Shown here piece by piece: positions 1 to 64,000 of a stretch of DNA of 64,000 bases. How positions within the stretch are numbered: position 1 is the first letter of the stretch; every line of letters begins with the position of its first letter. The DNA is from Maribacter sp. MMG018 (lineage in GTDB: Bacteria; Bacteroidota; Bacteroidia; Flavobacteriales; Flavobacteriaceae), in contig NZ_JAGJEC010000001.1 in the NCBI RefSeq assembly GCF_018100785.1, positions 930,001-994,000 on the forward strand. Reading direction: 5' to 3'. Under the pieces are notes generated by a model, which worked only from the letters and a program-made list of their open reading frames with translations, did no database searches and was not told the origin of the DNA. Made by a program: the position numbers and the translations under genes.

Positions 1-254
1 GGTATCACCGTTACAGGCTGTTTTAATTGATTTTGATAGCTGATTTCACCATTTATCTGTGGTAAACCGGCCGCAATGGTCTCCCATTTTTGCTTTTGGG
101 CATCTATAAGGTCCCTGTCGGCATTAATGGCGCTATAGTTGTTCTCAAGGGCATAGGCTATAGCTTCGTCCAAAGTAAAGCTGTTAGTCTGTTCTTGACC
201 ATAGTTGAAATGTACAACTATAATAAAGAGAAAAATAAATAGAGGATGTCGCAT
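1..254 (-). CDS. TolC-family outer membrane efflux protein (N-terminal part)
   Basis: The reverse strand reads an 84-residue N-terminus starting with ATG at 254 and running off the left edge. Residues 1-20 form a signal peptide ending NYG-Q. The following FTLDEAIAYALENN segment and its heptad-like continuation are typical of the first helix of TolC/OEP-family channels, which form the outer membrane exit duct of tripartite efflux pumps. The start codon follows directly on the stop codon of the TetR gene upstream (TAA-ATG with no gap), so both are one transcription unit, as in AcrR-type operons where adaptor and RND pump follow. Those genes would lie outside the window. The family call is fairly firm; the exported substrate is unknown. 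Confidence 0.75.
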   Translation of the reverse strand, partial: MRHPLFIFLFIIVVHFNYGQEQTNSFTLDEAIAYALENNYSAINADRDLIDAQKQKWETIAAGLPQINGEISYQNQLKQPVTVI

Positions 255-860
255 TTATTGTTGGTTTGAATTGATGATTGTGTTTAGGGTGTCTTTTCCT
301 TTTTTTGTCACGATTCCACGTAAATGGTATTCTAAAAAGTCATCCATTAATTTTGAAATAGGAAATTTGTCTACAGGAAAAATGTTCTGATCCTTAATAC
401 TGTTAATTCCCGAATAGTACATTCTTGCTATAAATTCAGGGTCTAGATTAGGACGGTAAATCTCTTGTTTTATTCCTCGCTCCACATTGGAAAGAAGGCA
501 TTTCTGCATTTTGCTCAACTGCAATGACTTCATGTTCTCATGAATTTTTGGGTAATATTTCATGAGCTGAAATTGAGGAGAGGTTTTTTCGTCCTTCAGG
601 TGGGACATTACATATTTTTTTATCTCATAAAGCTCTTCGATAGGGTTTTTGCCCTTTGCAATTATAGAATCAATGCCCTCGTTTATAGCGCATATCTTGT
701 TCATTACACAGTCTTCGATCAATGCGGTCTTATTGTTATACTCCGCATATATTGTTTTTTTAGATATACCGATGGCACTGGCTATATCGTCCATTGTAAC
801 GCTCTTAAAACCATAGTTTAAGAACATATCCGTAGCCTTTTCCTTTATTTTTGTTTTCAT
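255..860 (-). CDS. TetR/AcrR-family transcriptional regulator
   Basis: This is a 201-residue DNA-binding repressor-like protein. The helix-turn-helix lies at residues 22-41 (MDDIASAIGISKKTIYAEY), the classical TetR signature, followed by a helical ligand-binding domain of usual length. A longer reading from a TTG at 872 is possible, but that codon lies inside the -7 promoter element, so the ATG at 860 is the better start. The gene immediately precedes a TolC-family gene with no intergenic gap, so it probably controls an efflux pump operon including itself. A perfect 10-base inverted repeat just upstream is its likely operator. The effector is unknown. Confidence 0.85.
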   Translation of the reverse strand: MKTKIKEKATDMFLNYGFKSVTMDDIASAIGISKKTIYAEYNNKTALIEDCVMNKICAINEGIDSIIAKGKNPIEELYEIKKYVMSHLKDEKTSPQFQLMKYYPKIHENMKSLQLSKMQKCLLSNVERGIKQEIYRPNLDPEFIARMYYSGINSIKDQNIFPVDKFPISKLMDDFLEYHLRGIVTKKGKDTLNTIINSNQQ

Positions 861-869
861 AATCCAGCG

Positions 870-909
870 CAAAGATAGGCTAGGAAACTTTTAAAACTAT
901 AAAAGTTTC
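870..909 (-). promoter_or_regulatory. Promoter and palindromic operator of the tetR-tolC operon
   Basis: On the reverse strand, TATCTTTG (870-877) matches the Bacteroidota -7 consensus TAnnTTTG and lies only 9 bases before the ATG at 860, so the transcript would have a very short leader. Just upstream, GAAACTTTTA (884-893) and TAAAAGTTTC (900-909) are perfect inverted halves separated by 6 bases. This occupies the space between -7 and -33, a typical place for a TetR repressor. Autoregulation is inferred from position. Confidence 0.65.
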
Positions 910-1082
910 TAAAGTTTTACATTTTGTTAACATAAGTGCTACTGGCCTATGGTTTTTTCTTGTGCTTCTTTTCGCCTTTCACATTTTCCGATGAATGCTC
1001 ACGTTTATTGGGGGTACTTTTGTTTAAGCTCCAAAAGAAGGCTTTGTTCTTAATGTGGTATTTTCTTTTGGTATTGTTTGTC

Positions 1083-1508
1083 TTACTTTCCATGAGGTTT
1101 ATTTTTGTTTCTTTCGAGGTAATTTTTGTACGCTTGTTCTCCTTCTTCTTTCCAGAATTCATCATAGTGTTTCCAGTCAGAAAAATCACATTTCCAATCT
1201 TTACAATTGGGGCCGAAAAAACGTTTCTTTTTTGATTTTCCTTTTTTGTCGTGGCTTTTGTCACCACCTCCACCAAATCCGAATAAGATTTTGGCGAGTA
1301 TCAAAATGCCCAATGCTTTCCAATAGTCTACTTCGGGCAAACCAAATAAGTAGGGCATTAGCCAGTTCCATAACAGCATTACAATGTATCCTACCAAAAA
1401 GGCGATCGCTATGCCCAATATGATAAACATGATTACTTTGAATATTTTTTTGATCAATTTCTTGGTCTTTTTTTCCATATGTTTTTCCATGATGTCTTGT
1501 GTTTCCAT
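1083..1508 (-). CDS. Small membrane protein in operon with an ECF sigma factor
   Basis: The 141-residue product has a basic N-terminus, one long or two short hydrophobic segments at about residues 20-48, a second hydrophobic patch near 64-77, a glycine cluster (GFGGGGD), and a Lys-rich, then Trp/Tyr/Asp-rich polar tail with two cysteines (NCKDWKC). I do not recognise a named family. It begins 4 bases after the stop of the sigma factor gene and must be co-transcribed. The position is where an anti-sigma factor would be expected, but no anti-sigma domain is evident, so a regulatory or effector membrane role is only an inference. Confidence 0.6.
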   Translation of the reverse strand: METQDIMEKHMEKKTKKLIKKIFKVIMFIILGIAIAFLVGYIVMLLWNWLMPYLFGLPEVDYWKALGILILAKILFGFGGGGDKSHDKKGKSKKKRFFGPNCKDWKCDFSDWKHYDEFWKEEGEQAYKNYLERNKNKPHGK

Positions 1509-1512
1509 AGTT

Positions 1513-2046
1513 TTATTTTTTTAGTGACTCTAGTTTTTTTGTTAAAATGGACATTGCCCTATGTCTTCTAGACATTAGTGTGCCGGGCGGTATGCCGGTT
1601 TGTTCCGATATTTCCTTGTAAGTGTAATTTTCAAAATCGACCGCAATAATTATATCCCTGTAAACAGGTTTTAATTCTGTTATGGCCACTTTTAGTTTAT
1701 GTATTAGTTGTGCCGGATATTCCTCAGAGAGGTCTTCGTAAAATTTGCTGGCAAAATCGGTCCATAACAATTCTACCGTTTCGTCATTATGAATCCTTTC
1801 TTTTTTGGTTCGCATAACATCTATGATCCTATTCTTGATTGCATTGTACACGAAACCACCAATATTATGTATTGGAAGAGCATTTATAGGTCTAGAGAAC
1901 AATCGAAGGGCAACATCTTGTATAATATCTTCCGCATCGCTTTCTGCCGTATGGTCGATTCTTGACCGCACAAAGTTTTTGAGCGAGTGATATTCCTCTT
2001 CAAAGAAGTCGGTAAGGTTATTGTCTTGTTGTTTTTTAGAAACCAT
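1513..2046 (-). CDS. ECF-type RNA polymerase sigma factor
   Basis: A 177-residue sigma-70-family protein. Region 2 is visible at about residues 17-85 (DAEDIIQDVALRLF, then YNAIKNRIIDVMR) and region 4 at about 120-175, with the helix-turn-helix YKEISEQTGIPPGTLMSRRHRAM contacting the -35-like element. It would direct RNA polymerase to a small regulon. The GIPPGTLMSR variant of the usual GTVKSR motif is common in Bacteroidota ECFs. The membrane protein gene follows by 4 bases. A short perfect inverted repeat upstream may be regulatory. The signal sensed cannot be read from sequence. Confidence 0.85.
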   Translation of the reverse strand: MVSKKQQDNNLTDFFEEEYHSLKNFVRSRIDHTAESDAEDIIQDVALRLFSRPINALPIHNIGGFVYNAIKNRIIDVMRTKKERIHNDETVELLWTDFASKFYEDLSEEYPAQLIHKLKVAITELKPVYRDIIIAVDFENYTYKEISEQTGIPPGTLMSRRHRAMSILTKKLESLKK

Positions 2047-2082
2047 TAAAGGCTTTTTCTAGGGTCTTCAATATTAAAGACG

Positions 2083-2099
2083 ATGGTTTTGGAAACCAT
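2083..2099. repeat. Short perfect inverted repeat upstream of the ECF sigma gene
   Basis: ATGGTTT (2083-2089) and AAACCAT (2093-2099) are perfect inverted halves around 3 bases, 37 bases upstream of the sigma factor start. AAACCAT occurs again across that start codon (2042-2046 region). It could be an operator or an RNA hairpin in the leader; nothing distinguishes these. Confidence 0.35.
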
Positions 2100-2166
2100 T
2101 GCATTTTTTTTCGAATATTTTCATATAACATCTGACGGATATATCGGCTTTTTGTAACAATGGATG

Positions 2167-2174
2167 TATTTTTG
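2167..2174 (+). promoter_or_regulatory. -7 promoter element for the polyprenyl synthase gene
   Basis: TATTTTTG matches TAnnTTTG and lies 14 bases before the ATG at 2189. No well-spaced TTTG -33 element is visible. Confidence 0.45.
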
Positions 2175-2188
2175 AAAAAAAACATGCT

Positions 2189-3163
2189 ATGCATTCCATT
2201 GAATTTTATCGTTCAGAATTCATCTCTTATTTAGATTCTAAATTAACGGACAAAGAGCCGGTGAATCTTTATGAGCCTATAAACTACATTCTCAAATTGG
2301 GGGGTAAAAGGCTTAGGCCCACTTTGGTTTTGCTCACGGCCGAAGTTTTTGATGCCAGTTATGAAAAAGCGTTGGACGCCGCATTGGCCGTAGAGGTATT
2401 TCACAACTTTTCGCTAGTTCATGATGATATTATGGATGCGGCGCCCGTGAGACGTGGAAAGGCAACTGTACATGAAAAATGGGATGTAAATACGGGTATT
2501 CTTTCTGGTGACGCTATGCTGATTTGGGCATATCAATTGTTCGAGAACTATAAAACCCATATTTTTAGGAGTCTTGCGGAACTTTTTAGCACAACCGCCC
2601 TGCAAGTATGCGAAGGGCAACAGTACGATGTTGATTTTGAGACACGTGACGATGTAGCGCTTTCCGATTATTTAAAAATGATAGAATATAAGACAGCTGT
2701 CTTAGTGGCGGCGGCAATGAAAATGGGTGCCATTGTAGCCGAGGTTCCAGAAACATCGCAACAAGACATGTATAATTTCGGACTCAATCTAGGTATAGCA
2801 TTTCAAATTCAAGATGATTATCTGGATGCTTTTGGTGATCCCAAAACATTTGGCAAACAGGTTGGTGGCGATATTATAGAGAATAAAAAAACGTATCTTT
2901 TTATAAAAGCGATGGAATCGGGTTCAAAAACGGTTAAAAAAGAACTTATGGACCTATATTCCATTCAACCTCCGGAGCCAGCTGAGAAAATTGAGGCCGT
3001 AAAAGCAATTTTTGAGGAGAGCGGGGCATCCGTTGCGGCGCAGGAGGCCATTAGGGCATATACCGAAAAGGCCTTCGTTATTTTAGACAGCCTAAACTTA
3101 TCACAGGAGAAAAAAAGTATTCTTAAGAATTTTGGCGAAAACTTAATGAGGCGTACGGTTTAG
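2189..3163 (+). CDS. Polyprenyl diphosphate synthase (FPP/GGPP synthase family)
   Basis: A 324-residue trans-prenyltransferase that condenses isopentenyl diphosphate with allylic diphosphates. Substrate-binding GGKRLRP is at residues 38-44, the first aspartate-rich motif DDIMD at 79-83 with HNFSLVH just before it, and the second motif DDYLD at 209-213, all intact. Length is normal. Chain length cannot be fixed from sequence alone; a C20 product would fit the neighbouring lycopene cyclase, a C15 or longer quinone side chain is equally possible. It converges on crtY, the two coding regions overlapping by 4 bases at their 3' ends. Cytoplasmic. Confidence 0.88.
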   Translation: MHSIEFYRSEFISYLDSKLTDKEPVNLYEPINYILKLGGKRLRPTLVLLTAEVFDASYEKALDAALAVEVFHNFSLVHDDIMDAAPVRRGKATVHEKWDVNTGILSGDAMLIWAYQLFENYKTHIFRSLAELFSTTALQVCEGQQYDVDFETRDDVALSDYLKMIEYKTAVLVAAAMKMGAIVAEVPETSQQDMYNFGLNLGIAFQIQDDYLDAFGDPKTFGKQVGGDIIENKKTYLFIKAMESGSKTVKKELMDLYSIQPPEPAEKIEAVKAIFEESGASVAAQEAIRAYTEKAFVILDSLNLSQEKKSILKNFGENLMRRTV

Positions 3164-4308
3164 AACATACGGTTCAAAAAAGCCTTAATGAAAGGTTTTT
3201 TAGGGCAACCCATTATGTAATATATGTCTTCCCATAGGGTGGTATTTTCATCTAAGAATTTAAAGATCAACTGGGGAGGCCTTTTTTTGAACAAGCTTTG
3301 AAAAATAGTATATCCGAGAGCATTATTGGTGTGTAGAACATCCAAGAACAACAGGTCATAATACCAGAATCGGTTTTTAGAGCCAAAATCGGACAAGGGT
3401 TTTCCGCTTTTTAAATGTGCGATTAATTGTGGTACTTTTTTGGATGTACTTAAAAAAGAGTAACCGGTACTGGGTTTTGCCCAACCACCGGCAGTGCCAA
3501 TATTCAATACTCTAGTTGTATTATGCGAGTCAAAATTATAACAGGTCATGGGAATATTGCCTTCTTCGGTTTCCAAGATTTCATAATCGTAACAGTGTAG
3601 GTGTTCTGACAAGTAGTTTTTAAGGGCGTTTTCATACTCGCTTTTAGGTAATGTTTCTTCAGAAAATAAGGTGTATTCCACTAAAGCGGTATTGTTCTTA
3701 AAAGGTAGTACGTACATGAATCTTGTATTTCCCTTTTGTGGAACGGAAAAATCCATATAGGTAGCTTGGTCTATGTCGAATATAGGGTCTTTGGTCTTTA
3801 TCGTCCAACCTATAAAATGTTGCTGTAATACCGGATATTTTTTTTGGTCCCGCATAAGCCCATAATCGAACATGCCTGTAAAAACCTGTTTTCCGGCGTA
3901 GTTGTTGTCCAGGGTTGTTACTTTGGCCTCTGTATTGTTTTCTTCTATATGGGTAACCGTTTCTTGTCTAAACGTTATGTTCTCGTATTCTTGTAGGCGA
4001 TTAATATGATAAGAATAAAAATCTATGCCGCGAACCATTTTATATGTATAGGGTGAAATGGAGAAACGCTCAGAAAAATCAGGGCCGGAAAACAGGATGT
4101 GGTTCCATTTTTTAGAAACTATTTCATCAAACTGGCCACTTCCTTTCTCCCAAAAACACCATGTTCTGTCGTTGACGGTTTTCGGGTCTTTATCCAATAT
4201 AAGAATAGATTTATTGTTGAAATAGGCATCTTTGCCCATAGTATCTGCCAACATGAGCCCCGCAGCACCTGCTCCTACAATTATATAATCGAAAACCGAA
4301 TCGGACAT
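3160..4308 (-). CDS. crtY: Lycopene beta-cyclase
   Basis: A 382-residue flavoprotein with the FAD-binding GAGAAG at residues 12-17 after a beta strand, and the lycopene-cyclase hallmark DRTWCFWE at about 47-54. The central TAGGWAKPSTGYSF stretch is also typical of CrtY. The enzyme closes both ends of lycopene to give beta-carotene, the precursor of zeaxanthin-type pigments in marine flavobacteria. It is membrane-associated, though no clear transmembrane helix is seen. It converges on a polyprenyl synthase and stands alone as a transcription unit; other crt genes are not in the window. Confidence 0.88.
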   Translation of the reverse strand: MSDSVFDYIIVGAGAAGLMLADTMGKDAYFNNKSILILDKDPKTVNDRTWCFWEKGSGQFDEIVSKKWNHILFSGPDFSERFSISPYTYKMVRGIDFYSYHINRLQEYENITFRQETVTHIEENNTEAKVTTLDNNYAGKQVFTGMFDYGLMRDQKKYPVLQQHFIGWTIKTKDPIFDIDQATYMDFSVPQKGNTRFMYVLPFKNNTALVEYTLFSEETLPKSEYENALKNYLSEHLHCYDYEILETEEGNIPMTCYNFDSHNTTRVLNIGTAGGWAKPSTGYSFLSTSKKVPQLIAHLKSGKPLSDFGSKNRFWYYDLLFLDVLHTNNALGYTIFQSLFKKRPPQLIFKFLDENTTLWEDIYYIMGCPKKPFIKAFLNRMF

Positions 4309-4355
4309 GTATCAAAAATAGCAATTAATACTACCTAGCTTAGGGTATATGATTA

Positions 4356-6617
4356 TTAATTAATACGATAACGTACACCAAGAAAACCACGGATACCTTG
4401 ATTGGGTCCATAAACGTACGAGGGATCAAAAGTTAGGGCATAGGGGTTGTTGGGGGTTGCCAAGGGGCTGCCGTTACTATCAAAAGTCACCTCTTTATCA
4501 AAAGGGTCGTTCGCCCTTGCGATTATAAAGGGGTTGCCTCGGTTCGGTGTCCAGTTCAGCAGGTTTTTGATGCCGCCATAAAACTCGAGTTTATCTAGGC
4601 CCTTATAGGTGAATTGTATGTTTTGAATACTCCATGCCGGAGAATAATCACTTCTAGGGTCTAGGTCTCCCAATGTGGGCAGTCGCATGGGGCCATACAG
4701 GTTTCCGGTATAATCTACACTTAGGTCCAGGTTGTTAAAAGTATATCCTAAATTCCAGGTTCCGGTATAGGTTTCTGTTAATATTTGCCGAGTTGTAACG
4801 CCATTTTCTGTTTGACTGACATCTTGAAAGGTAGCCCCTACTAAGAATTTAAAACCACTTGGGAAAGAAACATCAACATTGGCGCTAATTCCTTTAGATA
4901 CCGATTTGCCATTTAAGTTGTCGTAGATAATTTTGTTGGGGTCGGTATCGTAATCGGGTAAAATAGCGTTGCTGAAATGGGTGTAGAACAGCGATGCATC
5001 AATACTGGCAAATGTACCGTTGCTACCATATATTTTCTTAAGGTAATTAAGGTTTACGTTAAAGGAACGTTCCGGATCTAGGTCTTCGGTTACCACCACG
5101 TCCCGTGCTCCCGTTAGGGCGGCATGCTCTTCCGTAAAAAGGTTTACGACCCTAAATCCCGTTCCGGCATTTAACCTTATAATGTCGTTGTCGGTCATTT
5201 TCCATCTATAGGCGGTTCTAGGGGTAAGAATGCTGCCATGTCTTTTGTCATAATCGTATCGTAAGCCTACCAATAGCGAGTGTTCTTTTGCCAAACTTAT
5301 CTCGTCTTGAACAAATATACTTGGTATCACTACTTCATCTGCGGAAACCGTTGCGGTCGTATTATCATCATAATAATTATATCTTATAGCTGTTCCTAAT
5401 AGAAGGTCGTGGGCATTTATTTTTTTGTCCCATGTAAGCTGTCCGAAGCCTATACGCTGATCGGCCAAATATGCTACATCACCATAAACCGAGTTTTGGT
5501 TATGGTCATTGTAAGAAAAGGAGAATAATAACTTTTCTTTAACCGGTAATTGGTATTTGCCCAATATTTCCCATCGACGGGTATAAATACTCTCGCCATA
5601 GATTTCATCTCCACCCCTGTATGCGGGTGTCCATTGTAGTTCCCCTCCCCAACGGTCTTCATAGAAGAAACGACCGGCCAAGGAAAAGATGCGGTTTTCT
5701 TTTCTTTGGAAATTCCATTTTTGAAAAACCGATATTCTATCCTGTAGGGTTAGATCTGTAAAGTTGTCACCATTATTATCTATTACTTGGTCAAAGTTGA
5801 AATAGTTTACACCCAAAAGTAAATCGGTACCTTGGCCAATGCCTATTTTGGCGCCAACGTCCAGGTTGTATTCTCCCCAGCCCGTTGCAAAAATATCGGC
5901 AGCAAAATCAGGAGCGTCGAAGCTGTTTTTTGTTATTATGTTAATAAGCCCGCCTACGGCCTCACTACCATAAAGGCTAGAGGCCGGTCCTTTTACGATT
6001 TCTATTTGTTCGATCAGTGAATTGGGTATGCCAGATAGGCCATATACCGTGCCCAAACCACTTACAATGGGCATGCCATCTATTAATACCAAGGTGTAGG
6101 GGCCTTCCAATCCATTTATATGTATATCTCCGGTATTGCAGACATTACAATTTATCTGTGGACGTACGCCGTTTACATTTTGTAGTGCCTCAAAAACACT
6201 TGCAGTCGGATTTTTTTTAAGAAAAGTAGGACTGTAAACTTCTACGGGAACAGGACTTTCTGAACGTTTTACCGCTTTAAGCGTTCCGGTAACCACCATC
6301 TCGTCTAAATTTTCGGTGGTAGCGGTGAGGTTTATGGTTAAGGATTTGGATTGTCCGGGAGCCAAAACAATTTTTATGACGGAAGGTTTGTATCCAATAA
6401 CAGAAGTTATGATAGTATATGGGCCGGGGGCGATACCGGAAAGTTTATAAACACCGTTTTCATTTGAGGAAGTTCCTATTTCGGTGTTTTTAAGATAGAT
6501 GTTGGCAAAAGGTACAGGTTCGTTGCCGGACATCACGGTACCTGATATGGTGATATCCTGAGCAAAAATGAAGGAATTAAAAACAATTGTGCACAATAAG
6601 CATAGATTATGTTTCAT
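4356..6617 (-). CDS. TonB-dependent outer membrane receptor, probably for a metal or metal chelate
   Basis: A 753-residue outer membrane transporter. A signal peptide ends at IFAQ (about residue 20), then a carboxypeptidase-like regulatory domain (20-105), a plug domain with the plug core LIDGMPIVSGLGTVYGLSG and EIVKGPASSLYGSEAVGGLIN, and a beta barrel ending in an aromatic-rich strand. The plug contains a CNVC pair preceding TGDIHINGLEG. It is divergent from a DtxR-family metalloregulator, and the only palindrome between them sits on its promoter, which makes a metal or metallophore the likely substrate. Whether this is iron, manganese, zinc or another ligand is not decided by the sequence. 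Confidence 0.85.
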   Translation of the reverse strand: MKHNLCLLCTIVFNSFIFAQDITISGTVMSGNEPVPFANIYLKNTEIGTSSNENGVYKLSGIAPGPYTIITSVIGYKPSVIKIVLAPGQSKSLTINLTATTENLDEMVVTGTLKAVKRSESPVPVEVYSPTFLKKNPTASVFEALQNVNGVRPQINCNVCNTGDIHINGLEGPYTLVLIDGMPIVSGLGTVYGLSGIPNSLIEQIEIVKGPASSLYGSEAVGGLINIITKNSFDAPDFAADIFATGWGEYNLDVGAKIGIGQGTDLLLGVNYFNFDQVIDNNGDNFTDLTLQDRISVFQKWNFQRKENRIFSLAGRFFYEDRWGGELQWTPAYRGGDEIYGESIYTRRWEILGKYQLPVKEKLLFSFSYNDHNQNSVYGDVAYLADQRIGFGQLTWDKKINAHDLLLGTAIRYNYYDDNTTATVSADEVVIPSIFVQDEISLAKEHSLLVGLRYDYDKRHGSILTPRTAYRWKMTDNDIIRLNAGTGFRVVNLFTEEHAALTGARDVVVTEDLDPERSFNVNLNYLKKIYGSNGTFASIDASLFYTHFSNAILPDYDTDPNKIIYDNLNGKSVSKGISANVDVSFPSGFKFLVGATFQDVSQTENGVTTRQILTETYTGTWNLGYTFNNLDLSVDYTGNLYGPMRLPTLGDLDPRSDYSPAWSIQNIQFTYKGLDKLEFYGGIKNLLNWTPNRGNPFIIARANDPFDKEVTFDSNGSPLATPNNPYALTFDPSYVYGPNQGIRGFLGVRYRIN

Positions 6618-6657
6618 TTGATTGGGAAATATATATTTAGTTCAGGTTAAAATTAAT

Positions 6658-6673
6658 TTTAGACAAATCTAAA
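6658..6673. promoter_or_regulatory. DtxR/MntR-type operator between the receptor and its regulator
   Basis: TTTAGA (6658-6663), a 4-base centre, and TCTAAA (6668-6673) form a perfect palindrome similar in shape to DtxR/MntR-family boxes. On the reverse strand it embeds TAGATTTG (6664-6671), a match to the -7 consensus for the receptor gene starting at 6617. On the forward strand it abuts the -33 element of dtxR. Binding by the adjacent regulator would repress both directions. Confidence 0.65.
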
Positions 6674-6675
6674 TA

Positions 6676-6705
6676 TTTGTTTTTATATATAAAAATGTAT
6701 TTTTG
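6676..6705 (+). promoter_or_regulatory. Promoter of the dtxR-zip operon
   Basis: TTTG (6676-6679) and TATTTTTG (6698-6705) are separated by 18 bases, a canonical Bacteroidota promoter. The ATG of the regulator gene is at 6726. Confidence 0.65.
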
Positions 6706-6725
6706 TACAGCATTAAAAATTAGGC

Positions 6726-7388
6726 ATGACACTTTCGGAAGAAGACTACATAAAAGCTATTTATCATTTAGGTAAGGGTTTGGACCAAGCTGTCTCTACA
6801 AACTCAATAGCGGAACAGATGGATACCAAACCCTCGTCTGTGACGGATATGGTAAAAAAACTGTCGGAAAAGGATTTGGTTTTCTACAAAAAATATAAGG
6901 GCGTTCTACTTACCGAGACAGGAAGGTTGTCTGCTTTGTCCATTATTAGAAAGCATAGGTTGTGGGAAGTTTTTTTGGTAGATAAATTAGATTTTGCCTG
7001 GGACGAAGTGCATGAGGTAGCCGAGCAATTAGAACATATTAAAAGTGAGAAGCTTATAGATAAACTAGATGCTTATTTAGGGAATCCCAAAGTGGATCCG
7101 CATGGCGACCCTATTCCCTCTAAGGATGGGGAGTTTAAAAAATCGGTCAAGAGGTTGGTTACTGAACTTCCTATTGGATCGCAAGGTATATGTGTGGGGG
7201 TGAACGACTCTTCGGTCGCCTTTTTAAAGTTTTTGGACAAGAATAATATTTCATTGGGAGATACCCTTGAAATTTTGGATAAGGAAGATTTTGATGGATC
7301 TCTAAGTATTAGGGTCAAGGGAAAAGAAATGAGGATTTCTGAACAAATAGGATCCAATCTTTTTTTGGAGGTGCTTGAAAAAGATTAA
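6726..7388 (+). CDS. DtxR/MntR-family metal-dependent transcriptional regulator
   Basis: A 220-residue repressor. The N-terminal winged helix-turn-helix (about residues 1-60, with SIAEQMDTKPSSVTDMVKKL) is followed by the dimerisation and metal-binding domain (HRLWEVFLVDKL, then HEVAEQLEHI) containing the expected His and Glu ligands, and a C-terminal FeoA/SH3-like domain from about 145. Metal-loaded protein would bind the palindrome upstream and repress itself, the ZIP gene and the divergent TonB receptor. It is followed by the ZIP transporter after 11 bases. Iron or manganese are the likely corepressors. Confidence 0.88.
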   Translation: MTLSEEDYIKAIYHLGKGLDQAVSTNSIAEQMDTKPSSVTDMVKKLSEKDLVFYKKYKGVLLTETGRLSALSIIRKHRLWEVFLVDKLDFAWDEVHEVAEQLEHIKSEKLIDKLDAYLGNPKVDPHGDPIPSKDGEFKKSVKRLVTELPIGSQGICVGVNDSSVAFLKFLDKNNISLGDTLEILDKEDFDGSLSIRVKGKEMRISEQIGSNLFLEVLEKD

Positions 7389-7399
7389 ATAAAATAGGT

Positions 7400-8221
7400 A
7401 TGCAAGAAGTTATAGATTATTTTGAATCGATCAATCCCGTTTTGGCCGCATTTTATGCGACTTTGTTTACTTGGGGGCTTACGGCGGCGGGCGCTGCATT
7501 GGTTTTTTTGTTCAAGACGATGAACAGGGCCATTCTCGATGGTATGCTCGGCTTTACCGGTGGAGTAATGGTAGCGGCCAGTTTTTGGAGTTTGCTGGCA
7601 CCGGGTATAGAAATGAGTCCTGGAGAGGGATTTGTAAAGGTGGTTCCTGCAGCGGTTGGATTTCTTTTAGGGGCCGGATTTATATTTGGTCTGGACAAGA
7701 TTCTTCCACATTTACACATTAATTTTAAAGAAAGTGAAGCCGAAGGTGTTAAAACACCTTGGCATAGAACTACTTTGCTGACCTTGGCCATAACCCTGCA
7801 CAACATTCCGGAAGGGTTGGCCGTGGGGGTTCTTTTCGGCGGGGTTGCAGCTGGTTTTGATGGAGCTTCCATTGGTGGGGCGGTTGCCTTGGCATTGGGG
7901 ATAGGCCTACAGAATTTTCCCGAGGGTTTTGCTGTGGCAATGCCTTTAAGAAGACAGGGGCTTAGTAGGTCAAAAAGTTTTATGTACGGTCAGGCTTCGG
8001 CTATTGTAGAACCTATCGCGGCCGTTTTAGGGGCGTGGGCGGTGTTGACCTTTCAGCCAATACTGCCATATGCTTTATCTTTTGCGGCAGGTGCCATGAT
8101 TTTTGTGGTGGTCGAAGAGGTAATACCAGAAACCCAACAAGATAAATATACGGATATTGCCACCATGGGCTTTATCGGTGGCTTTATTATTATGATGACG
8201 CTTGATGTTGGTTTGGGATAA
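7400..8221 (+). CDS. ZIP-family divalent metal transporter
   Basis: A 273-residue inner membrane protein with about eight hydrophobic helices. The two signature metal-site motifs are present: LHNIPEG in helix 4 and LQNFPEG in helix 5, with a further acidic VVEEVIPE segment near the C-terminus. This resembles ZupT-type transporters that import zinc, iron or manganese. It is the second gene of the dtxR operon, 11 bases downstream, so its expression should follow the metal sensor. Confidence 0.87.
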   Translation: MQEVIDYFESINPVLAAFYATLFTWGLTAAGAALVFLFKTMNRAILDGMLGFTGGVMVAASFWSLLAPGIEMSPGEGFVKVVPAAVGFLLGAGFIFGLDKILPHLHINFKESEAEGVKTPWHRTTLLTLAITLHNIPEGLAVGVLFGGVAAGFDGASIGGAVALALGIGLQNFPEGFAVAMPLRRQGLSRSKSFMYGQASAIVEPIAAVLGAWAVLTFQPILPYALSFAAGAMIFVVVEEVIPETQQDKYTDIATMGFIGGFIIMMTLDVGLG

Positions 8222-8365
8222 AATGCTGGTTATCCCATAAACTATCCTAAAAAAATAATTTTTTAAAAATAAAGGAGTTATTCTATCTACAAGGGACATT
8301 TGAGAAAGCAAATGACTGATAATTTGTTCTAAATTAGTGGGGATAAAACCATAAGTAACGTAGGT

Positions 8366-8806
8366 ATGGCCAAAAAAGGTAGGCACTGGATATGGAATTT
8401 GTTACTGATTATTACGGTAGTCGTATGCGTATCCGTTTTAACGATGCATTATAAAAATTGGATAAAAGTTACTTCGAACAACATTAGGATCTTATCGGGT
8501 TTTTATTCGGAAAATGTGGCCTATACCGAATTGGATAGTGTGGTGTTCGTTGAGAAAATTCCACCTATGATAAGGGTAAACGGTTTTTCGGCACTAGAGA
8601 AGGAAAAAGGTATTTTTAGGGAGTTCAAGGATTCTTTGACCGACAAGAGTATTCATGTTTTTGTGGATAATATTACCCAACCCAAGATAAAACTGGTATA
8701 TAAGGACTCTTTAAAACTGTATTTTAATCTTAAGGACTCGGTAGAAACGGTGAACATGTATGATGCCTTGCAAGAAAAGCTCATGCAAAATGAAAGTCCC
8801 GATTAA
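8366..8806 (+). CDS. Hypothetical protein with one N-terminal membrane helix
   Basis: A 146-residue protein with a transmembrane helix at about residues 9-27 and a mixed alpha/beta extracytoplasmic or cytoplasmic domain. The stretches VTSNNIRILSGFYSENVAYTEL and IHVFVDNITQPKIKLVY have the alternating pattern of a PH-like fold, as in YdbT/PH_2-type bacterial proteins. I do not recognise a specific family. It stands alone between the ZIP gene and the DUF423 gene. Confidence 0.65.
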   Translation: MAKKGRHWIWNLLLIITVVVCVSVLTMHYKNWIKVTSNNIRILSGFYSENVAYTELDSVVFVEKIPPMIRVNGFSALEKEKGIFREFKDSLTDKSIHVFVDNITQPKIKLVYKDSLKLYFNLKDSVETVNMYDALQEKLMQNESPD

Positions 8807-8903
8807 GGTGTTTGTGCTTTAAAAGTGTTGTGACACTTTGTTTTTTTAGAATTTACTCAATAAACCTGTTCCGTTTTATAGATCTTCAGATTTTCATTAT
8901 TCA

Positions 8904-8911
8904 TATATTTG
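8904..8911 (+). promoter_or_regulatory. -7 promoter element of the DUF423 gene
   Basis: TATATTTG matches TAnnTTTG, 12 bases before the ATG at 8924. Confidence 0.45.
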
Positions 8912-8923
8912 AGAAAAAGTTAA

Positions 8924-9310
8924 ATGGTACTTCTTACCCAATTTATAGGTGCACTCTTTGGTCTATTGGCGATTATCTTCGGCGCTTTTGGCGCACATGC
9001 CTTAAAAAAATCTTTTAATGCGGAACAGATTGCTAGTTTCGAAACCGGTGTTAAATATCAAATGTACCATGCATTGGTGCTGCTCATGATCGGTTTTAAC
9101 CTAAATCTAGAAACTTCATTGGAGAAGTATATGGTGTATTGCCTTATAGTGGGCACCTTTCTTTTTTCTTTTAGTATCTACGGTTTGTGTATAAGTGGTG
9201 CCAAGGGTAATAAATGGAGGTTCTTAGGCCCTGTAACCCCTCTTGGTGGGGTGCTCTTGGTTATAGGTTGGGGGTTGTTATTGTATTCGTTTATTAAGAA
9301 TTTTATATAG
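8924..9310 (+). CDS. DUF423-family (YgdD-like) small inner membrane protein
   Basis: A 128-residue protein with four hydrophobic helices. The N-terminal IFGAFGAHALKKSF motif, KYQMYHALVLL in helix 2, and the C-terminal PVTPLGGVLLVIGWGLL are diagnostic of the DUF423/YgdD family. The biochemical role of the family is unknown. It has its own -7 element and no co-directional partner. Confidence 0.85.
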   Translation: MVLLTQFIGALFGLLAIIFGAFGAHALKKSFNAEQIASFETGVKYQMYHALVLLMIGFNLNLETSLEKYMVYCLIVGTFLFSFSIYGLCISGAKGNKWRFLGPVTPLGGVLLVIGWGLLLYSFIKNFI

Positions 9311-9365
9311 TCCACCATACCTACAGCTCGGTATTCTTTTGTTAGGTGTTTTTTAACAACAGAAA

Positions 9366-10886
9366 CTAGTATTCTGGTTGTACCTCTGATTTAAATTCTT
9401 TGATAGCCGTATTTGGAGCCATTATCGTGTAGCCTTCCCAGAATTCCGGGTCATAATCGGGCATGTACTGCGGGAGCACGTCATTTTTTTCTTTAAAGGC
9501 CGAAAATTGACTTTCTTTTATAGGTTCTTCATCAAAAACCACCACTTCGTATTTATTGAGGCCACCAAAAGCGGCATCGATCTTAAGATGCAGTTCGTTT
9601 TGTTTTCTGCGCCCTTTTACATTTTTGTTTTTTTCTATGATCTTAATAGGTCTTTTAAAACCTACCCGGTTCCCTTTGGTGATTTCATAATAGCGTAAAC
9701 TGTATAGTCCGTCATCGCCTTTACCGAAAAGAATACTGCCTTTGGCCAAATATTCATTCAAAGAGACCCCTAAAAGACTAAAGGTTCTAAGGGGTTTTAC
9801 ATTTTCAAAATCCATTTTTACAATGGCAAAGTCATTGGCATCAACGTATAATTTTCCTTTAAAATCTTCAGAACGTTTGGGTTCGAATGCGATAACATAA
9901 AGGGCCTTGTCACCAATATAGGTGAACTCTTCCAAAGACAGATTGTAACGTCTGGGCTTCCATATAATGTTATAATCAGAATCTTCAAAAATGGGAAGAT
10001 TGGCGTATAAATTTCCCAAGGTTCTTTTTTTGTAGTTGGCAAAGAACTTTTTTCTGTTCTTTTCTTCTTCCAAACGCTTGTTTACGGCTGCTACATCGCT
10101 AGAGTCCATCTCTGTTTCAAAAAGGTCTTCCGCATCTACCTTGGTGCCGAATAGACCAGATTTTACCTTAAAATAAGAATCGGTCTTTACATTTTTTTTA
10201 ATGATCTGGTTAAAACGCTTTTCTAAATTGTCGGCATCTAATCGTTTGCTTTTATCATATAGTTCAGAGGCTTTTATAAGGTCTAGTTTTTGTTCGTCCT
10301 TATCGTTGGTTCCATAGAAGTCACCTAGAACTTCGGTATAGTAAGTGTCGCTTTTTGGAATAGAGCGCACTACACTATCTAAAAAGGACCTGTTAAGGGC
10401 GTCGATAGTAGATTCTTTGATTCTATAATCGGTTTTTATGATGTTGTTCTGATATGTTTCCCTTAAAAAGAGTCTTTTTTTTGTAAAACCAAATCGGTAG
10501 TTCTTTAAAAGATTTTCCTCTACAAGACCTATAATTTCTTCTGGTGTGTAGTTTTTGTTCGAAACTATAACTCCGTTAAGTTCAATGGCTTTTGGGCTCA
10601 TCAAAATTCTATTTTCCTTAAATTCATTCAAGGGTTTGGATATGGATTCGTACCCGATACATGAAATAAATAGGGAATCTGTTTCTTTTACCTTTTCGTC
10701 TATCAGAAAAGAAAATCTTCCTTCTTCATTGGTGATAACCCCTTTGTTATTCAATAATACGGTAGCGTAGGGGATAGGTTCTTGCGTAACACTATCCAGT
10801 ATTCTTGAGTTAAGCGTTTGTGAAAAAAGTAAATAAGGGGAACAGGTGGAACACAGAAGAACAAGTATTGTCGAAATTCTTTTCAT
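9366..10886 (-). CDS. Exported protein with N-terminal carboxypeptidase-like regulatory domain
   Basis: A 506-residue protein with a signal peptide (residues 1-23, ending LLFSQ) and a carboxypeptidase-D-like beta-sandwich domain at about 24-110 (SVTQEPIPYATVLLNN, TNEEGRFSF). The rest is a charged region followed by a beta-rich C-terminal half containing GKLYVDANDFAIVKMDFE, which resembles the outer-membrane-linked domain of DUF5686-type proteins. It is a cell-envelope protein of unknown function and appears monocistronic. Confidence 0.65.
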   Translation of the reverse strand: MKRISTILVLLCSTCSPYLLFSQTLNSRILDSVTQEPIPYATVLLNNKGVITNEEGRFSFLIDEKVKETDSLFISCIGYESISKPLNEFKENRILMSPKAIELNGVIVSNKNYTPEEIIGLVEENLLKNYRFGFTKKRLFLRETYQNNIIKTDYRIKESTIDALNRSFLDSVVRSIPKSDTYYTEVLGDFYGTNDKDEQKLDLIKASELYDKSKRLDADNLEKRFNQIIKKNVKTDSYFKVKSGLFGTKVDAEDLFETEMDSSDVAAVNKRLEEEKNRKKFFANYKKRTLGNLYANLPIFEDSDYNIIWKPRRYNLSLEEFTYIGDKALYVIAFEPKRSEDFKGKLYVDANDFAIVKMDFENVKPLRTFSLLGVSLNEYLAKGSILFGKGDDGLYSLRYYEITKGNRVGFKRPIKIIEKNKNVKGRRKQNELHLKIDAAFGGLNKYEVVVFDEEPIKESQFSAFKEKNDVLPQYMPDYDPEFWEGYTIMAPNTAIKEFKSEVQPEY

Positions 10887-11009
10887 AAAACTGGTTGCTT
10901 ATGTACAAACTAAAGTATACCCTAGCACATAACCATGCTCTTTTGCATTTTATTGGGACGCTTTTATTGATTTTTTAACGAAAGTAATTCTAAATCAATG
11001 TGATAAAAA

Positions 11010-11156
11010 TCAACTACATCCGCAACCATCTTGCCCACAAGCTTTTTTACTTGGTTTTTTACTGGTTAAAAAACTAGGGAGAAAGAATTTTTTAACGATA
11101 TAACCTACGGCAATCGCCAAGGTTATATAAACTAATATTTGTTGAAGTAAATCCAT
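11010..11156 (-). CDS. FeoB-associated Cys-rich membrane protein
   Basis: A 48-residue peptide starting with ATG at 11156, two bases after the feoB stop codon. One transmembrane helix (about residues 7-25, ILVYITLAIAVGYIVKKFF) is followed by a Lys-rich linker and a C-terminal CGQDGCGCS with four cysteines including Cys40. Short proteins of exactly this design follow feoB in many Bacteroidota and are named FeoB-associated Cys-rich membrane proteins. It may substitute for FeoC or handle Fe(II), but its function is unproven. A longer in-frame reading overlaps feoB and lacks support. Confidence 0.8.
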   Translation of the reverse strand: MDLLQQILVYITLAIAVGYIVKKFFLPSFLTSKKPSKKACGQDGCGCS

Positions 11157-11158
11157 AT

Positions 11159-13384
11159 CTATTTTAATAATTGATAGGCTATTAAAGCTACAATATAAGC
11201 AAAAAGACTCATGAACACTAGCTGGCCGGCCGGCCATTTCCATGAATTGGTCTCTCTTTTTACAATAGCCAAGGTACTCATACATTGCATTGCGAAAGCG
11301 TAGAACAATAATAACGAGATACCCGATGCCAAGTTAAACAATGGTTCTTTTGTTATAGGGTTTACTTCTGCCGCCATTCTGTGCTTTATGGTTTCCTCCT
11401 CATCGTTTCCAACACTGTAAATGGTAGCGAGGGTACCTACGAACACCTCTCTTGCGGCAAAGGACGTTAATACCGCGATGCCTATTTTCCAATCATATCC
11501 CAAAGGCCTTACCACAGGTTCTATAGCTTTGCCCATGATGCCCATGTAAGAATGTTTTAGTTTGTAGCTGGCAATTTCTTGGTTCAGGGCTCTTTCTTCT
11601 AAAATAGCGGTATGAAGGGCTATGGAGTCTTGGTATGCCTGGTCAGATTCTTTTAGTCCCGTTGTGGGTAAAGTAGCTTTGTATTCCGCTATTTTGTTTT
11701 CGATATAAGATTCGCTGTAGGTGTTAAAGCCTTCTGCTTCGATTCTTTTGGTGACAATGGTCTCGGCGTTCTTAAAATCATCAGAATGCCCATTTGATCC
11801 TAAAAACCATAGAATAATAGAGATGGCCAAGATGATTTTACCGGCTCCAAAAACAAAACTCTTTGTTTTTTCCAGTACGGTATAAGCTACGTTTTTGAGA
11901 AGGGGCAATTTGTAATTCGGCAACTCTATAACGAAGAAGGTCCTGCTCTTTATTTTCAATATCTTATTAAGGACCATCGCAGATAGAATGGCGACACCAA
12001 AGCCAAGTAGGTATAGTAGCATTAAGGTAAGTGCCTTATAACTTAAACCCAGTACGTTTCCTTCGGGAATTACCAGGGCAATTATTATCAAGTATACCGG
12101 TAACCTGGCAGAACATGTGGTAAAAGGTGTTACCAGAATGGTGATTAATCTTTCTTTCCAATTTTCTATGGTTCTGGTCGCCATAACGGCAGGTATGGCG
12201 CATGCGGTACCCGAGATTAAGGGTACTACACTTTTTCCGCTGAGACCGAACGGACGCATTATTTTATCCATTAAGAATACCACGCGACTCATATAGCCGG
12301 TTTCTTCCAGTAAGGAAATGAACAGGAACAAAAATGCTATTTGGGGGATAAAGATGACGATCCCGCCAATACCGGCCAAGATACCTTCTGCGATCAAATT
12401 GGTGAATGCCCCGGATGGCAAGGTGTCCTTTACCCATTCGGTGGCAGAGGCAAAGAAGCCGTCTATCAGGTCCATGGGGTACTCGCTCCATCCATAAATA
12501 GCTTGAAAGATGGTAAGCAGAATTACAAAGAAAATGAGATAACCAAAGATCTTATGGGTCAAGATCTTGTCTAAGGTAGCCCTAAATCCTTTTGCGGCGT
12601 TAACATCTATCTTGTATGTTTCCTTAAGAATACCGTTGATAAATTGGTATCTAAGTATGGTTTCTTTTTGCTGTAACCTTTTCAGCTCCGATTTTGATTT
12701 TGTTGCAAAAGAGGATGTATCCGGAATCAGGTTTTTCTGAATCGGCATAAAGTTTACATCTTGTGTAATTACCAACCATAGTTTGTATACATCTTCTTTT
12801 GGGAAAGCGTTTTTTAATCTTTCAAAATAATCGGGCGCTATGGCGGTAGTATCTACATTCGGAACTTTAGAAATGTTTTTGTAATCGGCAATTAATTCTT
12901 TTAACCTGTCAATGCCCGTTCCTTTGCGGGTACTTACCAGGGCCACTTTGGCATTAAGCTTCTTTTCTAAAAGCTCAATGTCTATGCTAATACCTTTACG
13001 AGACATGCGATCTGCCATGTTAATGACCAGGATCGCAGGTATTTTTAAATCTTTTATCTGCGTAAATAAAAGTAGATTTCTCTTTAGGTTTTCAACATCG
13101 GACACGACCAAGGCCACGTCCGGATGGTCTTTATCGTTTTTGTTAAGAAGTAGTTCTACCGCTACACTTTCGTCCAAAGAAGTCGTATTAAGGCTATAAG
13201 TTCCCGGTAGGTCGATAATATGCGCCTTTACCCCCCTTGGTAATTTACAGATACCTTCTTTTTTTTCAACGGTAATACCAGGGTAGTTTCCTACTTTTTG
13301 ATTGAGCCCGGTGAGTTGATTAAATACAGAGGTTTTACCAGTGTTCGGGTTTCCGATAAGGGCCACATTGATTTGTTTGCTCAT
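11159..13384 (-). CDS. feoB: Ferrous iron transport protein B
   Basis: A 741-residue inner membrane Fe(II) transporter with an N-terminal GTPase. G1 GNPNTGKTS is at residues 11-19, G3 DLPG at 58-61 and G4 NMAD at 122-125. Two Gate-type membrane halves follow, with the conserved cysteine segments SGTACAIPAVMATRT and TPFTTCSARLPVY, and the C-terminal FAAREVFVGTLATIYS. All key residues are present and length is normal. Its start overlaps the feoA stop (ATGA), and the Cys-rich partner follows after 2 bases, so feoA-feoB-partner form one operon on the minus strand. Confidence 0.95.
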   Translation of the reverse strand: MSKQINVALIGNPNTGKTSVFNQLTGLNQKVGNYPGITVEKKEGICKLPRGVKAHIIDLPGTYSLNTTSLDESVAVELLLNKNDKDHPDVALVVSDVENLKRNLLLFTQIKDLKIPAILVINMADRMSRKGISIDIELLEKKLNAKVALVSTRKGTGIDRLKELIADYKNISKVPNVDTTAIAPDYFERLKNAFPKEDVYKLWLVITQDVNFMPIQKNLIPDTSSFATKSKSELKRLQQKETILRYQFINGILKETYKIDVNAAKGFRATLDKILTHKIFGYLIFFVILLTIFQAIYGWSEYPMDLIDGFFASATEWVKDTLPSGAFTNLIAEGILAGIGGIVIFIPQIAFLFLFISLLEETGYMSRVVFLMDKIMRPFGLSGKSVVPLISGTACAIPAVMATRTIENWKERLITILVTPFTTCSARLPVYLIIIALVIPEGNVLGLSYKALTLMLLYLLGFGVAILSAMVLNKILKIKSRTFFVIELPNYKLPLLKNVAYTVLEKTKSFVFGAGKIILAISIILWFLGSNGHSDDFKNAETIVTKRIEAEGFNTYSESYIENKIAEYKATLPTTGLKESDQAYQDSIALHTAILEERALNQEIASYKLKHSYMGIMGKAIEPVVRPLGYDWKIGIAVLTSFAAREVFVGTLATIYSVGNDEEETIKHRMAAEVNPITKEPLFNLASGISLLLFYAFAMQCMSTLAIVKRETNSWKWPAGQLVFMSLFAYIVALIAYQLLK

Positions 13385-13629
13385 AACACAACATCTTCTT
13401 CTTCAACAATATCCAATGCGATCTGTTCGGCCATAGAACGTCTTATGGCAATATGCGAACCATTAACATTTATGTATATTGGATCTTTTAAGGGGGCTAC
13501 TTGTACAAGTTCTATTACATTGCCCGGAAGACAACCTAATTCCAATAACTTTATAGGTAGTAAGTTTTCGGTAAACTCTTTGATAATGCCCTTTTGGCCC
13601 CGTTTTAAATCTGCGACAGTAGTTTCCAA
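13381..13629 (-). CDS. feoA: Ferrous iron transport protein A
   Basis: An 82-residue SH3-like protein (ADLKRGQKGIIKEF, then LLELGCLPGNVIELVQVAPLKDPI) that supports FeoB. The reading frame opens at a TTG at 13629 and an in-frame TAA lies two codons upstream, so TTG appears to be the true start; no in-frame ATG exists near it. It overlaps feoB by 4 bases. Reverse-strand TATTTTTG (13657-13664) is a possible -7 element, and a single TTTAGA half-site (13636-13641) like that of the DtxR palindrome at 6658 lies just before the start, hinting at iron control. Confidence 0.88.
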   Translation of the reverse strand: METTVADLKRGQKGIIKEFTENLLPIKLLELGCLPGNVIELVQVAPLKDPIYINVNGSHIAIRRSMAEQIALDIVEEEDVVL

Positions 13630-13740
13630 TCTTTATTTAGATTCATTATAAGTAATCAAAAATAACTCAAATATTTCAATTAAAAGAATTAAAGAAAGTT
13701 AATTTAAATAGGAGCTATAGGCTTACCGAATTAGTAAATA

Positions 13741-14409
13741 CTATTCCTTATAACTAGCTTTCAGAATTTCTAGATCACTTAGTAATTTTTGTATTTCTTC
13801 TTCTTTGGTGCCGTCATAAAAGCCCCTTATTCTTTTTTCTTTATCTACCAGGATAAAATTTTCTGTATGGATCATATCAAAAGGACCTCCGTCACCGTCC
13901 GTTTTGACCGCCAAGTACGATTTTCTAGCCAATTCATAGATTTGTTTCTTGTCTCCCGTCACCAAGTTCCATTTTGTATCGTCCACACCTTTTTCCAGGG
14001 CATATTTTTTTAACTGTGCCACAGAGTCTATCTGTGGGGTTACCGAATGCGATAGCAATAGCACGTCATCTCCTACCTTGTCTTGTATAGAGGCCATGTT
14101 CTTTGTCATTATAGGGCAAATGGTAGGGCAGGTGGTAAAGAAAAAATCCGCGATATATATTTTACCTTCATAATCGGCCTGTGTAATGGTTTTTCCGTTT
14201 TGGTTGGTAAGTGAAAAGTCGGCGATGGTGTGGTATTTTCGTATATGTTGAATCTCTTCGGCCACCAATTCGCTATTTACCATGGCCGGGGAGTATATGG
14301 GTAGTATTTTTTTTGGCGTTAAGGCATTATAAAAAAGATACACGACCACTGATGAAATTAGTAACAGGACAAGACCAAAAATCTTATATCCACTGAAGAA
14401 AGAGCGCAT
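13741..14409 (-). CDS. SCO1/SenC-family copper chaperone
   Basis: A 222-residue protein anchored by a transmembrane helix (residues 8-27) with a periplasmic thioredoxin-like domain. The copper-binding Cys94 and Cys98 lie in TTCPTICP, and the partner His is in MIHTENFILVD near the C-terminus. SCO proteins deliver Cu to the CuA site of cytochrome c oxidase. It is monocistronic here, with a -7 element at 14424-14431. Confidence 0.88.
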   Translation of the reverse strand: MRSFFSGYKIFGLVLLLISSVVVYLFYNALTPKKILPIYSPAMVNSELVAEEIQHIRKYHTIADFSLTNQNGKTITQADYEGKIYIADFFFTTCPTICPIMTKNMASIQDKVGDDVLLLSHSVTPQIDSVAQLKKYALEKGVDDTKWNLVTGDKKQIYELARKSYLAVKTDGDGGPFDMIHTENFILVDKEKRIRGFYDGTKEEEIQKLLSDLEILKASYKE

Positions 14410-14423
14410 ATTTATTTTTTTGA

Positions 14424-14431
14424 CAAAGGTA
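14424..14431 (-). promoter_or_regulatory. -7 promoter element of the SCO1 gene
   Basis: Reverse-strand TACCTTTG matches TAnnTTTG, 14 bases before the ATG at 14409. Confidence 0.45.
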
Positions 14432-14538
14432 CATTAGCTTTGTGAAGGTTTCAAGCATATTAGGGCATATACGTGCCAAAATATTCTTAAAATAGTATGG
14501 GTGCAACGAGTTTCTTTTTTTAAGACCTTGTAAAAATG

Positions 14539-14546
14539 TACTTTTG
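14539..14546 (+). promoter_or_regulatory. -7 promoter element of rseP
   Basis: TACTTTTG matches TAnnTTTG, 26 bases before the ATG at 14573. The -33 element is not clear. Confidence 0.45.
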
Positions 14547-14572
14547 TCAGATTTAAATTTTAGAGAACGCTA

Positions 14573-15928
14573 ATGAGTCCCATTTTAATTAAGACTATTC
14601 AATTTTTTTTAAGCCTTTCATTATTAATAGTGCTTCATGAGCTTGGGCATTTTATCCCTGCAAAATTATTTAAGACCCGGGTAGAGAAATTTTACTTGTT
14701 TTTTGATGTGAAATTCTCTCTTTTCAAAAAGAAAATCGGCGAGACCGTATACGGTATCGGTTGGTTGCCTTTGGGCGGATACGTTAAGATCGCGGGTATG
14801 ATTGATGAAAGCATGGATACCGAAGCCATGAAAGAGGAGCCCAAACCTTGGGAGTTTAGAAGCAAACCTGCATGGCAACGATTGATCATAATGCTGGGCG
14901 GGGTAACCGTTAACTTTATCTTGGCGGTGATTATCTATATAGGTTTGGCCTATGCGTACGGAGATCAGTTTATAGCCAACGATAGTTTAAAAGACGGTGT
15001 TTATGTGAACGAAACCGAAATAGGCGATAAAGTAGGTATAAAGACCGGCGATAAAATTTTGGCCGTAGATGGTGAGCCTGTAGAGGACTTTAATAAGATT
15101 TTTATAGAGCTGGTGAACGGAAGCAATTTTACCATAGAGCGTGATGGTGAGATCATAGAAAAAGAAATACCGGTAGACTTTATTGCGACCTTGTTGGAAG
15201 ATGAGGATAAAATTAGGTTTTTAAGTCCGCGATATCCATTTGTTGTTGGTTCTATACCTGAAGAATCCTCGAATAAAGATTCGGGCTTACAGGTAAAAGA
15301 CGAAATCGTAGCTATTGGTGGCGACTCTTTTACTTATTTTGATGAGGCAAAGGAGATTCTTCAAAAATATAAAGGTCAAAAAGTAGACCTGTCGGTAAAA
15401 AGGGAAGGTAGTGGTCAAATACAGATTCCTGTTGTTATAAGTGATTCAGCAACCATAGGTGTAGGTCTTGGGGGCTTAAGTTTTGCGGATCTTGAAGACA
15501 GGGGAGTGCTGAAAATTAAAACGAATACCTATTCGTTTGTAGAATCTATACCTGCAGGTATAGATAAAGGGGTAAGTACCCTTAGTGGCTATGTAAAGCA
15601 AATGAAGAAAATCTTCAACCCGTCTACGGGAGCTTATAAGGGAGTAGGAGGTTTTGCGGCTATCGGAGGTTTGTTTCCCAGCGGATGGGACTGGCCCGCT
15701 TTTTGGAATGCAACCGCGTTTATATCTATTATTCTGGCATTTATGAACATACTGCCCATACCTGCATTGGACGGTGGACACGTGATGTTTCTGTTGTATG
15801 AAATGATTACCGGAAGAAAGCCGAGCGACAAGTTTTTAGAGTACGCTCAAATGATAGGGTTCTTCTTGTTGATAGCATTGTTGCTATTTGCAAATGGTAA
15901 TGATTTATATAAATGGTTATTTAAATAG
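14573..15928 (+). CDS. rseP: RIP metalloprotease RseP (site-2 protease)
   Basis: A 451-residue inner membrane zinc protease. The zinc site HELGH lies at residues 22-26 in the first helix, and the second motif NILPIPALDGGH lies in a late helix near residue 400. Two PDZ domains fill the periplasmic loop (about 130-300; GIKTGDKILAVDGEPV and GLQVKDEIVAIGGDSF). RseP cleaves transmembrane anti-sigma factors and signal peptide remnants. Length and all motifs are normal. It is followed directly by tRNA-Asn, which has its own promoter. Confidence 0.93.
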   Translation: MSPILIKTIQFFLSLSLLIVLHELGHFIPAKLFKTRVEKFYLFFDVKFSLFKKKIGETVYGIGWLPLGGYVKIAGMIDESMDTEAMKEEPKPWEFRSKPAWQRLIIMLGGVTVNFILAVIIYIGLAYAYGDQFIANDSLKDGVYVNETEIGDKVGIKTGDKILAVDGEPVEDFNKIFIELVNGSNFTIERDGEIIEKEIPVDFIATLLEDEDKIRFLSPRYPFVVGSIPEESSNKDSGLQVKDEIVAIGGDSFTYFDEAKEILQKYKGQKVDLSVKREGSGQIQIPVVISDSATIGVGLGGLSFADLEDRGVLKIKTNTYSFVESIPAGIDKGVSTLSGYVKQMKKIFNPSTGAYKGVGGFAAIGGLFPSGWDWPAFWNATAFISIILAFMNILPIPALDGGHVMFLLYEMITGRKPSDKFLEYAQMIGFFLLIALLLFANGNDLYKWLFK

Positions 15929-15945
15929 AAAAACATCTTTTTTTG

Positions 15946-15976
15946 TTTGGGAGATTTTAAAAAACATTTATATTTG
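15946..15976 (+). promoter_or_regulatory. Promoter of tRNA-Asn
   Basis: TTTG (15946-15949) and TATATTTG (15969-15976) are 19 bases apart, an exact Bacteroidota promoter layout, about 33 bases before the tRNA 5' end. Confidence 0.7.
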
Positions 15977-16008
15977 CACCCGCTTTAAAGGATTAAAGTA
16001 AGGTATTT

Positions 16009-16082
16009 TCCTCCTTAGCTCAGTTGGTTAGAGCATCTGACTGTTAATCAGAGGGTCCTTGGTTCGAGCCCAAGAGGAGGAG
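16009..16082 (+). tRNA. tRNA-Asn (anticodon GTT)
   Basis: All four arms fold: acceptor TCCTCCT (16009-16015) with AGGAGGA (16075-16081), D stem GCTC/GAGC, anticodon stem TCTGA/TCAGA around CTGTTAA with anticodon GTT at 16043-16045, and T stem CTTGG/CCAAG around TTCGAGC. The discriminator is G16082 and CCA is not encoded. It decodes AAC/AAU. Confidence 0.97.
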
Positions 16083-16090
16083 CAAAAAAG

Positions 16091-16123
16091 AAATCCAATC
16101 TAATTTATTAGGTTGGATTTTTT
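16091..16123 (+). terminator. Intrinsic terminator after tRNA-Asn
   Basis: A stem of about 13 pairs (AAATCCAATCTAA with TTAGGTTGGATTT, one G-T pair) with a short loop is followed by a T run ending near 16123. Confidence 0.75.
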
Positions 16124-16434
16124 GTTTTAGGTCAAGTATCATAGGGCCTTGCAAGTTTTTTAGGTAATTTATTGTTGTAGTCAATAACCGTAATTGTCTT
16201 TTTAATTTTAATGGAAGCAAGAGGCATATTTTTAAAAAGACCAATTTCTTTTCTTATTTTTTGGTGCTTGGGGTTTGGTTACTCTGTTTAATGAAAATAG
16301 ACAATTTTTTAATTAACATTTTATCCTCCATTCTTGTTGTAATGGTGTTATTGTGATAATTAAAAAAATAATGATAATCGTTAATTTTTAATTGTATTTC
16401 GTTATTTTCGATGTTGTTAATTAAATACTTGTTT
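16124..16434. other. AT-rich intergenic region with no supported gene
   Basis: Between the tRNA terminator and the next gene I see only A/T-rich sequence. A 26-codon frame from an ATG at 16211 has no supporting context. TATTTTCG at 16403-16410 is one mismatch from the -7 consensus and may start transcription of the following gene. Confidence 0.5.
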
Positions 16435-16941
16435 ATGACAGCGATTAAGCATGTGCTAGCAGCATTCTTATTGGTCTTTATTTTAGTTCTATTAGGTTAT
16501 TATATAAGACCAGAAAATCCGGTGGTAATTATTATCTGTTTTGTAATCATTGGGTTTTTTGTTTTCAATTTGACGATTAGAAAGTCACTTGCTTATAGAA
16601 GGTATTTTGAAAGTAAATACAATCTATTTACCTCAAAGGTGAGATCTGAGAAAGTTTTTGATATCCCTGAACATCTCATGTTCGAAAAAATAATTGAGGT
16701 TATCGATAACTCTGAATTTAAATTGATTGAAGCTGATAGGGGGGCATATGAAATTTTGGCCATTACGAGGATGACATTGATGTCTTGGGGAGAGAATCTT
16801 TATATAGATTTTGAAACCAAAGGGGGCAAAACAATAATGAAATGTTGTTCGGTGACTTTCTTTCAGATATATTCTTGGGGTAAAAATGAAAGGAATTGGG
16901 ATGTTCTTTTAAATAAAATTGAGAGCTCGTTAACGATATAA
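16435..16941 (+). CDS. Hypothetical membrane protein with two N-terminal helices
   Basis: A 168-residue protein with two transmembrane helices (about residues 5-24 and 29-48 from the chosen start) and a C-terminal soluble domain of about 110 residues (FDIPEHLMFEKIIEVIDNSEF ... ETKGGKTIMKC). I do not recognise the family. An upstream ATG at 16411 is possible, but a near-consensus -7 element ends at 16410, so the second ATG, preceded by A-rich sequence, is preferred. It is followed after 8 bases by a small Cro-like regulator, so the two may work together. Confidence 0.55.
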   Translation: MTAIKHVLAAFLLVFILVLLGYYIRPENPVVIIICFVIIGFFVFNLTIRKSLAYRRYFESKYNLFTSKVRSEKVFDIPEHLMFEKIIEVIDNSEFKLIEADRGAYEILAITRMTLMSWGENLYIDFETKGGKTIMKCCSVTFFQIYSWGKNERNWDVLLNKIESSLTI

Positions 16942-16949
16942 ATTGGGGT

Positions 16950-17153
16950 ATGGCAATTATAGTGAACTTGGATGTGGTATTGGCGAAAAGGAAAATGAAA
17001 TTAAAAGAACTGTCTGAAAAGGTAGGCGTGTCTACGGTTAACTTATCTATTTTGAAGCAGGGGAAAGGTAAGGCAATTCGTTTTTCGACCTTAGATTCTA
17101 TTTGTTCAGCTTTGGATTGCCAACCTGGGGATATTTTAGAGTATGTTGAATAG
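16950..17153 (+). CDS. Small XRE/Cro-family helix-turn-helix regulator
   Basis: A 67-residue single-domain DNA-binding protein: the HTH runs KLKELSEKVGVSTVNLSILKQG (about residues 19-40), and CSALDCQPGDILEY at the end is diagnostic of the YozG-like Cro/CI subfamily. Such genes often sit beside a small membrane protein, as here (8-base gap to the gene before). The target is unknown. Confidence 0.82.
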   Translation: MAIIVNLDVVLAKRKMKLKELSEKVGVSTVNLSILKQGKGKAIRFSTLDSICSALDCQPGDILEYVE

Positions 17154-17202
17154 ATTATACCACATACGACGGTTATGCTGTCTAAATGTTAAACACTATT
17201 GT

Positions 17203-17790
17203 CTATAGCTGCCAAGGTTTTCGATTGAACAAGATGAACAATACTGGTTTTACCTTATCTGAAAGTTTTTTGCGTAGAATCTTAAATCCTCTGGTAATTT
17301 GAGCTTCTACGGCCTTTACCGAAATCTCTAGATGTTCGGAAATTTCAATATTTGTTAGTCCTTCTTTTTTACTTAACATAAAGACTTGCTTGCATTTTGG
17401 AGGTAGATCTTCCATCATGTTTTTTACGTCGGCGATAAGTTTCTTTGTACTTTCCTCGTCTTCCGCTACAATGGTGTTAAGGTGTTCAATATACTTTTTT
17501 TCAATCCGTAATAAAGATTGTGACTTTCTGTATTGATCTATAAACTCGTTATAGACAGATTTGTATAAAAAGCTTTTTAGTGAATGATCAGGGTTTAGCA
17601 TGTTCCGTTTTTCCCATACGTTTATAAAAACGTTCTGTACAATATCATCTGCCAGCATACTATTGTTCACAAGGCTGTTTGCGTAAACGCATAACCTATG
17701 GTGATAAGAGTCTACCAGAAAAGAAAATGCCTTCTTGTTATTCTGTTGAAGACATTTTATCAAAACTTTATTGTCCTTGAAATCCATCAT
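17203..17790 (-). CDS. FecI-like ECF sigma factor (Bacteroidota sigma-70 family)
   Basis: A 195-residue sigma factor. Region 2 is at about residues 15-85 (VDSYHHRLCVYANSLVN, ADDIVQNVFINVWEKR, LKSFLYKSVYNEFIDQYRK) and region 4 at about 130-180 (LPPKCKQVFMLSKKEGLTNIEISEHLEISVKAVEAQITRGFKILRKKL is the helix-turn-helix region in pieces). It is divergent from the fecR-like gene and the susCD genes 118 bases away. Sigma factors of this type are released by FecR when the cognate STN-containing receptor binds its ligand. Usually sigma and fecR genes lie head to tail; here they are back to back. Confidence 0.87.
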   Translation of the reverse strand: MMDFKDNKVLIKCLQQNNKKAFSFLVDSYHHRLCVYANSLVNNSMLADDIVQNVFINVWEKRNMLNPDHSLKSFLYKSVYNEFIDQYRKSQSLLRIEKKYIEHLNTIVAEDEESTKKLIADVKNMMEDLPPKCKQVFMLSKKEGLTNIEISEHLEISVKAVEAQITRGFKILRKKLSDKVKPVLFILFNRKPWQL

Positions 17791-17907
17791 TCTAAATCCA
17801 TCGCTCTATAAAAATAGTATAAATATGAAATGAAACAGAAAAAAAATTGCTGGAGGCATAGGGTGTGTATTTTGAGAATCGTATTAGAAATATAATTGAT
17901 TAGCTTA

Positions 17908-19074
17908 ATGAAAGATAAAAGAATCGAAGAACTGATTGTAAAGTTTATTTCGAAGGCCATAACAGAACCTGAACTAGAAGAATTGTCCGATTGGTTGGAC
18001 CAACAAGAGAACGAACAATTGTTCAAAGATTTCATTCAGGTAAATTATGCCTTGGATTATAATATGTCGAACTTTGATTCGGAAAGGGCAAAGCTTGTTT
18101 TATTGGACAAAATAGGAGGCTCAGATGACGCCAACCCTGGAAAAATAAGAAAACTTAAGTTTTATAAGTATGCGGTTGCTGCGGCAATCGCTATTCTTGT
18201 TTCCCTTGCTGTATTTTACTCTACAGAGGATTTAGAACCAACTTCAGAAATCATAGCAAATACCGAAGCTTCTATTCTTCCTGGAACGGATAAGGCTATA
18301 CTCACACTTGATAATGGTAAACATATCACCCTGGAAAAAGGAAAACAGGTGCGTATCGATGAGGTCACCAGTAATGGAGAAAGTCTTCGATATAAAAAGG
18401 GACAAAAAGGAAGCCAAGAAATAGTGTATAATTACTTGACTATTCCACGAGGGGGGCAATTCTTTGTAGAGCTATCGGATGGCACCAAGGTTTGGCTCAA
18501 CTCAGAGTCTAAATTAAAATATCCGGTGTCTTTTGTTTCCGGAGCGCCCAGAAGTGTGGAGTTAATTTATGGAGAGGCCTATTTCGATGTTTCTCCAAGT
18601 ACAGAAAATAATGGAGCATCATTTCGTGTGCAAACAAGAAACCAAAATATAGAGGTACTTGGCACTGAGTTCAATATTTCGGCATACGAAAACGACCAAA
18701 GCATTCACACAACCTTGATCGAAGGAAGTATTGCTGTAAGTAATGGTGCCGAAGGCAAAATACTTGATCCGGGTATGCAATCCATCTTATATATGGATGA
18801 GGCCGAAATTCAAGTGAAAAATGTTGATGTCAATTACGTTACGTCATGGAAAGATGGACTGTTCATGTTCGATAAAAAGCCTTTGGGGGAAATGATGAAA
18901 GTATTGGCTAGATGGTATAATATAGAGGTGGAATTCGAAAACCTGGAAAAACGGGATTTGGAATTTTCCGGAATATTGAAAAGAGGAAATGAGATAAACG
19001 TATTATTGGAAAAAATAGAACATACAGGTCTTGTGAAATTTTCTATACAGGACAATAAGATATTAATAAAGTAA
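17908..19074 (+). CDS. FecR-family anti-sigma factor
   Basis: A 388-residue protein. The cytoplasmic N-terminal segment (about 1-85) binds sigma, a single helix spans about residues 87-106 (YKYAVAAAIAILVSLAVFYS), and the periplasmic FecR domain follows (VSFVSGAPRSVELIYGEAYFDV, TRNQNIEVLGTEFNISAY), ending with a DUF4974-type C-terminus (KPLGEMMKVLARWYNIEVEFE). The ATG at 17908 is chosen over a TTG at 17896. It should relay substrate binding at the downstream SusC receptor to the divergent sigma factor. Confidence 0.9.
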   Translation: MKDKRIEELIVKFISKAITEPELEELSDWLDQQENEQLFKDFIQVNYALDYNMSNFDSERAKLVLLDKIGGSDDANPGKIRKLKFYKYAVAAAIAILVSLAVFYSTEDLEPTSEIIANTEASILPGTDKAILTLDNGKHITLEKGKQVRIDEVTSNGESLRYKKGQKGSQEIVYNYLTIPRGGQFFVELSDGTKVWLNSESKLKYPVSFVSGAPRSVELIYGEAYFDVSPSTENNGASFRVQTRNQNIEVLGTEFNISAYENDQSIHTTLIEGSIAVSNGAEGKILDPGMQSILYMDEAEIQVKNVDVNYVTSWKDGLFMFDKKPLGEMMKVLARWYNIEVEFENLEKRDLEFSGILKRGNEINVLLEKIEHTGLVKFSIQDNKILIK

Positions 19075-19103
19075 AATAATAGGATATGATGAAATAAAAT
19101 AAA

Positions 19104-19149
19104 AAAGGAATAAAGCTATCACCGTCCAAAGTAGCAGCTAAATTCCTTT
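19104..19149 (+). repeat. Imperfect hairpin in the fecR-susC gap
   Basis: AAAGGAAT (19104-19111) pairs with ATTCCTTT (19142-19149), and AGCT pairs inside it. No T run follows, so it may stabilise or modulate the susC mRNA leader rather than terminate. Confidence 0.4.
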
Positions 19150-19195
19150 AAGTGATCAATTAAACGAATTGTTTAACCAATACCAATACAAATAT

Positions 19196-22100
19196 ATGAA
19201 AATCGGAATGACCCCAGTCTTTGTATGTCGATTACAAAGGCTAACTAAACTAATCATGAGGACCTTTATTTTTTTGTTTTTGACTTCAGTTTTCGGTCTG
19301 AGCCCAAAATCAGGGTTTTCTCAGAATGCTGACATATTCATTAATACAGAAAAAGTAGTTTCTCTAAAAGAGGTTTTTGAACTTATCAAGGCCCAAACAG
19401 ATTATGAATTCGTATACGCGGACGACCTTGTGAAAGATGCTCCTAAAATTCTTTTGAAAGAAGGGAGTGTAAAGGTGGGAACCTTGTTAAAAAAAGGCTT
19501 GGACCCCATATTTTGTACCTACGAATTTACCGATAACACCGTAATCGTTAAACGAAAGATACACCCTGTATTAGGTGTTCCCTTACAAGAAACTTTTTCT
19601 GTTTCAGGTACGGTCAAGGATAAAAATGGAATGCCGATTCCTGCGGCATCCGTATATGTTGCCAGCAATGAACCGTCAAGGGATGCAGATCGCCCCGATG
19701 ACTTTATCGTAAGAGGTACAGTTACCGATTTTGATGGTAATTTTAAAATAGACGCAAGTCTCGATTATTATTTAGCTGTTTCTGCATTAGGTTTTGAGTT
19801 TAAATATCAGAAGATTACGACCAAACAAGATTTTTACGAAATTGTGCTTGATGAAAGTGCCAGTAGGCTCGATGAGGTTGTGGTCGTAGGTTATGGTACC
19901 ACTGTAAAGAAAGACCTAACGGGTTCGGTAGGCTCGGTTAAAAGTGAAGAAATAGTACAATATAAGAGCCAGACGGTAGATAATGCCCTTGCGGGCAAGA
20001 TTACAGGTGTAAATGTTATGAGTGCCGGTGGTCGTCCAGGGCAAGGTGGTGTTGTTCAGATCAGGGGCCTCAGTTCACTTAGGGGTGACAACCAGCCATT
20101 GTATGTGGTAGATGGGGTTCCTTTTGTTGTTAACCCTAGTGTCGACGACGGTTCTGGTGCCAGTGGCCTTTTTAGTACGGGTTTGACAAGTATAAATCCA
20201 TTGGCGGCCATTAACCCTGAAAACATTGAACGAATCGACGTGTTGAAAGATGCTTCCGCCGCAGCTATCTATGGTTCAAGAGCGGCCAATGGGGTTATAT
20301 TGATTACTACCAAGAGGGGAAAAGCTGGGGAGCGTACCAAATTTAACTTCAGCATAAGTTCCACTGTAAGCAATCCGATTAAGACATATGATTTTTTGAA
20401 TGCGGCCGAATACAAACAGTTTGCCCTTGAACAATCACAAAGTGTTCTGGACAATAGTGCTTATCCAGAGGCACAATGGCCCTATTTGCATCCAAAGGAA
20501 TATGAGGTGGTCAACAACCCCGATTTTTTCGGAAATGGAGATACCGATTGGACGAAGGCCATTACCAATAGCAATGCCCTGTGGAGGCAATATAATCTGG
20601 GGGTTACTGGAGGCACCCAAAAGGCTGCATACTCCCTTTCCGCCTCTATTGCCGATCAAGAGGGAATCGTGGTGAACAATGACGTAAAGAGATATAATGT
20701 GGCTTCTAATTTAGATGTGAATGTTACCAAGAAATTACGGGTTGGAGGTTCTATCAACTATAACCATATGATAGATGAGATTTCCGGTATTACGGGAATT
20801 GGACAAGGGTCCTTTTCTTCAGCTGCCGCTTTCCGACCTGATATTCCTATTTATGACGCGAATGGAAACTATACCAAAGCTTACAGTGATAGATATGGAG
20901 AAGTATTCAATCCATTGGGTGACCAAGGTAGAATAACGAATAAGACAGTATCGAAAAATCTATTTGGCGCCTTTTATGCAGAATGGGAATTTTTGAAAAA
21001 CCTTAAATTCAGGTCTCAGGCCAGTATCGGGGTAAATGACATAACAAATACCGTGTTCACCCCGTCGTTTACACAAGATGCCCTATTTGATGGGAGATAC
21101 CGTGGGGCCCCAGGAGCCAATCTTGTCGACCTGCGGGTAGACGGGTTTAATACGGCATTTGAAAATACACTTTCCTATTCCAACCTTATCGGCGAGAACC
21201 ATAAAATAGATGCAGTGGCGGGTATTTCGTATAACCGGAACAGGGATGATAGGCAGTCGGTGCGTTATAGGGAATTTCCTGATGATTTTATCTTAATTAA
21301 TCCTGGATCGGCCAATATCGTGGAGAATAATACATCCGATCACTTTGAGGCCGTTCTGAATTCTGTATTCGGTCGAGTCAACTATGGATATAAAGAGCGT
21401 TATCTGGCCACCTTTACCTTAAGGGCGGACAAGTCGACAAAATTTGGCCCTGGTAACCAAACCGGTGTTTTCCCTTCCGGGGCGTTGGCATGGAACATGC
21501 ATAATGAGTCTTTTCTAAAAGACAGCAAATGGTTGGATCAACTAAAGTTAAGGGCAAGTTTGGGTCGTACCGGTAGTGACAATCTTCCCTCGTTTACTTT
21601 CTTGCCGACATTTTCCGCCACTGGAGGTTACAATGTTAGTAAAGGAACCATATCAAGCGACGTGCCCAACCCGGACATAAAATGGGAAACAACAGACCAA
21701 TTGGATCTAGGTCTTGAATTGGGTCTGTTCGATCAACGATTGAATGCAGAGATGGTTTATTTTGAAAAAAACACCTCCGATCTAATACTTGTAGTCCCTA
21801 TTGTGAATGAAACCGGTACGTTGCAGCAAAACCAGAACGTGGCGGACGTGACCAACAAAGGTTGGGAATTTTTGCTCGGAGCCGATATAATCAGAACAGA
21901 AAACTTCTCTTGGAATTCCTCGTTCAATATCAGTTTCATAAAGAATAAAGTGGAAAGCCTGAATGGGGGAAGTGTCAATTTATATGGTAGCCCAGGGGTT
22001 GTGGAAGGAGAGCCTTTTGGGGTGATACAAGGGTATAATGTGCTGGGTATTGCACAAACACAGGAAGAAATAGATGCCCTTAATGGCCAAGCGGCGGCCA

Positions 22101-22744
22101 ATGGTGCGCCAGGAGGGGTTTACAGTAGTTTGTTGCAGGGGCCAGGGGATTACATTATGGAGGATATTGATGGCAACGGTTATGTTGATTCGGAAGATAG
22201 GGAGGCAATTATTGGCAATGTGAACCCCGACTATTTTGGTGGTTGGTCCAATACGCTCACGTATAAAAATCTGGATTTCAGTTTTAATTTTCAATTTGTT
22301 CAGGGAAATGACAAAATCTTTGATCTGTACAATAGGTTTACCATGGTGGATGTCACGGAAAATGTCATTAAAGACCATTTAAACCTTGTATGGTCTTCCT
22401 CCAACACAGACGGAACCCTTGCCCGTTTGAGGTCACCATCCTATGATGGGGGCAGGACAAATTCAAGATCTATAGTGGATGGTAGTTATGTAAGGTTAAG
22501 GTATGTAGGTTTGGGCTATAGGTTTCCTCAAATGTCCTGGATGGATAAACTTGGAATCACCGCAGCCAAGCTGTCGATCAGTGGAAACAATCTCTTGACC
22601 TTTACGAATTATCCAGGTCTCGATCCCGAAGATCAATCTGCTTTTCGAAGGGGCAATATTACCGATTTTTCCAGTTTTGGTGATGATGGCAGTGGATATC
22701 CCCAGGCCAGAAGCTTTACACTTACACTAAACGTAACCTTTTAA
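19196..22744 (+). CDS. SusC/RagA-family TonB-dependent receptor with STN signalling domain
   Basis: An outer membrane importer of 1182 residues from the ATG at 19196 (a TTG at 19169 gives a less likely longer form). A signal peptide ends near GFSQ, an STN secretin/TonB short domain follows (about residues 45-120, KEVFELIKAQTDYEFVYADD), then a carboxypeptidase-like domain (about 135-225), the SusC linker and plug (DEVVVVGYGTTVKKDLTGSV, GRPGQGGVVQIRGLSS, DVLKDASAAAIYGSRAANGV) and the barrel. The STN domain couples to FecR. It pairs with the SusD-like lipoprotein 11 bases downstream. Thiol-oxidoreductase and peptidase genes downstream suggest a peptide rather than a glycan as ligand. Confidence 0.93.
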   Translation: MKIGMTPVFVCRLQRLTKLIMRTFIFLFLTSVFGLSPKSGFSQNADIFINTEKVVSLKEVFELIKAQTDYEFVYADDLVKDAPKILLKEGSVKVGTLLKKGLDPIFCTYEFTDNTVIVKRKIHPVLGVPLQETFSVSGTVKDKNGMPIPAASVYVASNEPSRDADRPDDFIVRGTVTDFDGNFKIDASLDYYLAVSALGFEFKYQKITTKQDFYEIVLDESASRLDEVVVVGYGTTVKKDLTGSVGSVKSEEIVQYKSQTVDNALAGKITGVNVMSAGGRPGQGGVVQIRGLSSLRGDNQPLYVVDGVPFVVNPSVDDGSGASGLFSTGLTSINPLAAINPENIERIDVLKDASAAAIYGSRAANGVILITTKRGKAGERTKFNFSISSTVSNPIKTYDFLNAAEYKQFALEQSQSVLDNSAYPEAQWPYLHPKEYEVVNNPDFFGNGDTDWTKAITNSNALWRQYNLGVTGGTQKAAYSLSASIADQEGIVVNNDVKRYNVASNLDVNVTKKLRVGGSINYNHMIDEISGITGIGQGSFSSAAAFRPDIPIYDANGNYTKAYSDRYGEVFNPLGDQGRITNKTVSKNLFGAFYAEWEFLKNLKFRSQASIGVNDITNTVFTPSFTQDALFDGRYRGAPGANLVDLRVDGFNTAFENTLSYSNLIGENHKIDAVAGISYNRNRDDRQSVRYREFPDDFILINPGSANIVENNTSDHFEAVLNSVFGRVNYGYKERYLATFTLRADKSTKFGPGNQTGVFPSGALAWNMHNESFLKDSKWLDQLKLRASLGRTGSDNLPSFTFLPTFSATGGYNVSKGTISSDVPNPDIKWETTDQLDLGLELGLFDQRLNAEMVYFEKNTSDLILVVPIVNETGTLQQNQNVADVTNKGWEFLLGADIIRTENFSWNSSFNISFIKNKVESLNGGSVNLYGSPGVVEGEPFGVIQGYNVLGIAQTQEEIDALNGQAAANGAPGGVYSSLLQGPGDYIMEDIDGNGYVDSEDREAIIGNVNPDYFGGWSNTLTYKNLDFSFNFQFVQGNDKIFDLYNRFTMVDVTENVIKDHLNLVWSSSNTDGTLARLRSPSYDGGRTNSRSIVDGSYVRLRYVGLGYRFPQMSWMDKLGITAAKLSISGNNLLTFTNYPGLDPEDQSAFRRGNITDFSSFGDDGSGYPQARSFTLTLNVTF

Positions 22745-22755
22745 TAAAGAACATT

Positions 22756-24261
22756 ATGAAACAATATATATATAAAGCATATGGGATGGGTGTCTTCATC
22801 TGTCTTTTAATTTTCAGTTCATGCGATCTTACTACGGCCGTCGATGATGTAGAACCATTATATACAATATCTGCCGATGAGGCTATTTATGATGAAAAAT
22901 CAGCGGATCTGGCCCTTTTGGGGGTGTATTCGGGAATGACACAGTATGGACTGGATTTCCCGACTGTATTTTTTGTTCCCGATATTTTTCTGGGTTATAG
23001 TAATGCCGGATTTTATGCTAATAATGAGGAGCAATTGGGGTGGTCTTCAAACAACCCGATATTGACGGGCTCAATTCAGCATGGGGCATACACAAGGTTT
23101 TACTCTTTGATCAATAATGCCAATTGGGTAATTGAACAGACCGGTATGCTGTCCGATGATATATTCGATACTCCGGGAAGAAGGGCAGAGGTGATAGCAG
23201 AGGCTAGGTTAATGCGTGCTTTGGCTACTTTTTATTTACTAAGGGCTTACGGTCAATTCTATGATACGTCATCTGAATTTGGTGTGGTATTGCGTACGGA
23301 CCCTGCCCGTTATGAAGAAGAATTGCCAAGAAGTTCCGTTCAAGAAACCTATACGGCAATTCTAGCAGATATCGAGGATGGTATTGCGAATGCACCGGAG
23401 AATAGGGGAAAGACGTTTACAAACAAAACATTTGCCAGGGCGTTCAAGGCCAAAGTATTGCTTTATATGGGTGATTATCAACAGGCAGCTTCCGAAGCAA
23501 AAGCGGTTATTGAGAACCCAGGATCGGGTTTTGCCCTTGAAGCCGACTACGCCAGTATTTTTGGTCCTCATGATAGTCCGACATTGTTCGAAAAGAGTGA
23601 GATTATCTTTGGTATACCGGGAGTGGAAACTCCTGAAGGTACCGGTGTAGGTTGGGGTAATTTTTATAATGGCTTTTCGGCCGGGGTCGATCCTGTTTAT
23701 TTTGATATGGTGAATACAGGTACGTTGACCATTGGAGGCCAGACAATTGCCCATGACGGTGGGCGGGTCGAATCAATTACCGACCCTTTTGGCGGTTCCT
23801 TGGGTACGCCATTAATGACCAAATATTCTGATTATACAACCGATTATGAAATGCACTACGTGATGCGTATGGCAGAAATATACCTGATTCATGCAGAAGC
23901 TGCCGCTAGAGCTTCCGGGATGGTAACCCCGGAGGCGTTAAGCTCATTAAATGAGGTAAGAAAAAGGGCAGGGGCTACCACAACCGGAGGCGACGGGTTC
24001 GAAACTTACCCTGAAAGTATTTCATTGTCAGAATTTTTAGAAGCTGTTCGTATAGAGAAACTTGTGGAACTTTATGCCGAAAATGGTGAAAATTGGTTCG
24101 ATGCCGTACGATATGCCTATGAGGACGGAGGGTTTAATTCTGGTTTTCAGGTTTCAGAAATAAAAGCCACGGCTACCGATCCCAATAAATTTATTTTTCC
24201 AATACCCCAAACCTCTGTAGAGGTCAATTCATTATTAGTTCAAAATCCGGGGTACCAATAG
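22756..24261 (+). CDS. SusD/RagB-family substrate-binding lipoprotein
   Basis: A 501-residue surface lipoprotein with a lipobox FSSC (Cys about residue 24). The SusD fold is seen in the N-terminal TPR-like part (ADEAIYDEKSADLALLGVYSGM; AEARLMRALATFYLLRAYGQFYD) and the C-terminal motif of RagB (MRMAEIYLIHAEAAARA, LNEVRKRAGA, RIEKLVELYAENGENWFDAVRY). It lids the SusC barrel and captures the ligand. The gene follows susC directly. A strong hairpin after its stop separates it from the TlpA genes. Confidence 0.93.
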   Translation: MKQYIYKAYGMGVFICLLIFSSCDLTTAVDDVEPLYTISADEAIYDEKSADLALLGVYSGMTQYGLDFPTVFFVPDIFLGYSNAGFYANNEEQLGWSSNNPILTGSIQHGAYTRFYSLINNANWVIEQTGMLSDDIFDTPGRRAEVIAEARLMRALATFYLLRAYGQFYDTSSEFGVVLRTDPARYEEELPRSSVQETYTAILADIEDGIANAPENRGKTFTNKTFARAFKAKVLLYMGDYQQAASEAKAVIENPGSGFALEADYASIFGPHDSPTLFEKSEIIFGIPGVETPEGTGVGWGNFYNGFSAGVDPVYFDMVNTGTLTIGGQTIAHDGGRVESITDPFGGSLGTPLMTKYSDYTTDYEMHYVMRMAEIYLIHAEAAARASGMVTPEALSSLNEVRKRAGATTTGGDGFETYPESISLSEFLEAVRIEKLVELYAENGENWFDAVRYAYEDGGFNSGFQVSEIKATATDPNKFIFPIPQTSVEVNSLLVQNPGYQ

Positions 24262-24292
24262 AATTTTCCTGACAGATAAATCAGTTGGATAA

Positions 24293-24326
24293 GGTTATGG
24301 AAAGGTAAAACGCCCTTTCCATAACC
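24293..24326 (+). terminator. Strong hairpin after susD
   Basis: A perfect 13-base stem (GGTTATGGAAAGG at 24293-24305, CCTTTCCATAACC at 24314-24326) with an 8-base loop. No T run follows, so it may be a partial terminator or an mRNA 3'-end protector that sets high susCD relative to the downstream genes. The 24327-24489 interval after it holds no gene. Confidence 0.5.
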
Positions 24327-24489
24327 CTCCAATAAACTCAGTTTCCTGATAGGGATTAATATTGGTGCAATGGACAATATCTGTCGTGACCTTTTTTGCT
24401 TATCTCTTGATTTCAATTTTTGGCAAGTTCATAAAGAGGCCTTTAAGGAGACTTTTATACTATAAACAATTAAACTTTTACATCAAAAA

Positions 24490-25674
24490 ATGAAAATATA
24501 TATCAAAGCGACGATTTTTGTCCTGACAGGACTTTTACTTATTACATCATGTAAAAAAACTGAAAAAAGACCTCCGAATCAATTTACATTGGAAGGTGAA
24601 ATAAAAGGGTTAAAATCTGATTTTTTCTTTAGACACCCAGATAAAGAATATACAAGGGAAACCCCTCCGGATACCATTCACGTAATAGACGGAAAAATCA
24701 AATTTTCAGATACCATTTCGAAACTTTCATTGATCAGGGCCTATACAGATTATAAAGATGAGGACAGTAAGATATTCAAGAAAGCGGCCGACGGAGGGTA
24801 TTTTCCTGTGAAATCAATGTACTTAATGTTTTTTGCTTATCCCGGGGCGGATATTAAAATACAAGGGGAGGCCAGTGATTTTATAGATGCGTACCCCAGT
24901 GGTGATGCATATAACAATAGTTTGGCCGCTGTAAACAGACTTACCTTTCCGAACATAAACAAAAGTGCCAATCTTATGGTAAAGGCTACTTATGAGAAAG
25001 ATTCCGTGGTTATAGAACAACTTCAAAAAAAAGCTGAGGAAATTAGTAAAAAAGGAAGAGAGGCTTTAATTGAGCATGTTAGGGAACATCCAAAATCATT
25101 GGGGGCCCTGTGGTATTTGGAAGACATGATTATGCGTGGCCAAATAGAAGATACAGTTGCGATCGATCTATTTAATAATGTCTCTAAAGAACTCAGTGAC
25201 CTAAGTTTTTATAAAACGGCCGAAACCCGTATTCAAGGTATTAGAGCTACTGCCGAGGGTATGCCGGTGCCAGCTATTAAAACCAATGCAACCTTGGAAG
25301 GTAGTGAGTTCGATATCGCATCGTTCAAAGGAAAATATGTGTTGATAGATTTTTGGGGTATTTGGTGTGGACCTTGTGTCAAAGAAATGCCCAAAGTAAA
25401 GGCCTTTCAAGAAAAATACAAGGACAAGCTCGTAGTGTTGGGAATAAACTCGGGCGACACAAAAGAAAAAATAGAAGAATTTATCACCGATAACGGCTAT
25501 GACTGGCAGCAATTAATGAGTGATAGAGGGAATACTCCCGATAATTTCGTAACCCGTTTCAATGTAAAAGGCTTTCCCACAAAATTCATTGTAGATCCTG
25601 AAGGAAAAATTATGAAAAGATATTTAGGAGGGGGAGAAGATGCATTTGAATTATTGGAGGAACTTTTAAACTAA
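24490..25674 (+). CDS. TlpA-like thioredoxin-fold lipoprotein, copy 1
   Basis: A 394-residue exported lipoprotein (lipobox ITSC at about residue 21) with an N-terminal DUF4369-type beta domain (about 30-130), a helical linker, and a C-terminal AhpC/TSA-TlpA thioredoxin domain from about 265 with active site WCGPC (Cys293, Cys296) and the cis-Pro loop GFPTKF. It would reduce or isomerise disulfides in the periplasm or on the outer membrane. It is the first of three tandem related genes behind susCD; the next starts 26 bases later. Its sequence is more divergent than the other two. Confidence 0.88.
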   Translation: MKIYIKATIFVLTGLLLITSCKKTEKRPPNQFTLEGEIKGLKSDFFFRHPDKEYTRETPPDTIHVIDGKIKFSDTISKLSLIRAYTDYKDEDSKIFKKAADGGYFPVKSMYLMFFAYPGADIKIQGEASDFIDAYPSGDAYNNSLAAVNRLTFPNINKSANLMVKATYEKDSVVIEQLQKKAEEISKKGREALIEHVREHPKSLGALWYLEDMIMRGQIEDTVAIDLFNNVSKELSDLSFYKTAETRIQGIRATAEGMPVPAIKTNATLEGSEFDIASFKGKYVLIDFWGIWCGPCVKEMPKVKAFQEKYKDKLVVLGINSGDTKEKIEEFITDNGYDWQQLMSDRGNTPDNFVTRFNVKGFPTKFIVDPEGKIMKRYLGGGEDAFELLEELLN

Positions 25675-25700
25675 CAAGTGTCTATACTAAAACTTAAATC

Positions 25701-26897
25701 ATGAAAATGTCTTTAAAAATAAAATCAGCACTAATACTTGGTTTGGTAATAGTATTACCTCTTACTGGCTGTAAAAAAGAAGCACCTTTTGAAGGTTATA
25801 CTATATCTGGTGCAGTAAAAGGTCTAGATAAGGCCAAAGTAAAATTAATTGAAATGAATTTTACGGACAGGGGATCCAAACCTAAGGTAATTGACAGTAC
25901 CCAAATGACAAATGGTGCTTTTACATTTAAAGGAACCGTTGAACATCCTGATCGAGTGTTTATTGAGATAGGTGATGAATTTCACAGTGAATTCTTTCTA
26001 GAAAACAGTGACATTACTCTAGAATTGGATACAGGAGAGTCTAAACGTGGTCAGCTTAAGGCAAAAGTAACCGGTTCAGCATTGCAGCAGGTTTATGAAG
26101 TGCAGCAGGCGAAAATAGACAGTATCATGAATCAAGAGAAATTTGCGCCCTTACAGGCCATAAGACCCAAAATGGAAGCGGCTTATAAGTCTAAAGATGA
26201 AGCTAAAATAAAAGCTTTTCAAGAATGGAGAGCCCAATTTAGCGACTTGGAAAGTCAACGACAAAATGAGCGGAGATCTTTTATGATTCAGTATGCAAAA
26301 GATCATCCTGATTCTCCAGTAGCTCCTTGGATTTTAGCCTTTCAGTTTAGCGAAGGGCGTATGTCCAAAGAAGAAATGAAGGCTATTTACCCCATTTTTA
26401 CAGGGGGTGCCAAACACACGGCGATGTTTAAATATTATGAAAAAACATATAATGATATTTTTAAAAACTTAGGTGTTGGTAGTATGGCTCCAGATTTTAT
26501 TTTAAACGATGTTAACGGAAAAGAAGTTTCCTTAAAAGGTGTTGAGGCAAAATATAAATTAGTCGATTTCTGGGCATCTTGGTGTGTGCCTTGTAGGGCA
26601 TCATTTCCACATTTAAAAGAATTATACAAAAAGTATAAAAAAGATGGATTTGAGGTTATAGCCATTGGGACGGCAGATGCTGAAGCAAAATGGAGAAAAG
26701 CCATTGAAGAAGACCAAACACCTTGGATGCATTTAAATGATACAGATCAAGACCATCAATATGGTATTGTTGCCCGTAAATATGGAGTCCCATTTTTACC
26801 AACCACATTTTTAATGGATGAAAACGAAAAAATTATTCTTAGAAATCCTTCAAAAGAGGAGTTGGATGCAAAATTGGAAGAACTCTTTGGGTATTAA
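25701..26897 (+). CDS. TlpA-like thioredoxin-fold lipoprotein, copy 2
   Basis: A 398-residue lipoprotein (lipobox LTGC at about residue 24) with a DUF4369-like N-domain beginning FEGYTISGAVKGL, a charged helical middle, and a thioredoxin domain with WASWCVPC (Cys295, Cys298) and PFLPTTF cis-Pro loop. The Cys-Val-Pro-Cys dipeptide is unlike the CGPC of copy 1, which normally means a different redox potential. It closely resembles copy 3 (shared FDGYT/FEGYT start, GRMSK, HLKELYKKY, GTADAE-KWRKAI-EDQ), so these two arose by a recent tandem duplication. Confidence 0.88.
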   Translation: MKMSLKIKSALILGLVIVLPLTGCKKEAPFEGYTISGAVKGLDKAKVKLIEMNFTDRGSKPKVIDSTQMTNGAFTFKGTVEHPDRVFIEIGDEFHSEFFLENSDITLELDTGESKRGQLKAKVTGSALQQVYEVQQAKIDSIMNQEKFAPLQAIRPKMEAAYKSKDEAKIKAFQEWRAQFSDLESQRQNERRSFMIQYAKDHPDSPVAPWILAFQFSEGRMSKEEMKAIYPIFTGGAKHTAMFKYYEKTYNDIFKNLGVGSMAPDFILNDVNGKEVSLKGVEAKYKLVDFWASWCVPCRASFPHLKELYKKYKKDGFEVIAIGTADAEAKWRKAIEEDQTPWMHLNDTDQDHQYGIVARKYGVPFLPTTFLMDENEKIILRNPSKEELDAKLEELFGY

Positions 26898-26918
26898 GAA
26901 TAAATAAAACTAAAAACC

Positions 26919-28118
26919 ATGAAAAAAATATTAAAAACAATACTGCCAATGGCCATCCTGCTATTGGTAACCGCAAATTGCAAACAAGAAGAACCCTTTG
27001 ATGGTTATACCGTTACGGGTACTGTTAAAGGCTTGAATACTGGCTGGGTCAAATTAACAGAAGCTGCAAACCGCAATAAAGTTATCGTACTCGATAGTAC
27101 AGAGATAGTAAACGGTACTTTTGAATTTAAAGGAAAAGTAGAAGCCCCAGATATGGTGAATCTGGTTATTGAAAATAAAAGCGCATGGTTTTTTCTAGAA
27201 AACAGCGATATAAATATAGCAATAGATTGGTCTACAGTAAAGCCAGAAGATTGGCAATTTACTCCAATCGTTTCAGGTTCAAAATCAAATGACGAGTTTG
27301 AGCGGTTGGAAGCTGAATCTCAGGCCATCTTTAAAAAACCAAAATATGCGCCCCTAGATTCTATTCAGGTAGCTTATGCCAAAGCCAAAAAGAATAATGA
27401 CCCTAAATTATTAGAAGAAGCAGAGGCGTTACAAAAAAAACTAAGTCCATTGTCTGAAGAGCGCAGAGCAGAATATACCAAGGCAAAATATAATCACGCA
27501 AAGAATAATCCAAGCTCACCTGTAGCAGTTTATTTTTTAGGATATCAATATACAGAGGGACGAATGAGCAAGGGCCAACTTAAGGAGTTTTATAATCTTT
27601 TTCAAGGTGATGCAAAAAAAACGGCTTTTTATAGAAACCATATCACCAAAGTTTATAAAGATGTATTTGAGAATTTGGGAGAAGGGAATAAAGCTCCTGA
27701 TTTCACTTTAGATACAGTTGATGGAAAGGCACTTTCTTTGGCTGATGTAAAAGGAAAATACCGTTTAATCGATTTTTGGGCAAGCTGGTGTATACCATGT
27801 CGCGAATCATTTCCTCATCTAAAGGAATTAAGAAAAAAATACGGGACCGATAATTTTGAGATTATAGGTATAGGTACGGCCGATGCAGAAAACAAATGGA
27901 GAAAAGCTATTGACGAAGATCAAATTTCATGGATACAAGTATATGATGATGCAGGTATGGGTGATGAAAAGAGAGCACCCTATGGTCCGGTTGCCAAATT
28001 ATATGGAGTGCCACATTTACCTACTACATTTTTAATAGATGAAAATCAAACAATTCTGCTACGTAATGCTACAAAAGAGGAGTTAGACGCTAAACTTATA
28101 GAACTTCTTGGTTATTAA
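26919..28118 (+). CDS. TlpA-like thioredoxin-fold lipoprotein, copy 3
   Basis: A 399-residue lipoprotein (lipobox TANC at about residue 22) of the same design as copy 2: N-domain starting FDGYTVTGTVKGL, helical linker, thioredoxin domain with WASWCIPC (Cys291, Cys294) and HLPTTF cis-Pro loop. It begins 21 bases after copy 2. Three TlpA paralogues with CGPC, CVPC and CIPC centres in one SusCD operon point to sequential or parallel thiol chemistry on an imported substrate. Electrons could come from the DsbD-like protein downstream, which is inference. Confidence 0.88.
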   Translation: MKKILKTILPMAILLLVTANCKQEEPFDGYTVTGTVKGLNTGWVKLTEAANRNKVIVLDSTEIVNGTFEFKGKVEAPDMVNLVIENKSAWFFLENSDINIAIDWSTVKPEDWQFTPIVSGSKSNDEFERLEAESQAIFKKPKYAPLDSIQVAYAKAKKNNDPKLLEEAEALQKKLSPLSEERRAEYTKAKYNHAKNNPSSPVAVYFLGYQYTEGRMSKGQLKEFYNLFQGDAKKTAFYRNHITKVYKDVFENLGEGNKAPDFTLDTVDGKALSLADVKGKYRLIDFWASWCIPCRESFPHLKELRKKYGTDNFEIIGIGTADAENKWRKAIDEDQISWIQVYDDAGMGDEKRAPYGPVAKLYGVPHLPTTFLIDENQTILLRNATKEELDAKLIELLGY

Positions 28119-28127
28119 TGAAATGAT

Positions 28128-28672
28128 ATGAAAAACTACATTAAACTAATAGCAACGCTCGTCTTAGTACTAAGTATAACGACCATAAAGGCACAAGACA
28201 TTGATAAACAAGATATAAGTGTACTATATGTTGGCTACAGTTCGGAAAAACCAATGCCCGAAAATTTAGAGTCCGCGAGAATAAGCGGAGGTATGACACC
28301 AGAACGTTTCAAGGAAGAATACGGAAAAAGAATGCCTGCATTTGAAGACTTGTTAAACAAGTATTTCACAAAGGTAACCAGTGTGGACCCAAGAGATTAT
28401 TTTTATTCTGAACCGGATGCTTTTCATGACCTAAAGGTAGATGAGGATATCATAAGTCTGGGTGTCGCAAACACTGATATAGAAGTGCTTGATAAGGCGA
28501 TAACAATGATGGCATTTATATTTATGGGAGCTCACTCGTTTTTGCAAAGTACTTCTCGGTAGGTGAGTTCTCTGAAAAGGATAAAATTGTTGCCAGTCTA
28601 TATTATCAAACCTGTGACCGGTATAAATGCTTTCCACCTAATACAAAGACTAAAAACTTAAGTGTTCTATAA
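28128..28672 (+). pseudogene. Decayed exported protein, apparently a fusion of two gene remnants
   Basis: An open frame from ATG 28128 to a stop at 28562 gives 144 residues: a signal peptide (ending KAQ), the opening segment VLYVGYSSEKPMPENL ... MPAFEDLLNKYF, then SEPDAFHDLKVDEDI and an abrupt out-of-character tail. In another frame, codons from about 28511 to a stop at 28670 encode LVFAKYFSVGEFSEKDKIV and YYQTCDRYKCFPPNTKT, which resembles the end of a DsbD N-terminal domain (compare CDDQRC in the DsbD-like protein here). I infer internal deletions and a frame shift joined fragments of a longer signal-peptide protein and of an nDsbD-like gene. Confidence 0.55.
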
Positions 28673-28736
28673 TTAACATTTTTTTTAAATAGGGTGTAGA
28701 CTTTTAAAATCGTACTACGCCTAAATAACCTATATA

Positions 28737-31556
28737 ATGATGAAAATTTTAACTAAAACGAAAATAATTTTCTGCACGATCGCAGCCATGGGGCTACAAC
28801 AATTTGTAAATGCCCAGAATGGTACCGATAAATTCTCGAAAGTGAAAGAACTTGGTGGCATCGAAGAATATATGTACGAGCCAAATGGAATGAACCTGCT
28901 GTTGTTACAAGATAATGCGGCACCTGTTGTAACCGTGCAGGTGGTTTATAGAGTGGGGTCAAAACATGAAGTTCCGGGAAATACAGGCTCTACCCATTTG
29001 TTGGAACATTTAATGTTCAAGGGAACGACTAAGTTTCATAAGAGCAAAGGAACCTCTATTGATAGCAAGTTAACCGGTATAGGTGCCCGGATGAATGCTA
29101 CTACTTGGAATGATAGAACCAACTATTATGAAACCATACCCAGTGACCAATTGGAACTTGCATTGGACATTGAAGCCGACAGAATGAGGAACTCTTTATT
29201 GCTAAAGGAAGACAAGGAGGCCGAAATGACTGTAGTACGTAACGAGTTTGAACGTGGTGAAAATAGTCCTTTCAACGTCTTGAACAAAGAAATTTGGGCC
29301 ATGGCCTATATGGCACACCCTTATCATCATGCGACTATTGGTTGGCGATCGGATATTGAAAAAATGCCGATCGAGACCTTGCGTAAATTTTATGATACGT
29401 ACTATTGGCCCAATAATGCAACGCTAACAATTATCGGAGATTTTCAGAAGGCCGATGTTTTTAATTTGGTAGATAAATACTTCGGAAAAATACCAAAGGC
29501 GCCCCATATAATGCCCCAGCCTTACACCGAAGAACCCGAGCAACTGGGTCCAAGAAAGACCATTGTCAAAAAGAATGGGCAACAAAGTATAGTTTCCATT
29601 GGGTATAAGATTCCAGGTAAATTACATGAAGATATGCCTGCCTTAACGGTTTTAGGCGAGATTTTGGGAAGTGGAACCTCATCTATATTAAGTAAAAAAT
29701 TCAAAGATACCGGTTTGGCTTATTCGGTTTTCGCAGAACCGTCAACTTTCAAGGATACGGGGTTATTTACCATAGCTCTTATTTTTGATCCGGCCTCTAG
29801 CCATGAAGACTTAAATAATCAGCTTTTGGCCGTAATCGAAAAGATAAAAAAAGAAGGGGTTGACCAAGCGGATGTGAATCGTGTCGTAGCTAAACTAAAA
29901 GCACAGACCATATTGTCTAGAGATGGTTCTGGTAGTATTGCCAGTCAACTTAACGAGGCTATTGCCGCAGGCGATTGGACAGATTATGTGACAAATACCG
30001 AAAAACTTGCAAAAGTTACGGCAGAAGATGTAAAACGGGTGGCCGCTACATATTTATTGGAAAATCAAAGTACAACGGGCTACTTTGTTGCGGACACGGG
30101 CTCAGCCATGGCCGAAGGAGGGCCAAAGTCTAGCAAACATCATGAGGTTAATGGTAAATATTATTATAGACATCCTGATTACACCGATGAAGAAACAGGT
30201 TATTCGGTATATAATATAGAGACTAAAGTATCTACTACAGCTAACGAAACACCTGCTAGTGAAGAGATAGTGAATAAGGTAAAGGATAAAAAATTCACTA
30301 GAAAAAACATTGAGGGTATCGATGTTGTGACCGCCAAAACCGGTGTTAAGGACTTTATCACGGTTTCTGCGAGTTTTCCTATTGCAAATTATCACAATAC
30401 AAACGGGAACAATGTAGTGCCAATGTTGACAGTTGGAATGCTAGATAAGGGGACAACGGAACATGATAAGTTCAATTTTTCTCAAAAGTTGGACAAACTA
30501 GGAGTTAATTTCAATATAAACGCAGGTACCCATCACGTTCAAATTGGATTTAAATGTCTAAAAAAAGACGTGAATGAAGTAGTGGCGCTATTAGCCGAGG
30601 AATTAAGGTACCCCTTGTTTGATGCCAAAGAGTTTGATCTGCTCAAACAACAGATAATCGGTAGTATTAAAAGAGGTATTTCAGATCCGGCGACCCAAGG
30701 GTCTATTGCCCTTTCCCAGGCTATTTACCCAGAGGGGCATCCAAATTATAAGTATGATGTTCAGTCGACTATCAAAAACATTGAAAAAGCGACCTTAAAT
30801 GAATTGAAAACATTTCATAGCAACTATTTCGGGACAAAAGGAATGCATCTGGTAGTTGTCGGTGATGTGGATACCAATGAACTGTACAAATCATTGAAGA
30901 AAGCTTTTAAGGGCTGGAATGGAGGCCAAGTTTCTTCTTCTACTTATAAAGAACCATCAAAAACGAGTGCTTTGGAAAAAGTTGTAACCATTCCTCAAAA
31001 GCCCAGTGCTCAATTATTTATAGGTCAATATACAGGTATCAAAAGAACCGACAAGGATTATGTGCCTTTTTACATGGCGACGAGTATTTTGGGCGGAGGT
31101 TTCTCAGGTAGATTAATGCGTACGGTCAGGGATGTAGAAGGATTGACATATAGTATAGGAGCAGGCCATTCTGGTCATGAAAATTCCGGTGGACATTGGT
31201 TGGTATATGCTACGTTCAACCCTAGCTTATTTCAAAAAGGACTGGACGCGACTATGGTGCAGATAAAAAAATGGGTAAACGAAGGGGTTACCAAAGAAGA
31301 ATTGGCTGCAAAAAAATCGAATATAACAGGTAGCTTCAAAGTGAGTTTGGAAACCACCTCAGGACTTTCAAGAACTATTTTGAGTTTCCTTCAAAGAGGA
31401 TGGGAGCCCGATTATATAGATCAGTATCCAAAAGATGTAGAATCGGTTACCTTAGATCAAGTAAATGCCGCAATTAAGAAATATATAGATCCGGATAACT
31501 TGATTGTAATTAAATCAGGCTCGTTGGACAAGGAGGGCAAACCACTTGTGGAATAG
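28737..31556 (+). CDS. Exported M16-family (pitrilysin/insulinase-like) zinc metallopeptidase
   Basis: A 939-residue peptidase with a signal peptide (ending VNAQ, about residue 27) and two tandem M16 halves. The active half carries the inverted zinc motif HLLEH at residues 87-91 with the distal acidic ligand in AEMTVVRNE (163-170). The C-terminal half includes the substrate-binding LGGGFSGRLMRTVRDVEGLTYS region. Such enzymes cut peptides within an enclosed chamber, favouring oligopeptides. Placement after three TlpA genes suggests it degrades imported peptides in the periplasm once disulfides are reduced. A second ATG at 28740 is an equally good start. Confidence 0.92.
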   Translation: MMKILTKTKIIFCTIAAMGLQQFVNAQNGTDKFSKVKELGGIEEYMYEPNGMNLLLLQDNAAPVVTVQVVYRVGSKHEVPGNTGSTHLLEHLMFKGTTKFHKSKGTSIDSKLTGIGARMNATTWNDRTNYYETIPSDQLELALDIEADRMRNSLLLKEDKEAEMTVVRNEFERGENSPFNVLNKEIWAMAYMAHPYHHATIGWRSDIEKMPIETLRKFYDTYYWPNNATLTIIGDFQKADVFNLVDKYFGKIPKAPHIMPQPYTEEPEQLGPRKTIVKKNGQQSIVSIGYKIPGKLHEDMPALTVLGEILGSGTSSILSKKFKDTGLAYSVFAEPSTFKDTGLFTIALIFDPASSHEDLNNQLLAVIEKIKKEGVDQADVNRVVAKLKAQTILSRDGSGSIASQLNEAIAAGDWTDYVTNTEKLAKVTAEDVKRVAATYLLENQSTTGYFVADTGSAMAEGGPKSSKHHEVNGKYYYRHPDYTDEETGYSVYNIETKVSTTANETPASEEIVNKVKDKKFTRKNIEGIDVVTAKTGVKDFITVSASFPIANYHNTNGNNVVPMLTVGMLDKGTTEHDKFNFSQKLDKLGVNFNINAGTHHVQIGFKCLKKDVNEVVALLAEELRYPLFDAKEFDLLKQQIIGSIKRGISDPATQGSIALSQAIYPEGHPNYKYDVQSTIKNIEKATLNELKTFHSNYFGTKGMHLVVVGDVDTNELYKSLKKAFKGWNGGQVSSSTYKEPSKTSALEKVVTIPQKPSAQLFIGQYTGIKRTDKDYVPFYMATSILGGGFSGRLMRTVRDVEGLTYSIGAGHSGHENSGGHWLVYATFNPSLFQKGLDATMVQIKKWVNEGVTKEELAAKKSNITGSFKVSLETTSGLSRTILSFLQRGWEPDYIDQYPKDVESVTLDQVNAAIKKYIDPDNLIVIKSGSLDKEGKPLVE

Positions 31557-31608
31557 AACATAGTTTTAAATTATTCGAATTATTTAAAAATAAGATCAAA
31601 AGAATTTT

Positions 31609-31640
31609 AAGGGGGTGTTTTCTATAAAAGCCCCCTTTTT
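31609..31640 (+). terminator. Intrinsic terminator after the M16 peptidase gene
   Basis: AAGGGGG (31609-31615) pairs with CCCCCTT, an inner TTTT/AAAA extends the stem, and a T run follows to 31640. It lies only 13 bases before the DsbD-like gene, which may then need read-through or a separate promoter. Confidence 0.75.
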
Positions 31641-31652
31641 AAACCAACCCAA

Positions 31653-33647
31653 ATGAAAGCGAAAACATTACTTTTTCTCGCGTTGCTCATAATACAATCA
31701 TATGTGTCCGCGCAAATTCTAGACCCGGTTAAATGGTCTACTTCAGTTGAAAAAATTAGTGATACCGAGTACAAATTAATATCCAAGGCATCAATTGATC
31801 CCGGTTGGCATCTATACTCGCAAAATGTTCCGGAAGATGGGCCGATACCAACAACGTTTAGTTATTTAAACGAGGATACGTCCTTTGTACTGGTTGGGGG
31901 CACTACAGAGGAAGAAGGCCATACGGTGGACGATCCGATTTTCAATATGAAAATTAAATTTTTTGAAGACCAAGCCACTTTTGAACAGATTATAGAGGTG
32001 TTCGAGATTAAAAGTACTTATAAGGGTATTGTTGAGTTCATGGTCTGTGATGATCAAAGATGTCTTCCCCCGACCGAAGTGGATTTGGTGTTTGAGATTC
32101 CGAATGTGGATAAGACAATAGTCCCAAATGAAAAAAACAACGCAAAAAATAGTACAATAACAGATGAAAGGGAGGTTGGTGCCATAGCCAAATCAAAATC
32201 ATCGAGAGGGTTGTGGGCAATTTTCTTTATAGCTTTTATATCTGGCTTTGCGGCTCTTTTGACACCATGTGTTTTTCCAATGATTCCATTAACGGTTAGT
32301 TATTTTACCAAACAGAGTAAGAATAAGGCGGTAGGAATTAAAAATGCCGTACTTTATGGAATTTCGATTATAGTAATATACGTATTTTTAGGAAGCGCGG
32401 TCACCGCTATTTTTGGGGCAGACTCCCTCAATGCCTTAGCCACTAATGTCTGGTTCAATATTATCTTTTTTCTATTACTTGTAACCTTTGCGGTTTCTTT
32501 TTTGGGCGCCTTTGAAATTACATTGCCACATTCTTGGGCTAACAAGATAGATGCCCAATCTACAAAAAGTGGATTGATCGGTATATTTTTTATGGCATTG
32601 GCATTGGCTATTGTTTCTTTTTCTTGTACCGGTCCTATTGTGGGTACACTTTTGGTTGAGGCAGCTTCAAAAGGAGGCACTGCTCCAATAATCGGAATGT
32701 TAGGTTTTTCACTTGCTATTGCATTACCGTTTGCACTGTTCGCGGCATTTCCCGGATGGTTGAACTCACTTCCAAAATCAGGAGGATGGTTAAACACGGT
32801 AAAGGTGGTGTTGGGTTTTTTAGAACTGGCATTGGCGTTTAAATTCTTGTCACAGGCAGATTTGGTTATTCAGTTACATTGGTTGGAACGTGAGGTGTTC
32901 ATTGCAATTTGGATTGCTATTTTTGGCGCTTTAGGGCTTTATCTTCTTGGGAAGATACGATTACCACACGATTCTCCCATGACCCATATTTCTGTAGGTA
33001 GATTAGGACTGGCATTGTTAACCTTGACTTTTACCATTTATATGATACCGGGCCTTTGGGGTGCTCCATTAAATCTGATAAGTGCTTTTCCGCCTCCTTT
33101 AGAATATAGTGAATCGCCTTATGGAGTAGGGTATTCTAAGGTAGGTGCAGGAACGGTATCGGCGGATCATGGAGATTTGCCCGATGGGGGACATCTTCTG
33201 GCTCCTCATGATATTTTGGCTTTTAATGATTATGATAAAGGGCTGACATACGCCAAAAAAGTAGGCAAACCGATACTGATAGATTTTACAGGATGGGCCT
33301 GTGTCAATTGTCGGAAAATGGAACAAAATGTATGGCCCAAACCTGCGGTACTAGATGTTTTGAAGAACAAAGTAGTACTTGTTTCATTGTATGTGGACGA
33401 TAAACGACCCTTGTCTACGGGAGAAGAAGTAGATTCTAAATTAAAACCAGGTAAAAAATTAAAATATATAGGTCAAAAATGGAGCGAACTACAAACAATA
33501 AGATATAAGGCAAATTCGCAACCCTTTTATGTGCTAATGGACCATAATGAAGAGAATCTCATAGATCCAGTAGGATATACACCCGATACTGATGAATATT
33601 ATCGTTGGTTAGAGGATGGAATTTCCAAGTTTAAGGCATTACATTAA
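31653..33647 (+). CDS. DsbD-like thiol:disulfide interchange protein
   Basis: A 664-residue membrane protein. A signal peptide (ending VSAQ) leads into the periplasmic N-terminal nDsbD domain with its cysteine pair Cys132 and Cys137 (CDDQRC). About eight helices follow from residue 190, with the membrane cysteines in LLTPCVFPMIPLTV and SFSCTGPIVGT, then a C-terminal thioredoxin domain with CVNC (Cys550, Cys553). All three redox centres of DsbD are present. It carries electrons from cytoplasmic thioredoxin to the periplasm and is the natural reductant for the TlpA-like proteins upstream. Confidence 0.92.
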   Translation: MKAKTLLFLALLIIQSYVSAQILDPVKWSTSVEKISDTEYKLISKASIDPGWHLYSQNVPEDGPIPTTFSYLNEDTSFVLVGGTTEEEGHTVDDPIFNMKIKFFEDQATFEQIIEVFEIKSTYKGIVEFMVCDDQRCLPPTEVDLVFEIPNVDKTIVPNEKNNAKNSTITDEREVGAIAKSKSSRGLWAIFFIAFISGFAALLTPCVFPMIPLTVSYFTKQSKNKAVGIKNAVLYGISIIVIYVFLGSAVTAIFGADSLNALATNVWFNIIFFLLLVTFAVSFLGAFEITLPHSWANKIDAQSTKSGLIGIFFMALALAIVSFSCTGPIVGTLLVEAASKGGTAPIIGMLGFSLAIALPFALFAAFPGWLNSLPKSGGWLNTVKVVLGFLELALAFKFLSQADLVIQLHWLEREVFIAIWIAIFGALGLYLLGKIRLPHDSPMTHISVGRLGLALLTLTFTIYMIPGLWGAPLNLISAFPPPLEYSESPYGVGYSKVGAGTVSADHGDLPDGGHLLAPHDILAFNDYDKGLTYAKKVGKPILIDFTGWACVNCRKMEQNVWPKPAVLDVLKNKVVLVSLYVDDKRPLSTGEEVDSKLKPGKKLKYIGQKWSELQTIRYKANSQPFYVLMDHNEENLIDPVGYTPDTDEYYRWLEDGISKFKALH

Positions 33648-33692
33648 TTTTTATGCTTTTTTTTTATTTAATTTATGAATTAGCTATAGACG

Positions 33693-33724
33693 GAATCACT
33701 TTGGCTTAAAGGCCAAGGTGATTC
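33693..33724 (+). terminator. Hairpin terminator after the DsbD-like gene
   Basis: GAATCACTTTGGC (33693-33705) pairs with GCCAAGGTGATTC (33712-33724) with one G-T pair and a 6-base loop, followed by TTGATT. It overlaps a possible upstream GTG start of the next gene, which argues for the ATG at 33748 instead. Confidence 0.6.
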
Positions 33725-33747
33725 TTGATTATGAATCAGGTAAGAAT

Positions 33748-35244
33748 ATGAGCGGAACGGATAAAAACCAAAATAAAGCATCATTGGAAAATTACTTCAA
33801 TGAATTTAGAAATCATATCGTAGGTGTTGATGAGGAATTCCGATCCCCGTATGGTAATCAGAAAATCTTGTATGCAGATTGGACCGCAAGTGGTAGATTG
33901 TATAGACCTATAGAAGAAAAACTGCTCTATGAAGTTGGGCCTTTAGTAGCGAATACACATACCGAAACCTCTTTTACCGGGGCATCAATGACGAACGCAT
34001 ATCATCAAGCTCGCAATATTATTAAAGAGCATGTTAACGCATCAAAAGATGATATTCTTATTACTGTGGGTACGGGGATGACGGGGGCTATTAATAAATT
34101 TCAACGTATTTTGGGATTAAAGGTGTCCGAAAACCTAAAAGAACATACACATGTTCCGGATGCTTTGAGGCCTATAATTTTCATTTCGCATATGGAGCAT
34201 CACTCCAACCAAACTTCTTGGCTGGAAACCATTGCAAAGGTCGAGGTTATACCTGCTAATGATGAAGGGCTTCCATGTCTATTGGAACTGAAGAAACTGC
34301 TGGATAAATATAAAGATTGGCCTTTAAAAATAGCCGCTATTACAGGATGTTCCAATGTCACCGGTATTAGAACAAATTATCATGAAATAGCTACATTGAT
34401 GCATCAGAACAATGGTTTGTGCTTTGTTGATTTTGCATGTTCCGCCCCGTATGTTCATATTGATATGCATCCAGAAAATAAAGATGCATATTTGGATGCA
34501 ATCACTTTTTCCCCACATAAATTTTTGGGAGGTCCAGGATCGTCGGGAGTTTTGGTCTTCAATAAAAAGTTATATAAGAACCTAGTGCCGGACAATCCGG
34601 GAGGAGGAACGGTATCCTATACCAATCCATGGGGCGACCATGATTATATAGATGATATAGAAACTCGTGAAGATGGGGGTACTCCGGGTTTTTTACAAAC
34701 GATTAAGGTAGCATTGGCCATTAGGCTTAAAGAGAAGATGGGGGTTCAGAATATCTTGGATAGAGAGCATGAAATGAACTCATATATCTTTAATAGGCTT
34801 TTGAACATAAAAAATCTACACATTCTTGCAGAACATCACAGAGATCGTTTAGGAATATTCTCTTTTTATATTGATGATGTTCATTACAATTTGATAGTTA
34901 AACTTTTAAATGACCGTTTTGGTATACAAACAAGGGGTGGTTGTTCGTGCGCGGGTACTTATGGCCATTATTTGTTACATGTAGACCAACTGAAATCTAA
35001 GGCTATAGAGCAAAAAATTCTAGAAGGATGCCTTATAGAGAGACCGGGGTGGATTCGTATGTCGATACACCCGACAATGACACAAGAAGAATTGACCTAT
35101 ATCTGTGATGCCATCGAAGCTACGGCAAAAAATCATGAAGATTGGGGAAAAGATTATAAATACGATAGTGCAAAGAATGAGTATGTTCATTTAGGGAAGA
35201 ACAAATCGGAGAACGAAATTATAGCTGATTGGTTTAATTTATAG
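33748..35244 (+). CDS. Class V aminotransferase / cysteine-desulfurase-like PLP enzyme
   Basis: A 498-residue cytoplasmic PLP-fold enzyme. The PLP lysine is Lys258 in TFSPHKFLGGPGSSG; the cofactor ring Asp lies in FVDFACSAPY; HMEHHSNQ resembles the HHSN of cysteine desulfurases. RGGCSCAGTYGH (Cys399, Cys401) occupies the place of the catalytic Cys loop of SufS/NifS-type enzymes. This supports desulfuration or beta-elimination of a cysteine-like substrate rather than simple transamination, but that is inference. It ends the putative thiol/peptide locus and converges on glycerate kinase with 37 bases between. No signal peptide. Confidence 0.82.
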   Translation: MSGTDKNQNKASLENYFNEFRNHIVGVDEEFRSPYGNQKILYADWTASGRLYRPIEEKLLYEVGPLVANTHTETSFTGASMTNAYHQARNIIKEHVNASKDDILITVGTGMTGAINKFQRILGLKVSENLKEHTHVPDALRPIIFISHMEHHSNQTSWLETIAKVEVIPANDEGLPCLLELKKLLDKYKDWPLKIAAITGCSNVTGIRTNYHEIATLMHQNNGLCFVDFACSAPYVHIDMHPENKDAYLDAITFSPHKFLGGPGSSGVLVFNKKLYKNLVPDNPGGGTVSYTNPWGDHDYIDDIETREDGGTPGFLQTIKVALAIRLKEKMGVQNILDREHEMNSYIFNRLLNIKNLHILAEHHRDRLGIFSFYIDDVHYNLIVKLLNDRFGIQTRGGCSCAGTYGHYLLHVDQLKSKAIEQKILEGCLIERPGWIRMSIHPTMTQEELTYICDAIEATAKNHEDWGKDYKYDSAKNEYVHLGKNKSENEIIADWFNL

Positions 35245-35281
35245 TGATATACGGCCATTTTAAACGACACAAAATTAGCGA

Positions 35282-36406
35282 TTAGCCCAAAATTTTTGCA
35301 AAGTTGTAGGTAGACTTCACCAAGTTCACATAACTCGATTCCATGGCCTCTTGCAGTGTTGTAATACCCTGTACAATGGCCGTTACGTAGTCGAGGCCTA
35401 ATTGTTGTTGTTGCGCTACCGTAAGTTGTAGCGATCCGCATAGGGCGGCTACGGGAATATTTTTACTTTGCCCCGATATCACGACCCCCTGAATGGTCTT
35501 GCCCGTTAGGGTCTGTGCATCCAATTGGCCCTCACCGGTTATAATCCAATCACTGCCTTCAATGGCCTTGTCAAAATCTGCCAGTTGCTTGATGAGTTCG
35601 ATACCCGATGTAAGTTCACCGTTCAGAAAGGCCACGGCACCCCCACCGATTCCACCGGCGGCACCGGCACCCTTTATTTTTTGAAGATCCACACCAAATT
35701 GCCCTAAAACAACCTTTGCATAGTTGCGCAAGCCGGTGTCAAGCTGTTCAATTTCTCTATCGGATGCTCCTTTTTGGGAGGCAAAAACATGGGCCGCCCC
35801 TTCTTTACCGTATAACGGATTGTTTACATCGCAGGCCACTTTTACTTCTACTTCCCCAAGTCTGGGGTGTACATTGGAGGCATCAACGCTTTTAACGGCC
35901 GACAAACTTCCGCCTATTGGTTTTAATTCGATACCGTTGCCATCTAGAAATCGATAGCCCAAGGCAGAGGCCATACCCATGCCGCCGTCATTGGTGGCAC
36001 TACCGCCGATACCCAAAATAATTTTTTTAGCGCCCTTGTTCAACGCATGTACAATAAGCTCGCCCGTACCCAAGCTGGTAGAGCGCATGCAGTTTTTTTC
36101 ATCGTCCTTTAATAATTTGAGTCCCGATGCCTCCGCCATTTCAATATAGGCCACGCCAGTTTCCGGGGCATAGAGGTAAGAAGCCTCTATGGTTCTGAAC
36201 AGAGGGTCGTGAACGTTTACCTTCACTTTTTCTCCCTTGAGGTAGTGTTTAATGACTTCCATGGTGCCATCGCCGCCATCGGCCAAGGGCATTTTTAAGA
36301 TTTCGGCATTCTTAAAGACCATTCGGAGCCCTTCCTCGACCGCATTACAAAATTCGAAACCGGTCAATGAGCCTTTAAATTTATCGGGAGCTATTACGAA
36401 TTTCAT
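35282..36406 (-). CDS. Glycerate kinase
   Basis: A 374-residue kinase of the GarK/GlxK family, phosphorylating glycerate to 2-phosphoglycerate. The start FVIAPDKFKGSLTG, the ADGGDGTMEV glycine loop (about 46-55), GIGGSATNDGGMGMASALG (about 130-148) and the C-terminal ITGEGQLDAQTLTGK are all family hallmarks. The ATG at 36406 lies 8 bases after the symporter stop, so it is the last gene of a three-gene operon with a symporter and a GH63 hydrolase. In that setting it would feed glycerate released from mannosylglycerate into glycolysis. Confidence 0.93.
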   Translation of the reverse strand: MKFVIAPDKFKGSLTGFEFCNAVEEGLRMVFKNAEILKMPLADGGDGTMEVIKHYLKGEKVKVNVHDPLFRTIEASYLYAPETGVAYIEMAEASGLKLLKDDEKNCMRSTSLGTGELIVHALNKGAKKIILGIGGSATNDGGMGMASALGYRFLDGNGIELKPIGGSLSAVKSVDASNVHPRLGEVEVKVACDVNNPLYGKEGAAHVFASQKGASDREIEQLDTGLRNYAKVVLGQFGVDLQKIKGAGAAGGIGGGAVAFLNGELTSGIELIKQLADFDKAIEGSDWIITGEGQLDAQTLTGKTIQGVVISGQSKNIPVAALCGSLQLTVAQQQQLGLDYVTAIVQGITTLQEAMESSYVNLVKSTYNFAKILG

Positions 36407-36414
36407 AGGTCGGA

Positions 36415-38019
36415 TCAATTAAGAATGTTTGGTAAAGATATACTGAACAAGACAATTGCGACAAAGTAAGTACCCAAGATCGCTACTTCTTTTTTACCCG
36501 CATAGTAGACCACTTCAAGGCCTTTGTTGGCCTTTCGCTTGATCGTAAAACTTACGGCCAAAGCTACGAGTATGGTAACCAAGCAGCCGAGGGCGTTCCA
36601 CCAGAACCAAAATATCTGCGGTACATAGAGCCACAGGTATATATTGAACAATACCCCTACGACAATACCGATATTGGCACCTAAGGCGTGTGTTCTTTTA
36701 GTTAATATGGCCAAAATAAATGCGGCTAATATAGGTCCGTAAAAAACCGAACTGATCTTATTGATCACCTCTATCACGGTACCTTCTATATTGCCGGCAA
36801 AAAAGGCAAAGAACAAACACACGAGTCCCCAGAAAATCGATAATAATTTGGAGTAGGTCATATATTTTTTATCCGGTATATTCGGATTGAACCTTCTAAC
36901 AAAATCTTCCATGGTGACTGCCGAAAGGGAATTTACCGTAGAGCTTAGGGTGGACATGGCGGCCGACATAATTGCTACGATCAATATTCCGATTACACCG
37001 TTCGGTAAGTACTTTATAATAAATACAGGTACCATTAAATCTGCCTTTTTTCCTTGTAAAGAGCTAATGTTGGACTGGTATACCGCTTCCATCTGTTCTT
37101 GAAAGCTTACATCTTGTAGCAACAAGGTGCCTAGAACAAGACCCATAATACAATAGGTCAGGGTAAAGGGAAAACGAAGGAGTCCGTTTGCCATCATCAG
37201 TTTCTTCAGGTTGGGCATACTGCTTGAAGACAGTAGTCTTTGCGACTGTGTTTGGTCGGTTCCATAATAGGAAGCATAAAGAAAAAAACCACCGATGACC
37301 ATGGGCCAAAATCCGAATTCGTCATTGCCATCTGCATTGTTAAAACCCCATTTGCTAAAATCGACCGCCGTAATCCTATCCGTATCTACATGGGTAAGAA
37401 AATTGTCTATGCCGCCCAATTCGCTAAATCCATAAAAAAGACAGATGATAATACCCAAGAACAAGATGCTCATTTGAATGACATCTCCCCAAATAACGGC
37501 TTTCATCCCTCCTTGAAAAGAGTATAGCATGGTAATAAGACCGATGATCAAAATAGAGATCCAAAAATCCAATTGAATGGTCGCTTGTAAGATAAGGGCC
37601 ATCGTATAGACCATAACCCCGGTTGCCACTGAACGGCTTATCTGAAAAACAAAACTGATCAGAAGCCTTGAAGAGGCATCAAAACGCTTTTCCAGATATT
37701 CATAAACACTTACGATTCCAGATTTATATAAGGTGGGCATTATCGCTATAAGCAAAAATGCCATGGCCAGGGGCACACCGAACTCATAGGTCAGCCATTG
37801 CATACCTCCACCGTCTTTAAGGCCTACAAAGGCAGGTGCCGAAATAAAGCTTATGGCCGATAGCTGGGTAGCCATGGCCGAAAGGCTCAGGGGTAACCAT
37901 GAAGTTTTACGGCCACCTAAAAAATAATCTCCGCCCGAGGTGTTTTCCTTGAATATAAAGCCCAACCCTATAAACCCGATCAGGTAAACAATAATGATAA
38001 TGTAGTCGATGTAGTTCAT
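36415..38019 (-). CDS. Sodium:solute symporter (SSS family)
   Basis: A 534-residue inner membrane protein with about 13-14 helices. The start LIGFIGLGFIFKE then GGRKTSWLPLSLSAMATQLSAISF and the ISRSVATGVMVYTMALIL segment are typical of the SLC5/SSS fold, including the sodium-site region. The gene lies between the GH63 hydrolase (112 bases upstream) and glycerate kinase (8 bases downstream) in one operon, so the likely cargo is mannosylglycerate (digeneaside) or a related solute. Substrate cannot be read directly. Confidence 0.9.
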   Translation of the reverse strand: MNYIDYIIIIVYLIGFIGLGFIFKENTSGGDYFLGGRKTSWLPLSLSAMATQLSAISFISAPAFVGLKDGGGMQWLTYEFGVPLAMAFLLIAIMPTLYKSGIVSVYEYLEKRFDASSRLLISFVFQISRSVATGVMVYTMALILQATIQLDFWISILIIGLITMLYSFQGGMKAVIWGDVIQMSILFLGIIICLFYGFSELGGIDNFLTHVDTDRITAVDFSKWGFNNADGNDEFGFWPMVIGGFFLYASYYGTDQTQSQRLLSSSSMPNLKKLMMANGLLRFPFTLTYCIMGLVLGTLLLQDVSFQEQMEAVYQSNISSLQGKKADLMVPVFIIKYLPNGVIGILIVAIMSAAMSTLSSTVNSLSAVTMEDFVRRFNPNIPDKKYMTYSKLLSIFWGLVCLFFAFFAGNIEGTVIEVINKISSVFYGPILAAFILAILTKRTHALGANIGIVVGVLFNIYLWLYVPQIFWFWWNALGCLVTILVALAVSFTIKRKANKGLEVVYYAGKKEVAILGTYFVAIVLFSISLPNILN

Positions 38020-38131
38020 AGGGTTGGCTTATTTTTTTAGTTATGATTTCATATTAAATTTCAATTCTTTTTATGTTCATTATGTTCAATGAATATGTTT
38101 TGAGATACAATTGCATTGTTGGGACTAGTGC

Positions 38132-39442
38132 TTAATTCTTCATAAAATCTATAATCAATGCGGCGGTCCATGAAAAATTATTTCCCCCATACCCCACTGG
38201 TTCATATTCGGTATTGTCTTTACGACAATCAAAGTACTCATAAAAACCGTATCTCTCAACTAGTTCTATACTATCCTCCTTGATTTGTGAGGCCAAATCC
38301 GTAAAGCCATAGTTTCTAAGTCCTAAATAAAGCATCCAGTTCATATTGATCCAAATCGGTCCTCTCCAATATTTTTTAGGATTGAAGCGCTCATCCGTTG
38401 GGTCATAGGAAGCACATAGGTATTTGTCGTCACCACCAAATTTATCGATCATCGTTTGTACCAAAACCTTTGCCCTTTCGGCACTGGGTATATTGGCAAA
38501 AAAAGGAGAAAACGACGAAGAGGTAATGTAACGTAGCGCTTTTTCGTTTCTTAGATCGTAATGTACGTAGGCTCCCAGTTCGGTATCAAATAACTTCTTG
38601 TTAAAACTCTTAATGCTTTTAGATTGCCATTTTAAAAGTGTCTTTACTTTATCTTCATTTCCCCCTATTAGTCCGTATAGATCGATCAATGCTTGGTTCG
38701 ACTTTATGAGCATGGAGTTGAACAATGGGTCTTGTACCAAGAAAGGTGAGAGTTCCGCTATTTTGGCATCGTCATAATTGTTTTGCTTGGCAATGTCGAT
38801 GATATAAAGGTAATGGTCGTATTCCCTTTGTGAAGGCCGTTGAGAAGCATCTACGTGTGTGGTATCTTTTCTGACAAAATTGTATTCAGGAGGATTCATG
38901 GTATCCCAAATATCGTCCCATACAGGAGAATTATCCGTGCCGGATTCCCAGTTGTGATAAATATATACGAGCCCTTCGTTATGTGGGTCGCGGTTTTCAT
39001 AAAAATAGACATGATTGTCGTACACTTTGTCTATCTGCGTTTTGATAAAGTTGAGCATGTCTTCCTTATCTTTTGCGATACGATACATTTCTTGGAGTAC
39101 AAATCCGGATACAGGTGGTTGCGTCATGCCCGTAGATCTGTATTTTTTGGAGGACAGCGGATGTAGTTCCGATTGATGAAAATCAGCACCTGGAAAATAA
39201 GAGTCGTTCTCCGTATGAAAAATAATATGGGGAATAAAGCCATTTCCCCATTGCGAATCTAGCAATGTTGTCATTTCCGTTTTTGCTTTTTTTACGTCGT
39301 AATGGGCGAAGCCAATGGCAATAAAGCCGGAATCCCATTTCCATTGAAAAGGGTATAATCCTGCACTGGGGATGGTAAAACCACCTTTTTGATAATTGGA
39401 GTCCAATACTTTAATGGCCCTCTCGTATAATGCTGTATTCAT
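38132..39442 (-). CDS. GH63-family mannosylglycerate hydrolase-like glycosidase
   Basis: A 436-residue (alpha/alpha)6-barrel glycosidase with no signal peptide, so cytoplasmic. Features of the MGH-type GH63 subgroup include AGLYPFQWKWDSGFIAIGF, WGNGFIPHIIFH, YWRGPIWINMNWML and the C-terminal VGYGGNNFSWTAAL. Length is close to that of known mannosylglycerate and glucosylglycerate hydrolases, which release glycerate from the glycoside. The adjacent glycerate kinase independently supports this. The alternative is a trehalase-like or other GH63/GH37 activity. A LacI-type regulator is divergent, with paired operators between. Confidence 0.82.
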   Translation of the reverse strand: MNTALYERAIKVLDSNYQKGGFTIPSAGLYPFQWKWDSGFIAIGFAHYDVKKAKTEMTTLLDSQWGNGFIPHIIFHTENDSYFPGADFHQSELHPLSSKKYRSTGMTQPPVSGFVLQEMYRIAKDKEDMLNFIKTQIDKVYDNHVYFYENRDPHNEGLVYIYHNWESGTDNSPVWDDIWDTMNPPEYNFVRKDTTHVDASQRPSQREYDHYLYIIDIAKQNNYDDAKIAELSPFLVQDPLFNSMLIKSNQALIDLYGLIGGNEDKVKTLLKWQSKSIKSFNKKLFDTELGAYVHYDLRNEKALRYITSSSFSPFFANIPSAERAKVLVQTMIDKFGGDDKYLCASYDPTDERFNPKKYWRGPIWINMNWMLYLGLRNYGFTDLASQIKEDSIELVERYGFYEYFDCRKDNTEYEPVGYGGNNFSWTAALIIDFMKN

Positions 39443-39630
39443 ATAAGTACTTATAAAAACATATTGGCAATTATTTGAATACCAATGTGTTTAACGATTA
39501 AACTCAAACTTTTTAACCACTGGGGTTAGTTTTGGCAAAATTTTCTTTCTACAATTATTCAATCTTTAAGTTGAGGAGTGAAATTATATGAATATCATAA
39601 TCAATCGACAAAATATTTAGTGATTTATTA

Positions 39631-39671
39631 TGCAAACGTTTGCGGTAACGTTTGCAAAAAGATTATTTTTG
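39631..39671 (+). promoter_or_regulatory. Doubled LacI operator and lacI promoter
   Basis: GCAAACGTTTGC (39632-39643) is a perfect 12-base palindrome with the central CG of LacI operators. A second, imperfect AACGTT-centred site follows at 39641-39656. Together TGCAAACGTT (39631-39640) and AACGTTTGCA (39647-39656) also form a larger perfect inverted repeat around 6 bases. TTTG (39639-39642) and TATTTTTG (39664-39671), 21 bases apart, give a promoter for the regulator gene, so the operator covers its -33 region. Confidence 0.75.
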
Positions 39672-39690
39672 ATTTTATACCCTTTTAATC

Positions 39691-40722
39691 ATGGCCAAGA
39701 AGAGAAACACGACCTTAAAAGAACTGGCACAAGAATTAAATTTATCGATATCGACAGTTTCTAGAGCTTTGAACGGACATCCGGACATAAGCTCTGAAAC
39801 GATGGAAAAAGTGAAAAGATTGGCCAGGCAAATGCATTATGTGCCCAATTTGTTCGCAAGGGGGTTCCGATCTCGCGAAACCTATATTTTAGGGGTAATA
39901 GTACCTAGTATTTCACACATGCTTACCGCTACGATGTTAAAGGGTATTTTGGAAGAAGCGGAGGTAAGGGGGTACCGGGTCATTATTTCCGAATCTAAAA
40001 ATAATGAGACCAAACAAGTGGAAATGCTGGAGACCATGACCCAATTCGGGGTAGATGGGGTATTAATGTCATTGGCCAGAAAAACTACCAAGGTAGAGGA
40101 AGTGTTACAAGTTTTAGATCGATTACCGATTGTTTTGTTCGATAAGGTTTCGAACAAAATACCCTGCACCCAGGTCGTTATCAACGAAGAAGAGGCCGCT
40201 TTTAATGCGGTAGGGCATTTAATAGAGTTGGGTAAACGGCGTATTGCCATTATAAAGGAAACCGAGAACAGCTATAATTCCGAAAAACGGTATGCAGGTT
40301 ACCTAAGGGCCTTGAATGCCCACGGTATACCAATTAACGAAAAGATTATTTTAAGTACGGAAGATATATCGATAGACCGAGGCAAACACCTGACAAGAAT
40401 TCTTCTTAGCATGAAAGAACGCCCCGATGCTATTTTTGCCATCACCGATGATGCGGCTATCGGAGCCATTCAGACCCTACATAGGTTCAAGGTTGACATT
40501 CCCGAGGAAATTGCCGTGGTGGGCTTTAGCAACTCTGCCCACTCTACGATCATAGATCCGGCCCTTACGACCGTAGACCAGCCTGGGGATCGAATTGGGC
40601 GGACTGCCGTCAAATTCTTGATCGATGAGATCAAAAATCCCAAAAATGAAATTGTTACCAAGACGGTGGAGATAAAAACCAATCTTATTGTAAGGGATTC
40701 CACTTTGGGTTCCTATGTGTAG
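39691..40722 (+). CDS. LacI-family transcriptional regulator
   Basis: A 343-residue regulator with an N-terminal LacI helix-turn-helix (TLKELAQELNLSISTVSRALNGHPDIS, about residues 6-32) and hinge, then a periplasmic-binding-protein-like effector domain (about 60-340; ILGVIVPSISHMLTATMLKG, FAITDDAAIGAIQTL, VVGFSNSAHSTIIDPALTTV). It is divergent from the hydrolase-symporter-glycerate kinase operon and probably represses both until mannosylglycerate or a breakdown product binds. Confidence 0.92.
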   Translation: MAKKRNTTLKELAQELNLSISTVSRALNGHPDISSETMEKVKRLARQMHYVPNLFARGFRSRETYILGVIVPSISHMLTATMLKGILEEAEVRGYRVIISESKNNETKQVEMLETMTQFGVDGVLMSLARKTTKVEEVLQVLDRLPIVLFDKVSNKIPCTQVVINEEEAAFNAVGHLIELGKRRIAIIKETENSYNSEKRYAGYLRALNAHGIPINEKIILSTEDISIDRGKHLTRILLSMKERPDAIFAITDDAAIGAIQTLHRFKVDIPEEIAVVGFSNSAHSTIIDPALTTVDQPGDRIGRTAVKFLIDEIKNPKNEIVTKTVEIKTNLIVRDSTLGSYV

Positions 40723-40865
40723 AACTATCTAATAATTAGATGTTTATGGTTTCTTCTGTTCTGTCGGTACTCTGGGGCCATCTTTGGTTTGTACATAAAT
40801 ATTTATTCAATAATTTTTATTTTAAGAGCATAATCAATCATTGCTTAAATTTTAAAACCTTTATT

Positions 40866-41671
40866 ATGAGTAGATTTTTATTAGTTGTAATACTGTTTGT
40901 AAGTTTTCAATGTTACCCACAAAAACGTGTTTCCCAAATAAATTATTACTCCGTCGACAATGAAACAAACGAAGAAAATTTGATAAAGACTTTGGGTTTT
41001 GTTTATACCGGTGAAAAATTGACAAAGATTAATGCCAAAGGGTATAACGGAAATAACCCCTATCATAACAATATTGAGTTTAAATATAATGGTGATGAGA
41101 TAAAAGCATACTCGGGAGATGGGGATACTATGTTCGAGCGCGTTTCAGAAAACGGGAGGCCTGTAAGGGTGTATTATGGATACTATGGTAGGGAATTGAA
41201 TCTTGAATATGATGCCGATGGTAATGTTGCATCTTTGATTATAGATAAAAGGTTAATTGACCATATGGTATATTGGAAGTACGACCACGATCAAAACAGG
41301 ATTGTTACAGCTTATAGGGCAGGTACCAAGAAAAAGAAAAAACCAAAGAAAAAAGACCTTGAAGAATATCCTATGACCTATGTTTATGATAATGGCAAAC
41401 TGTCTAAAATAGAAACTGGTGAAACGAAATTAAGTTGTGAATACGAAGATGATATGGTTACCATAACACATGGTAGATATTCCAAAGTGTTTAAATATGA
41501 TGAGAACAATATTCTTAAATTAAAGAAGTAGTTTATAAAAAAGGGGATAGCAGTATTAAAAAGGCGGTGTTTACCTATGAGGACGGAAAAGGCAACGAAG
41601 ACCTATATCTAGGGTATAAAGATGATGACTTATTTGCCTATATCTTAAAACCGAAATACAGTACCAAGTAA
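40866..41671 (+). pseudogene. Frameshifted exported YD-repeat-like protein
   Basis: From ATG 40866 a signal peptide (SRFLLVVILFVSFQCYPQ) leads into beta-rich sequence with short YD-like repeats (LNLEYDADGNVASLI, MTYVYDNGKLSKIETG, FKYDENNILKL). The frame stops at 41531. From 41522 the third frame continues without interruption as KEVVYKKGDSSIKKAVFTYE ... YILKPKYSTK to a stop at 41671, the same style of sequence. One lost A in the AAA run at 41522-41524 explains the break. It is either a real frameshift or a sequencing error. The function is unknown; the intact product would be about 268 residues. Confidence 0.7.
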
Positions 41672-41724
41672 GTTGTTTTGTTTGCGGCTTAATTTTTTAG
41701 TACATCATGTAATGTCTTAATACG

Positions 41725-41759
41725 AACGGCCCTTGGTTTCATTTGAGAAACGGGCCGTT
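41725..41759. terminator. Hairpin terminator between convergent genes
   Basis: AACGGCCC (41725-41732) pairs with GGGCCGTT (41752-41759), extended inward by GTTTC/GAAAC, and is followed by ATAGTTTTATT. It can serve the plus-strand gene and possibly the minus-strand regulator. Confidence 0.65.
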
Positions 41760-41844
41760 ATAGTTTTATTCGACAGTAAATTATGGTCTCTGCTGATAGG
41801 AACCAATGCATTGGATTACCGAGTGCGGTGCATACCATAAAAGG

Positions 41845-43317
41845 TTAACTGAATTGCTTCATTAAATCGGAAACCACGTTTTCTATTACCTTGTTCTTGT
41901 TTATTTTTTCCAAGATCTTAGGGGGTACTTTCCGTTCCTTGCAATCAGAAATTGCGCATCGCTCACAGGTGACACCCACCATTTCCCGCTTAATTTTAGG
42001 GTCGTCCAAAAAGGCTATTTTCTTTTTTAACTGCTTATCTATAAGTAGTCCAATACTAATGCTCCTGTATTGGTTGTCCTTAAAGGGGTCCTTGGTCGCC
42101 GAAGAAAACAACAGGTATGAGATATTGCCCGGATATTCTGAAATCTGAAAGTCGAAGACATGATCTTTCTCTGTCTTTGCAATGTCTTTTAATACCTTTA
42201 ACGAGACCCATCTTCTACAGTAATGCTCATTGGTTTCGTTGCCATGTGGCGATTGCTGACTCGGTAAATGTAATTCTTTGTTGAGATAAAAATTAGAACT
42301 GCCCGCTTTATGGGTAAACCTTAAAAAGAATAGGTTCTGAATATTAAAATCTTTTGGCAATAGATTGGTCAAGCGTTGGTAAAAGGTTTCGGGTGAGCTG
42401 GTAAACTCTGAAATTATCTTGATAAATACTCTTTTGTTAAAGGTTTTTTGCTGAAATAGCGTTTTTAGCTGATCGATCATGACTTCTCTGGGCAACACCA
42501 ATGCCCCTGCAAAATAAGAGGCATAAAAGTTATTGAGCACCTGTTCAAAATTCTCGAACTTGATCCAGGGAAAAGTGTAGAGCCTTAGGCTATACCCTAG
42601 GTAATTATAGGCTATTTCCTTGGCATAAATAAAAATACGTTGCGCCTCATCTAGGTGATTGGCAAGCAGTAATGTTTTGGTCTTAGGAACAAAGACCGAA
42701 CGAAGGTCGTACAGCTCCTTATGTTTTTTTAAATCCGAATTATTAATGTTGCACCCGTATTCCTCTACTAATATTTCTTCCAGCTCTTTTGCCGATACGG
42801 GCTTTTTTCTATCTACCTGGTATGCCTCGCAGAATTTAACGACTTGCTGTTCTAGCTCTTCAAAATAATTGTAGTTGGATTGTTGGTAAGAGCGGAGTGA
42901 CGAAAGGTAAAAACTCTCTCTGTTAAAATTGTAGTGCTTTGCTACCTCAATGATCGTTGTAATAAAAGCATTGACCTTTCCCGGGGCATTGGCAATAATA
43001 TCGATAAGGTCACTTTCCTTTATGCCAAAAAGCTCTAAAGGTATTTCCTTTAGTACCCTCGACTGTAAAATTTCACCAATGGGAGCTAGGTTTTTATCTA
43101 GCTGTAAAGAGACCAAATGGTCGTAAGGCACCTCTAATTTTTCTGATAAAACGACAATTTTATCGGTCTTCGGATATTTTTTTCCATTTTCAATTTCGTT
43201 CAAATAGGACTTTGATAATCCTGTGAGTTTCGATAATCCGAACAAGGACAAATTCTTGTCAGTCCTTATCTGCTTTAGCTTCAGCCCAAATATAAGTTTA
43301 ATATCATCCTCTTCCAT
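41845..43317 (-). CDS. XRE/ImmA-IrrE-type regulator of the ScfR/RamB family
   Basis: A 490-residue regulator. An N-terminal Cro/CI helix-turn-helix (about residues 8-65; LSLFGLSKLTGLSKSYLNEIENGKKYP) is followed by an IrrE/ImmA-like central part (LLANHLDEAQRIFIYAKEIAYNYLGY) and a C-terminal DUF2083-type domain ending with the cysteine motif CERCAISDC. RamB and the short-chain fatty acyl-CoA regulators of this design control glyoxylate-shunt and acyl-CoA genes. It is divergent from aceB. The ATG at 43317 is chosen over a TTG at 43335. Confidence 0.85.
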   Translation of the reverse strand: MEEDDIKLIFGLKLKQIRTDKNLSLFGLSKLTGLSKSYLNEIENGKKYPKTDKIVVLSEKLEVPYDHLVSLQLDKNLAPIGEILQSRVLKEIPLELFGIKESDLIDIIANAPGKVNAFITTIIEVAKHYNFNRESFYLSSLRSYQQSNYNYFEELEQQVVKFCEAYQVDRKKPVSAKELEEILVEEYGCNINNSDLKKHKELYDLRSVFVPKTKTLLLANHLDEAQRIFIYAKEIAYNYLGYSLRLYTFPWIKFENFEQVLNNFYASYFAGALVLPREVMIDQLKTLFQQKTFNKRVFIKIISEFTSSPETFYQRLTNLLPKDFNIQNLFFLRFTHKAGSSNFYLNKELHLPSQQSPHGNETNEHYCRRWVSLKVLKDIAKTEKDHVFDFQISEYPGNISYLLFSSATKDPFKDNQYRSISIGLLIDKQLKKKIAFLDDPKIKREMVGVTCERCAISDCKERKVPPKILEKINKNKVIENVVSDLMKQFS

Positions 43318-43373
43318 AAAAGCAAATATACGCAATTTAGATAGTCTGTATTTTTAGCGTAATTCAATATTTT

Positions 43374-43416
43374 GCGAACGTTCGCTTGTTTGGTAACGTT
43401 CTTTTTTTTAACATTG
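43374..43416 (+). promoter_or_regulatory. Palindromic operator and promoter upstream of aceB
   Basis: GCGAACGTTCGC (43374-43385) is a perfect 12-base palindrome, preceded by TTT so that TTTGCGAA resembles the TTTGCAAA core of RamB sites. TTTG (43389-43392) and TAACATTG (43409-43416; one mismatch to TAnnTTTG) are possible promoter elements 16 bases apart. The site lies just upstream of them. Confidence 0.55.
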
Positions 43417-43437
43417 TTCTCATAAAACAATTTAATT

Positions 43438-45039
43438 ATGGAGAATTACAGCGCAACCATACAAAGCGAATGGCAGTTCAACAGAGAGGTAAAAAATTAC
43501 TATCCTGATTTATTGACCGATGAGGCAATGGCCTTTTTAACGTCTTTACATCGTCGTTTCAACGCCGACCGGCTAGAGCTTTTAAAAAGAAGACAACGGC
43601 AGCAGGCGATATTCGATGAAGGTAAGTTTCCGCAGTTTCCCATAGAGACAAAAGAACTTAGGGAGTCTGACTGGAAGGCTGCTCCCATACCTGCGGATTT
43701 ATTGGATCGCAGGGTAGAGATAACCGGCCCCGTAGATCGTAAAATGGTTATAAACGCCCTAAACTCTGGGGCAAAGACCTTTATGGCGGATTTTGAGGAC
43801 AGTAATGCCCCGTCTTGGGAAAATTGTCTTGAAGGGCAACAAAACCTTATAGATGCCAATAATAGATCTATCACATACCACGATTCTAAAAGAAACAAGA
43901 CCTACGCCCTAAAAGGTGAACCTTGTGTTCTATTGGTGCGACCAAGGGGGTTGCATCTGAACGAACGGCATGTTCTTATAGATGATGCAGAAATGTCCGC
44001 AAGTCTTTTCGATTTTGGACTTTATGTATTTCATAATACCAAAACACTAATGGCGAATGGTACTGCGCCATACTTTTACCTTCCAAAACTAGAACATTAT
44101 TTAGAGGCGCGTTGGTGGAACCAGGTGTTTGAGTTTGCTCAGGAGTACTTAGAAATTCCAATGGGTACCTTCAAGGCTACGGTACTTATAGAGACCATTA
44201 CCGCAAGCCATCAATTGGATGAGATCATCTATGAACTTAAAGATCATATTGTAGGTTTAAACTGTGGTCGTTGGGACTATATCTTTTCGTACATAAAGAA
44301 GTTTAGAAACCATGAAGATTTTGTGGTGCCCAATAGGGATCAAGTGACCATGACTTCTCCTTTCATGGATGCATATTCAAAACTGGTGATACAAAGGTGC
44401 CACAAGCGCGGAATATTGGCCATAGGCGGTATGGCTGCACAAATACCGATTAAAAACAACGAGAAGGCCAATGCCCTTGCCCTAGAAAAAGTGCGTCTGG
44501 ATAAAGAGCGGGAGGTAAAGAACGGTCATGATGGTACTTGGGTGGCCCACCCGGCACTGATCGGTGTGGCCATGAAGGAGTTTGATAAGCATATGCCTAC
44601 GCCCAACCAATTGCATGTTACCAGAAACGATATCAATATTACCGAAAAAGATTTAGTAGAGCTTCCAAAAGGTACGGTTACCGAAGAAGGAATACGAAAG
44701 AACATCAATGTGGGAATTCTTTATCTAGAAGCTTGGCTCCAAGGTAATGGGGCGGTTGCCCTCTACCACCTAATGGAAGATGCCGCAACGGCCGAAATTT
44801 CTAGAACACAGGTTTGGCACTGGTTAAACAAAAACGTGGTTTTAGAGGATGGTAGAAAATTCGATGTTGCTCTTTTTGATGCCATATTCAATGACGAAAT
44901 GGAAAAAATCATTACCGAAACGGGTCCGGATCAAATAAAGGACACCCAGTTTCAAAATGCCTTTGATTTGTTCAAAGAATTGGTGCTGTCAAAAGAATTC
45001 GAAGAGTTCTTGACCATACCGGCTTACAAATATCTATAA
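43438..45039 (+). CDS. aceB: Malate synthase A
   Basis: A 533-residue glyoxylate-shunt enzyme that condenses glyoxylate and acetyl-CoA to malate. The catalytic Arg lies in LVRPRGLHLNE (about residue 170), the metal-binding Glu and Asp in ATVLIETITASHQLDEIIYEL and GLNCGRWDYIFSYIKK, and MTSPFMDAYSKL is the family signature. Length is normal for MSA. It is the first gene of the glyoxylate operon, divergent from the ScfR-like regulator and followed by aceA after 130 bases. Confidence 0.95.
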   Translation: MENYSATIQSEWQFNREVKNYYPDLLTDEAMAFLTSLHRRFNADRLELLKRRQRQQAIFDEGKFPQFPIETKELRESDWKAAPIPADLLDRRVEITGPVDRKMVINALNSGAKTFMADFEDSNAPSWENCLEGQQNLIDANNRSITYHDSKRNKTYALKGEPCVLLVRPRGLHLNERHVLIDDAEMSASLFDFGLYVFHNTKTLMANGTAPYFYLPKLEHYLEARWWNQVFEFAQEYLEIPMGTFKATVLIETITASHQLDEIIYELKDHIVGLNCGRWDYIFSYIKKFRNHEDFVVPNRDQVTMTSPFMDAYSKLVIQRCHKRGILAIGGMAAQIPIKNNEKANALALEKVRLDKEREVKNGHDGTWVAHPALIGVAMKEFDKHMPTPNQLHVTRNDINITEKDLVELPKGTVTEEGIRKNINVGILYLEAWLQGNGAVALYHLMEDAATAEISRTQVWHWLNKNVVLEDGRKFDVALFDAIFNDEMEKIITETGPDQIKDTQFQNAFDLFKELVLSKEFEEFLTIPAYKYL

Positions 45040-45169
45040 AAAACAAAGTCATGAAATATTCTAAAAACAATCTATTGATTACCAATTGGGGAATAAACAA
45101 TACGATTCAGTACATCAGCCCCACAGACGCTCTATCCTTAATAAAATAAACCCTTAATTCATTGCCATT

Positions 45170-46780
45170 ATGATAAATTATAATTCGGCCATTGACGTTG
45201 TTCGTAAAATAAAGGCCAAACACGGAAATACCTGGGCTTCCATAAACCCAGAGAATGCGGCGCGTATGATCGCCCAAAACCGCTTTAAAACAGGATTGGA
45301 TATCGCCAAATACACCGCCTCCATTATGCGTAAAGACATGGCGGAGTATGATGCCGACCCTACCAACTACACCCAATCATTGGGTTGCTGGCACGGTTTT
45401 GTGGCGCAACAAAAAATGATAGCAGTGAAAAAACACCACGGCACCACATCCAAAACATACTTGTATTTGTCCGGTTGGATGGTGGCAGCACTACGTTCGG
45501 AACTTGGTCCTTTACCGGATCAGTCCATGCACGAAAAAACCGCAGTGCCCAAATTGATAGAAGAGATTTACACCTTTTTACGCCAAGCGGATGCGGTAGA
45601 ACTCAACGACCTTTTCCGTCGTTTGGATGCCGGGGAGGATGTACAAGATGAGATAGATAATTTCGAAACACATGTAGTGCCGATCATTGCCGATATAGAT
45701 GCAGGTTTTGGTAATGAAGAGGCGACTTATTTGTTGGCAAAAAAAATGATAGAGGCCGGTGCATGTGCCCTTCAAATAGAAAATCAGGTGTCCGATGCCA
45801 AACAGTGTGGTCACCAAGACGGTAAGGTAACGGTGCCGCACGAAGATTTTATTGCCAAGTTAAATGCCTTGCGCTATGCCTTTTTAGAGTTGGGCGTAGA
45901 AGAAGGTATAATCGTTGCCCGTACAGATTCTGAAGGTGCCGGTCTTACCCAAAAGTTGCCTGTGTCTCAGAAAGAAGGGGACTTGGCATCGCAGTACATG
46001 GATTTTATAGAGGCCGAAGAAGTATCTGCCGATGAGGTAAAGGACAACGATGTGCTGTTTAAACGTAACGGTAGATTGGTGCGGCCGGTACGAATGCCAA
46101 ATGGCCTGTATAAGTTTAAGGAAAACTCCAACATAGACAGGGTGGTGCTAGATTGTATAACCAGCCTGCGTAATGGTGCCGATCTACTTTGGATCGAGAC
46201 CCCGACCCCGCATGTGGGACAGATAGCGCACATGGTAAATAGGGTCAAAGAGGAAATACCCAATGCCAAATTGGTCTATAACAACTCGCCCTCTTTTAAT
46301 TGGACGCTCAACTTTAGGCAGCAGGCCTACGATGCCATGAAAGAGGCGGGTGAAGATGTTTCCGAGTATGACCGCGAGGCCTTAATGGATGCCAAATATG
46401 ATGGGTCGGAATTATCTGCCCGTGCCGATGAAATGATCCGTTCGTTTCAGTTGGAAGCATCCAAGCACGCAGGGGTTTTCCATCACTTGATTACCTTACC
46501 TACATACCATACGACAGCGTTGCATATGAATGATCTTGTAGCGGGATATTTTGGAGACATGGGTATGTTGGCCTATGTAGATAGTGTTCAACGACAAGAA
46601 ATACGTAAAGGTGTTTCTTGTGTTAAACATCAGCGTATGGCAGGTTCGGATCTTGGGGATGATCATAAGACCTTTTTTGCGGGAGAAAAAGCCCTCAAGG
46701 CAAGTGGTGAAAAGAATACGAGCAATCAGTTCGAGTTCAATAAAAAAAGTGCAAGAAAAGAGCCGATACTTGCAAAGTAA
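45170..46780 (+). CDS. aceA: Isocitrate lyase
   Basis: A 536-residue enzyme cleaving isocitrate to succinate and glyoxylate. The metal-binding DIDAGFGN and the active-site loop Cys213 in QCGHQDGKVTVP are intact; VARTDSEGAG and the C-terminal NNSPSFNW motif also match. It is about 100 residues longer than the E. coli-type enzyme, with an insertion near residues 260-310, as in long bacterial and eukaryotic forms. It follows aceB and is closed by a strong terminator. Confidence 0.95.
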   Translation: MINYNSAIDVVRKIKAKHGNTWASINPENAARMIAQNRFKTGLDIAKYTASIMRKDMAEYDADPTNYTQSLGCWHGFVAQQKMIAVKKHHGTTSKTYLYLSGWMVAALRSELGPLPDQSMHEKTAVPKLIEEIYTFLRQADAVELNDLFRRLDAGEDVQDEIDNFETHVVPIIADIDAGFGNEEATYLLAKKMIEAGACALQIENQVSDAKQCGHQDGKVTVPHEDFIAKLNALRYAFLELGVEEGIIVARTDSEGAGLTQKLPVSQKEGDLASQYMDFIEAEEVSADEVKDNDVLFKRNGRLVRPVRMPNGLYKFKENSNIDRVVLDCITSLRNGADLLWIETPTPHVGQIAHMVNRVKEEIPNAKLVYNNSPSFNWTLNFRQQAYDAMKEAGEDVSEYDREALMDAKYDGSELSARADEMIRSFQLEASKHAGVFHHLITLPTYHTTALHMNDLVAGYFGDMGMLAYVDSVQRQEIRKGVSCVKHQRMAGSDLGDDHKTFFAGEKALKASGEKNTSNQFEFNKKSARKEPILAK

Positions 46781-46798
46781 GATTATCTGAACATTGTT

Positions 46799-46829
46799 AA
46801 AAGGCGGCACTACCTAAGTGTCGCCTTTT
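46799..46829 (+). terminator. Intrinsic terminator after aceA
   Basis: AAAAGGCGGCACT pairs with AGTGTCGCCTTTT (one G-T pair) around a 5-base loop, ending in a T run at 46829. It closes the aceBA unit before the RraA-type gene at 46856. Confidence 0.75.
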
Positions 46830-46855
46830 AAACCAGTTCATAAAGTGAGAAATAA

Positions 46856-47350
46856 ATGTTACCTACTACATTGTTTACAACAGCGGATCTATGTGATCAA
46901 TATCCGGAACAAGTGCTTTGTGCCGATTCTATTTTTCAGGATTTTGGAAACAAAAATTCGTTCTTTGGAAAAATAACCACCTTAAAATTATTTGAAGACA
47001 ATACAAAGGTGCGCCAGCAATTAGAATTGGACGGAACAGGAAAAGTATTGGTGATAGATGGGGGAGCTTCGTTACGGTGTGCCCTAGTGGGTGATCGGTT
47101 GGCGGCATTGGCCATTAAGAACCACTGGTCGGGCATTATTATCAATGGTTGTATTCGCGACAGCGCCCTTATCAATACCATGAATGTTGGTATTAGGGCC
47201 CTCAATACATGTCCCGTGAAAAGTATTAAACGCAATAGCGGTGAAAAAGACATTCCCGTCAAATTTGCCGGAGTTACCTTTGCTACGGATCACTATGTTT
47301 ATGTAGATTCGGACGGAATACTCTTGAGCGAACAAAACCTGTTGGACTAA
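46856..47350 (+). CDS. RraA-family protein (aldolase/oxaloacetate decarboxylase type)
   Basis: A 164-residue protein with the length and order of E. coli-type RraA: LCDQYPEQV start, VLVIDGGASLRCALVGDRLA, and the NGCIRDSALINTM motif with the Arg and Asp that bind oxyanion and metal in the aldolase-active members. Members act as 4-hydroxy-4-methyl-2-oxoglutarate aldolase/oxaloacetate decarboxylase or as RNase E inhibitor. Bacteroidota often lack the E. coli-type RNase E scaffold, and the gene sits between isocitrate lyase and a glyoxylate-type aminotransferase, so a 2-oxoacid role is more plausible. It is followed after 10 bases by the aminotransferase gene. Confidence 0.8.
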   Translation: MLPTTLFTTADLCDQYPEQVLCADSIFQDFGNKNSFFGKITTLKLFEDNTKVRQQLELDGTGKVLVIDGGASLRCALVGDRLAALAIKNHWSGIIINGCIRDSALINTMNVGIRALNTCPVKSIKRNSGEKDIPVKFAGVTFATDHYVYVDSDGILLSEQNLLD

Positions 47351-47360
47351 AAAAAAGAAT

Positions 47361-48536
47361 ATGAAACATAGAAAATTACTGATGATTCCGGGGCCTATAG
47401 AATTTGAACCGGAAGTTCTACGGGCTATGGGAGTAGCAACTACCAGTCATGTAGCACCTAATTTTATAGAGGTTTTTGGAAATAGTCTCGAGTTGATGAA
47501 GAAAATATGGAAGGCTCCAAATGGTCAGCCTTTTATAGTTGCGGGAAGCGGTACGTTGGCCATGGATATGGCAGCGGCCAACCTGATAGAAAACGGAGAT
47601 GCTGCTTTGGTGGTTTCAACCGGATATTTTGGGGAACGCTTTCAGGATATTTTGGAACGTTATGGTGCTAGCACCACTCTATTAAAGGCTCCTATAGGAG
47701 AAGTGGTGAGTTTAGAGGCTATAGAAAAAGAGCTTAAACAAAAGCCGTATAAAATGATGGTTTTTACCCATGTAGATACCTCTACAGGGGTTTTGGTAGA
47801 CCCCGAACCTATGGCCCAATTGGCACAAAAATATAATGTTATAAGTGTTATGGACGGTGTTTGCTCGGTCGGGGGAGAAGATATTAAGCAAGAAAAGTGG
47901 GGTATAGATATTGTTCTCACGGGATCTCAAAAAGCCATTGGTGTTCCACCAGGTCTTGCATTGTTGGTTGCTTCCCAAAAAGCTATGGAGGTATGGAAAA
48001 ATAGGAAAACACCGGTGTTCAACTACTATGCGGATTGGAACAATTGGTTACCTGTTATGCAGGCCTACGAAGAAAGACGCCCCTCCTATTTTGCGACACC
48101 TGCCGTTAACTTGATCTTGGCCTTGGAAACAAGCTTAAAAATTTTGGATTACGAAGGTATGGGCAACAGGGTGAAAAGGCATCAAAATTTGGCTCGGGCA
48201 TTTAGAGAAGCTTTAAAGGCTTTAGATTTGACGATCTTGCCCAAAACACCATCCATAGCGGCCAATACCTTAACAGCGGCATACTATCCCAAAGATATAA
48301 ATGCAGCAGCGCTACGTAGTAGAATGGCCGAGAACAATGTAATCATTGCCGGAGGGCTGTTGCCCGAAATAAAAACCACTTATTTTAGGGTAGGTCATAT
48401 GGGCTCGGTCTCCGCAAATGATCTAGTAGCGGTGTTAAGTGCCTTAGAGCGTGCTTTGGCAGAGCTAGACTATTCTTTTAAACCAGGGGAAAGTCTACAA
48501 GCATTTCAAAATGCGATTTTACGATCTGGAAATTAA
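47361..48536 (+). CDS. Alanine/serine-glyoxylate aminotransferase family protein
   Basis: A 391-residue class V PLP aminotransferase. The PLP Lys191 lies in LTGSQKAIGVPPGLALL, the ring Asp in VMDGVCSVGGED, and the opening LLMIPGPIEFEPEVLRAMG and HVAPNFIEVFGNSLELMK are the family start. The C-terminal RVGHMGSVSANDLVAVLSALERAL is typical of the alanine-glyoxylate branch. It would convert glyoxylate to glycine, balancing aceA. It is in operon with the RraA-type gene (10-base gap). Confidence 0.88.
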   Translation: MKHRKLLMIPGPIEFEPEVLRAMGVATTSHVAPNFIEVFGNSLELMKKIWKAPNGQPFIVAGSGTLAMDMAAANLIENGDAALVVSTGYFGERFQDILERYGASTTLLKAPIGEVVSLEAIEKELKQKPYKMMVFTHVDTSTGVLVDPEPMAQLAQKYNVISVMDGVCSVGGEDIKQEKWGIDIVLTGSQKAIGVPPGLALLVASQKAMEVWKNRKTPVFNYYADWNNWLPVMQAYEERRPSYFATPAVNLILALETSLKILDYEGMGNRVKRHQNLARAFREALKALDLTILPKTPSIAANTLTAAYYPKDINAAALRSRMAENNVIIAGGLLPEIKTTYFRVGHMGSVSANDLVAVLSALERALAELDYSFKPGESLQAFQNAILRSGN

Positions 48537-48587
48537 AACAATAGCTACGTATATGATGTTTTGCTAATGCGAATCTAGGTTGAAAAA

Positions 48588-48609
48588 ATCCCCGACGCTT
48601 GTCGGGGAT
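48588..48609. terminator. Bidirectional hairpin terminator
   Basis: ATCCCCGAC (48588-48596) and GTCGGGGAT (48601-48609) form a perfect 9-base stem with a 4-base loop between two convergent genes, with an A run on one side and ATATATTTTAA on the other. Confidence 0.8.
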
Positions 48610-48624
48610 ATATATTTTAATGAA

Positions 48625-50118
48625 CTATGGGGTGGGTTGTTGTTTTAGGAAGTCGGACTTGATTTTTTTACGGTCCAGTTTGCCCGTTTCGTTCTTGGGG
48701 ATGTTTCCCACAAAATAAAATTCGGAGGGAATCTTAAACTTGGCCAAATGCGTTTTGCAAAAGCTTTTAAGCTCCTCTTTGTCGGGCTCGGGCTCCGCTA
48801 CCAGAAAGGCCACTCCGCATTCGCCCCATTTTTTATGGGGCACGGCGATCACCACGGCTTCCCGTATGTTCGGGTGCTGTAGCAAGGCCCGCTCTACCTC
48901 GGCGGGGTACACGTTTTCGCCTCCGCTGATGTACATGTTCTTCTTGCGGTCCATAATATAGATAAAGCCCTCATCGTCCATTCTTCCAATGTCACCGGTA
49001 CGTAGCCAATGGTCTATTTTTGCCGCTTTGGTGGTTTCGGGATTCTTCCAATATCCGGGCATGACCATGGGGCCGCCGATCAATATTTCACCGGGGGTAT
49101 CGGTAGGGGCGTCGTTTCCGTCTTCCCCTAAAATCCTTACATCTACATAAAAATTGGGCTTACCGATAGAACCTTGTTTTCTATGGGCATCGTCTTGATG
49201 CAAAGAGGTCAGGTTGGGGCCGGCTTCCGTAAGTCCGTAGCCCTGTCTGATAGGTACGTTTTTACGGTGGAAGGTTTCGATAAGGTTCAAAGGCATACTT
49301 TCCCCGCCTACTACAATATAGTGGAGGCAGCTTATATCGGCCCTTGTAAATTCCGGTAGTTCGGCCATCATTTTTAACATGGTGGGCACGGCCATAAACA
49401 AGTCTAACCGTTCCTCGACGATACAGTTGAGCACTGCCAGGGCATCAAATTTTTTGAACATGATCACCGTACCGCCCCGATGCAGCACGGGCGTTAAAAG
49501 CACGTTCCAACCGCCGGTATGGAAGAGCGGCATGCAGTTGAGGGTAACGGTGTCGTTATTGATCAATAGGCTCTGGGTGGTGTTTATACTGTTCCAAAAA
49601 AGCATTTTATGGGTATAAAGAATGCCCTTGGGAAGCCCCGTAGTGCCACTGGTGTACAGTATAAATAGGGGAGCGTCTTCGGTGAGTTTCGGTTCGCTTG
49701 CCCGGGGAGCCCTCTTTCCTATAAAATGATATACGGATGCGAGGTCTTGGAACTTGGTCTGTACATTGAGGTCGTCATGCGCCACACAACCATCGGTATA
49801 GGCCAGTTTGCACTGCGAGTCGCTCAAAAGCGCCTCAATTTCCTTGGGTGCCAATCTAAAATTTATGGGTACCAAGATGATGCCCGTCTTTTGGGCGACG
49901 GCAAAAAGAATCACCTGTGCCAGGTGGTTTTCGGCAATAATCGCCACCCGATCGCCCATGGCCATTTGGTAATCCTCCCGTAGGTGTTGTGCCAAGGCAT
50001 TGGCCGCCGTATCTATTTCTTTATACGTGAGGCTCCTGCCCGAAACGGGATCCTTGACCGCCGTTTTATTAGGGTGGTAGTCCGCCCACTTGTTAAACCA
50101 ATCAAAGGTATTGAACAT
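48625..50118 (-). CDS. AMP-forming acyl-CoA synthetase
   Basis: A 497-residue adenylate-forming enzyme. The P-loop-like motif FILYTSGTTGLPKG is at about residue 155-168, GYGLTEAGP and TGDIGRMDDEGFIYIMDRKKNMYISGGENVYP are the later ANL motifs, and the final PKNETGKLDRKKIK holds the catalytic Lys. It activates an organic or fatty acid to an acyl-CoA. A longer frame from 50229 overlaps the KAS III-like gene, so the ATG at 50118, 17 bases after that gene's stop, is chosen. It is last in a five-gene minus-strand operon. Confidence 0.9.
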   Translation of the reverse strand: MFNTFDWFNKWADYHPNKTAVKDPVSGRSLTYKEIDTAANALAQHLREDYQMAMGDRVAIIAENHLAQVILFAVAQKTGIILVPINFRLAPKEIEALLSDSQCKLAYTDGCVAHDDLNVQTKFQDLASVYHFIGKRAPRASEPKLTEDAPLFILYTSGTTGLPKGILYTHKMLFWNSINTTQSLLINNDTVTLNCMPLFHTGGWNVLLTPVLHRGGTVIMFKKFDALAVLNCIVEERLDLFMAVPTMLKMMAELPEFTRADISCLHYIVVGGESMPLNLIETFHRKNVPIRQGYGLTEAGPNLTSLHQDDAHRKQGSIGKPNFYVDVRILGEDGNDAPTDTPGEILIGGPMVMPGYWKNPETTKAAKIDHWLRTGDIGRMDDEGFIYIMDRKKNMYISGGENVYPAEVERALLQHPNIREAVVIAVPHKKWGECGVAFLVAEPEPDKEELKSFCKTHLAKFKIPSEFYFVGNIPKNETGKLDRKKIKSDFLKQQPTP

Positions 50119-50135
50119 AGGTATTCTAGGTATTC

Positions 50136-51122
50136 TTATAGTATAAATGCATTTGCCGCAAAGGCCAGTCCTCCTCCAGATCCGATAAAAAACAGGGTGT
50201 CGTCCTCTTTTACCTTTTGCTGTTCCCATGCCTCGTGAAAGGCCATCGGTATACAGGCCGAACCCGTATAGCCGTAGTGGTGCATCACGGTGTGGGCCTT
50301 GTTCTGGTCCACATCCAAGATACGAAGGGTTTCTTTAATCGCATTGATATTGATCTGGGTAATAAAAAATTGATCTACTTCCTTTATACCGACATTCATA
50401 TTGCCGGCAAGCTCTTTGGCCAGGCCGCTCCACATTTGAGGATTCAGCTCGGGCGGAAATTTTTTTACGAACTTCAGTTTGTGGTCGTTTTGCTGTAGCA
50501 CCTCGTCCGATATCGGTTTTTTGGTGCCTCCGCCATAAATACCCATCCAATCGGTATACTGCCCTTGCGAGATGAGCTTTCCGGTTTGGTGACCCTTGTG
50601 TTTCTCTTCCGTAGCCGTAAGTACCACGGCCCCGGCGCCATCGGCAAAGAGGGTGACGGTCTTCTTGTCCGTCTTGTTTAAATATTTGCTCATGGCATAG
50701 GCCCCCACCACCAGTACGTTGTTTACCGATCCGCTACGGATGTAATGGGTGGCCGTTTCTGTGGCCGTCACAAAACCTGCACAGGCGGCATTTAGGTCAA
50801 AAGTACCTGCGTTTTTGGCCCCCAACCGATGTTGCAATACTGCGGCCGTTGATGGGGAAATGTATTCCGGGGTATCGGTGGCTACGATGATCAGGTCGAT
50901 ATCGTACGGATTCAGTCCTGCATTTTTCAGGGCTTCCGCTGCGGCACCATGGCACAGGTCGGCGGTAGATTCGTTCTCTTGGCACCATCTACGTTCGTAA
51001 ATCTGCACGTTTTCACGTAACCAGGTATCCACATCCTCGCCCAAAAGCTCGTTAAAATAGGCATTGGGGAGTATTTGATCGGGAACGTACATTCCCGAAG
51101 CAATGATCTTTGCGTTCTTCAT
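50136..51122 (-). CDS. KAS III-like thiolase-fold protein with altered active site
   Basis: A 328-residue FabH-fold protein. The nucleophile Cys114 is present in FDLNAACAGFVTA, and EYISPSTAAVLQHRLG and DGAGAVVL also match FabH. At the place of the catalytic His (PHQAN in FabH) the sequence reads FFITQIN, giving Thr255, and at the Asn of GNTSAAS it reads GYTGSAC, giving Tyr285. Decarboxylating condensation uses both residues, so this protein probably does an acyl transfer or other non-decarboxylating step. Whether it acts with the acyl-CoA synthetase downstream is inferred from operon position (17-base gap). Confidence 0.85.
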   Translation of the reverse strand: MKNAKIIASGMYVPDQILPNAYFNELLGEDVDTWLRENVQIYERRWCQENESTADLCHGAAAEALKNAGLNPYDIDLIIVATDTPEYISPSTAAVLQHRLGAKNAGTFDLNAACAGFVTATETATHYIRSGSVNNVLVVGAYAMSKYLNKTDKKTVTLFADGAGAVVLTATEEKHKGHQTGKLISQGQYTDWMGIYGGGTKKPISDEVLQQNDHKLKFVKKFPPELNPQMWSGLAKELAGNMNVGIKEVDQFFITQININAIKETLRILDVDQNKAHTVMHHYGYTGSACIPMAFHEAWEQQKVKEDDTLFFIGSGGGLAFAANAFIL

Positions 51123-51143
51123 AAATCTTATTTGTAAGGGTCT

Positions 51144-53600
51144 TTAATCCAGATGAATTTTTGTTTCCAGAACATAGAGTCCGCGTGTGGGAGGTGCAGC
51201 GGTAAACTCGCGCAGCTCGTTGTTGAACAGGTTGGTGGCCGCCAAGGAAACGGTAACCTTGTCGCTTACCCTATACCCGATATTCAGGTCCATGGTAACA
51301 AATCCGCCCAAGGGACCGTAGTTATAGGCATCTCCACTAGGCGCATCCTCCACAATGGGAACCCCTCTATAGGTCATTCCCGGAAGGGTCTCGGAAGCGA
51401 TCTGGAAACTGGAGAAGTAATTGTATTTCTGTACCGCTCTTCCGAAAACAGAGCCAAAAAAACGAGAACCGTAATAGTTGATGCCGAGTCCGCCCTTGTT
51501 TTTTGGTGCATTGACCAAGAAATCGAGGAAGTTCACCTCGCCATCGTTGTTAAAATCGTTCTCCATATTGTCCTCATCATAAGAGTAATCGAAATAGGAA
51601 TAGTTGGCCGTCATACTCCATTCCGGAGAAAAGGAATAGGTAAGGCTAAGGTCGGCCCCGTAGGTGTTCACTTCCCCAAAATTGATATAGGTAGCCACCA
51701 ACCCATTATACACTCCATAGGCGGCCTGCACCTCTTCAATAGGGGTATCGCCGCGTTGGGTAGTAACGCCCACAACGGTAACGGGACTCAAAAAGTCTTT
51801 GTTTATATTGTAATAGGCATTGACATCGGCATACAATTTATTGGCAAGGGTACCTCGGTAGCCTATTTCATAGGTACTCACCTTTTCTACATCCTGGGGG
51901 TCTACCTTCGAACCATCGGCCAGGGTAAAACCTTCCGCGTTACCTAGAATAAGGCCTCCAAAAAGGTTGCCGTACATATTTAAGATCGTTGGGGCGGCGA
52001 TACCTTGCCCGTAAGTAAGTCTAAAACTTCCTTTTTCCAGCTCTTTTGAAATACCGAGCTTGGGAATAAAGTTGGTGCCGTAGATCTCATGGTTGTCTAC
52101 ACGTGCGGCGCCCAAGGCCTTGAATCCGCTTCCAAAATCATAGGTCAGGTGCAGGTAGCCACCCAACTGTGAAACATCGATGGAGTCGTCTTCGTTCTCG
52201 TCCAAAAGATAGGTCCCCAAGCTATTGGCCATATCCTTTTGGTATTGTACTCCCGTAATCAGGTCCAATTTTTCGAACAAGGTATTGCTGTACTGTACTT
52301 CGGCGTTCCATCGTTTTGAATCGTCCTTAAAACGGGCACCGCTGAGATAGGAAAACTCACCTGCCGCTTCCTCGGGACTCAACCCAGAATCGATGCCTAC
52401 GTAGTATTGCTTTGTACGGTCGTCTATGGAATAGGTGTCATCGGTCTTACTGGTGGTGAAATAGGTCTGCGCAAAAAAGTTCTTGGTGTTGAACCGTAGT
52501 TGGAACACATTGATGCGCCAATCTATGATCTGGTTTCTACCTACATTGGTAGGAGAAAGGTAGGTACTGTTGCTATGGCCGTAGGTAGCGATAAGGTCGG
52601 TACCGGCCTTTGGCGTAAAATAGGCACTTGCCTCGGTCTTAAAGAATTCGACATTGTTGTCGAGCTCAAATTCTTCATAAGCTTCTTTAACGCCATCCAT
52701 TCCCGGACTTCCATCGGCCAATTTACGGTCTATGTAAACCGAATCCGCATAGTGGAATTCCTTGGCCTTGGTGTATTCACCAGTAGCCTTGAAGGCCCAT
52801 TTATCGTTGAACTTTTTAGCGAATCGCAATCTTCCCGAATAGTAGGCATCACCATCTCCGGTGACACCAAGGTTACCTGCAACCGTCAGTCCTTCGTGTT
52901 TACGTGGATCTTTGGTAATGGTATGAATGAGTCCGTTATGGGCATTGGGACCGTAAAGCGTGGCATTCGGACCCAAGATAAGTTCTACCTGCTCGGTATC
53001 TTCCTTGATGGTGGTGGTCAAAGGCCCCATGGGAAGCCCCGTAGCGATCAAGGACGAAAAGCGATTGTCTACGACCTGAAGGTTCTTGGAGTTGAAATTG
53101 GAATTAAAACCACGAATATTAAAGGCCGGTGCGGCGATACCCGCCCTAAAATAATCGACCCCTTTTTTGCGGGCCAGCAGCTCTGCGGGGTTACCGGCAT
53201 AACGTTCTATTTCACGGGCTCCGATGGTAATTACGGTGGCGGTGGAACTGGTTAGTTTTTCCGCCTTTTTTGATCCGGAATACACCACTACCTCGTCGAG
53301 AAAGCTACCAGGGGACAGTACAAAATCTATGGTGGTGGTCCCCGAGATATCCACGTTTTTTGAGGACGCCGAAAAACCGACGTACGAAGCCTCGAGCAAG
53401 ACCTTTCCCGTAGGCAGTGAAAGTTCGTAGTTACCATCCATATCGGCAGTGGTTCCCACCCCGAGTTCAATGGCATATACGGTGGCACCCGATAAACCTA
53501 TGCCCTCCTCATCGGTGACCTTTCCGGTAACCGTGACTTCTTGTGCGTTCAGGGCTATACAGCCTACAAAGAACAGCATCATTACAGCTAAATGTTTCAT
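51144..53600 (-). CDS. TonB-dependent receptor with carboxypeptidase-like N-domain
   Basis: An 818-residue outer membrane transporter. A signal peptide ends at LNAQ (about residue 19), a carboxypeptidase-D-like domain follows (20-110), then plug (YSGSKKAEKLTSSTATVITI, GIAAPAFNIRGFNS, EQVELILGPNATLYGPNAHNGLIHTITK) and barrel ending with an aromatic strand. The plug reads GPNATLYGPNAHNG rather than the common GPASALYG. It lies between an exported hydrolase and a KAS III-like enzyme in one operon, suggesting uptake of an ester-, acyl- or lipid-like compound. No STN domain. Confidence 0.88.
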   Translation of the reverse strand: MKHLAVMMLFFVGCIALNAQEVTVTGKVTDEEGIGLSGATVYAIELGVGTTADMDGNYELSLPTGKVLLEASYVGFSASSKNVDISGTTTIDFVLSPGSFLDEVVVYSGSKKAEKLTSSTATVITIGAREIERYAGNPAELLARKKGVDYFRAGIAAPAFNIRGFNSNFNSKNLQVVDNRFSSLIATGLPMGPLTTTIKEDTEQVELILGPNATLYGPNAHNGLIHTITKDPRKHEGLTVAGNLGVTGDGDAYYSGRLRFAKKFNDKWAFKATGEYTKAKEFHYADSVYIDRKLADGSPGMDGVKEAYEEFELDNNVEFFKTEASAYFTPKAGTDLIATYGHSNSTYLSPTNVGRNQIIDWRINVFQLRFNTKNFFAQTYFTTSKTDDTYSIDDRTKQYYVGIDSGLSPEEAAGEFSYLSGARFKDDSKRWNAEVQYSNTLFEKLDLITGVQYQKDMANSLGTYLLDENEDDSIDVSQLGGYLHLTYDFGSGFKALGAARVDNHEIYGTNFIPKLGISKELEKGSFRLTYGQGIAAPTILNMYGNLFGGLILGNAEGFTLADGSKVDPQDVEKVSTYEIGYRGTLANKLYADVNAYYNINKDFLSPVTVVGVTTQRGDTPIEEVQAAYGVYNGLVATYINFGEVNTYGADLSLTYSFSPEWSMTANYSYFDYSYDEDNMENDFNNDGEVNFLDFLVNAPKNKGGLGINYYGSRFFGSVFGRAVQKYNYFSSFQIASETLPGMTYRGVPIVEDAPSGDAYNYGPLGGFVTMDLNIGYRVSDKVTVSLAATNLFNNELREFTAAPPTRGLYVLETKIHLD

Positions 53601-53660
53601 TTTCGTTTGGTTTTATGAGTTAATTGATTTTAAATTTTGTTGTTGTATTTCTGTTTTAGA

Positions 53661-54587
53661 TTACTTGCCATCTATTGTTTCGATAATACAGGTGTTTACG
53701 GCATCACTTTGGTCCCAGAGCACAAAATGCCCGGCTTCGTCCAACTGTTGTATTCTAATTTTTGGATAATCTATGCGTAGTTTTTCTAAGAGGTCATCCA
53801 AGCTAAGTTGGGGATGAAGTATCTTGTTCGGTATCAGCATGTCGTTCTTGCCATAAATGACCTGTATAGGTACCTTTATATCCGCTATCTTATCGTATAC
53901 CGGTTCGGCTAGCATGGCATGGATACTCCGTACTACGGTAGATACATAGGTCTTATATTTTTCGGTGTCCTTTTTGATTTCGAACCGATCATTGACCATA
54001 AATTGAGCATCATCGGGAACCTTCGCTCCATAAAAATTGATATTGAAGTTTTGTTGGATCTGTGCGTCGGTCAGGTTCAGGTAGAGCTGATTGTTGACCA
54101 CGGCTTGAAACCAGTTTTTGTCGTCTTGGCTAAATTGCTCGAGTCCGGCAGGAGCCAACAACACCATGTTTTTTAACCAGTCGGGCTGTTGTGAGGCAGC
54201 CAATTGCATGGCTATTTGTCCCCCCATGGAATGCCCTACAAGCGTTACCCGCTCCCATTTTTTTAGGGTGATGAATTCTGAAACAACCTTGGCGTAATTG
54301 TCCATTCCCGGTACAAAGTCTCCTAGCTTGGTGTTTCCAAAACCGGGAAGGTCCAAGGCGACCACCTTTGCTTTTTCCGACAAGGCCGGAATGTTCTTTT
54401 GATAGGCCTTGGCGTTGCTGCCCAACCCATGGATCAAGACCACGGTATGGTCTCCAGTGCCGGCTTCATGGTAACTTAGGGTGATATTACTGGTTGGCAA
54501 CAATAGTTCCGATGACTTTATTTCTTGGCTCATAAGCGTAGAAAGGGTTAGAAAAATGAGGGACGAAAACAAATACTTAACTTTCAT
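53661..54587 (-). CDS. Exported alpha/beta-hydrolase
   Basis: A 308-residue hydrolase with a signal peptide (residues 1-20, ending LMSQ). The oxyanion strand VVLIHGLGSNAK, the nucleophile elbow GHSMGGQ with Ser120, the acid Asp in VIYGKNDMLIP and the catalytic His in LDEAGHFVLWDQSD complete the triad. It should hydrolyse an ester or related bond in the periplasm or outside. Its start overlaps the end of the symporter gene by 11 bases, so translation may be coupled. Esterase or lactonase activity is likely; the substrate is unknown. Confidence 0.88.
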   Translation of the reverse strand: MKVKYLFSSLIFLTLSTLMSQEIKSSELLLPTSNITLSYHEAGTGDHTVVLIHGLGSNAKAYQKNIPALSEKAKVVALDLPGFGNTKLGDFVPGMDNYAKVVSEFITLKKWERVTLVGHSMGGQIAMQLAASQQPDWLKNMVLLAPAGLEQFSQDDKNWFQAVVNNQLYLNLTDAQIQQNFNINFYGAKVPDDAQFMVNDRFEIKKDTEKYKTYVSTVVRSIHAMLAEPVYDKIADIKVPIQVIYGKNDMLIPNKILHPQLSLDDLLEKLRIDYPKIRIQQLDEAGHFVLWDQSDAVNTCIIETIDGK

Positions 54588-56079
54588 GGGACATGGTTTT
54601 CATAGGTTTGACTAGATAAATGGCCGTGCCCACCGCCGTAGACACCATCAAGGCAATAGCCGATGCGATGGCGGGGTTTTTTACCGTGGCCCCTTCCATA
54701 TAGGGCGTCAGTTCCAGATAATAGATACCAAAATGGACGACTACCGCCACAATAGAGGAAACAATGGGGATATATCTGTTGGTGGTCTTTGTAAAAATGC
54801 CGAAAAACACGGGTACAAAGGCGGCCGAGAAAAAGGCATATACCCCATTTTGTGCAAAAATGCCCACACTTAAACTGGGGTTTACCAATTGCCCGTAAGA
54901 GAGTATAATGGCCGCGACCGCTACCAAAAAGGTGATGACCCAATTGATGTGGATAGCGTTGACGTTTTTTTTGTATTTGCCCACGATGGGCATGATCAGA
55001 TCGTTGGTCAAAGTGGTGGGGATGGACTGTATCAGCCCTTCCAAAGTAGAGAGTCCCGCTGCGATGAGTCCTAAAATAACCAGGATACCCACATAGATAG
55101 GGAAACGGTCTACCACGTAGGCGGGAATGATGCCGTCCATACTTAATAATTGCCCACCGTCCATAAGATCGGGAAAATTAAGGCGGGCGTAAAATCCTGT
55201 TATCACTACCGAAAAGAAGATGACCAACAGCAAGATCGAATAGATCAAAAAGCGATTTACCTGTTTGTCATTTTTAATAAGCAGCGATTTGGTCAAAATA
55301 TGGGGCTGACAGACAATGGCGATACCAACGATGGCATTGCATACGACCACTTCAAAGAAATCGCGAAAAAGGGGGCTTGACTCATTAAAGGTTTTGGTCA
55401 GGTTGGGATCTATATCGTTCAACCTAGAAAGTATCGACTCACCACCACCTGTAAAAAAGTATTCCGCCCCCGAACCCAACAACAATACGGCTACAATGAT
55501 CATCATGATGGCTTGCAGGGAATTGGTGTAGACCATAGAGTTGGCTCCACCGGCCAACATATAGGAAAACACCACGGCCACCAGAATAATTAAAATGGTA
55601 AGCTCATCGGCAGACACTGCCTTGGCGATCACTTTGGTGATCCCAACACAGATCAATACAATAAACGTTATCAAAAGGGTACTTAAAAGTCCGAAAAACA
55701 ATTTTAGAAAAGGGGACCCGTAACGTTTGCCCACCCAATCGGCAATGGTCAGCGATTTTACGTTAATGCCGTACTGGCGGAACCTTTTCATTAGTACGAT
55801 TAGGGCCACAAAAATGGCCAAGGGCATTACCACTCCAAAGGCTAGATAGGCACTTAGGCCGTACAACGAAATAAAACCCGGGTTGATGATAAATGTGGCC
55901 GCACTGGTCAAAGAAGCCGCCAATGAAAGGGCCACCGAGAACGAAGAAAACGATTTACTGCCCAAAGCATAGGTTTCTATACTTTCGTCCTTTATTCTTG
56001 ACTTTATGACCAAATAACATAATACAGCCAAAAATGCCAGCAGTGATATAAGTGTTATTTGAGGATAATATTCGTTCAT
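54577..56079 (-). CDS. Sodium:solute symporter (SSS family)
   Basis: A 500-residue inner membrane protein with about 13 helices, of the SSS family (YALGSKSFSSFSVALSLAASLTSAATFIINPGFISLYG near the start; LAGGANSMVYTNSLQAIMM in the middle). The fold resembles pantothenate/proline and monocarboxylate symporters. It is the first gene of the operon with hydrolase, TonB receptor, KAS III-like enzyme and acyl-CoA synthetase, so it may import the acid or alcohol released outside. The 481-base gap upstream leads to the divergent fabG-like gene. Confidence 0.9.
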   Translation of the reverse strand: MNEYYPQITLISLLAFLAVLCYLVIKSRIKDESIETYALGSKSFSSFSVALSLAASLTSAATFIINPGFISLYGLSAYLAFGVVMPLAIFVALIVLMKRFRQYGINVKSLTIADWVGKRYGSPFLKLFFGLLSTLLITFIVLICVGITKVIAKAVSADELTILIILVAVVFSYMLAGGANSMVYTNSLQAIMMIIVAVLLLGSGAEYFFTGGGESILSRLNDIDPNLTKTFNESSPLFRDFFEVVVCNAIVGIAIVCQPHILTKSLLIKNDKQVNRFLIYSILLLVIFFSVVITGFYARLNFPDLMDGGQLLSMDGIIPAYVVDRFPIYVGILVILGLIAAGLSTLEGLIQSIPTTLTNDLIMPIVGKYKKNVNAIHINWVITFLVAVAAIILSYGQLVNPSLSVGIFAQNGVYAFFSAAFVPVFFGIFTKTTNRYIPIVSSIVAVVVHFGIYYLELTPYMEGATVKNPAIASAIALMVSTAVGTAIYLVKPMKTMSHES

Positions 56080-56560
56080 TCGTAATTTATCAATATGTTT
56101 TTTGAGTAATTCTTATTTTGTGTTCGACTAAATATAGAAACAAAGAATTTTAGTATGAATGTTTATTTTTAAAATTTATGAGGTAGACTTTTTTAATTAA
56201 TAAATGTGAGTAGATGCTTTTTTGTGGCTATAAAAATGAATTTTCATCAAGGAATTAATAATGGTAAGATTCTTTGTAATCCCTATGTTTATTGATATTA
56301 ATCATAAAAAAACAAATGAATTATGAGATTTTAAAAAAATGATTTAAAAATTACTATGAAGAGATATGTATTAAAATTAAGGATGTATGCTTCTAAATTC
56401 AATAAAAAGTCAATATCTTATAATTAATATATAATTGACTGAATTTAAAGTAATTATTATTTTTAATTGTGATTAAAAGTATTTAGTCGATATTATATAA
56501 TTGAATTTTTATAATTTTATCTTGTAAATAAAACGATAGCTTTGGCCTAAAACATACAAG
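56080..56560. other. AT-rich divergent intergenic region
   Basis: 481 bases with no supported gene, strikingly A/T-rich. TAGCTTTG at 56537-56544 matches the -7 consensus for the fabG-like gene, 16 bases before its ATG; no well-spaced -33 element is seen. On the reverse strand TATATTTA upstream of the symporter is one mismatch from consensus. I found no clear palindrome. Confidence 0.45.
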
Positions 56561-57298
56561 ATGAAGAGATTAAAGGACAAAGTTGCCGTAGTTACCGGAG
56601 GGGCCAACGGCATAGGAAAGATAACCGTTGAGAAATTTTTAAAAGAAGGCGCCAAGGTCGTCTGTTGGGACATCAACCAAGATGCAGGAGAAAAATTGAT
56701 GGCGGAACACAAGGGAGAAAACTTAAAGTTTCAACAGGTAAACACGGTAAATAGATCCGAGGTGGACGAAGCCGTATCGAGTATTGTCAAAACATATGGT
56801 GGCATTGACATCTTGATCAACAATGCGGGTATAACAAGGGACGCTACCTTGCGGAAAATGACCCAAGAGCAATGGCAATCGGTATTGGATGTCAACCTAA
56901 CCGGGGTGTTTAATTGCACACAGGCCATATCGGAACACATGGTAGAAAAGGGCAGTGGAAAGATCGTCAGTGCATCTTCGGTAGTGGGACTATATGGTAA
57001 CTTCGGACAAAGCAACTATGTAGCCACAAAGAGCGGCGTTATTGGCCTTACCAAGGTATGGGCGCGTGAATTGGGTCGTAAGGGCATCAATGTAAATGCT
57101 GTGGCACCGGGATTCATCGCTACCGAAATGGTAGAGACCATTCCCGAAAAAGTAATCAAGGACCTGGAATCAAAAACTCCCTTGGGTCGTTTAGGAAAAC
57201 CGGAAGATATTGCCGATGCCTATGTATTTCTATCATCGGAAGAGGCAAGCTTTATCAATGGGGCCACCTTGAGCGTTGACGGGGGACTTGTAATGTAA
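56561..57298 (+). CDS. FabG-like short-chain dehydrogenase/reductase
   Basis: A 245-residue NAD(P)-dependent oxidoreductase. TGGANGIG (residues 12-19) binds the cofactor, NNAG follows, and Ser140, Tyr153 and Lys157 complete the catalytic set in ASSVVGLYG and SNYVATK. The C-terminal FINGATLSVDGGLVM is typical of FabG-type enzymes acting on 3-oxoacyl thioesters, or of 3-hydroxyacyl-CoA and other alcohol dehydrogenases. It is divergent from the acyl-related operon and its stop codon overlaps the start of the next gene (TAATG), so the pair is translationally coupled. Confidence 0.9.
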   Translation: MKRLKDKVAVVTGGANGIGKITVEKFLKEGAKVVCWDINQDAGEKLMAEHKGENLKFQQVNTVNRSEVDEAVSSIVKTYGGIDILINNAGITRDATLRKMTQEQWQSVLDVNLTGVFNCTQAISEHMVEKGSGKIVSASSVVGLYGNFGQSNYVATKSGVIGLTKVWARELGRKGINVNAVAPGFIATEMVETIPEKVIKDLESKTPLGRLGKPEDIADAYVFLSSEEASFINGATLSVDGGLVM

Positions 57299-58686
57299 TG
57301 AAACTGAAAAAATTTTCGAAGTTTGTCGACTCACTTTTACCCCATGAGGTACTGTTGTTGGAGCGTTGTGCCCAATTTCAGGATGTGGACCGCATCGAAA
57401 TTTTTGAAACCGTAAGGCACAATGTTCTTACCAATGCTAAAAAGAAGGCGTTTTCGCTGAGTTGCGACAAGCGAAAATATTCGCATATGATGAACTGGAT
57501 GCAGGCCCGTTTAGACGAGCATTGCACCGACAACTACTACGAAAGCCTTAACTATTTCGACAACAAGATAAAGACCGATGCCCTTTCGTCTGAAGAGGAA
57601 CGGATATTGTTGAAGCTCATTAAAAACTACGAGCCCCACCATTTTCATTTTATCCGTTTTTATGAAGTGGTCAAAAACTACTTGAACTTTCTGTTGGTAC
57701 GGGTTCGGCTGAACGATTATGAGCTGATCAACAAGTTTGTGCATAATTACCACGACGACTATATACGGAGTAAAAATATTGGTGATAGAATGACCCAGGC
57801 CACTTCCGATATCGTCACCGATTACCATAGCGGGCGCCTTACCCAAAATTCGCTTAAATGGTCCCCGTGGCTGGAACGCCTGTTTCGAGACGAATCCATC
57901 GACGGATTCAACCGTTATCAAACCTTGATTCTTTTGTCGTACCTCGCCCTTTTAAAGAACGATCTATTGGAACCTGCCATTGGGTATTACGATCAGCTCG
58001 AGGCAAAATTAAAGGACGGGTCGTACTACTCCAGAAAGCTATTGCTCAATTTTTACGGCAATCGGCAGTTGATTCTAATGAAACTGCACAAATACGACCA
58101 AGCCTTGTACTATGGCCGCTTGTCGATCAGTGAACAAGGGCACGATTACATCATGTACCTTAATAATTACTGCTTTAATCTACTAAAGTTGGAAAGGGCA
58201 AAAGAAGCCTTGCAATTACTAAAGGATGCCCTTCCCTTTGCCCGACAAATGTCGAACAAATACAACAAATCGCTCTTTATCTCTTCTTTGGTGAAGTGCT
58301 ATAATGACAACGGACAGTTTAAAAATGCACGGCAGTACGCCGAAAACCAACTGGTTCAGTATGAAAAGGACATCCTGGAACACAATTGGAACAAATTTTT
58401 TAGGACCTATCTGGAAACCCTCTTGCATCTGGGCGATTACAAGCACGCAAAGAAGACCATAAAGCGCTACGGACTTTTAGATCGGGAGAGTGCCGAGCTC
58501 AAGGCTTATGCTGGCTTCCCTTACTTTAAATGGTTCATGACCCTGATCGATTTTAAGCAGGGAAACATCAACGGGGTGCGATTTAGGAAACTGATCCTGA
58601 GGGAAAGGGAGCATTTGACCCATTCGCAGAACATACGACCTTCCGAAAGTGTAATGGTATTACTGGAGGATGCGTTAAAGGAATGA
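57298..58686 (+). CDS. TPR-like helical protein of unknown function
   Basis: A 462-residue, wholly helical, charged cytoplasmic protein without signal peptide or membrane helix. The second half (about 210-440) reads as tetratricopeptide-like helix pairs: AIGYYDQLEAKLKDG, YDQALYYGRLSISEQG, AKEALQLLKDALPFARQM, FKNARQYAENQLVQYEKDI, YKHAKKTIKRYG. The N-terminal half has no match I know. It overlaps fabG by one base. Such proteins may be scaffolds or sensors, but I can name no family. Confidence 0.7.
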   Translation: MKLKKFSKFVDSLLPHEVLLLERCAQFQDVDRIEIFETVRHNVLTNAKKKAFSLSCDKRKYSHMMNWMQARLDEHCTDNYYESLNYFDNKIKTDALSSEEERILLKLIKNYEPHHFHFIRFYEVVKNYLNFLLVRVRLNDYELINKFVHNYHDDYIRSKNIGDRMTQATSDIVTDYHSGRLTQNSLKWSPWLERLFRDESIDGFNRYQTLILLSYLALLKNDLLEPAIGYYDQLEAKLKDGSYYSRKLLLNFYGNRQLILMKLHKYDQALYYGRLSISEQGHDYIMYLNNYCFNLLKLERAKEALQLLKDALPFARQMSNKYNKSLFISSLVKCYNDNGQFKNARQYAENQLVQYEKDILEHNWNKFFRTYLETLLHLGDYKHAKKTIKRYGLLDRESAELKAYAGFPYFKWFMTLIDFKQGNINGVRFRKLILREREHLTHSQNIRPSESVMVLLEDALKE

Positions 58687-58741
58687 TATTTAAGTCTTAA
58701 ACAATAAGAAAGCTAAAAAAGAAACAGACTCTACGCCAATA

Positions 58742-59458
58742 TTATTCTTTGGTTTTTTTCCAAGCTTCGAACTTTTCTTTGGTCTCATTATTGGTTAGAG
58801 GGTAGAGGCCGATAATAGTTTCACCTTTTTGTACGCTTTCCATGACAAATTCCTCGAAGAGGGTCATTTGTAGGCATTCGTCCGCGACATCATCGGCCAT
58901 ATGGGCCGGAATTACCATAACGCCATCGTCATCACCTATTATAATATCACCAGGAAAAACAGCTACGTCACCACAACCTATGGGGTCATTTATGGCTATG
59001 GCATGGTGAAGGGTAAGATTGGTGGGTGCAGAAGGTCTGTTGTGATATGAGTTGAAGTCCAACGCGGCAATCTCGGCAGCATCCCTAAAACCACCGTCGG
59101 TAACTATGCCTGCAACTCCACGGACCATTAATCTTGTAATTAAAATAGATCCTGCAGAAGCTGCTCTGGCATTCTGTCGACTATCGATCACCATTACGGC
59201 ACCAGGTGGACATTGTTCTACGGCTACCCGTTGTAAGTGCTTAGGGTCTTTAAAAACTTCTATTGGGTTTAAGTCTTCCCTTGCCGGGATGTAACGTAAG
59301 GTATAGGCCTCACCGACCATGGTAGGTCTTCCTGATTTTAACGGACGTACATTTTGTACAAATTGATTTTTAAGCCCTCTCTTAAAAAGACAGGTAGCAA
59401 CCGTTGCGGTACTAACTTTTTTTAGTTTCTCTTTTGTAGTCATTGTTGTGTCGTTCAT
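58742..59458 (-). CDS. RraA-family aldolase-like protein
   Basis: A 238-residue protein of the RraA/4-carboxy-4-hydroxy-2-oxoadipate aldolase-like superfamily, longer than classical RraA at both ends. VMVIDSRQNARAASAGSILITRL, GIVTDGGFRDAAEI (the Arg and Asp of the active site) and GCGDVAVFPGDIIIGDDDGVMVIP are hallmarks of the enzymatically active members that cleave or decarboxylate 2-oxoacid substrates with Mg. It is divergent from the PL6 gene and shares its promoter region, so it is likely expressed with alginate catabolism. Its exact reaction there is unknown. Confidence 0.85.
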   Translation of the reverse strand: MNDTTMTTKEKLKKVSTATVATCLFKRGLKNQFVQNVRPLKSGRPTMVGEAYTLRYIPAREDLNPIEVFKDPKHLQRVAVEQCPPGAVMVIDSRQNARAASAGSILITRLMVRGVAGIVTDGGFRDAAEIAALDFNSYHNRPSAPTNLTLHHAIAINDPIGCGDVAVFPGDIIIGDDDGVMVIPAHMADDVADECLQMTLFEEFVMESVQKGETIIGLYPLTNNETKEKFEAWKKTKE

Positions 59459-59581
59459 GGTAAATGTTCCAATCCTTTTGATCAGGGGTTAATGGCGTAA
59501 AATTTTAAAAAAGACAGGATTTTTAGGATCTTTTATTTTTTAAACCTGCTTTGTAAGTATATCTCAGTTTTATGTTAAAAA

Positions 59582-59633
59582 TTTGGAGGTTTTACAAATA
59601 TATGTATTTTTGGTAAACCAAACTGGTTAACCA
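59582..59633. promoter_or_regulatory. Two-way promoter with tandem TGGTWAACCA sites
   Basis: Forward: TTTG (59582-59585) and TATTTTTG (59605-59612) 19 bases apart, toward PL6. Reverse: TATATTTG (59595-59602) with TTTG at 59619-59622, toward the RraA-type gene. Immediately beyond lie TGGTAAACCA (59611-59620, one mismatch from palindromic) and the perfect palindrome TGGTTAACCA (59624-59633), 13 bases apart. They cover the start of PL6 transcription and the -33 of the other gene, so one regulator could control both directions. Confidence 0.65.
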
Positions 59634-59642
59634 ATTGACAAT

Positions 59643-61973
59643 ATGAAGCAAATATCATCTCTTTTATCGCTTACTTTTCTTTTGATAATATTTTCATGTT
59701 CAACCGAGCCTACGCTGGATACCGTTAAGAACGTGGCCGAATTTGAAGAGCGATTGAAAACGGTACGCCCTGGTGACAGTATTGTATTGGCCAATGGAAT
59801 ATGGTCAGATTCAGAATTGCTGTTCGAGGCGAAAGGAACAGCGGATAAGCCAATTACCTTGACCGTAGAGGAAAAAGGTAAGGTCATTTTCGAGGGGGCA
59901 TCCAATTTAAGAATCGCAGGAGAACATTTGATCGTGAAAGGTCTGGTCTTTAAAAATGGTTATACACCTACCACCGAAGTCATATCATTTAAAAAAGACA
60001 ATGAGACCTTGGCATACAATTCTAGATTAACGGAATGTGTGATAGATGGTTTTACCAATCCAGAACGTCATGAGCCGGACACGTGGGTGGCCCTTTATGG
60101 TAAAAACAATAGGGTAGACCATAATCATTTGGTTGGCAAGACCAATAGGGGGGTGACTATGATCGTTAGGTTAAATTCTGAAGAGAGCCAAGAAAATCAT
60201 CATCGTATAGATCATAATTATTTTGGCCCGCGCTCTACTTTGGGTTCTAACGGTGGAGAGACCCTACGTATCGGTACCAGTCATTATTCGAGAACAAATT
60301 CTTATACGGTTGTAGAGGTAAATTATTTTGATAGGTGTAATGGGGAGCTAGAGACCGTGTCCAACAAGTCTTGTTCCAATACATACAAAAACAATGTTTT
60401 CTATGAATGTAAGGGTACCCTTACCCTGCGCCATGGAAACCGAAACATTGTAGATAGCAATGCACTAATTGGAAATGGAGTGCCAAATACAGGTGGTTTG
60501 CGCGTAATAAACGGGCAACAGACAGTTACGAACAACTATGCCTTTGGGCTTACCGGGATTCGTTTTAGTGGGGCTTTGGTCGTAATGAACGGAATCTTTA
60601 ATTCGCCGATCAATAGATACGACCAGGTAAAAGACGCCATTATTAAAAACAATACGTTTATTGATAGTGACCATATACAACTTGGGGCCGGGGCTGACGA
60701 AGAAAGAAACGCTCCACCGGATAACTCCGTAATGGCAGACAATATTTTTTATAACGAAAACAAGGATGATGTTTTTACCGCCTATACGAATATTAGCGGT
60801 ATCAAGTTTGAGAACAATTTGATCAGTCCCAATATTCAACCTATTGCTAAAGAAGGGTTTAGGCCATTGCAATTGAGTTTTGTTAAAAATGAGCAAGGTT
60901 TTATGGTGCCTGCGGATACTACCCTGAACGTTGGCGCTAAAATAAGCCCCTCTATTGCGACCAAAGAGAATACCGGGGTATCTTGGTATTCAAAGGATGA
61001 TGGAAAAGCAACTTTGTCCTCGGGGAAAACAATTAAGGTCAAGGCCGGACTTAACTCTCTGGTCGATGCCGTAAAGAAATCATCGCCAGGAGATATTCTA
61101 GAATTGGGAGATGAGGTCTATAGCTCAACAAAAACGATTGCCATAAAACACCCTTTAACGTTTAGGGGTGTCGGAGAGGGTAAATCTAAATTGCTTTTTG
61201 AAAAAAAATCACTTTTTGAAATTAACAATGGAGGAAGCCTTAAGTTGGAGAATTTGATATTTGATGGTAAAAATTCACCTGATCGTACCGGTAATTCGGT
61301 AATTACCACTAGTAAATACTCGATGAACAAAAACTATAAATTGTTCGTAGAAAACTGTGATTTTGTCGATTTGGACGTAAACCACTCCTATGATGCGATT
61401 CGTGTATACAAAAATACGTTTGCAGATACTATAAGCATTACCAACTCGCGCTTTAAAAATATTACCGGAAACATTATGGCCTTAGATGCCGAAACCGATG
61501 ATATAGGTATATATAATGCCGAATATGTAATCATGAAAAACAACAGTTTTAGTGATGTTGGAGGTGCCGCACTTCGTCTTTATAGGGGCGGAAAAGATGA
61601 AAGCACCTTTGGGCCATTCTTAGAAATGGAACACAATGTATTCGATAATGTGGGGCAGGACAAAAGAAACAGGTATGATGCTACCGTATCATTATACGGT
61701 GTTCAAAAGATTGCCATAAAAAATAATATCTTTAAAGATAGCAAAGCTGTAAACATGCATTTGGTAGTGGGTGAACCCATTGTTAATGTAAAAAATAACG
61801 CTTTAAGCAATACCCCAAAACTTACTGTTACGGGCGATCAAAAATATACCGTTGAAAACCAATGGGAGCTTGCTCCAAAATTCTCTGATAGTATTTACTA
61901 TACTTTAAGTGCAGATTCCCCTTTAAGAGGAAAAGCTACTGATGGGTCGGATTTAGGCTTAATAAAAAAATAA
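59643..61973 (+). CDS. PL6-family alginate lyase (lipoprotein, two beta-helix domains)
   Basis: A 776-residue polysaccharide lyase. A lipobox IFSC near residue 19 directs it to the outer membrane. The N-terminal right-handed beta-helix (about 25-400) carries Lys242 in ETVSNKS and Arg263 in LTLRHGNRN, 21 residues apart as in chondroitinase B and PL6 alginate lyases. A second, shorter beta-helix (about 455-770) makes it a two-domain PL6 of the AlyGC type. It cleaves alginate by beta-elimination, often at guluronate-rich stretches. PL17 follows after 2 bases. Confidence 0.93.
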   Translation: MKQISSLLSLTFLLIIFSCSTEPTLDTVKNVAEFEERLKTVRPGDSIVLANGIWSDSELLFEAKGTADKPITLTVEEKGKVIFEGASNLRIAGEHLIVKGLVFKNGYTPTTEVISFKKDNETLAYNSRLTECVIDGFTNPERHEPDTWVALYGKNNRVDHNHLVGKTNRGVTMIVRLNSEESQENHHRIDHNYFGPRSTLGSNGGETLRIGTSHYSRTNSYTVVEVNYFDRCNGELETVSNKSCSNTYKNNVFYECKGTLTLRHGNRNIVDSNALIGNGVPNTGGLRVINGQQTVTNNYAFGLTGIRFSGALVVMNGIFNSPINRYDQVKDAIIKNNTFIDSDHIQLGAGADEERNAPPDNSVMADNIFYNENKDDVFTAYTNISGIKFENNLISPNIQPIAKEGFRPLQLSFVKNEQGFMVPADTTLNVGAKISPSIATKENTGVSWYSKDDGKATLSSGKTIKVKAGLNSLVDAVKKSSPGDILELGDEVYSSTKTIAIKHPLTFRGVGEGKSKLLFEKKSLFEINNGGSLKLENLIFDGKNSPDRTGNSVITTSKYSMNKNYKLFVENCDFVDLDVNHSYDAIRVYKNTFADTISITNSRFKNITGNIMALDAETDDIGIYNAEYVIMKNNSFSDVGGAALRLYRGGKDESTFGPFLEMEHNVFDNVGQDKRNRYDATVSLYGVQKIAIKNNIFKDSKAVNMHLVVGEPIVNVKNNALSNTPKLTVTGDQKYTVENQWELAPKFSDSIYYTLSADSPLRGKATDGSDLGLIKK

Positions 61974-61975
61974 CT

Positions 61976-64000
61976 ATGGGTATGTTAAGATATGTAAGAG
62001 GAGTGGTATTGGCAGGTTGTCTACTACTAATTTCTAACCAAATATGTTCACAAGAGCATCCAAGCTTGGTACTTACCAAAGAGGGAGTGCAAAAAATAAG
62101 GGCAGAATTGGGTAATGTGCCTTTGTTCGATGCCTCTTTAAAAAAGCTCAAAGAAGAGGTGGATGCTGAAATTGCCTTAGGGATAGATACTCCTATACCT
62201 AAAGATTTTTCTGGTGGCTATACCCATGAGCGTCACAAAAAAAACTTCGTTATTCTTCAAAAGGCAGGCGTGCTTTTTCAAATTTTGGAAGACGAAAAAT
62301 ATGCACATTACATTAAGGACATGTTGTTTCAATATGAAGGCATGTACAAAGATCTGCCATTGCACCCTAAAGAAAGGTCGTATGCCAGGGGGAAACTTTT
62401 TTGGCAGTGCTTAAACGACTCCAATTGGTTGGTTTATGTTAGTCAGGCCTATGATTGTATTTACGATTGGCTTACAAAAAAAGAGCGTAAACAATTAGAG
62501 AAAAACCTCTTAAGGCCTTTTGCGGATTTTATATCGATAGAAAACCCTCAGTTTTATAATCGTGTGCACAACCATAGCACATGGGGGAATGCAGCGGTAG
62601 GTATGATCGGTCTGGTAATGGACGATGACGAATTAGTAGATCGTGCGTTATACGGTATCGAAGATGATGGATTAGAAATCGGCGGTAAGGATAATGATGG
62701 GGGAACCATTAAGATCGAAGGGCAAAAATCTGGGTTTTTGGCAAATGTAGACGAGCCCTTTTCTCCAGATGGTTATTATACCGAAGGCCCATATTATCAG
62801 CGTTACGCCATGTATCCATTTTTAATCTTTGCACAGGCATTACACAATGTTCGTCCAGACGTTAAGATTTTTGAGTACAAAGACAGTGTGTTATTGAAAT
62901 CGGTTAAAACCTTGATCGACCTCTCGGATGCGGATGGTGAATTTTTTGCCTTGAACGATGGTCAGAAAGGTATGTCGTACGCCTCCAACCAAGTTGTAAG
63001 TGCCGTAGATATTGCCTATAATTTTGGAGGTAAAGACCCTCAGTTCTTAAGCATTGCCGAAAAACAGGGACAAGTCTTGCTAGATGATTCCGGATTGGCG
63101 GTAGCCATGGGTATACGGGATGGAAAAGCAAAACCTTTTATAAAAGAATCTGTAAACCTGACCGATGGTAGCGATGGCAAGCAAGGAGGGGTCGGCATTC
63201 TTAGGTATGGAAACGAAGATTTGACCTTGGTCTTTAAATATGCCGCACAAGGTCTAAGCCATGGGCATTATGACAAGTTATCCTTTTCAATGTTCGAAAA
63301 AGGTGATGAGCTTTTGCAAGATTATGGTCTGGCCAGGTTCGTTAACATTGGACAAAAAGGAGGGGGCAATTATCTAAAGGAGAACACCACCTGGGCAAAA
63401 CAGTCGATTGCACATAATACCCTTGTACAAAACGAGACATCGCATTTTAAGGGAGAATATGAAATTGGGAGCCAACATCATTCCGAACTCTATTTTTTTG
63501 ATGCCTCCAACAAAGAAGTACAAGTGGTAAGTGCTAAAGAAAAAAGTGCCTATCCCGGTACGGAAATGCATAGAACCATGGCTATGATAAAATGGCCTCA
63601 TTTCAAAAAACCATTCGTTTTGGATATAATGAAGGTAAATTCAGAAAAAGAAAATCAATATGATCTTCCCTTTTATTTTCTGGGGCAGGTGATAGAGGCT
63701 AATTTTGAATACAAAGCCCCCACGATGTTACATGCGTTGGGAAAAGAAAATGGATATCAGCATTTGTGGCTGGAAGGCAAGGGTGTGCCGACATTGGACA
63801 ATGCTAAATTGTTATGGTTGAACCAAGGAAAATTCTATTCTTTGACCACTACCGTGAACAATATGGACGAATTATTGTTTACAAGAATAGGCGCCAACGA
63901 CCCCCAATTTAATCTAAGAAGGGATGCAGCCCTTATGATCCGAAGAAAAAATACGGCAAATACTGTTTTTGTCTCGGTCATAGAGCCACACGGAAGCTAT
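61976..64000 (+). CDS. PL17-family oligoalginate lyase (5' part, runs off the right edge)
   Basis: An open frame from ATG 61976 to the window end gives 675 residues. A hydrophobic signal (about residues 6-24) is followed by the helical alpha-toroid domain and a heparinase II/III-like beta domain. Catalytic Asn199-His200 lie in RVHNHSTWGN, the tyrosine pair 267-268 in DGYYTEGPYY, and His429/His431 in LSHGHYDKLSF, matching the PL17 layout. PL17 releases unsaturated monomer from alginate oligomers. It starts 2 bases after the PL6 gene, so the pair would act in sequence. The C-terminus is outside the window. Confidence 0.92.
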   Translation, partial: MGMLRYVRGVVLAGCLLLISNQICSQEHPSLVLTKEGVQKIRAELGNVPLFDASLKKLKEEVDAEIALGIDTPIPKDFSGGYTHERHKKNFVILQKAGVLFQILEDEKYAHYIKDMLFQYEGMYKDLPLHPKERSYARGKLFWQCLNDSNWLVYVSQAYDCIYDWLTKKERKQLEKNLLRPFADFISIENPQFYNRVHNHSTWGNAAVGMIGLVMDDDELVDRALYGIEDDGLEIGGKDNDGGTIKIEGQKSGFLANVDEPFSPDGYYTEGPYYQRYAMYPFLIFAQALHNVRPDVKIFEYKDSVLLKSVKTLIDLSDADGEFFALNDGQKGMSYASNQVVSAVDIAYNFGGKDPQFLSIAEKQGQVLLDDSGLAVAMGIRDGKAKPFIKESVNLTDGSDGKQGGVGILRYGNEDLTLVFKYAAQGLSHGHYDKLSFSMFEKGDELLQDYGLARFVNIGQKGGGNYLKENTTWAKQSIAHNTLVQNETSHFKGEYEIGSQHHSELYFFDASNKEVQVVSAKEKSAYPGTEMHRTMAMIKWPHFKKPFVLDIMKVNSEKENQYDLPFYFLGQVIEANFEYKAPTMLHALGKENGYQHLWLEGKGVPTLDNAKLLWLNQGKFYSLTTTVNNMDELLFTRIGANDPQFNLRRDAALMIRRKNTANTVFVSVIEPHGSY

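Follow-up and report, generated by a model that had tools for sequence, protein, structure and literature searches.

A SusC/SusD (SusCD) importer, three TlpA lipoproteins, an M16 peptidase, a DsbD and a class V PLP enzyme are encoded together with an ECF sigma factor and a FecR protein in one locus, at positions 17203–35244 of the window (the 64,000-nucleotide stretch analysed here), in a Maribacter closely related to M. thermophilus. The existence of the locus is confirmed, and parts of it recur in related bacteria. Its best explanation is outer-membrane import of a peptide or small protein, coupled with periplasmic reduction and proteolysis, a reading to which we give about an even chance. 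Overall, the original prediction of a system acquiring disulfide-bonded peptides is partly supported; the cargo would be disulfide-bonded, and the PLP enzyme would act on its cysteine. The features are:

17203–17790, minus strand: ECF sigma factor (TIGR02985, 136.1 bits, cut-off 126.4)
17896–19074, plus strand: FecR anti-sigma factor (PF04773, FecR; PF16344, FecR_C)
19169–22744, plus strand: SusC/RagA transporter, TonB-dependent, probably with an STN signalling domain at its N terminus (TIGR04056, 819 bits)
22756–24261, plus strand: SusD/RagB surface lipoprotein (SusD_RagB; PF07980, PF14322)
24490–25674, plus strand: TlpA lipoprotein 1, DUF4369 and TlpA, CGPC (Cys 21, 293, 296)
25701–26897, plus strand: TlpA lipoprotein 2, DUF4369 and TlpA, CVPC (Cys 24, 295, 298)
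26919–28118, plus strand: TlpA lipoprotein 3, DUF4369 and TlpA, CIPC (Cys 21, 291, 294)
28128–28512, plus strand: remnant of gene X, with a 969-bp internal stretch gone (comparison with M. thermophilus)
28505–28672, plus strand: remnant of gene Y; the 3' end alone survives, in a frame that differs from X after a 602-bp deletion
28737–31556, plus strand: M16 peptidase, two M16 halves, HLLEH (PF00675 and PF05193, two stretches each)
31609–31637, plus strand: terminator-like hairpin with a U run in the gap between M16 and dsbD (−13.8 kcal/mol, z −2.0)
31653–33647, plus strand: DsbD comprising the alpha, transmembrane and gamma parts (DsbD_N, DsbD_TM, Thioredoxin_7; six Cys)
33692–33725, plus strand: strong hairpin without a U run, 5' of the PLP gene (−22.6 kcal/mol, z −6.8)
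33748–35244, plus strand: class V PLP enzyme, a SufS relative (PF00266, Aminotran_5, 161 bits; listed GTG start 33718)

Profile matches at these coordinates bear out the families that had been named. The locus had been counted as 12 members; the first list held 11 frames, and 12 is reached when the decayed gene is taken as two remnants. The sigma gene is divergent from all other genes of the locus. SusC and SusD together form a SusCD/RagAB-type pair, and the STN domain claimed for the former, at 15.1 bits against a Pfam cut-off of 28.4, is plausible rather than confirmed. The CGPC, CVPC and CIPC motifs had been read correctly, and each TlpA protein contains three cysteines in all, the lipoprotein cysteine and the CxxC pair. 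The two-domain architecture of the M16 peptidase likewise holds, with HLLEH in the first half and a signal peptide judged by eye, and the DsbD has exactly six cysteines, which make up all three predicted redox centres. Both hairpins had been called terminators, of which the first is terminator-like and the second lacks the U run; neither is listed by a consensus scan for terminators in the window, where consensus promoter and terminator counts show no excess over shuffles. The GTG listed as the start codon of the PLP gene lies within the second hairpin, and the ATG at 33748 is the more likely start. Nine locus genes have dN/dS values of 0.05–0.20 against M. thermophilus (with half of dsbD only, the PLP gene left out, and 2 gap codons in the sigma row), which indicates purifying selection on them.

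What had been read as a single decayed gene is indeed decayed, but comprises remnants of two genes, X and Y, scarred by deletions and both intact in M. thermophilus. There, X encodes an exported protein of 531 residues that has no match in Pfam, carries an invariant CxC at Cys164–Cys166, and has an N-terminal domain with a ThuA-like/class I amidotransferase-like fold, and Y encodes a DsbD-alpha domain protein of 171 residues. X and a DsbD_N domain are fused as a single protein in 26 among the 120 homologues listed. X adjoins Y and TlpA in six of six loci; a SusC, in one case fragmentary, lies within the fetched stretch of all six, and X is accompanied by a peptidase of the M16 or S9 type in five. 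A phylum-wide draw returned X in 1 of 395 genomes, namely the window's own remnant, so that X is rare in that draw. The evidence on X suggests a protein family without prior classification that is tied to thiol chemistry. The two genes add two thiol-handling parts to the functional reading originally proposed; that both are broken in the window itself counts against the import explanation.

The expected co-occurrence of the partner genes with SusCD holds in part. The condition set for refuting the first reading, partner genes that seldom accompany this SusCD, does not apply to TlpA or to the link of M16 with SusCD. TlpA lies downstream of SusD in all 10 informative loci of the window's SusD lineage (an 11th, L016, stops just past SusD and falls outside this set), whereas an M16-type peptidase, DsbD and the PLP gene occur in 4, 3 and 3 of them, respectively, which weakens the import explanation. 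At L019, in addition, the end of a PLP gene adjoins the sigma gene. A SusD scan of the genome contigs yielded two loci, and the lineage counts come from a wider genome search. The 12 loci with the same M16 (at least 51% identity; that of G204 spans 4.3 kb only) include SusCD in 9, TlpA in 11, DsbD in 10 and PLP after DsbD in 8. Four SusC lineages are present among them, with inter-lineage identities of at most 35% for SusC and of 51% or more for the M16, so the same enzymes combine with different importers. In a phylum-wide draw for M16, 32 of 226 matched, 27 of them besides G000, G127, G493, G527 and G543, and 11 of the 27 were fetched; SusC, TlpA, DsbD and PLP are absent among the genes shown at these 11 more distant M16 loci (30–50% identity), which counts against the import explanation. 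Around six further SusCD pairs in this genome, TlpA, M16, DsbD and PLP genes are found in none of the fetched stretches of 15–20 kb, and the grouping therefore exceeds chance. In these neighbourhoods the labels thioredoxin reductase, hut genes, glmM, tilS, GH2, metal efflux and biotin carboxylase were assigned by eye.

The distal genes also travel by themselves. Of 60 PLP loci sampled, 26 have DsbD immediately upstream (24 of the 30 in which PLP is at least 69% identical), as do 9 of 10 loci of an earlier sample, a linkage that counts for the import explanation. A same-strand SusC upstream of PLP is seen in 0 of the 60; G072 and G291 have M16–DsbD–PLP with no SusCD seen. The DsbD–PLP module is thus separable and mostly independent of SusCD, which weakens the functional reading first given, and this, like the terminator-like hairpin between M16 and dsbD, speaks against the import explanation. 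The many genomes with DsbD–PLP or M16–DsbD–PLP outside SusCD loci, as well as a thioredoxin reductase 3' of PLP in 4 of the 60 loci, would fit a role of TlpA, DsbD, M16 and PLP (with X and Y) in reducing and clearing the cell's own damaged envelope proteins, with SusCD adjacent by chance or through a joint sigma factor. We consider this rather unlikely, given the SusCD of four SusC lineages in most loci of the same M16, the constant presence of TlpA in the SusD lineage, the lack of such partners at the other SusCD pairs of the genome, and a separate housekeeping DsbD, beside which the locus DsbD is a second copy (second-copy entry G000:C10:1137962).

The PLP enzyme shares the catalytic Lys and Cys of SufS-type cysteine desulfurases: K268 and C411, conserved in 86 of 86 relatives, align with these residues in solved SufS-type proteins. 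It is unlike SufS in its length of about 500 residues, in its score with the SufS model (148.5 bits, where the cut-off is 475.1), and in an extra cysteine two residues before the catalytic one, where 77 of 86 relatives have Cys and 9 have Trp; the predicted Cys-Ser-Cys loop is C409/C411. In other Maribacter (L036–L038) a PLP relative at 52–53% adjoins rseP/tRNA-Asn and belongs to the other (WSC) subfamily, and after this comparison the PLP enzyme as a plain member of an insert was set aside.

Among solved structures, the M16 peptidase matches 5euf at 206 bits, 6b03/6brs, which we take to be FusC, at 77, and PqqL (6ofs) at 59; by these sequence scores, rather than a tree, it is closer to other M16 proteins than to FusC/PqqL and falls outside their clade. 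The Fus and related protease-associated systems, Pectobacterium FusA/FusC and E. coli YddB/PqqL (available text of PMC6793856 and PMC6071955), likewise encode a TonB-dependent importer with a periplasmic two-half M16 and process a protein or peptide after import, as would the window locus, whose M16 is found with SusCD as counted above. The window has SusC/SusD in place of FusA, the solved relatives of its transporter being SusC/RagA proteins, and adds TlpA, DsbD, X/Y and PLP; in the text of PMC6793856 the words Bacteroidetes, thioredoxin, disulfide and DsbD do not occur, and SusC appears a single time, in the legend of a figure. Judged by its sequence, the locus would work like Fus ferredoxin import, yet it is not a Fus member. 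A Fus-like piracy of metalloproteins or metal thiolates, with SusCD importing an iron–sulfur or other metal protein, M16 cutting it and thiol reduction freeing the metal, would follow the pairing of TonB transporter and periplasmic M16 in the available text of PMC6793856, and metal-efflux-like genes lie near PLP at L030 and L050, and an iron-dependent repressor and a FeoB-like gene are found to the left of the window locus; it is nonetheless improbable, in view of the M16 scores and a locus without an inner-membrane metal transporter, and the FeoB-to-rseP block is usual Maribacter synteny, so that its proximity tells little.

The nearest solved relatives of SusC are, in order, the dextran importer 8aa4 (E = 1.5e-107), RagA (5.7e-73) and BT_2264 (2e-50), and the nearest solved SusD proteins are ones without a known ligand, RagB matching the window SusD in part only. 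RagAB of Porphyromonas gingivalis is a SusCD that imports peptides (available text of PMC11817032), and the window locus would share with it both the SusC/SusD architecture and peptide uptake. The locus differs from RagAB in that its SusC resembles the dextran SusC more than it does RagA, and the thiol module has no place in the RagAB description available in PMC11817032. The dextran importer as nearest relative goes against peptide import and the functional reading first given, though it does not decide the cargo; together with an 854-residue gene, GH2-like by eye, adjoining the M16 of L023, and mannosylglycerate-type genes right of the window locus, it would favour a polysaccharide or glycopeptide locus with carbohydrate enzymes elsewhere, TlpA and M16 handling a glycoprotein carrier. 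That alternative is very doubtful: the predicted lack of glycosidases, lyases and sulfatases stands among the locus frames, which thus differ from a polysaccharide utilisation locus with its carbohydrate-active enzymes; no such enzyme appears among the recognised genes of the 12 M16 loci; and the mannosylglycerate-type genes, including a mannosylglycerate-hydrolase-like enzyme 3 kb to the right (38132–39442) that qualifies the prediction, lie on the other strand and have a LacI regulator of their own.

DsbD–TlpA/CcmG-type reductive pathways combine a DsbD of three redox parts with TlpA-type CxxC proteins. The window locus has both, the latter as lipoproteins, and is unlike these pathways in its dedicated second DsbD, its three TlpA copies and its linkage to SusCD and M16.

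In the peptide-import explanation, SusD would capture the cargo and SusC, powered by TonB, would take it in; in the presence of cargo, the signalling part of SusC, together with FecR and the divergently encoded sigma factor, would turn the locus on. The inner-membrane DsbD would relay cytoplasmic electrons to the TlpA lipoproteins (where present, also via Y to X), which, with X, would break disulfide or other thiol bonds in the cargo, and the M16 peptidase would cut it after reduction. Finally, the cytoplasmic SufS-like PLP enzyme may act on the cysteine or other sulfur amino acid arriving there. The gene identities, the intact redox and catalytic motifs and the recurrence are observed; from them we infer the class of the cargo, its disulfides, the order of steps and, as the least certain step, sulfur removal by the PLP enzyme.

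A more general proposal, which we offer tentatively and think somewhat less likely true than false, is a modular 'reduce-and-cut' system of Flavobacteriaceae, with interchangeable SusCD, a cargo of thiol-linked peptides or small proteins, a dedicated DsbD/DsbD-alpha/TlpA/X relay, M16, and SufS-like sulfur recovery. Such a system, if true, would be a Bacteroidota thiol counterpart of ferredoxin piracy, and the literature searched holds no description of such a SusCD–TlpA–M16–DsbD–PLP locus. The cargo of SusCD loci without carbohydrate enzymes is hard to assign; the recurrence of SusCD beside a peptidase and a relay for thiol reduction makes its type predictable in a testable way, and suggests a route by which marine Bacteroidota could draw nitrogen and sulfur from disulfide-rich peptides.

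As to how the locus came to lie where it does, no repeat of the tRNA-Asn 3' end was found within the window, and an island integrated at this gene was dropped for that reason. Synteny with four other Maribacter ends at 16083–16130, just beyond the tRNA-Asn gene.

The locus at 17203..35244 of the window (G000:C1:930001–994000; parent genome 4.13 Mb) contains all the families named in the original prediction, as Pfam and NCBIfam profiles confirm, with the sigma gene oriented divergently from the rest. The cysteines of each TlpA lipoprotein are limited to the lipoprotein Cys and the CxxC pair, DsbD has six, and the first half of the M16 peptidase carries an HLLEH motif. The class V PLP enzyme appears by eye to lack a signal peptide, and is taken as cytoplasmic. 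The closest relative in the comparison is Maribacter thermophilus HT7-2 (SusD identity 95%, L006), where X encodes an exported protein of 531 residues and Y a DsbD-alpha domain protein, both broken in the window. Against this species, dN/dS is 0.05–0.20 for nine locus genes (dsbD being computed over half of its length), with values of 0.03 for rseP and 0.13 for the glycerate kinase gene as comparison. The locus is under purifying selection, so the other genes remain constrained despite the loss of X and Y. A terminator-like hairpin at 31609–31637, ahead of dsbD-PLP, may separate these two genes from those upstream. A second, very stable and perfect-looking hairpin (33692–33725; z −6.8) lies just 5' of the PLP gene and occurs once in the window.

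SusD matches at E up to 1e-60 occur in 9 of 299 family genomes, the window genome counted. Apart from the window itself, the lineage was assessed at 11 loci, L006 and ten others. In each of the ten that reach far enough, TlpA follows SusD on its own strand. M16 or a divergent M16 is found in four (L006, L015, L023, L024/L049), DsbD in three (L006, L020, L024/L049) and the PLP enzyme in three (L006/L032, L020, L024/L049); at L019, the end of a PLP gene lies on the far side of the sigma gene. As a control, none of these partners accompanies any of six further SusCD pairs in the window's genome (0 of 6). The expectation that all four travel with this SusCD is supported for TlpA; M16, DsbD and PLP each occur in a minority of the ten loci.

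An M16 at least 51% identical is encoded in twelve loci, those of the window, G329 (taken as M. thermophilus), G248, G072, G204, G291, G283, G127, G257, G493, G527 and G543. SusCD is present in nine: none was seen at G072 or G291, and the contig of G204 is just 4.3 kb long. TlpA occurs in 11 (exception G291), DsbD in ten (exceptions G248 and G493), and PLP follows DsbD in eight (exceptions G248, G493, G543 and G204). At eleven loci with more distant M16 (30–50%), no SusC, TlpA, DsbD or PLP appears among the genes printed. The SusC proteins of the M16 loci fall into four lineages of at most 35% mutual identity; since the M16 enzymes are alike (51% or more) but the SusC lineages have diverged, the enzymes are paired with different importers.

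With E up to 1e-100 as the limit, the PLP enzyme occurs in 141 of the 299 family genomes. Sixty loci were sampled from the top of the list, passing over those covered before or close to a contig end. In 26 of them DsbD lies directly upstream, comprising 24 of 30 at 69% PLP identity or more and 2 of 30 below 69%. M16 and TlpA each occur upstream in 6 of the 60 and a thioredoxin-reductase-like gene downstream in four, while in none does a same-strand SusC precede PLP; a gene reading as glmM adjoins PLP in many of the remaining loci. A separate sample of ten PLP loci has DsbD in nine, divergent M16 in four and SusC downstream of PLP in two. From these counts, PLP is tied to DsbD, and its tie to SusCD runs via the M16 loci. 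Across 86 PLP sequences, K268 and C411 are invariant, and position 409 holds Cys in 77 of them and Trp in the other nine; the M16-DsbD-PLP arrangement occurs in loci of both subfamilies.

X was found in six loci (G329, G248, G169, G213, G297, G006), and in every one Y and TlpA adjoin it and SusC lies within the fetched stretch, the G297 copy being a fragment. An M16 or S9 peptidase is present in five, with none seen for G213. G169 has the complete SusCD-TlpA-X-Y-M16-DsbD-PLP set, its M16 being of the divergent type. Near one X locus, a 1347-residue protein (L029:11900–15940) combines FG-GAP, ASPIC/UnbV, vanadium-chloroperoxidase-like and T9SS sorting domains, and histidine-degradation (hut) genes were noted by eye near PLP or X loci (L054, L056, L053, L073, L077).

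Beyond genes and motifs, we infer from family knowledge the most likely working scheme: SusCD would import a peptide or small protein, electrons would pass from DsbD to TlpA, and to X via Y, to open thiol bonds, M16 would cleave the imported cargo, and a sulfur amino acid would be the substrate of the PLP enzyme in the cytoplasm. Counting against this putative peptide or small-protein cargo of SusCD, the best match among solved SusC structures imports dextran (E 1.5e-107), with RagA and BT_2264 ranking behind. A TonB receptor working together with an M16 peptidase is the hallmark of Fus (ferredoxin import) and its related systems (PMC6793856, PMC6071955). The window locus has this logic in common, a TonB-dependent importer plus M16 peptidase, but carries SusC where Fus has FusA. 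Its M16 is more distant from 6b03/6brs, presumed to be FusC, than from other M16 proteins. Searches of the open-access literature found no description of a SusCD-TlpA-M16-DsbD locus.

Among 36 Maribacter genomes, SusD (E up to 1e-60) occurs in two, and locus-type DsbD (92–100%) in the same two; M16 (E up to 1e-100) occurs in three, the G325 copy being merely 32% identical. Some DsbD is present in 34, the non-locus copies at 43–53% identity, and PLP in eight, two at 93–100% and six at 52–58%. Within the genus, the entire block is limited to one pair of close species, and therefore represents a single event, not independent evidence. To the left, conserved Maribacter synteny stops just past tRNA-Asn in all four genomes compared (window 16009–17200), so the site is variable between species. 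In three other Maribacter (L036, L037, L038), a PLP relative of the Trp-Ser-Cys subfamily (52–53%) adjoins rseP and tRNA-Asn, a chromosomal place equal to that of the window locus. Adjoining the SusCD locus on the opposite strand, 35282–40722 encodes, by eye, glycerate kinase, a sodium:solute symporter, a mannosylglycerate-hydrolase-like enzyme and a LacI regulator, and looks like a locus for mannosyl- or glucosylglycerate use. Further on (43438–46780), the malate synthase and isocitrate lyase genes of the glyoxylate bypass are adjacent, with an HTH/IrrE regulator upstream.
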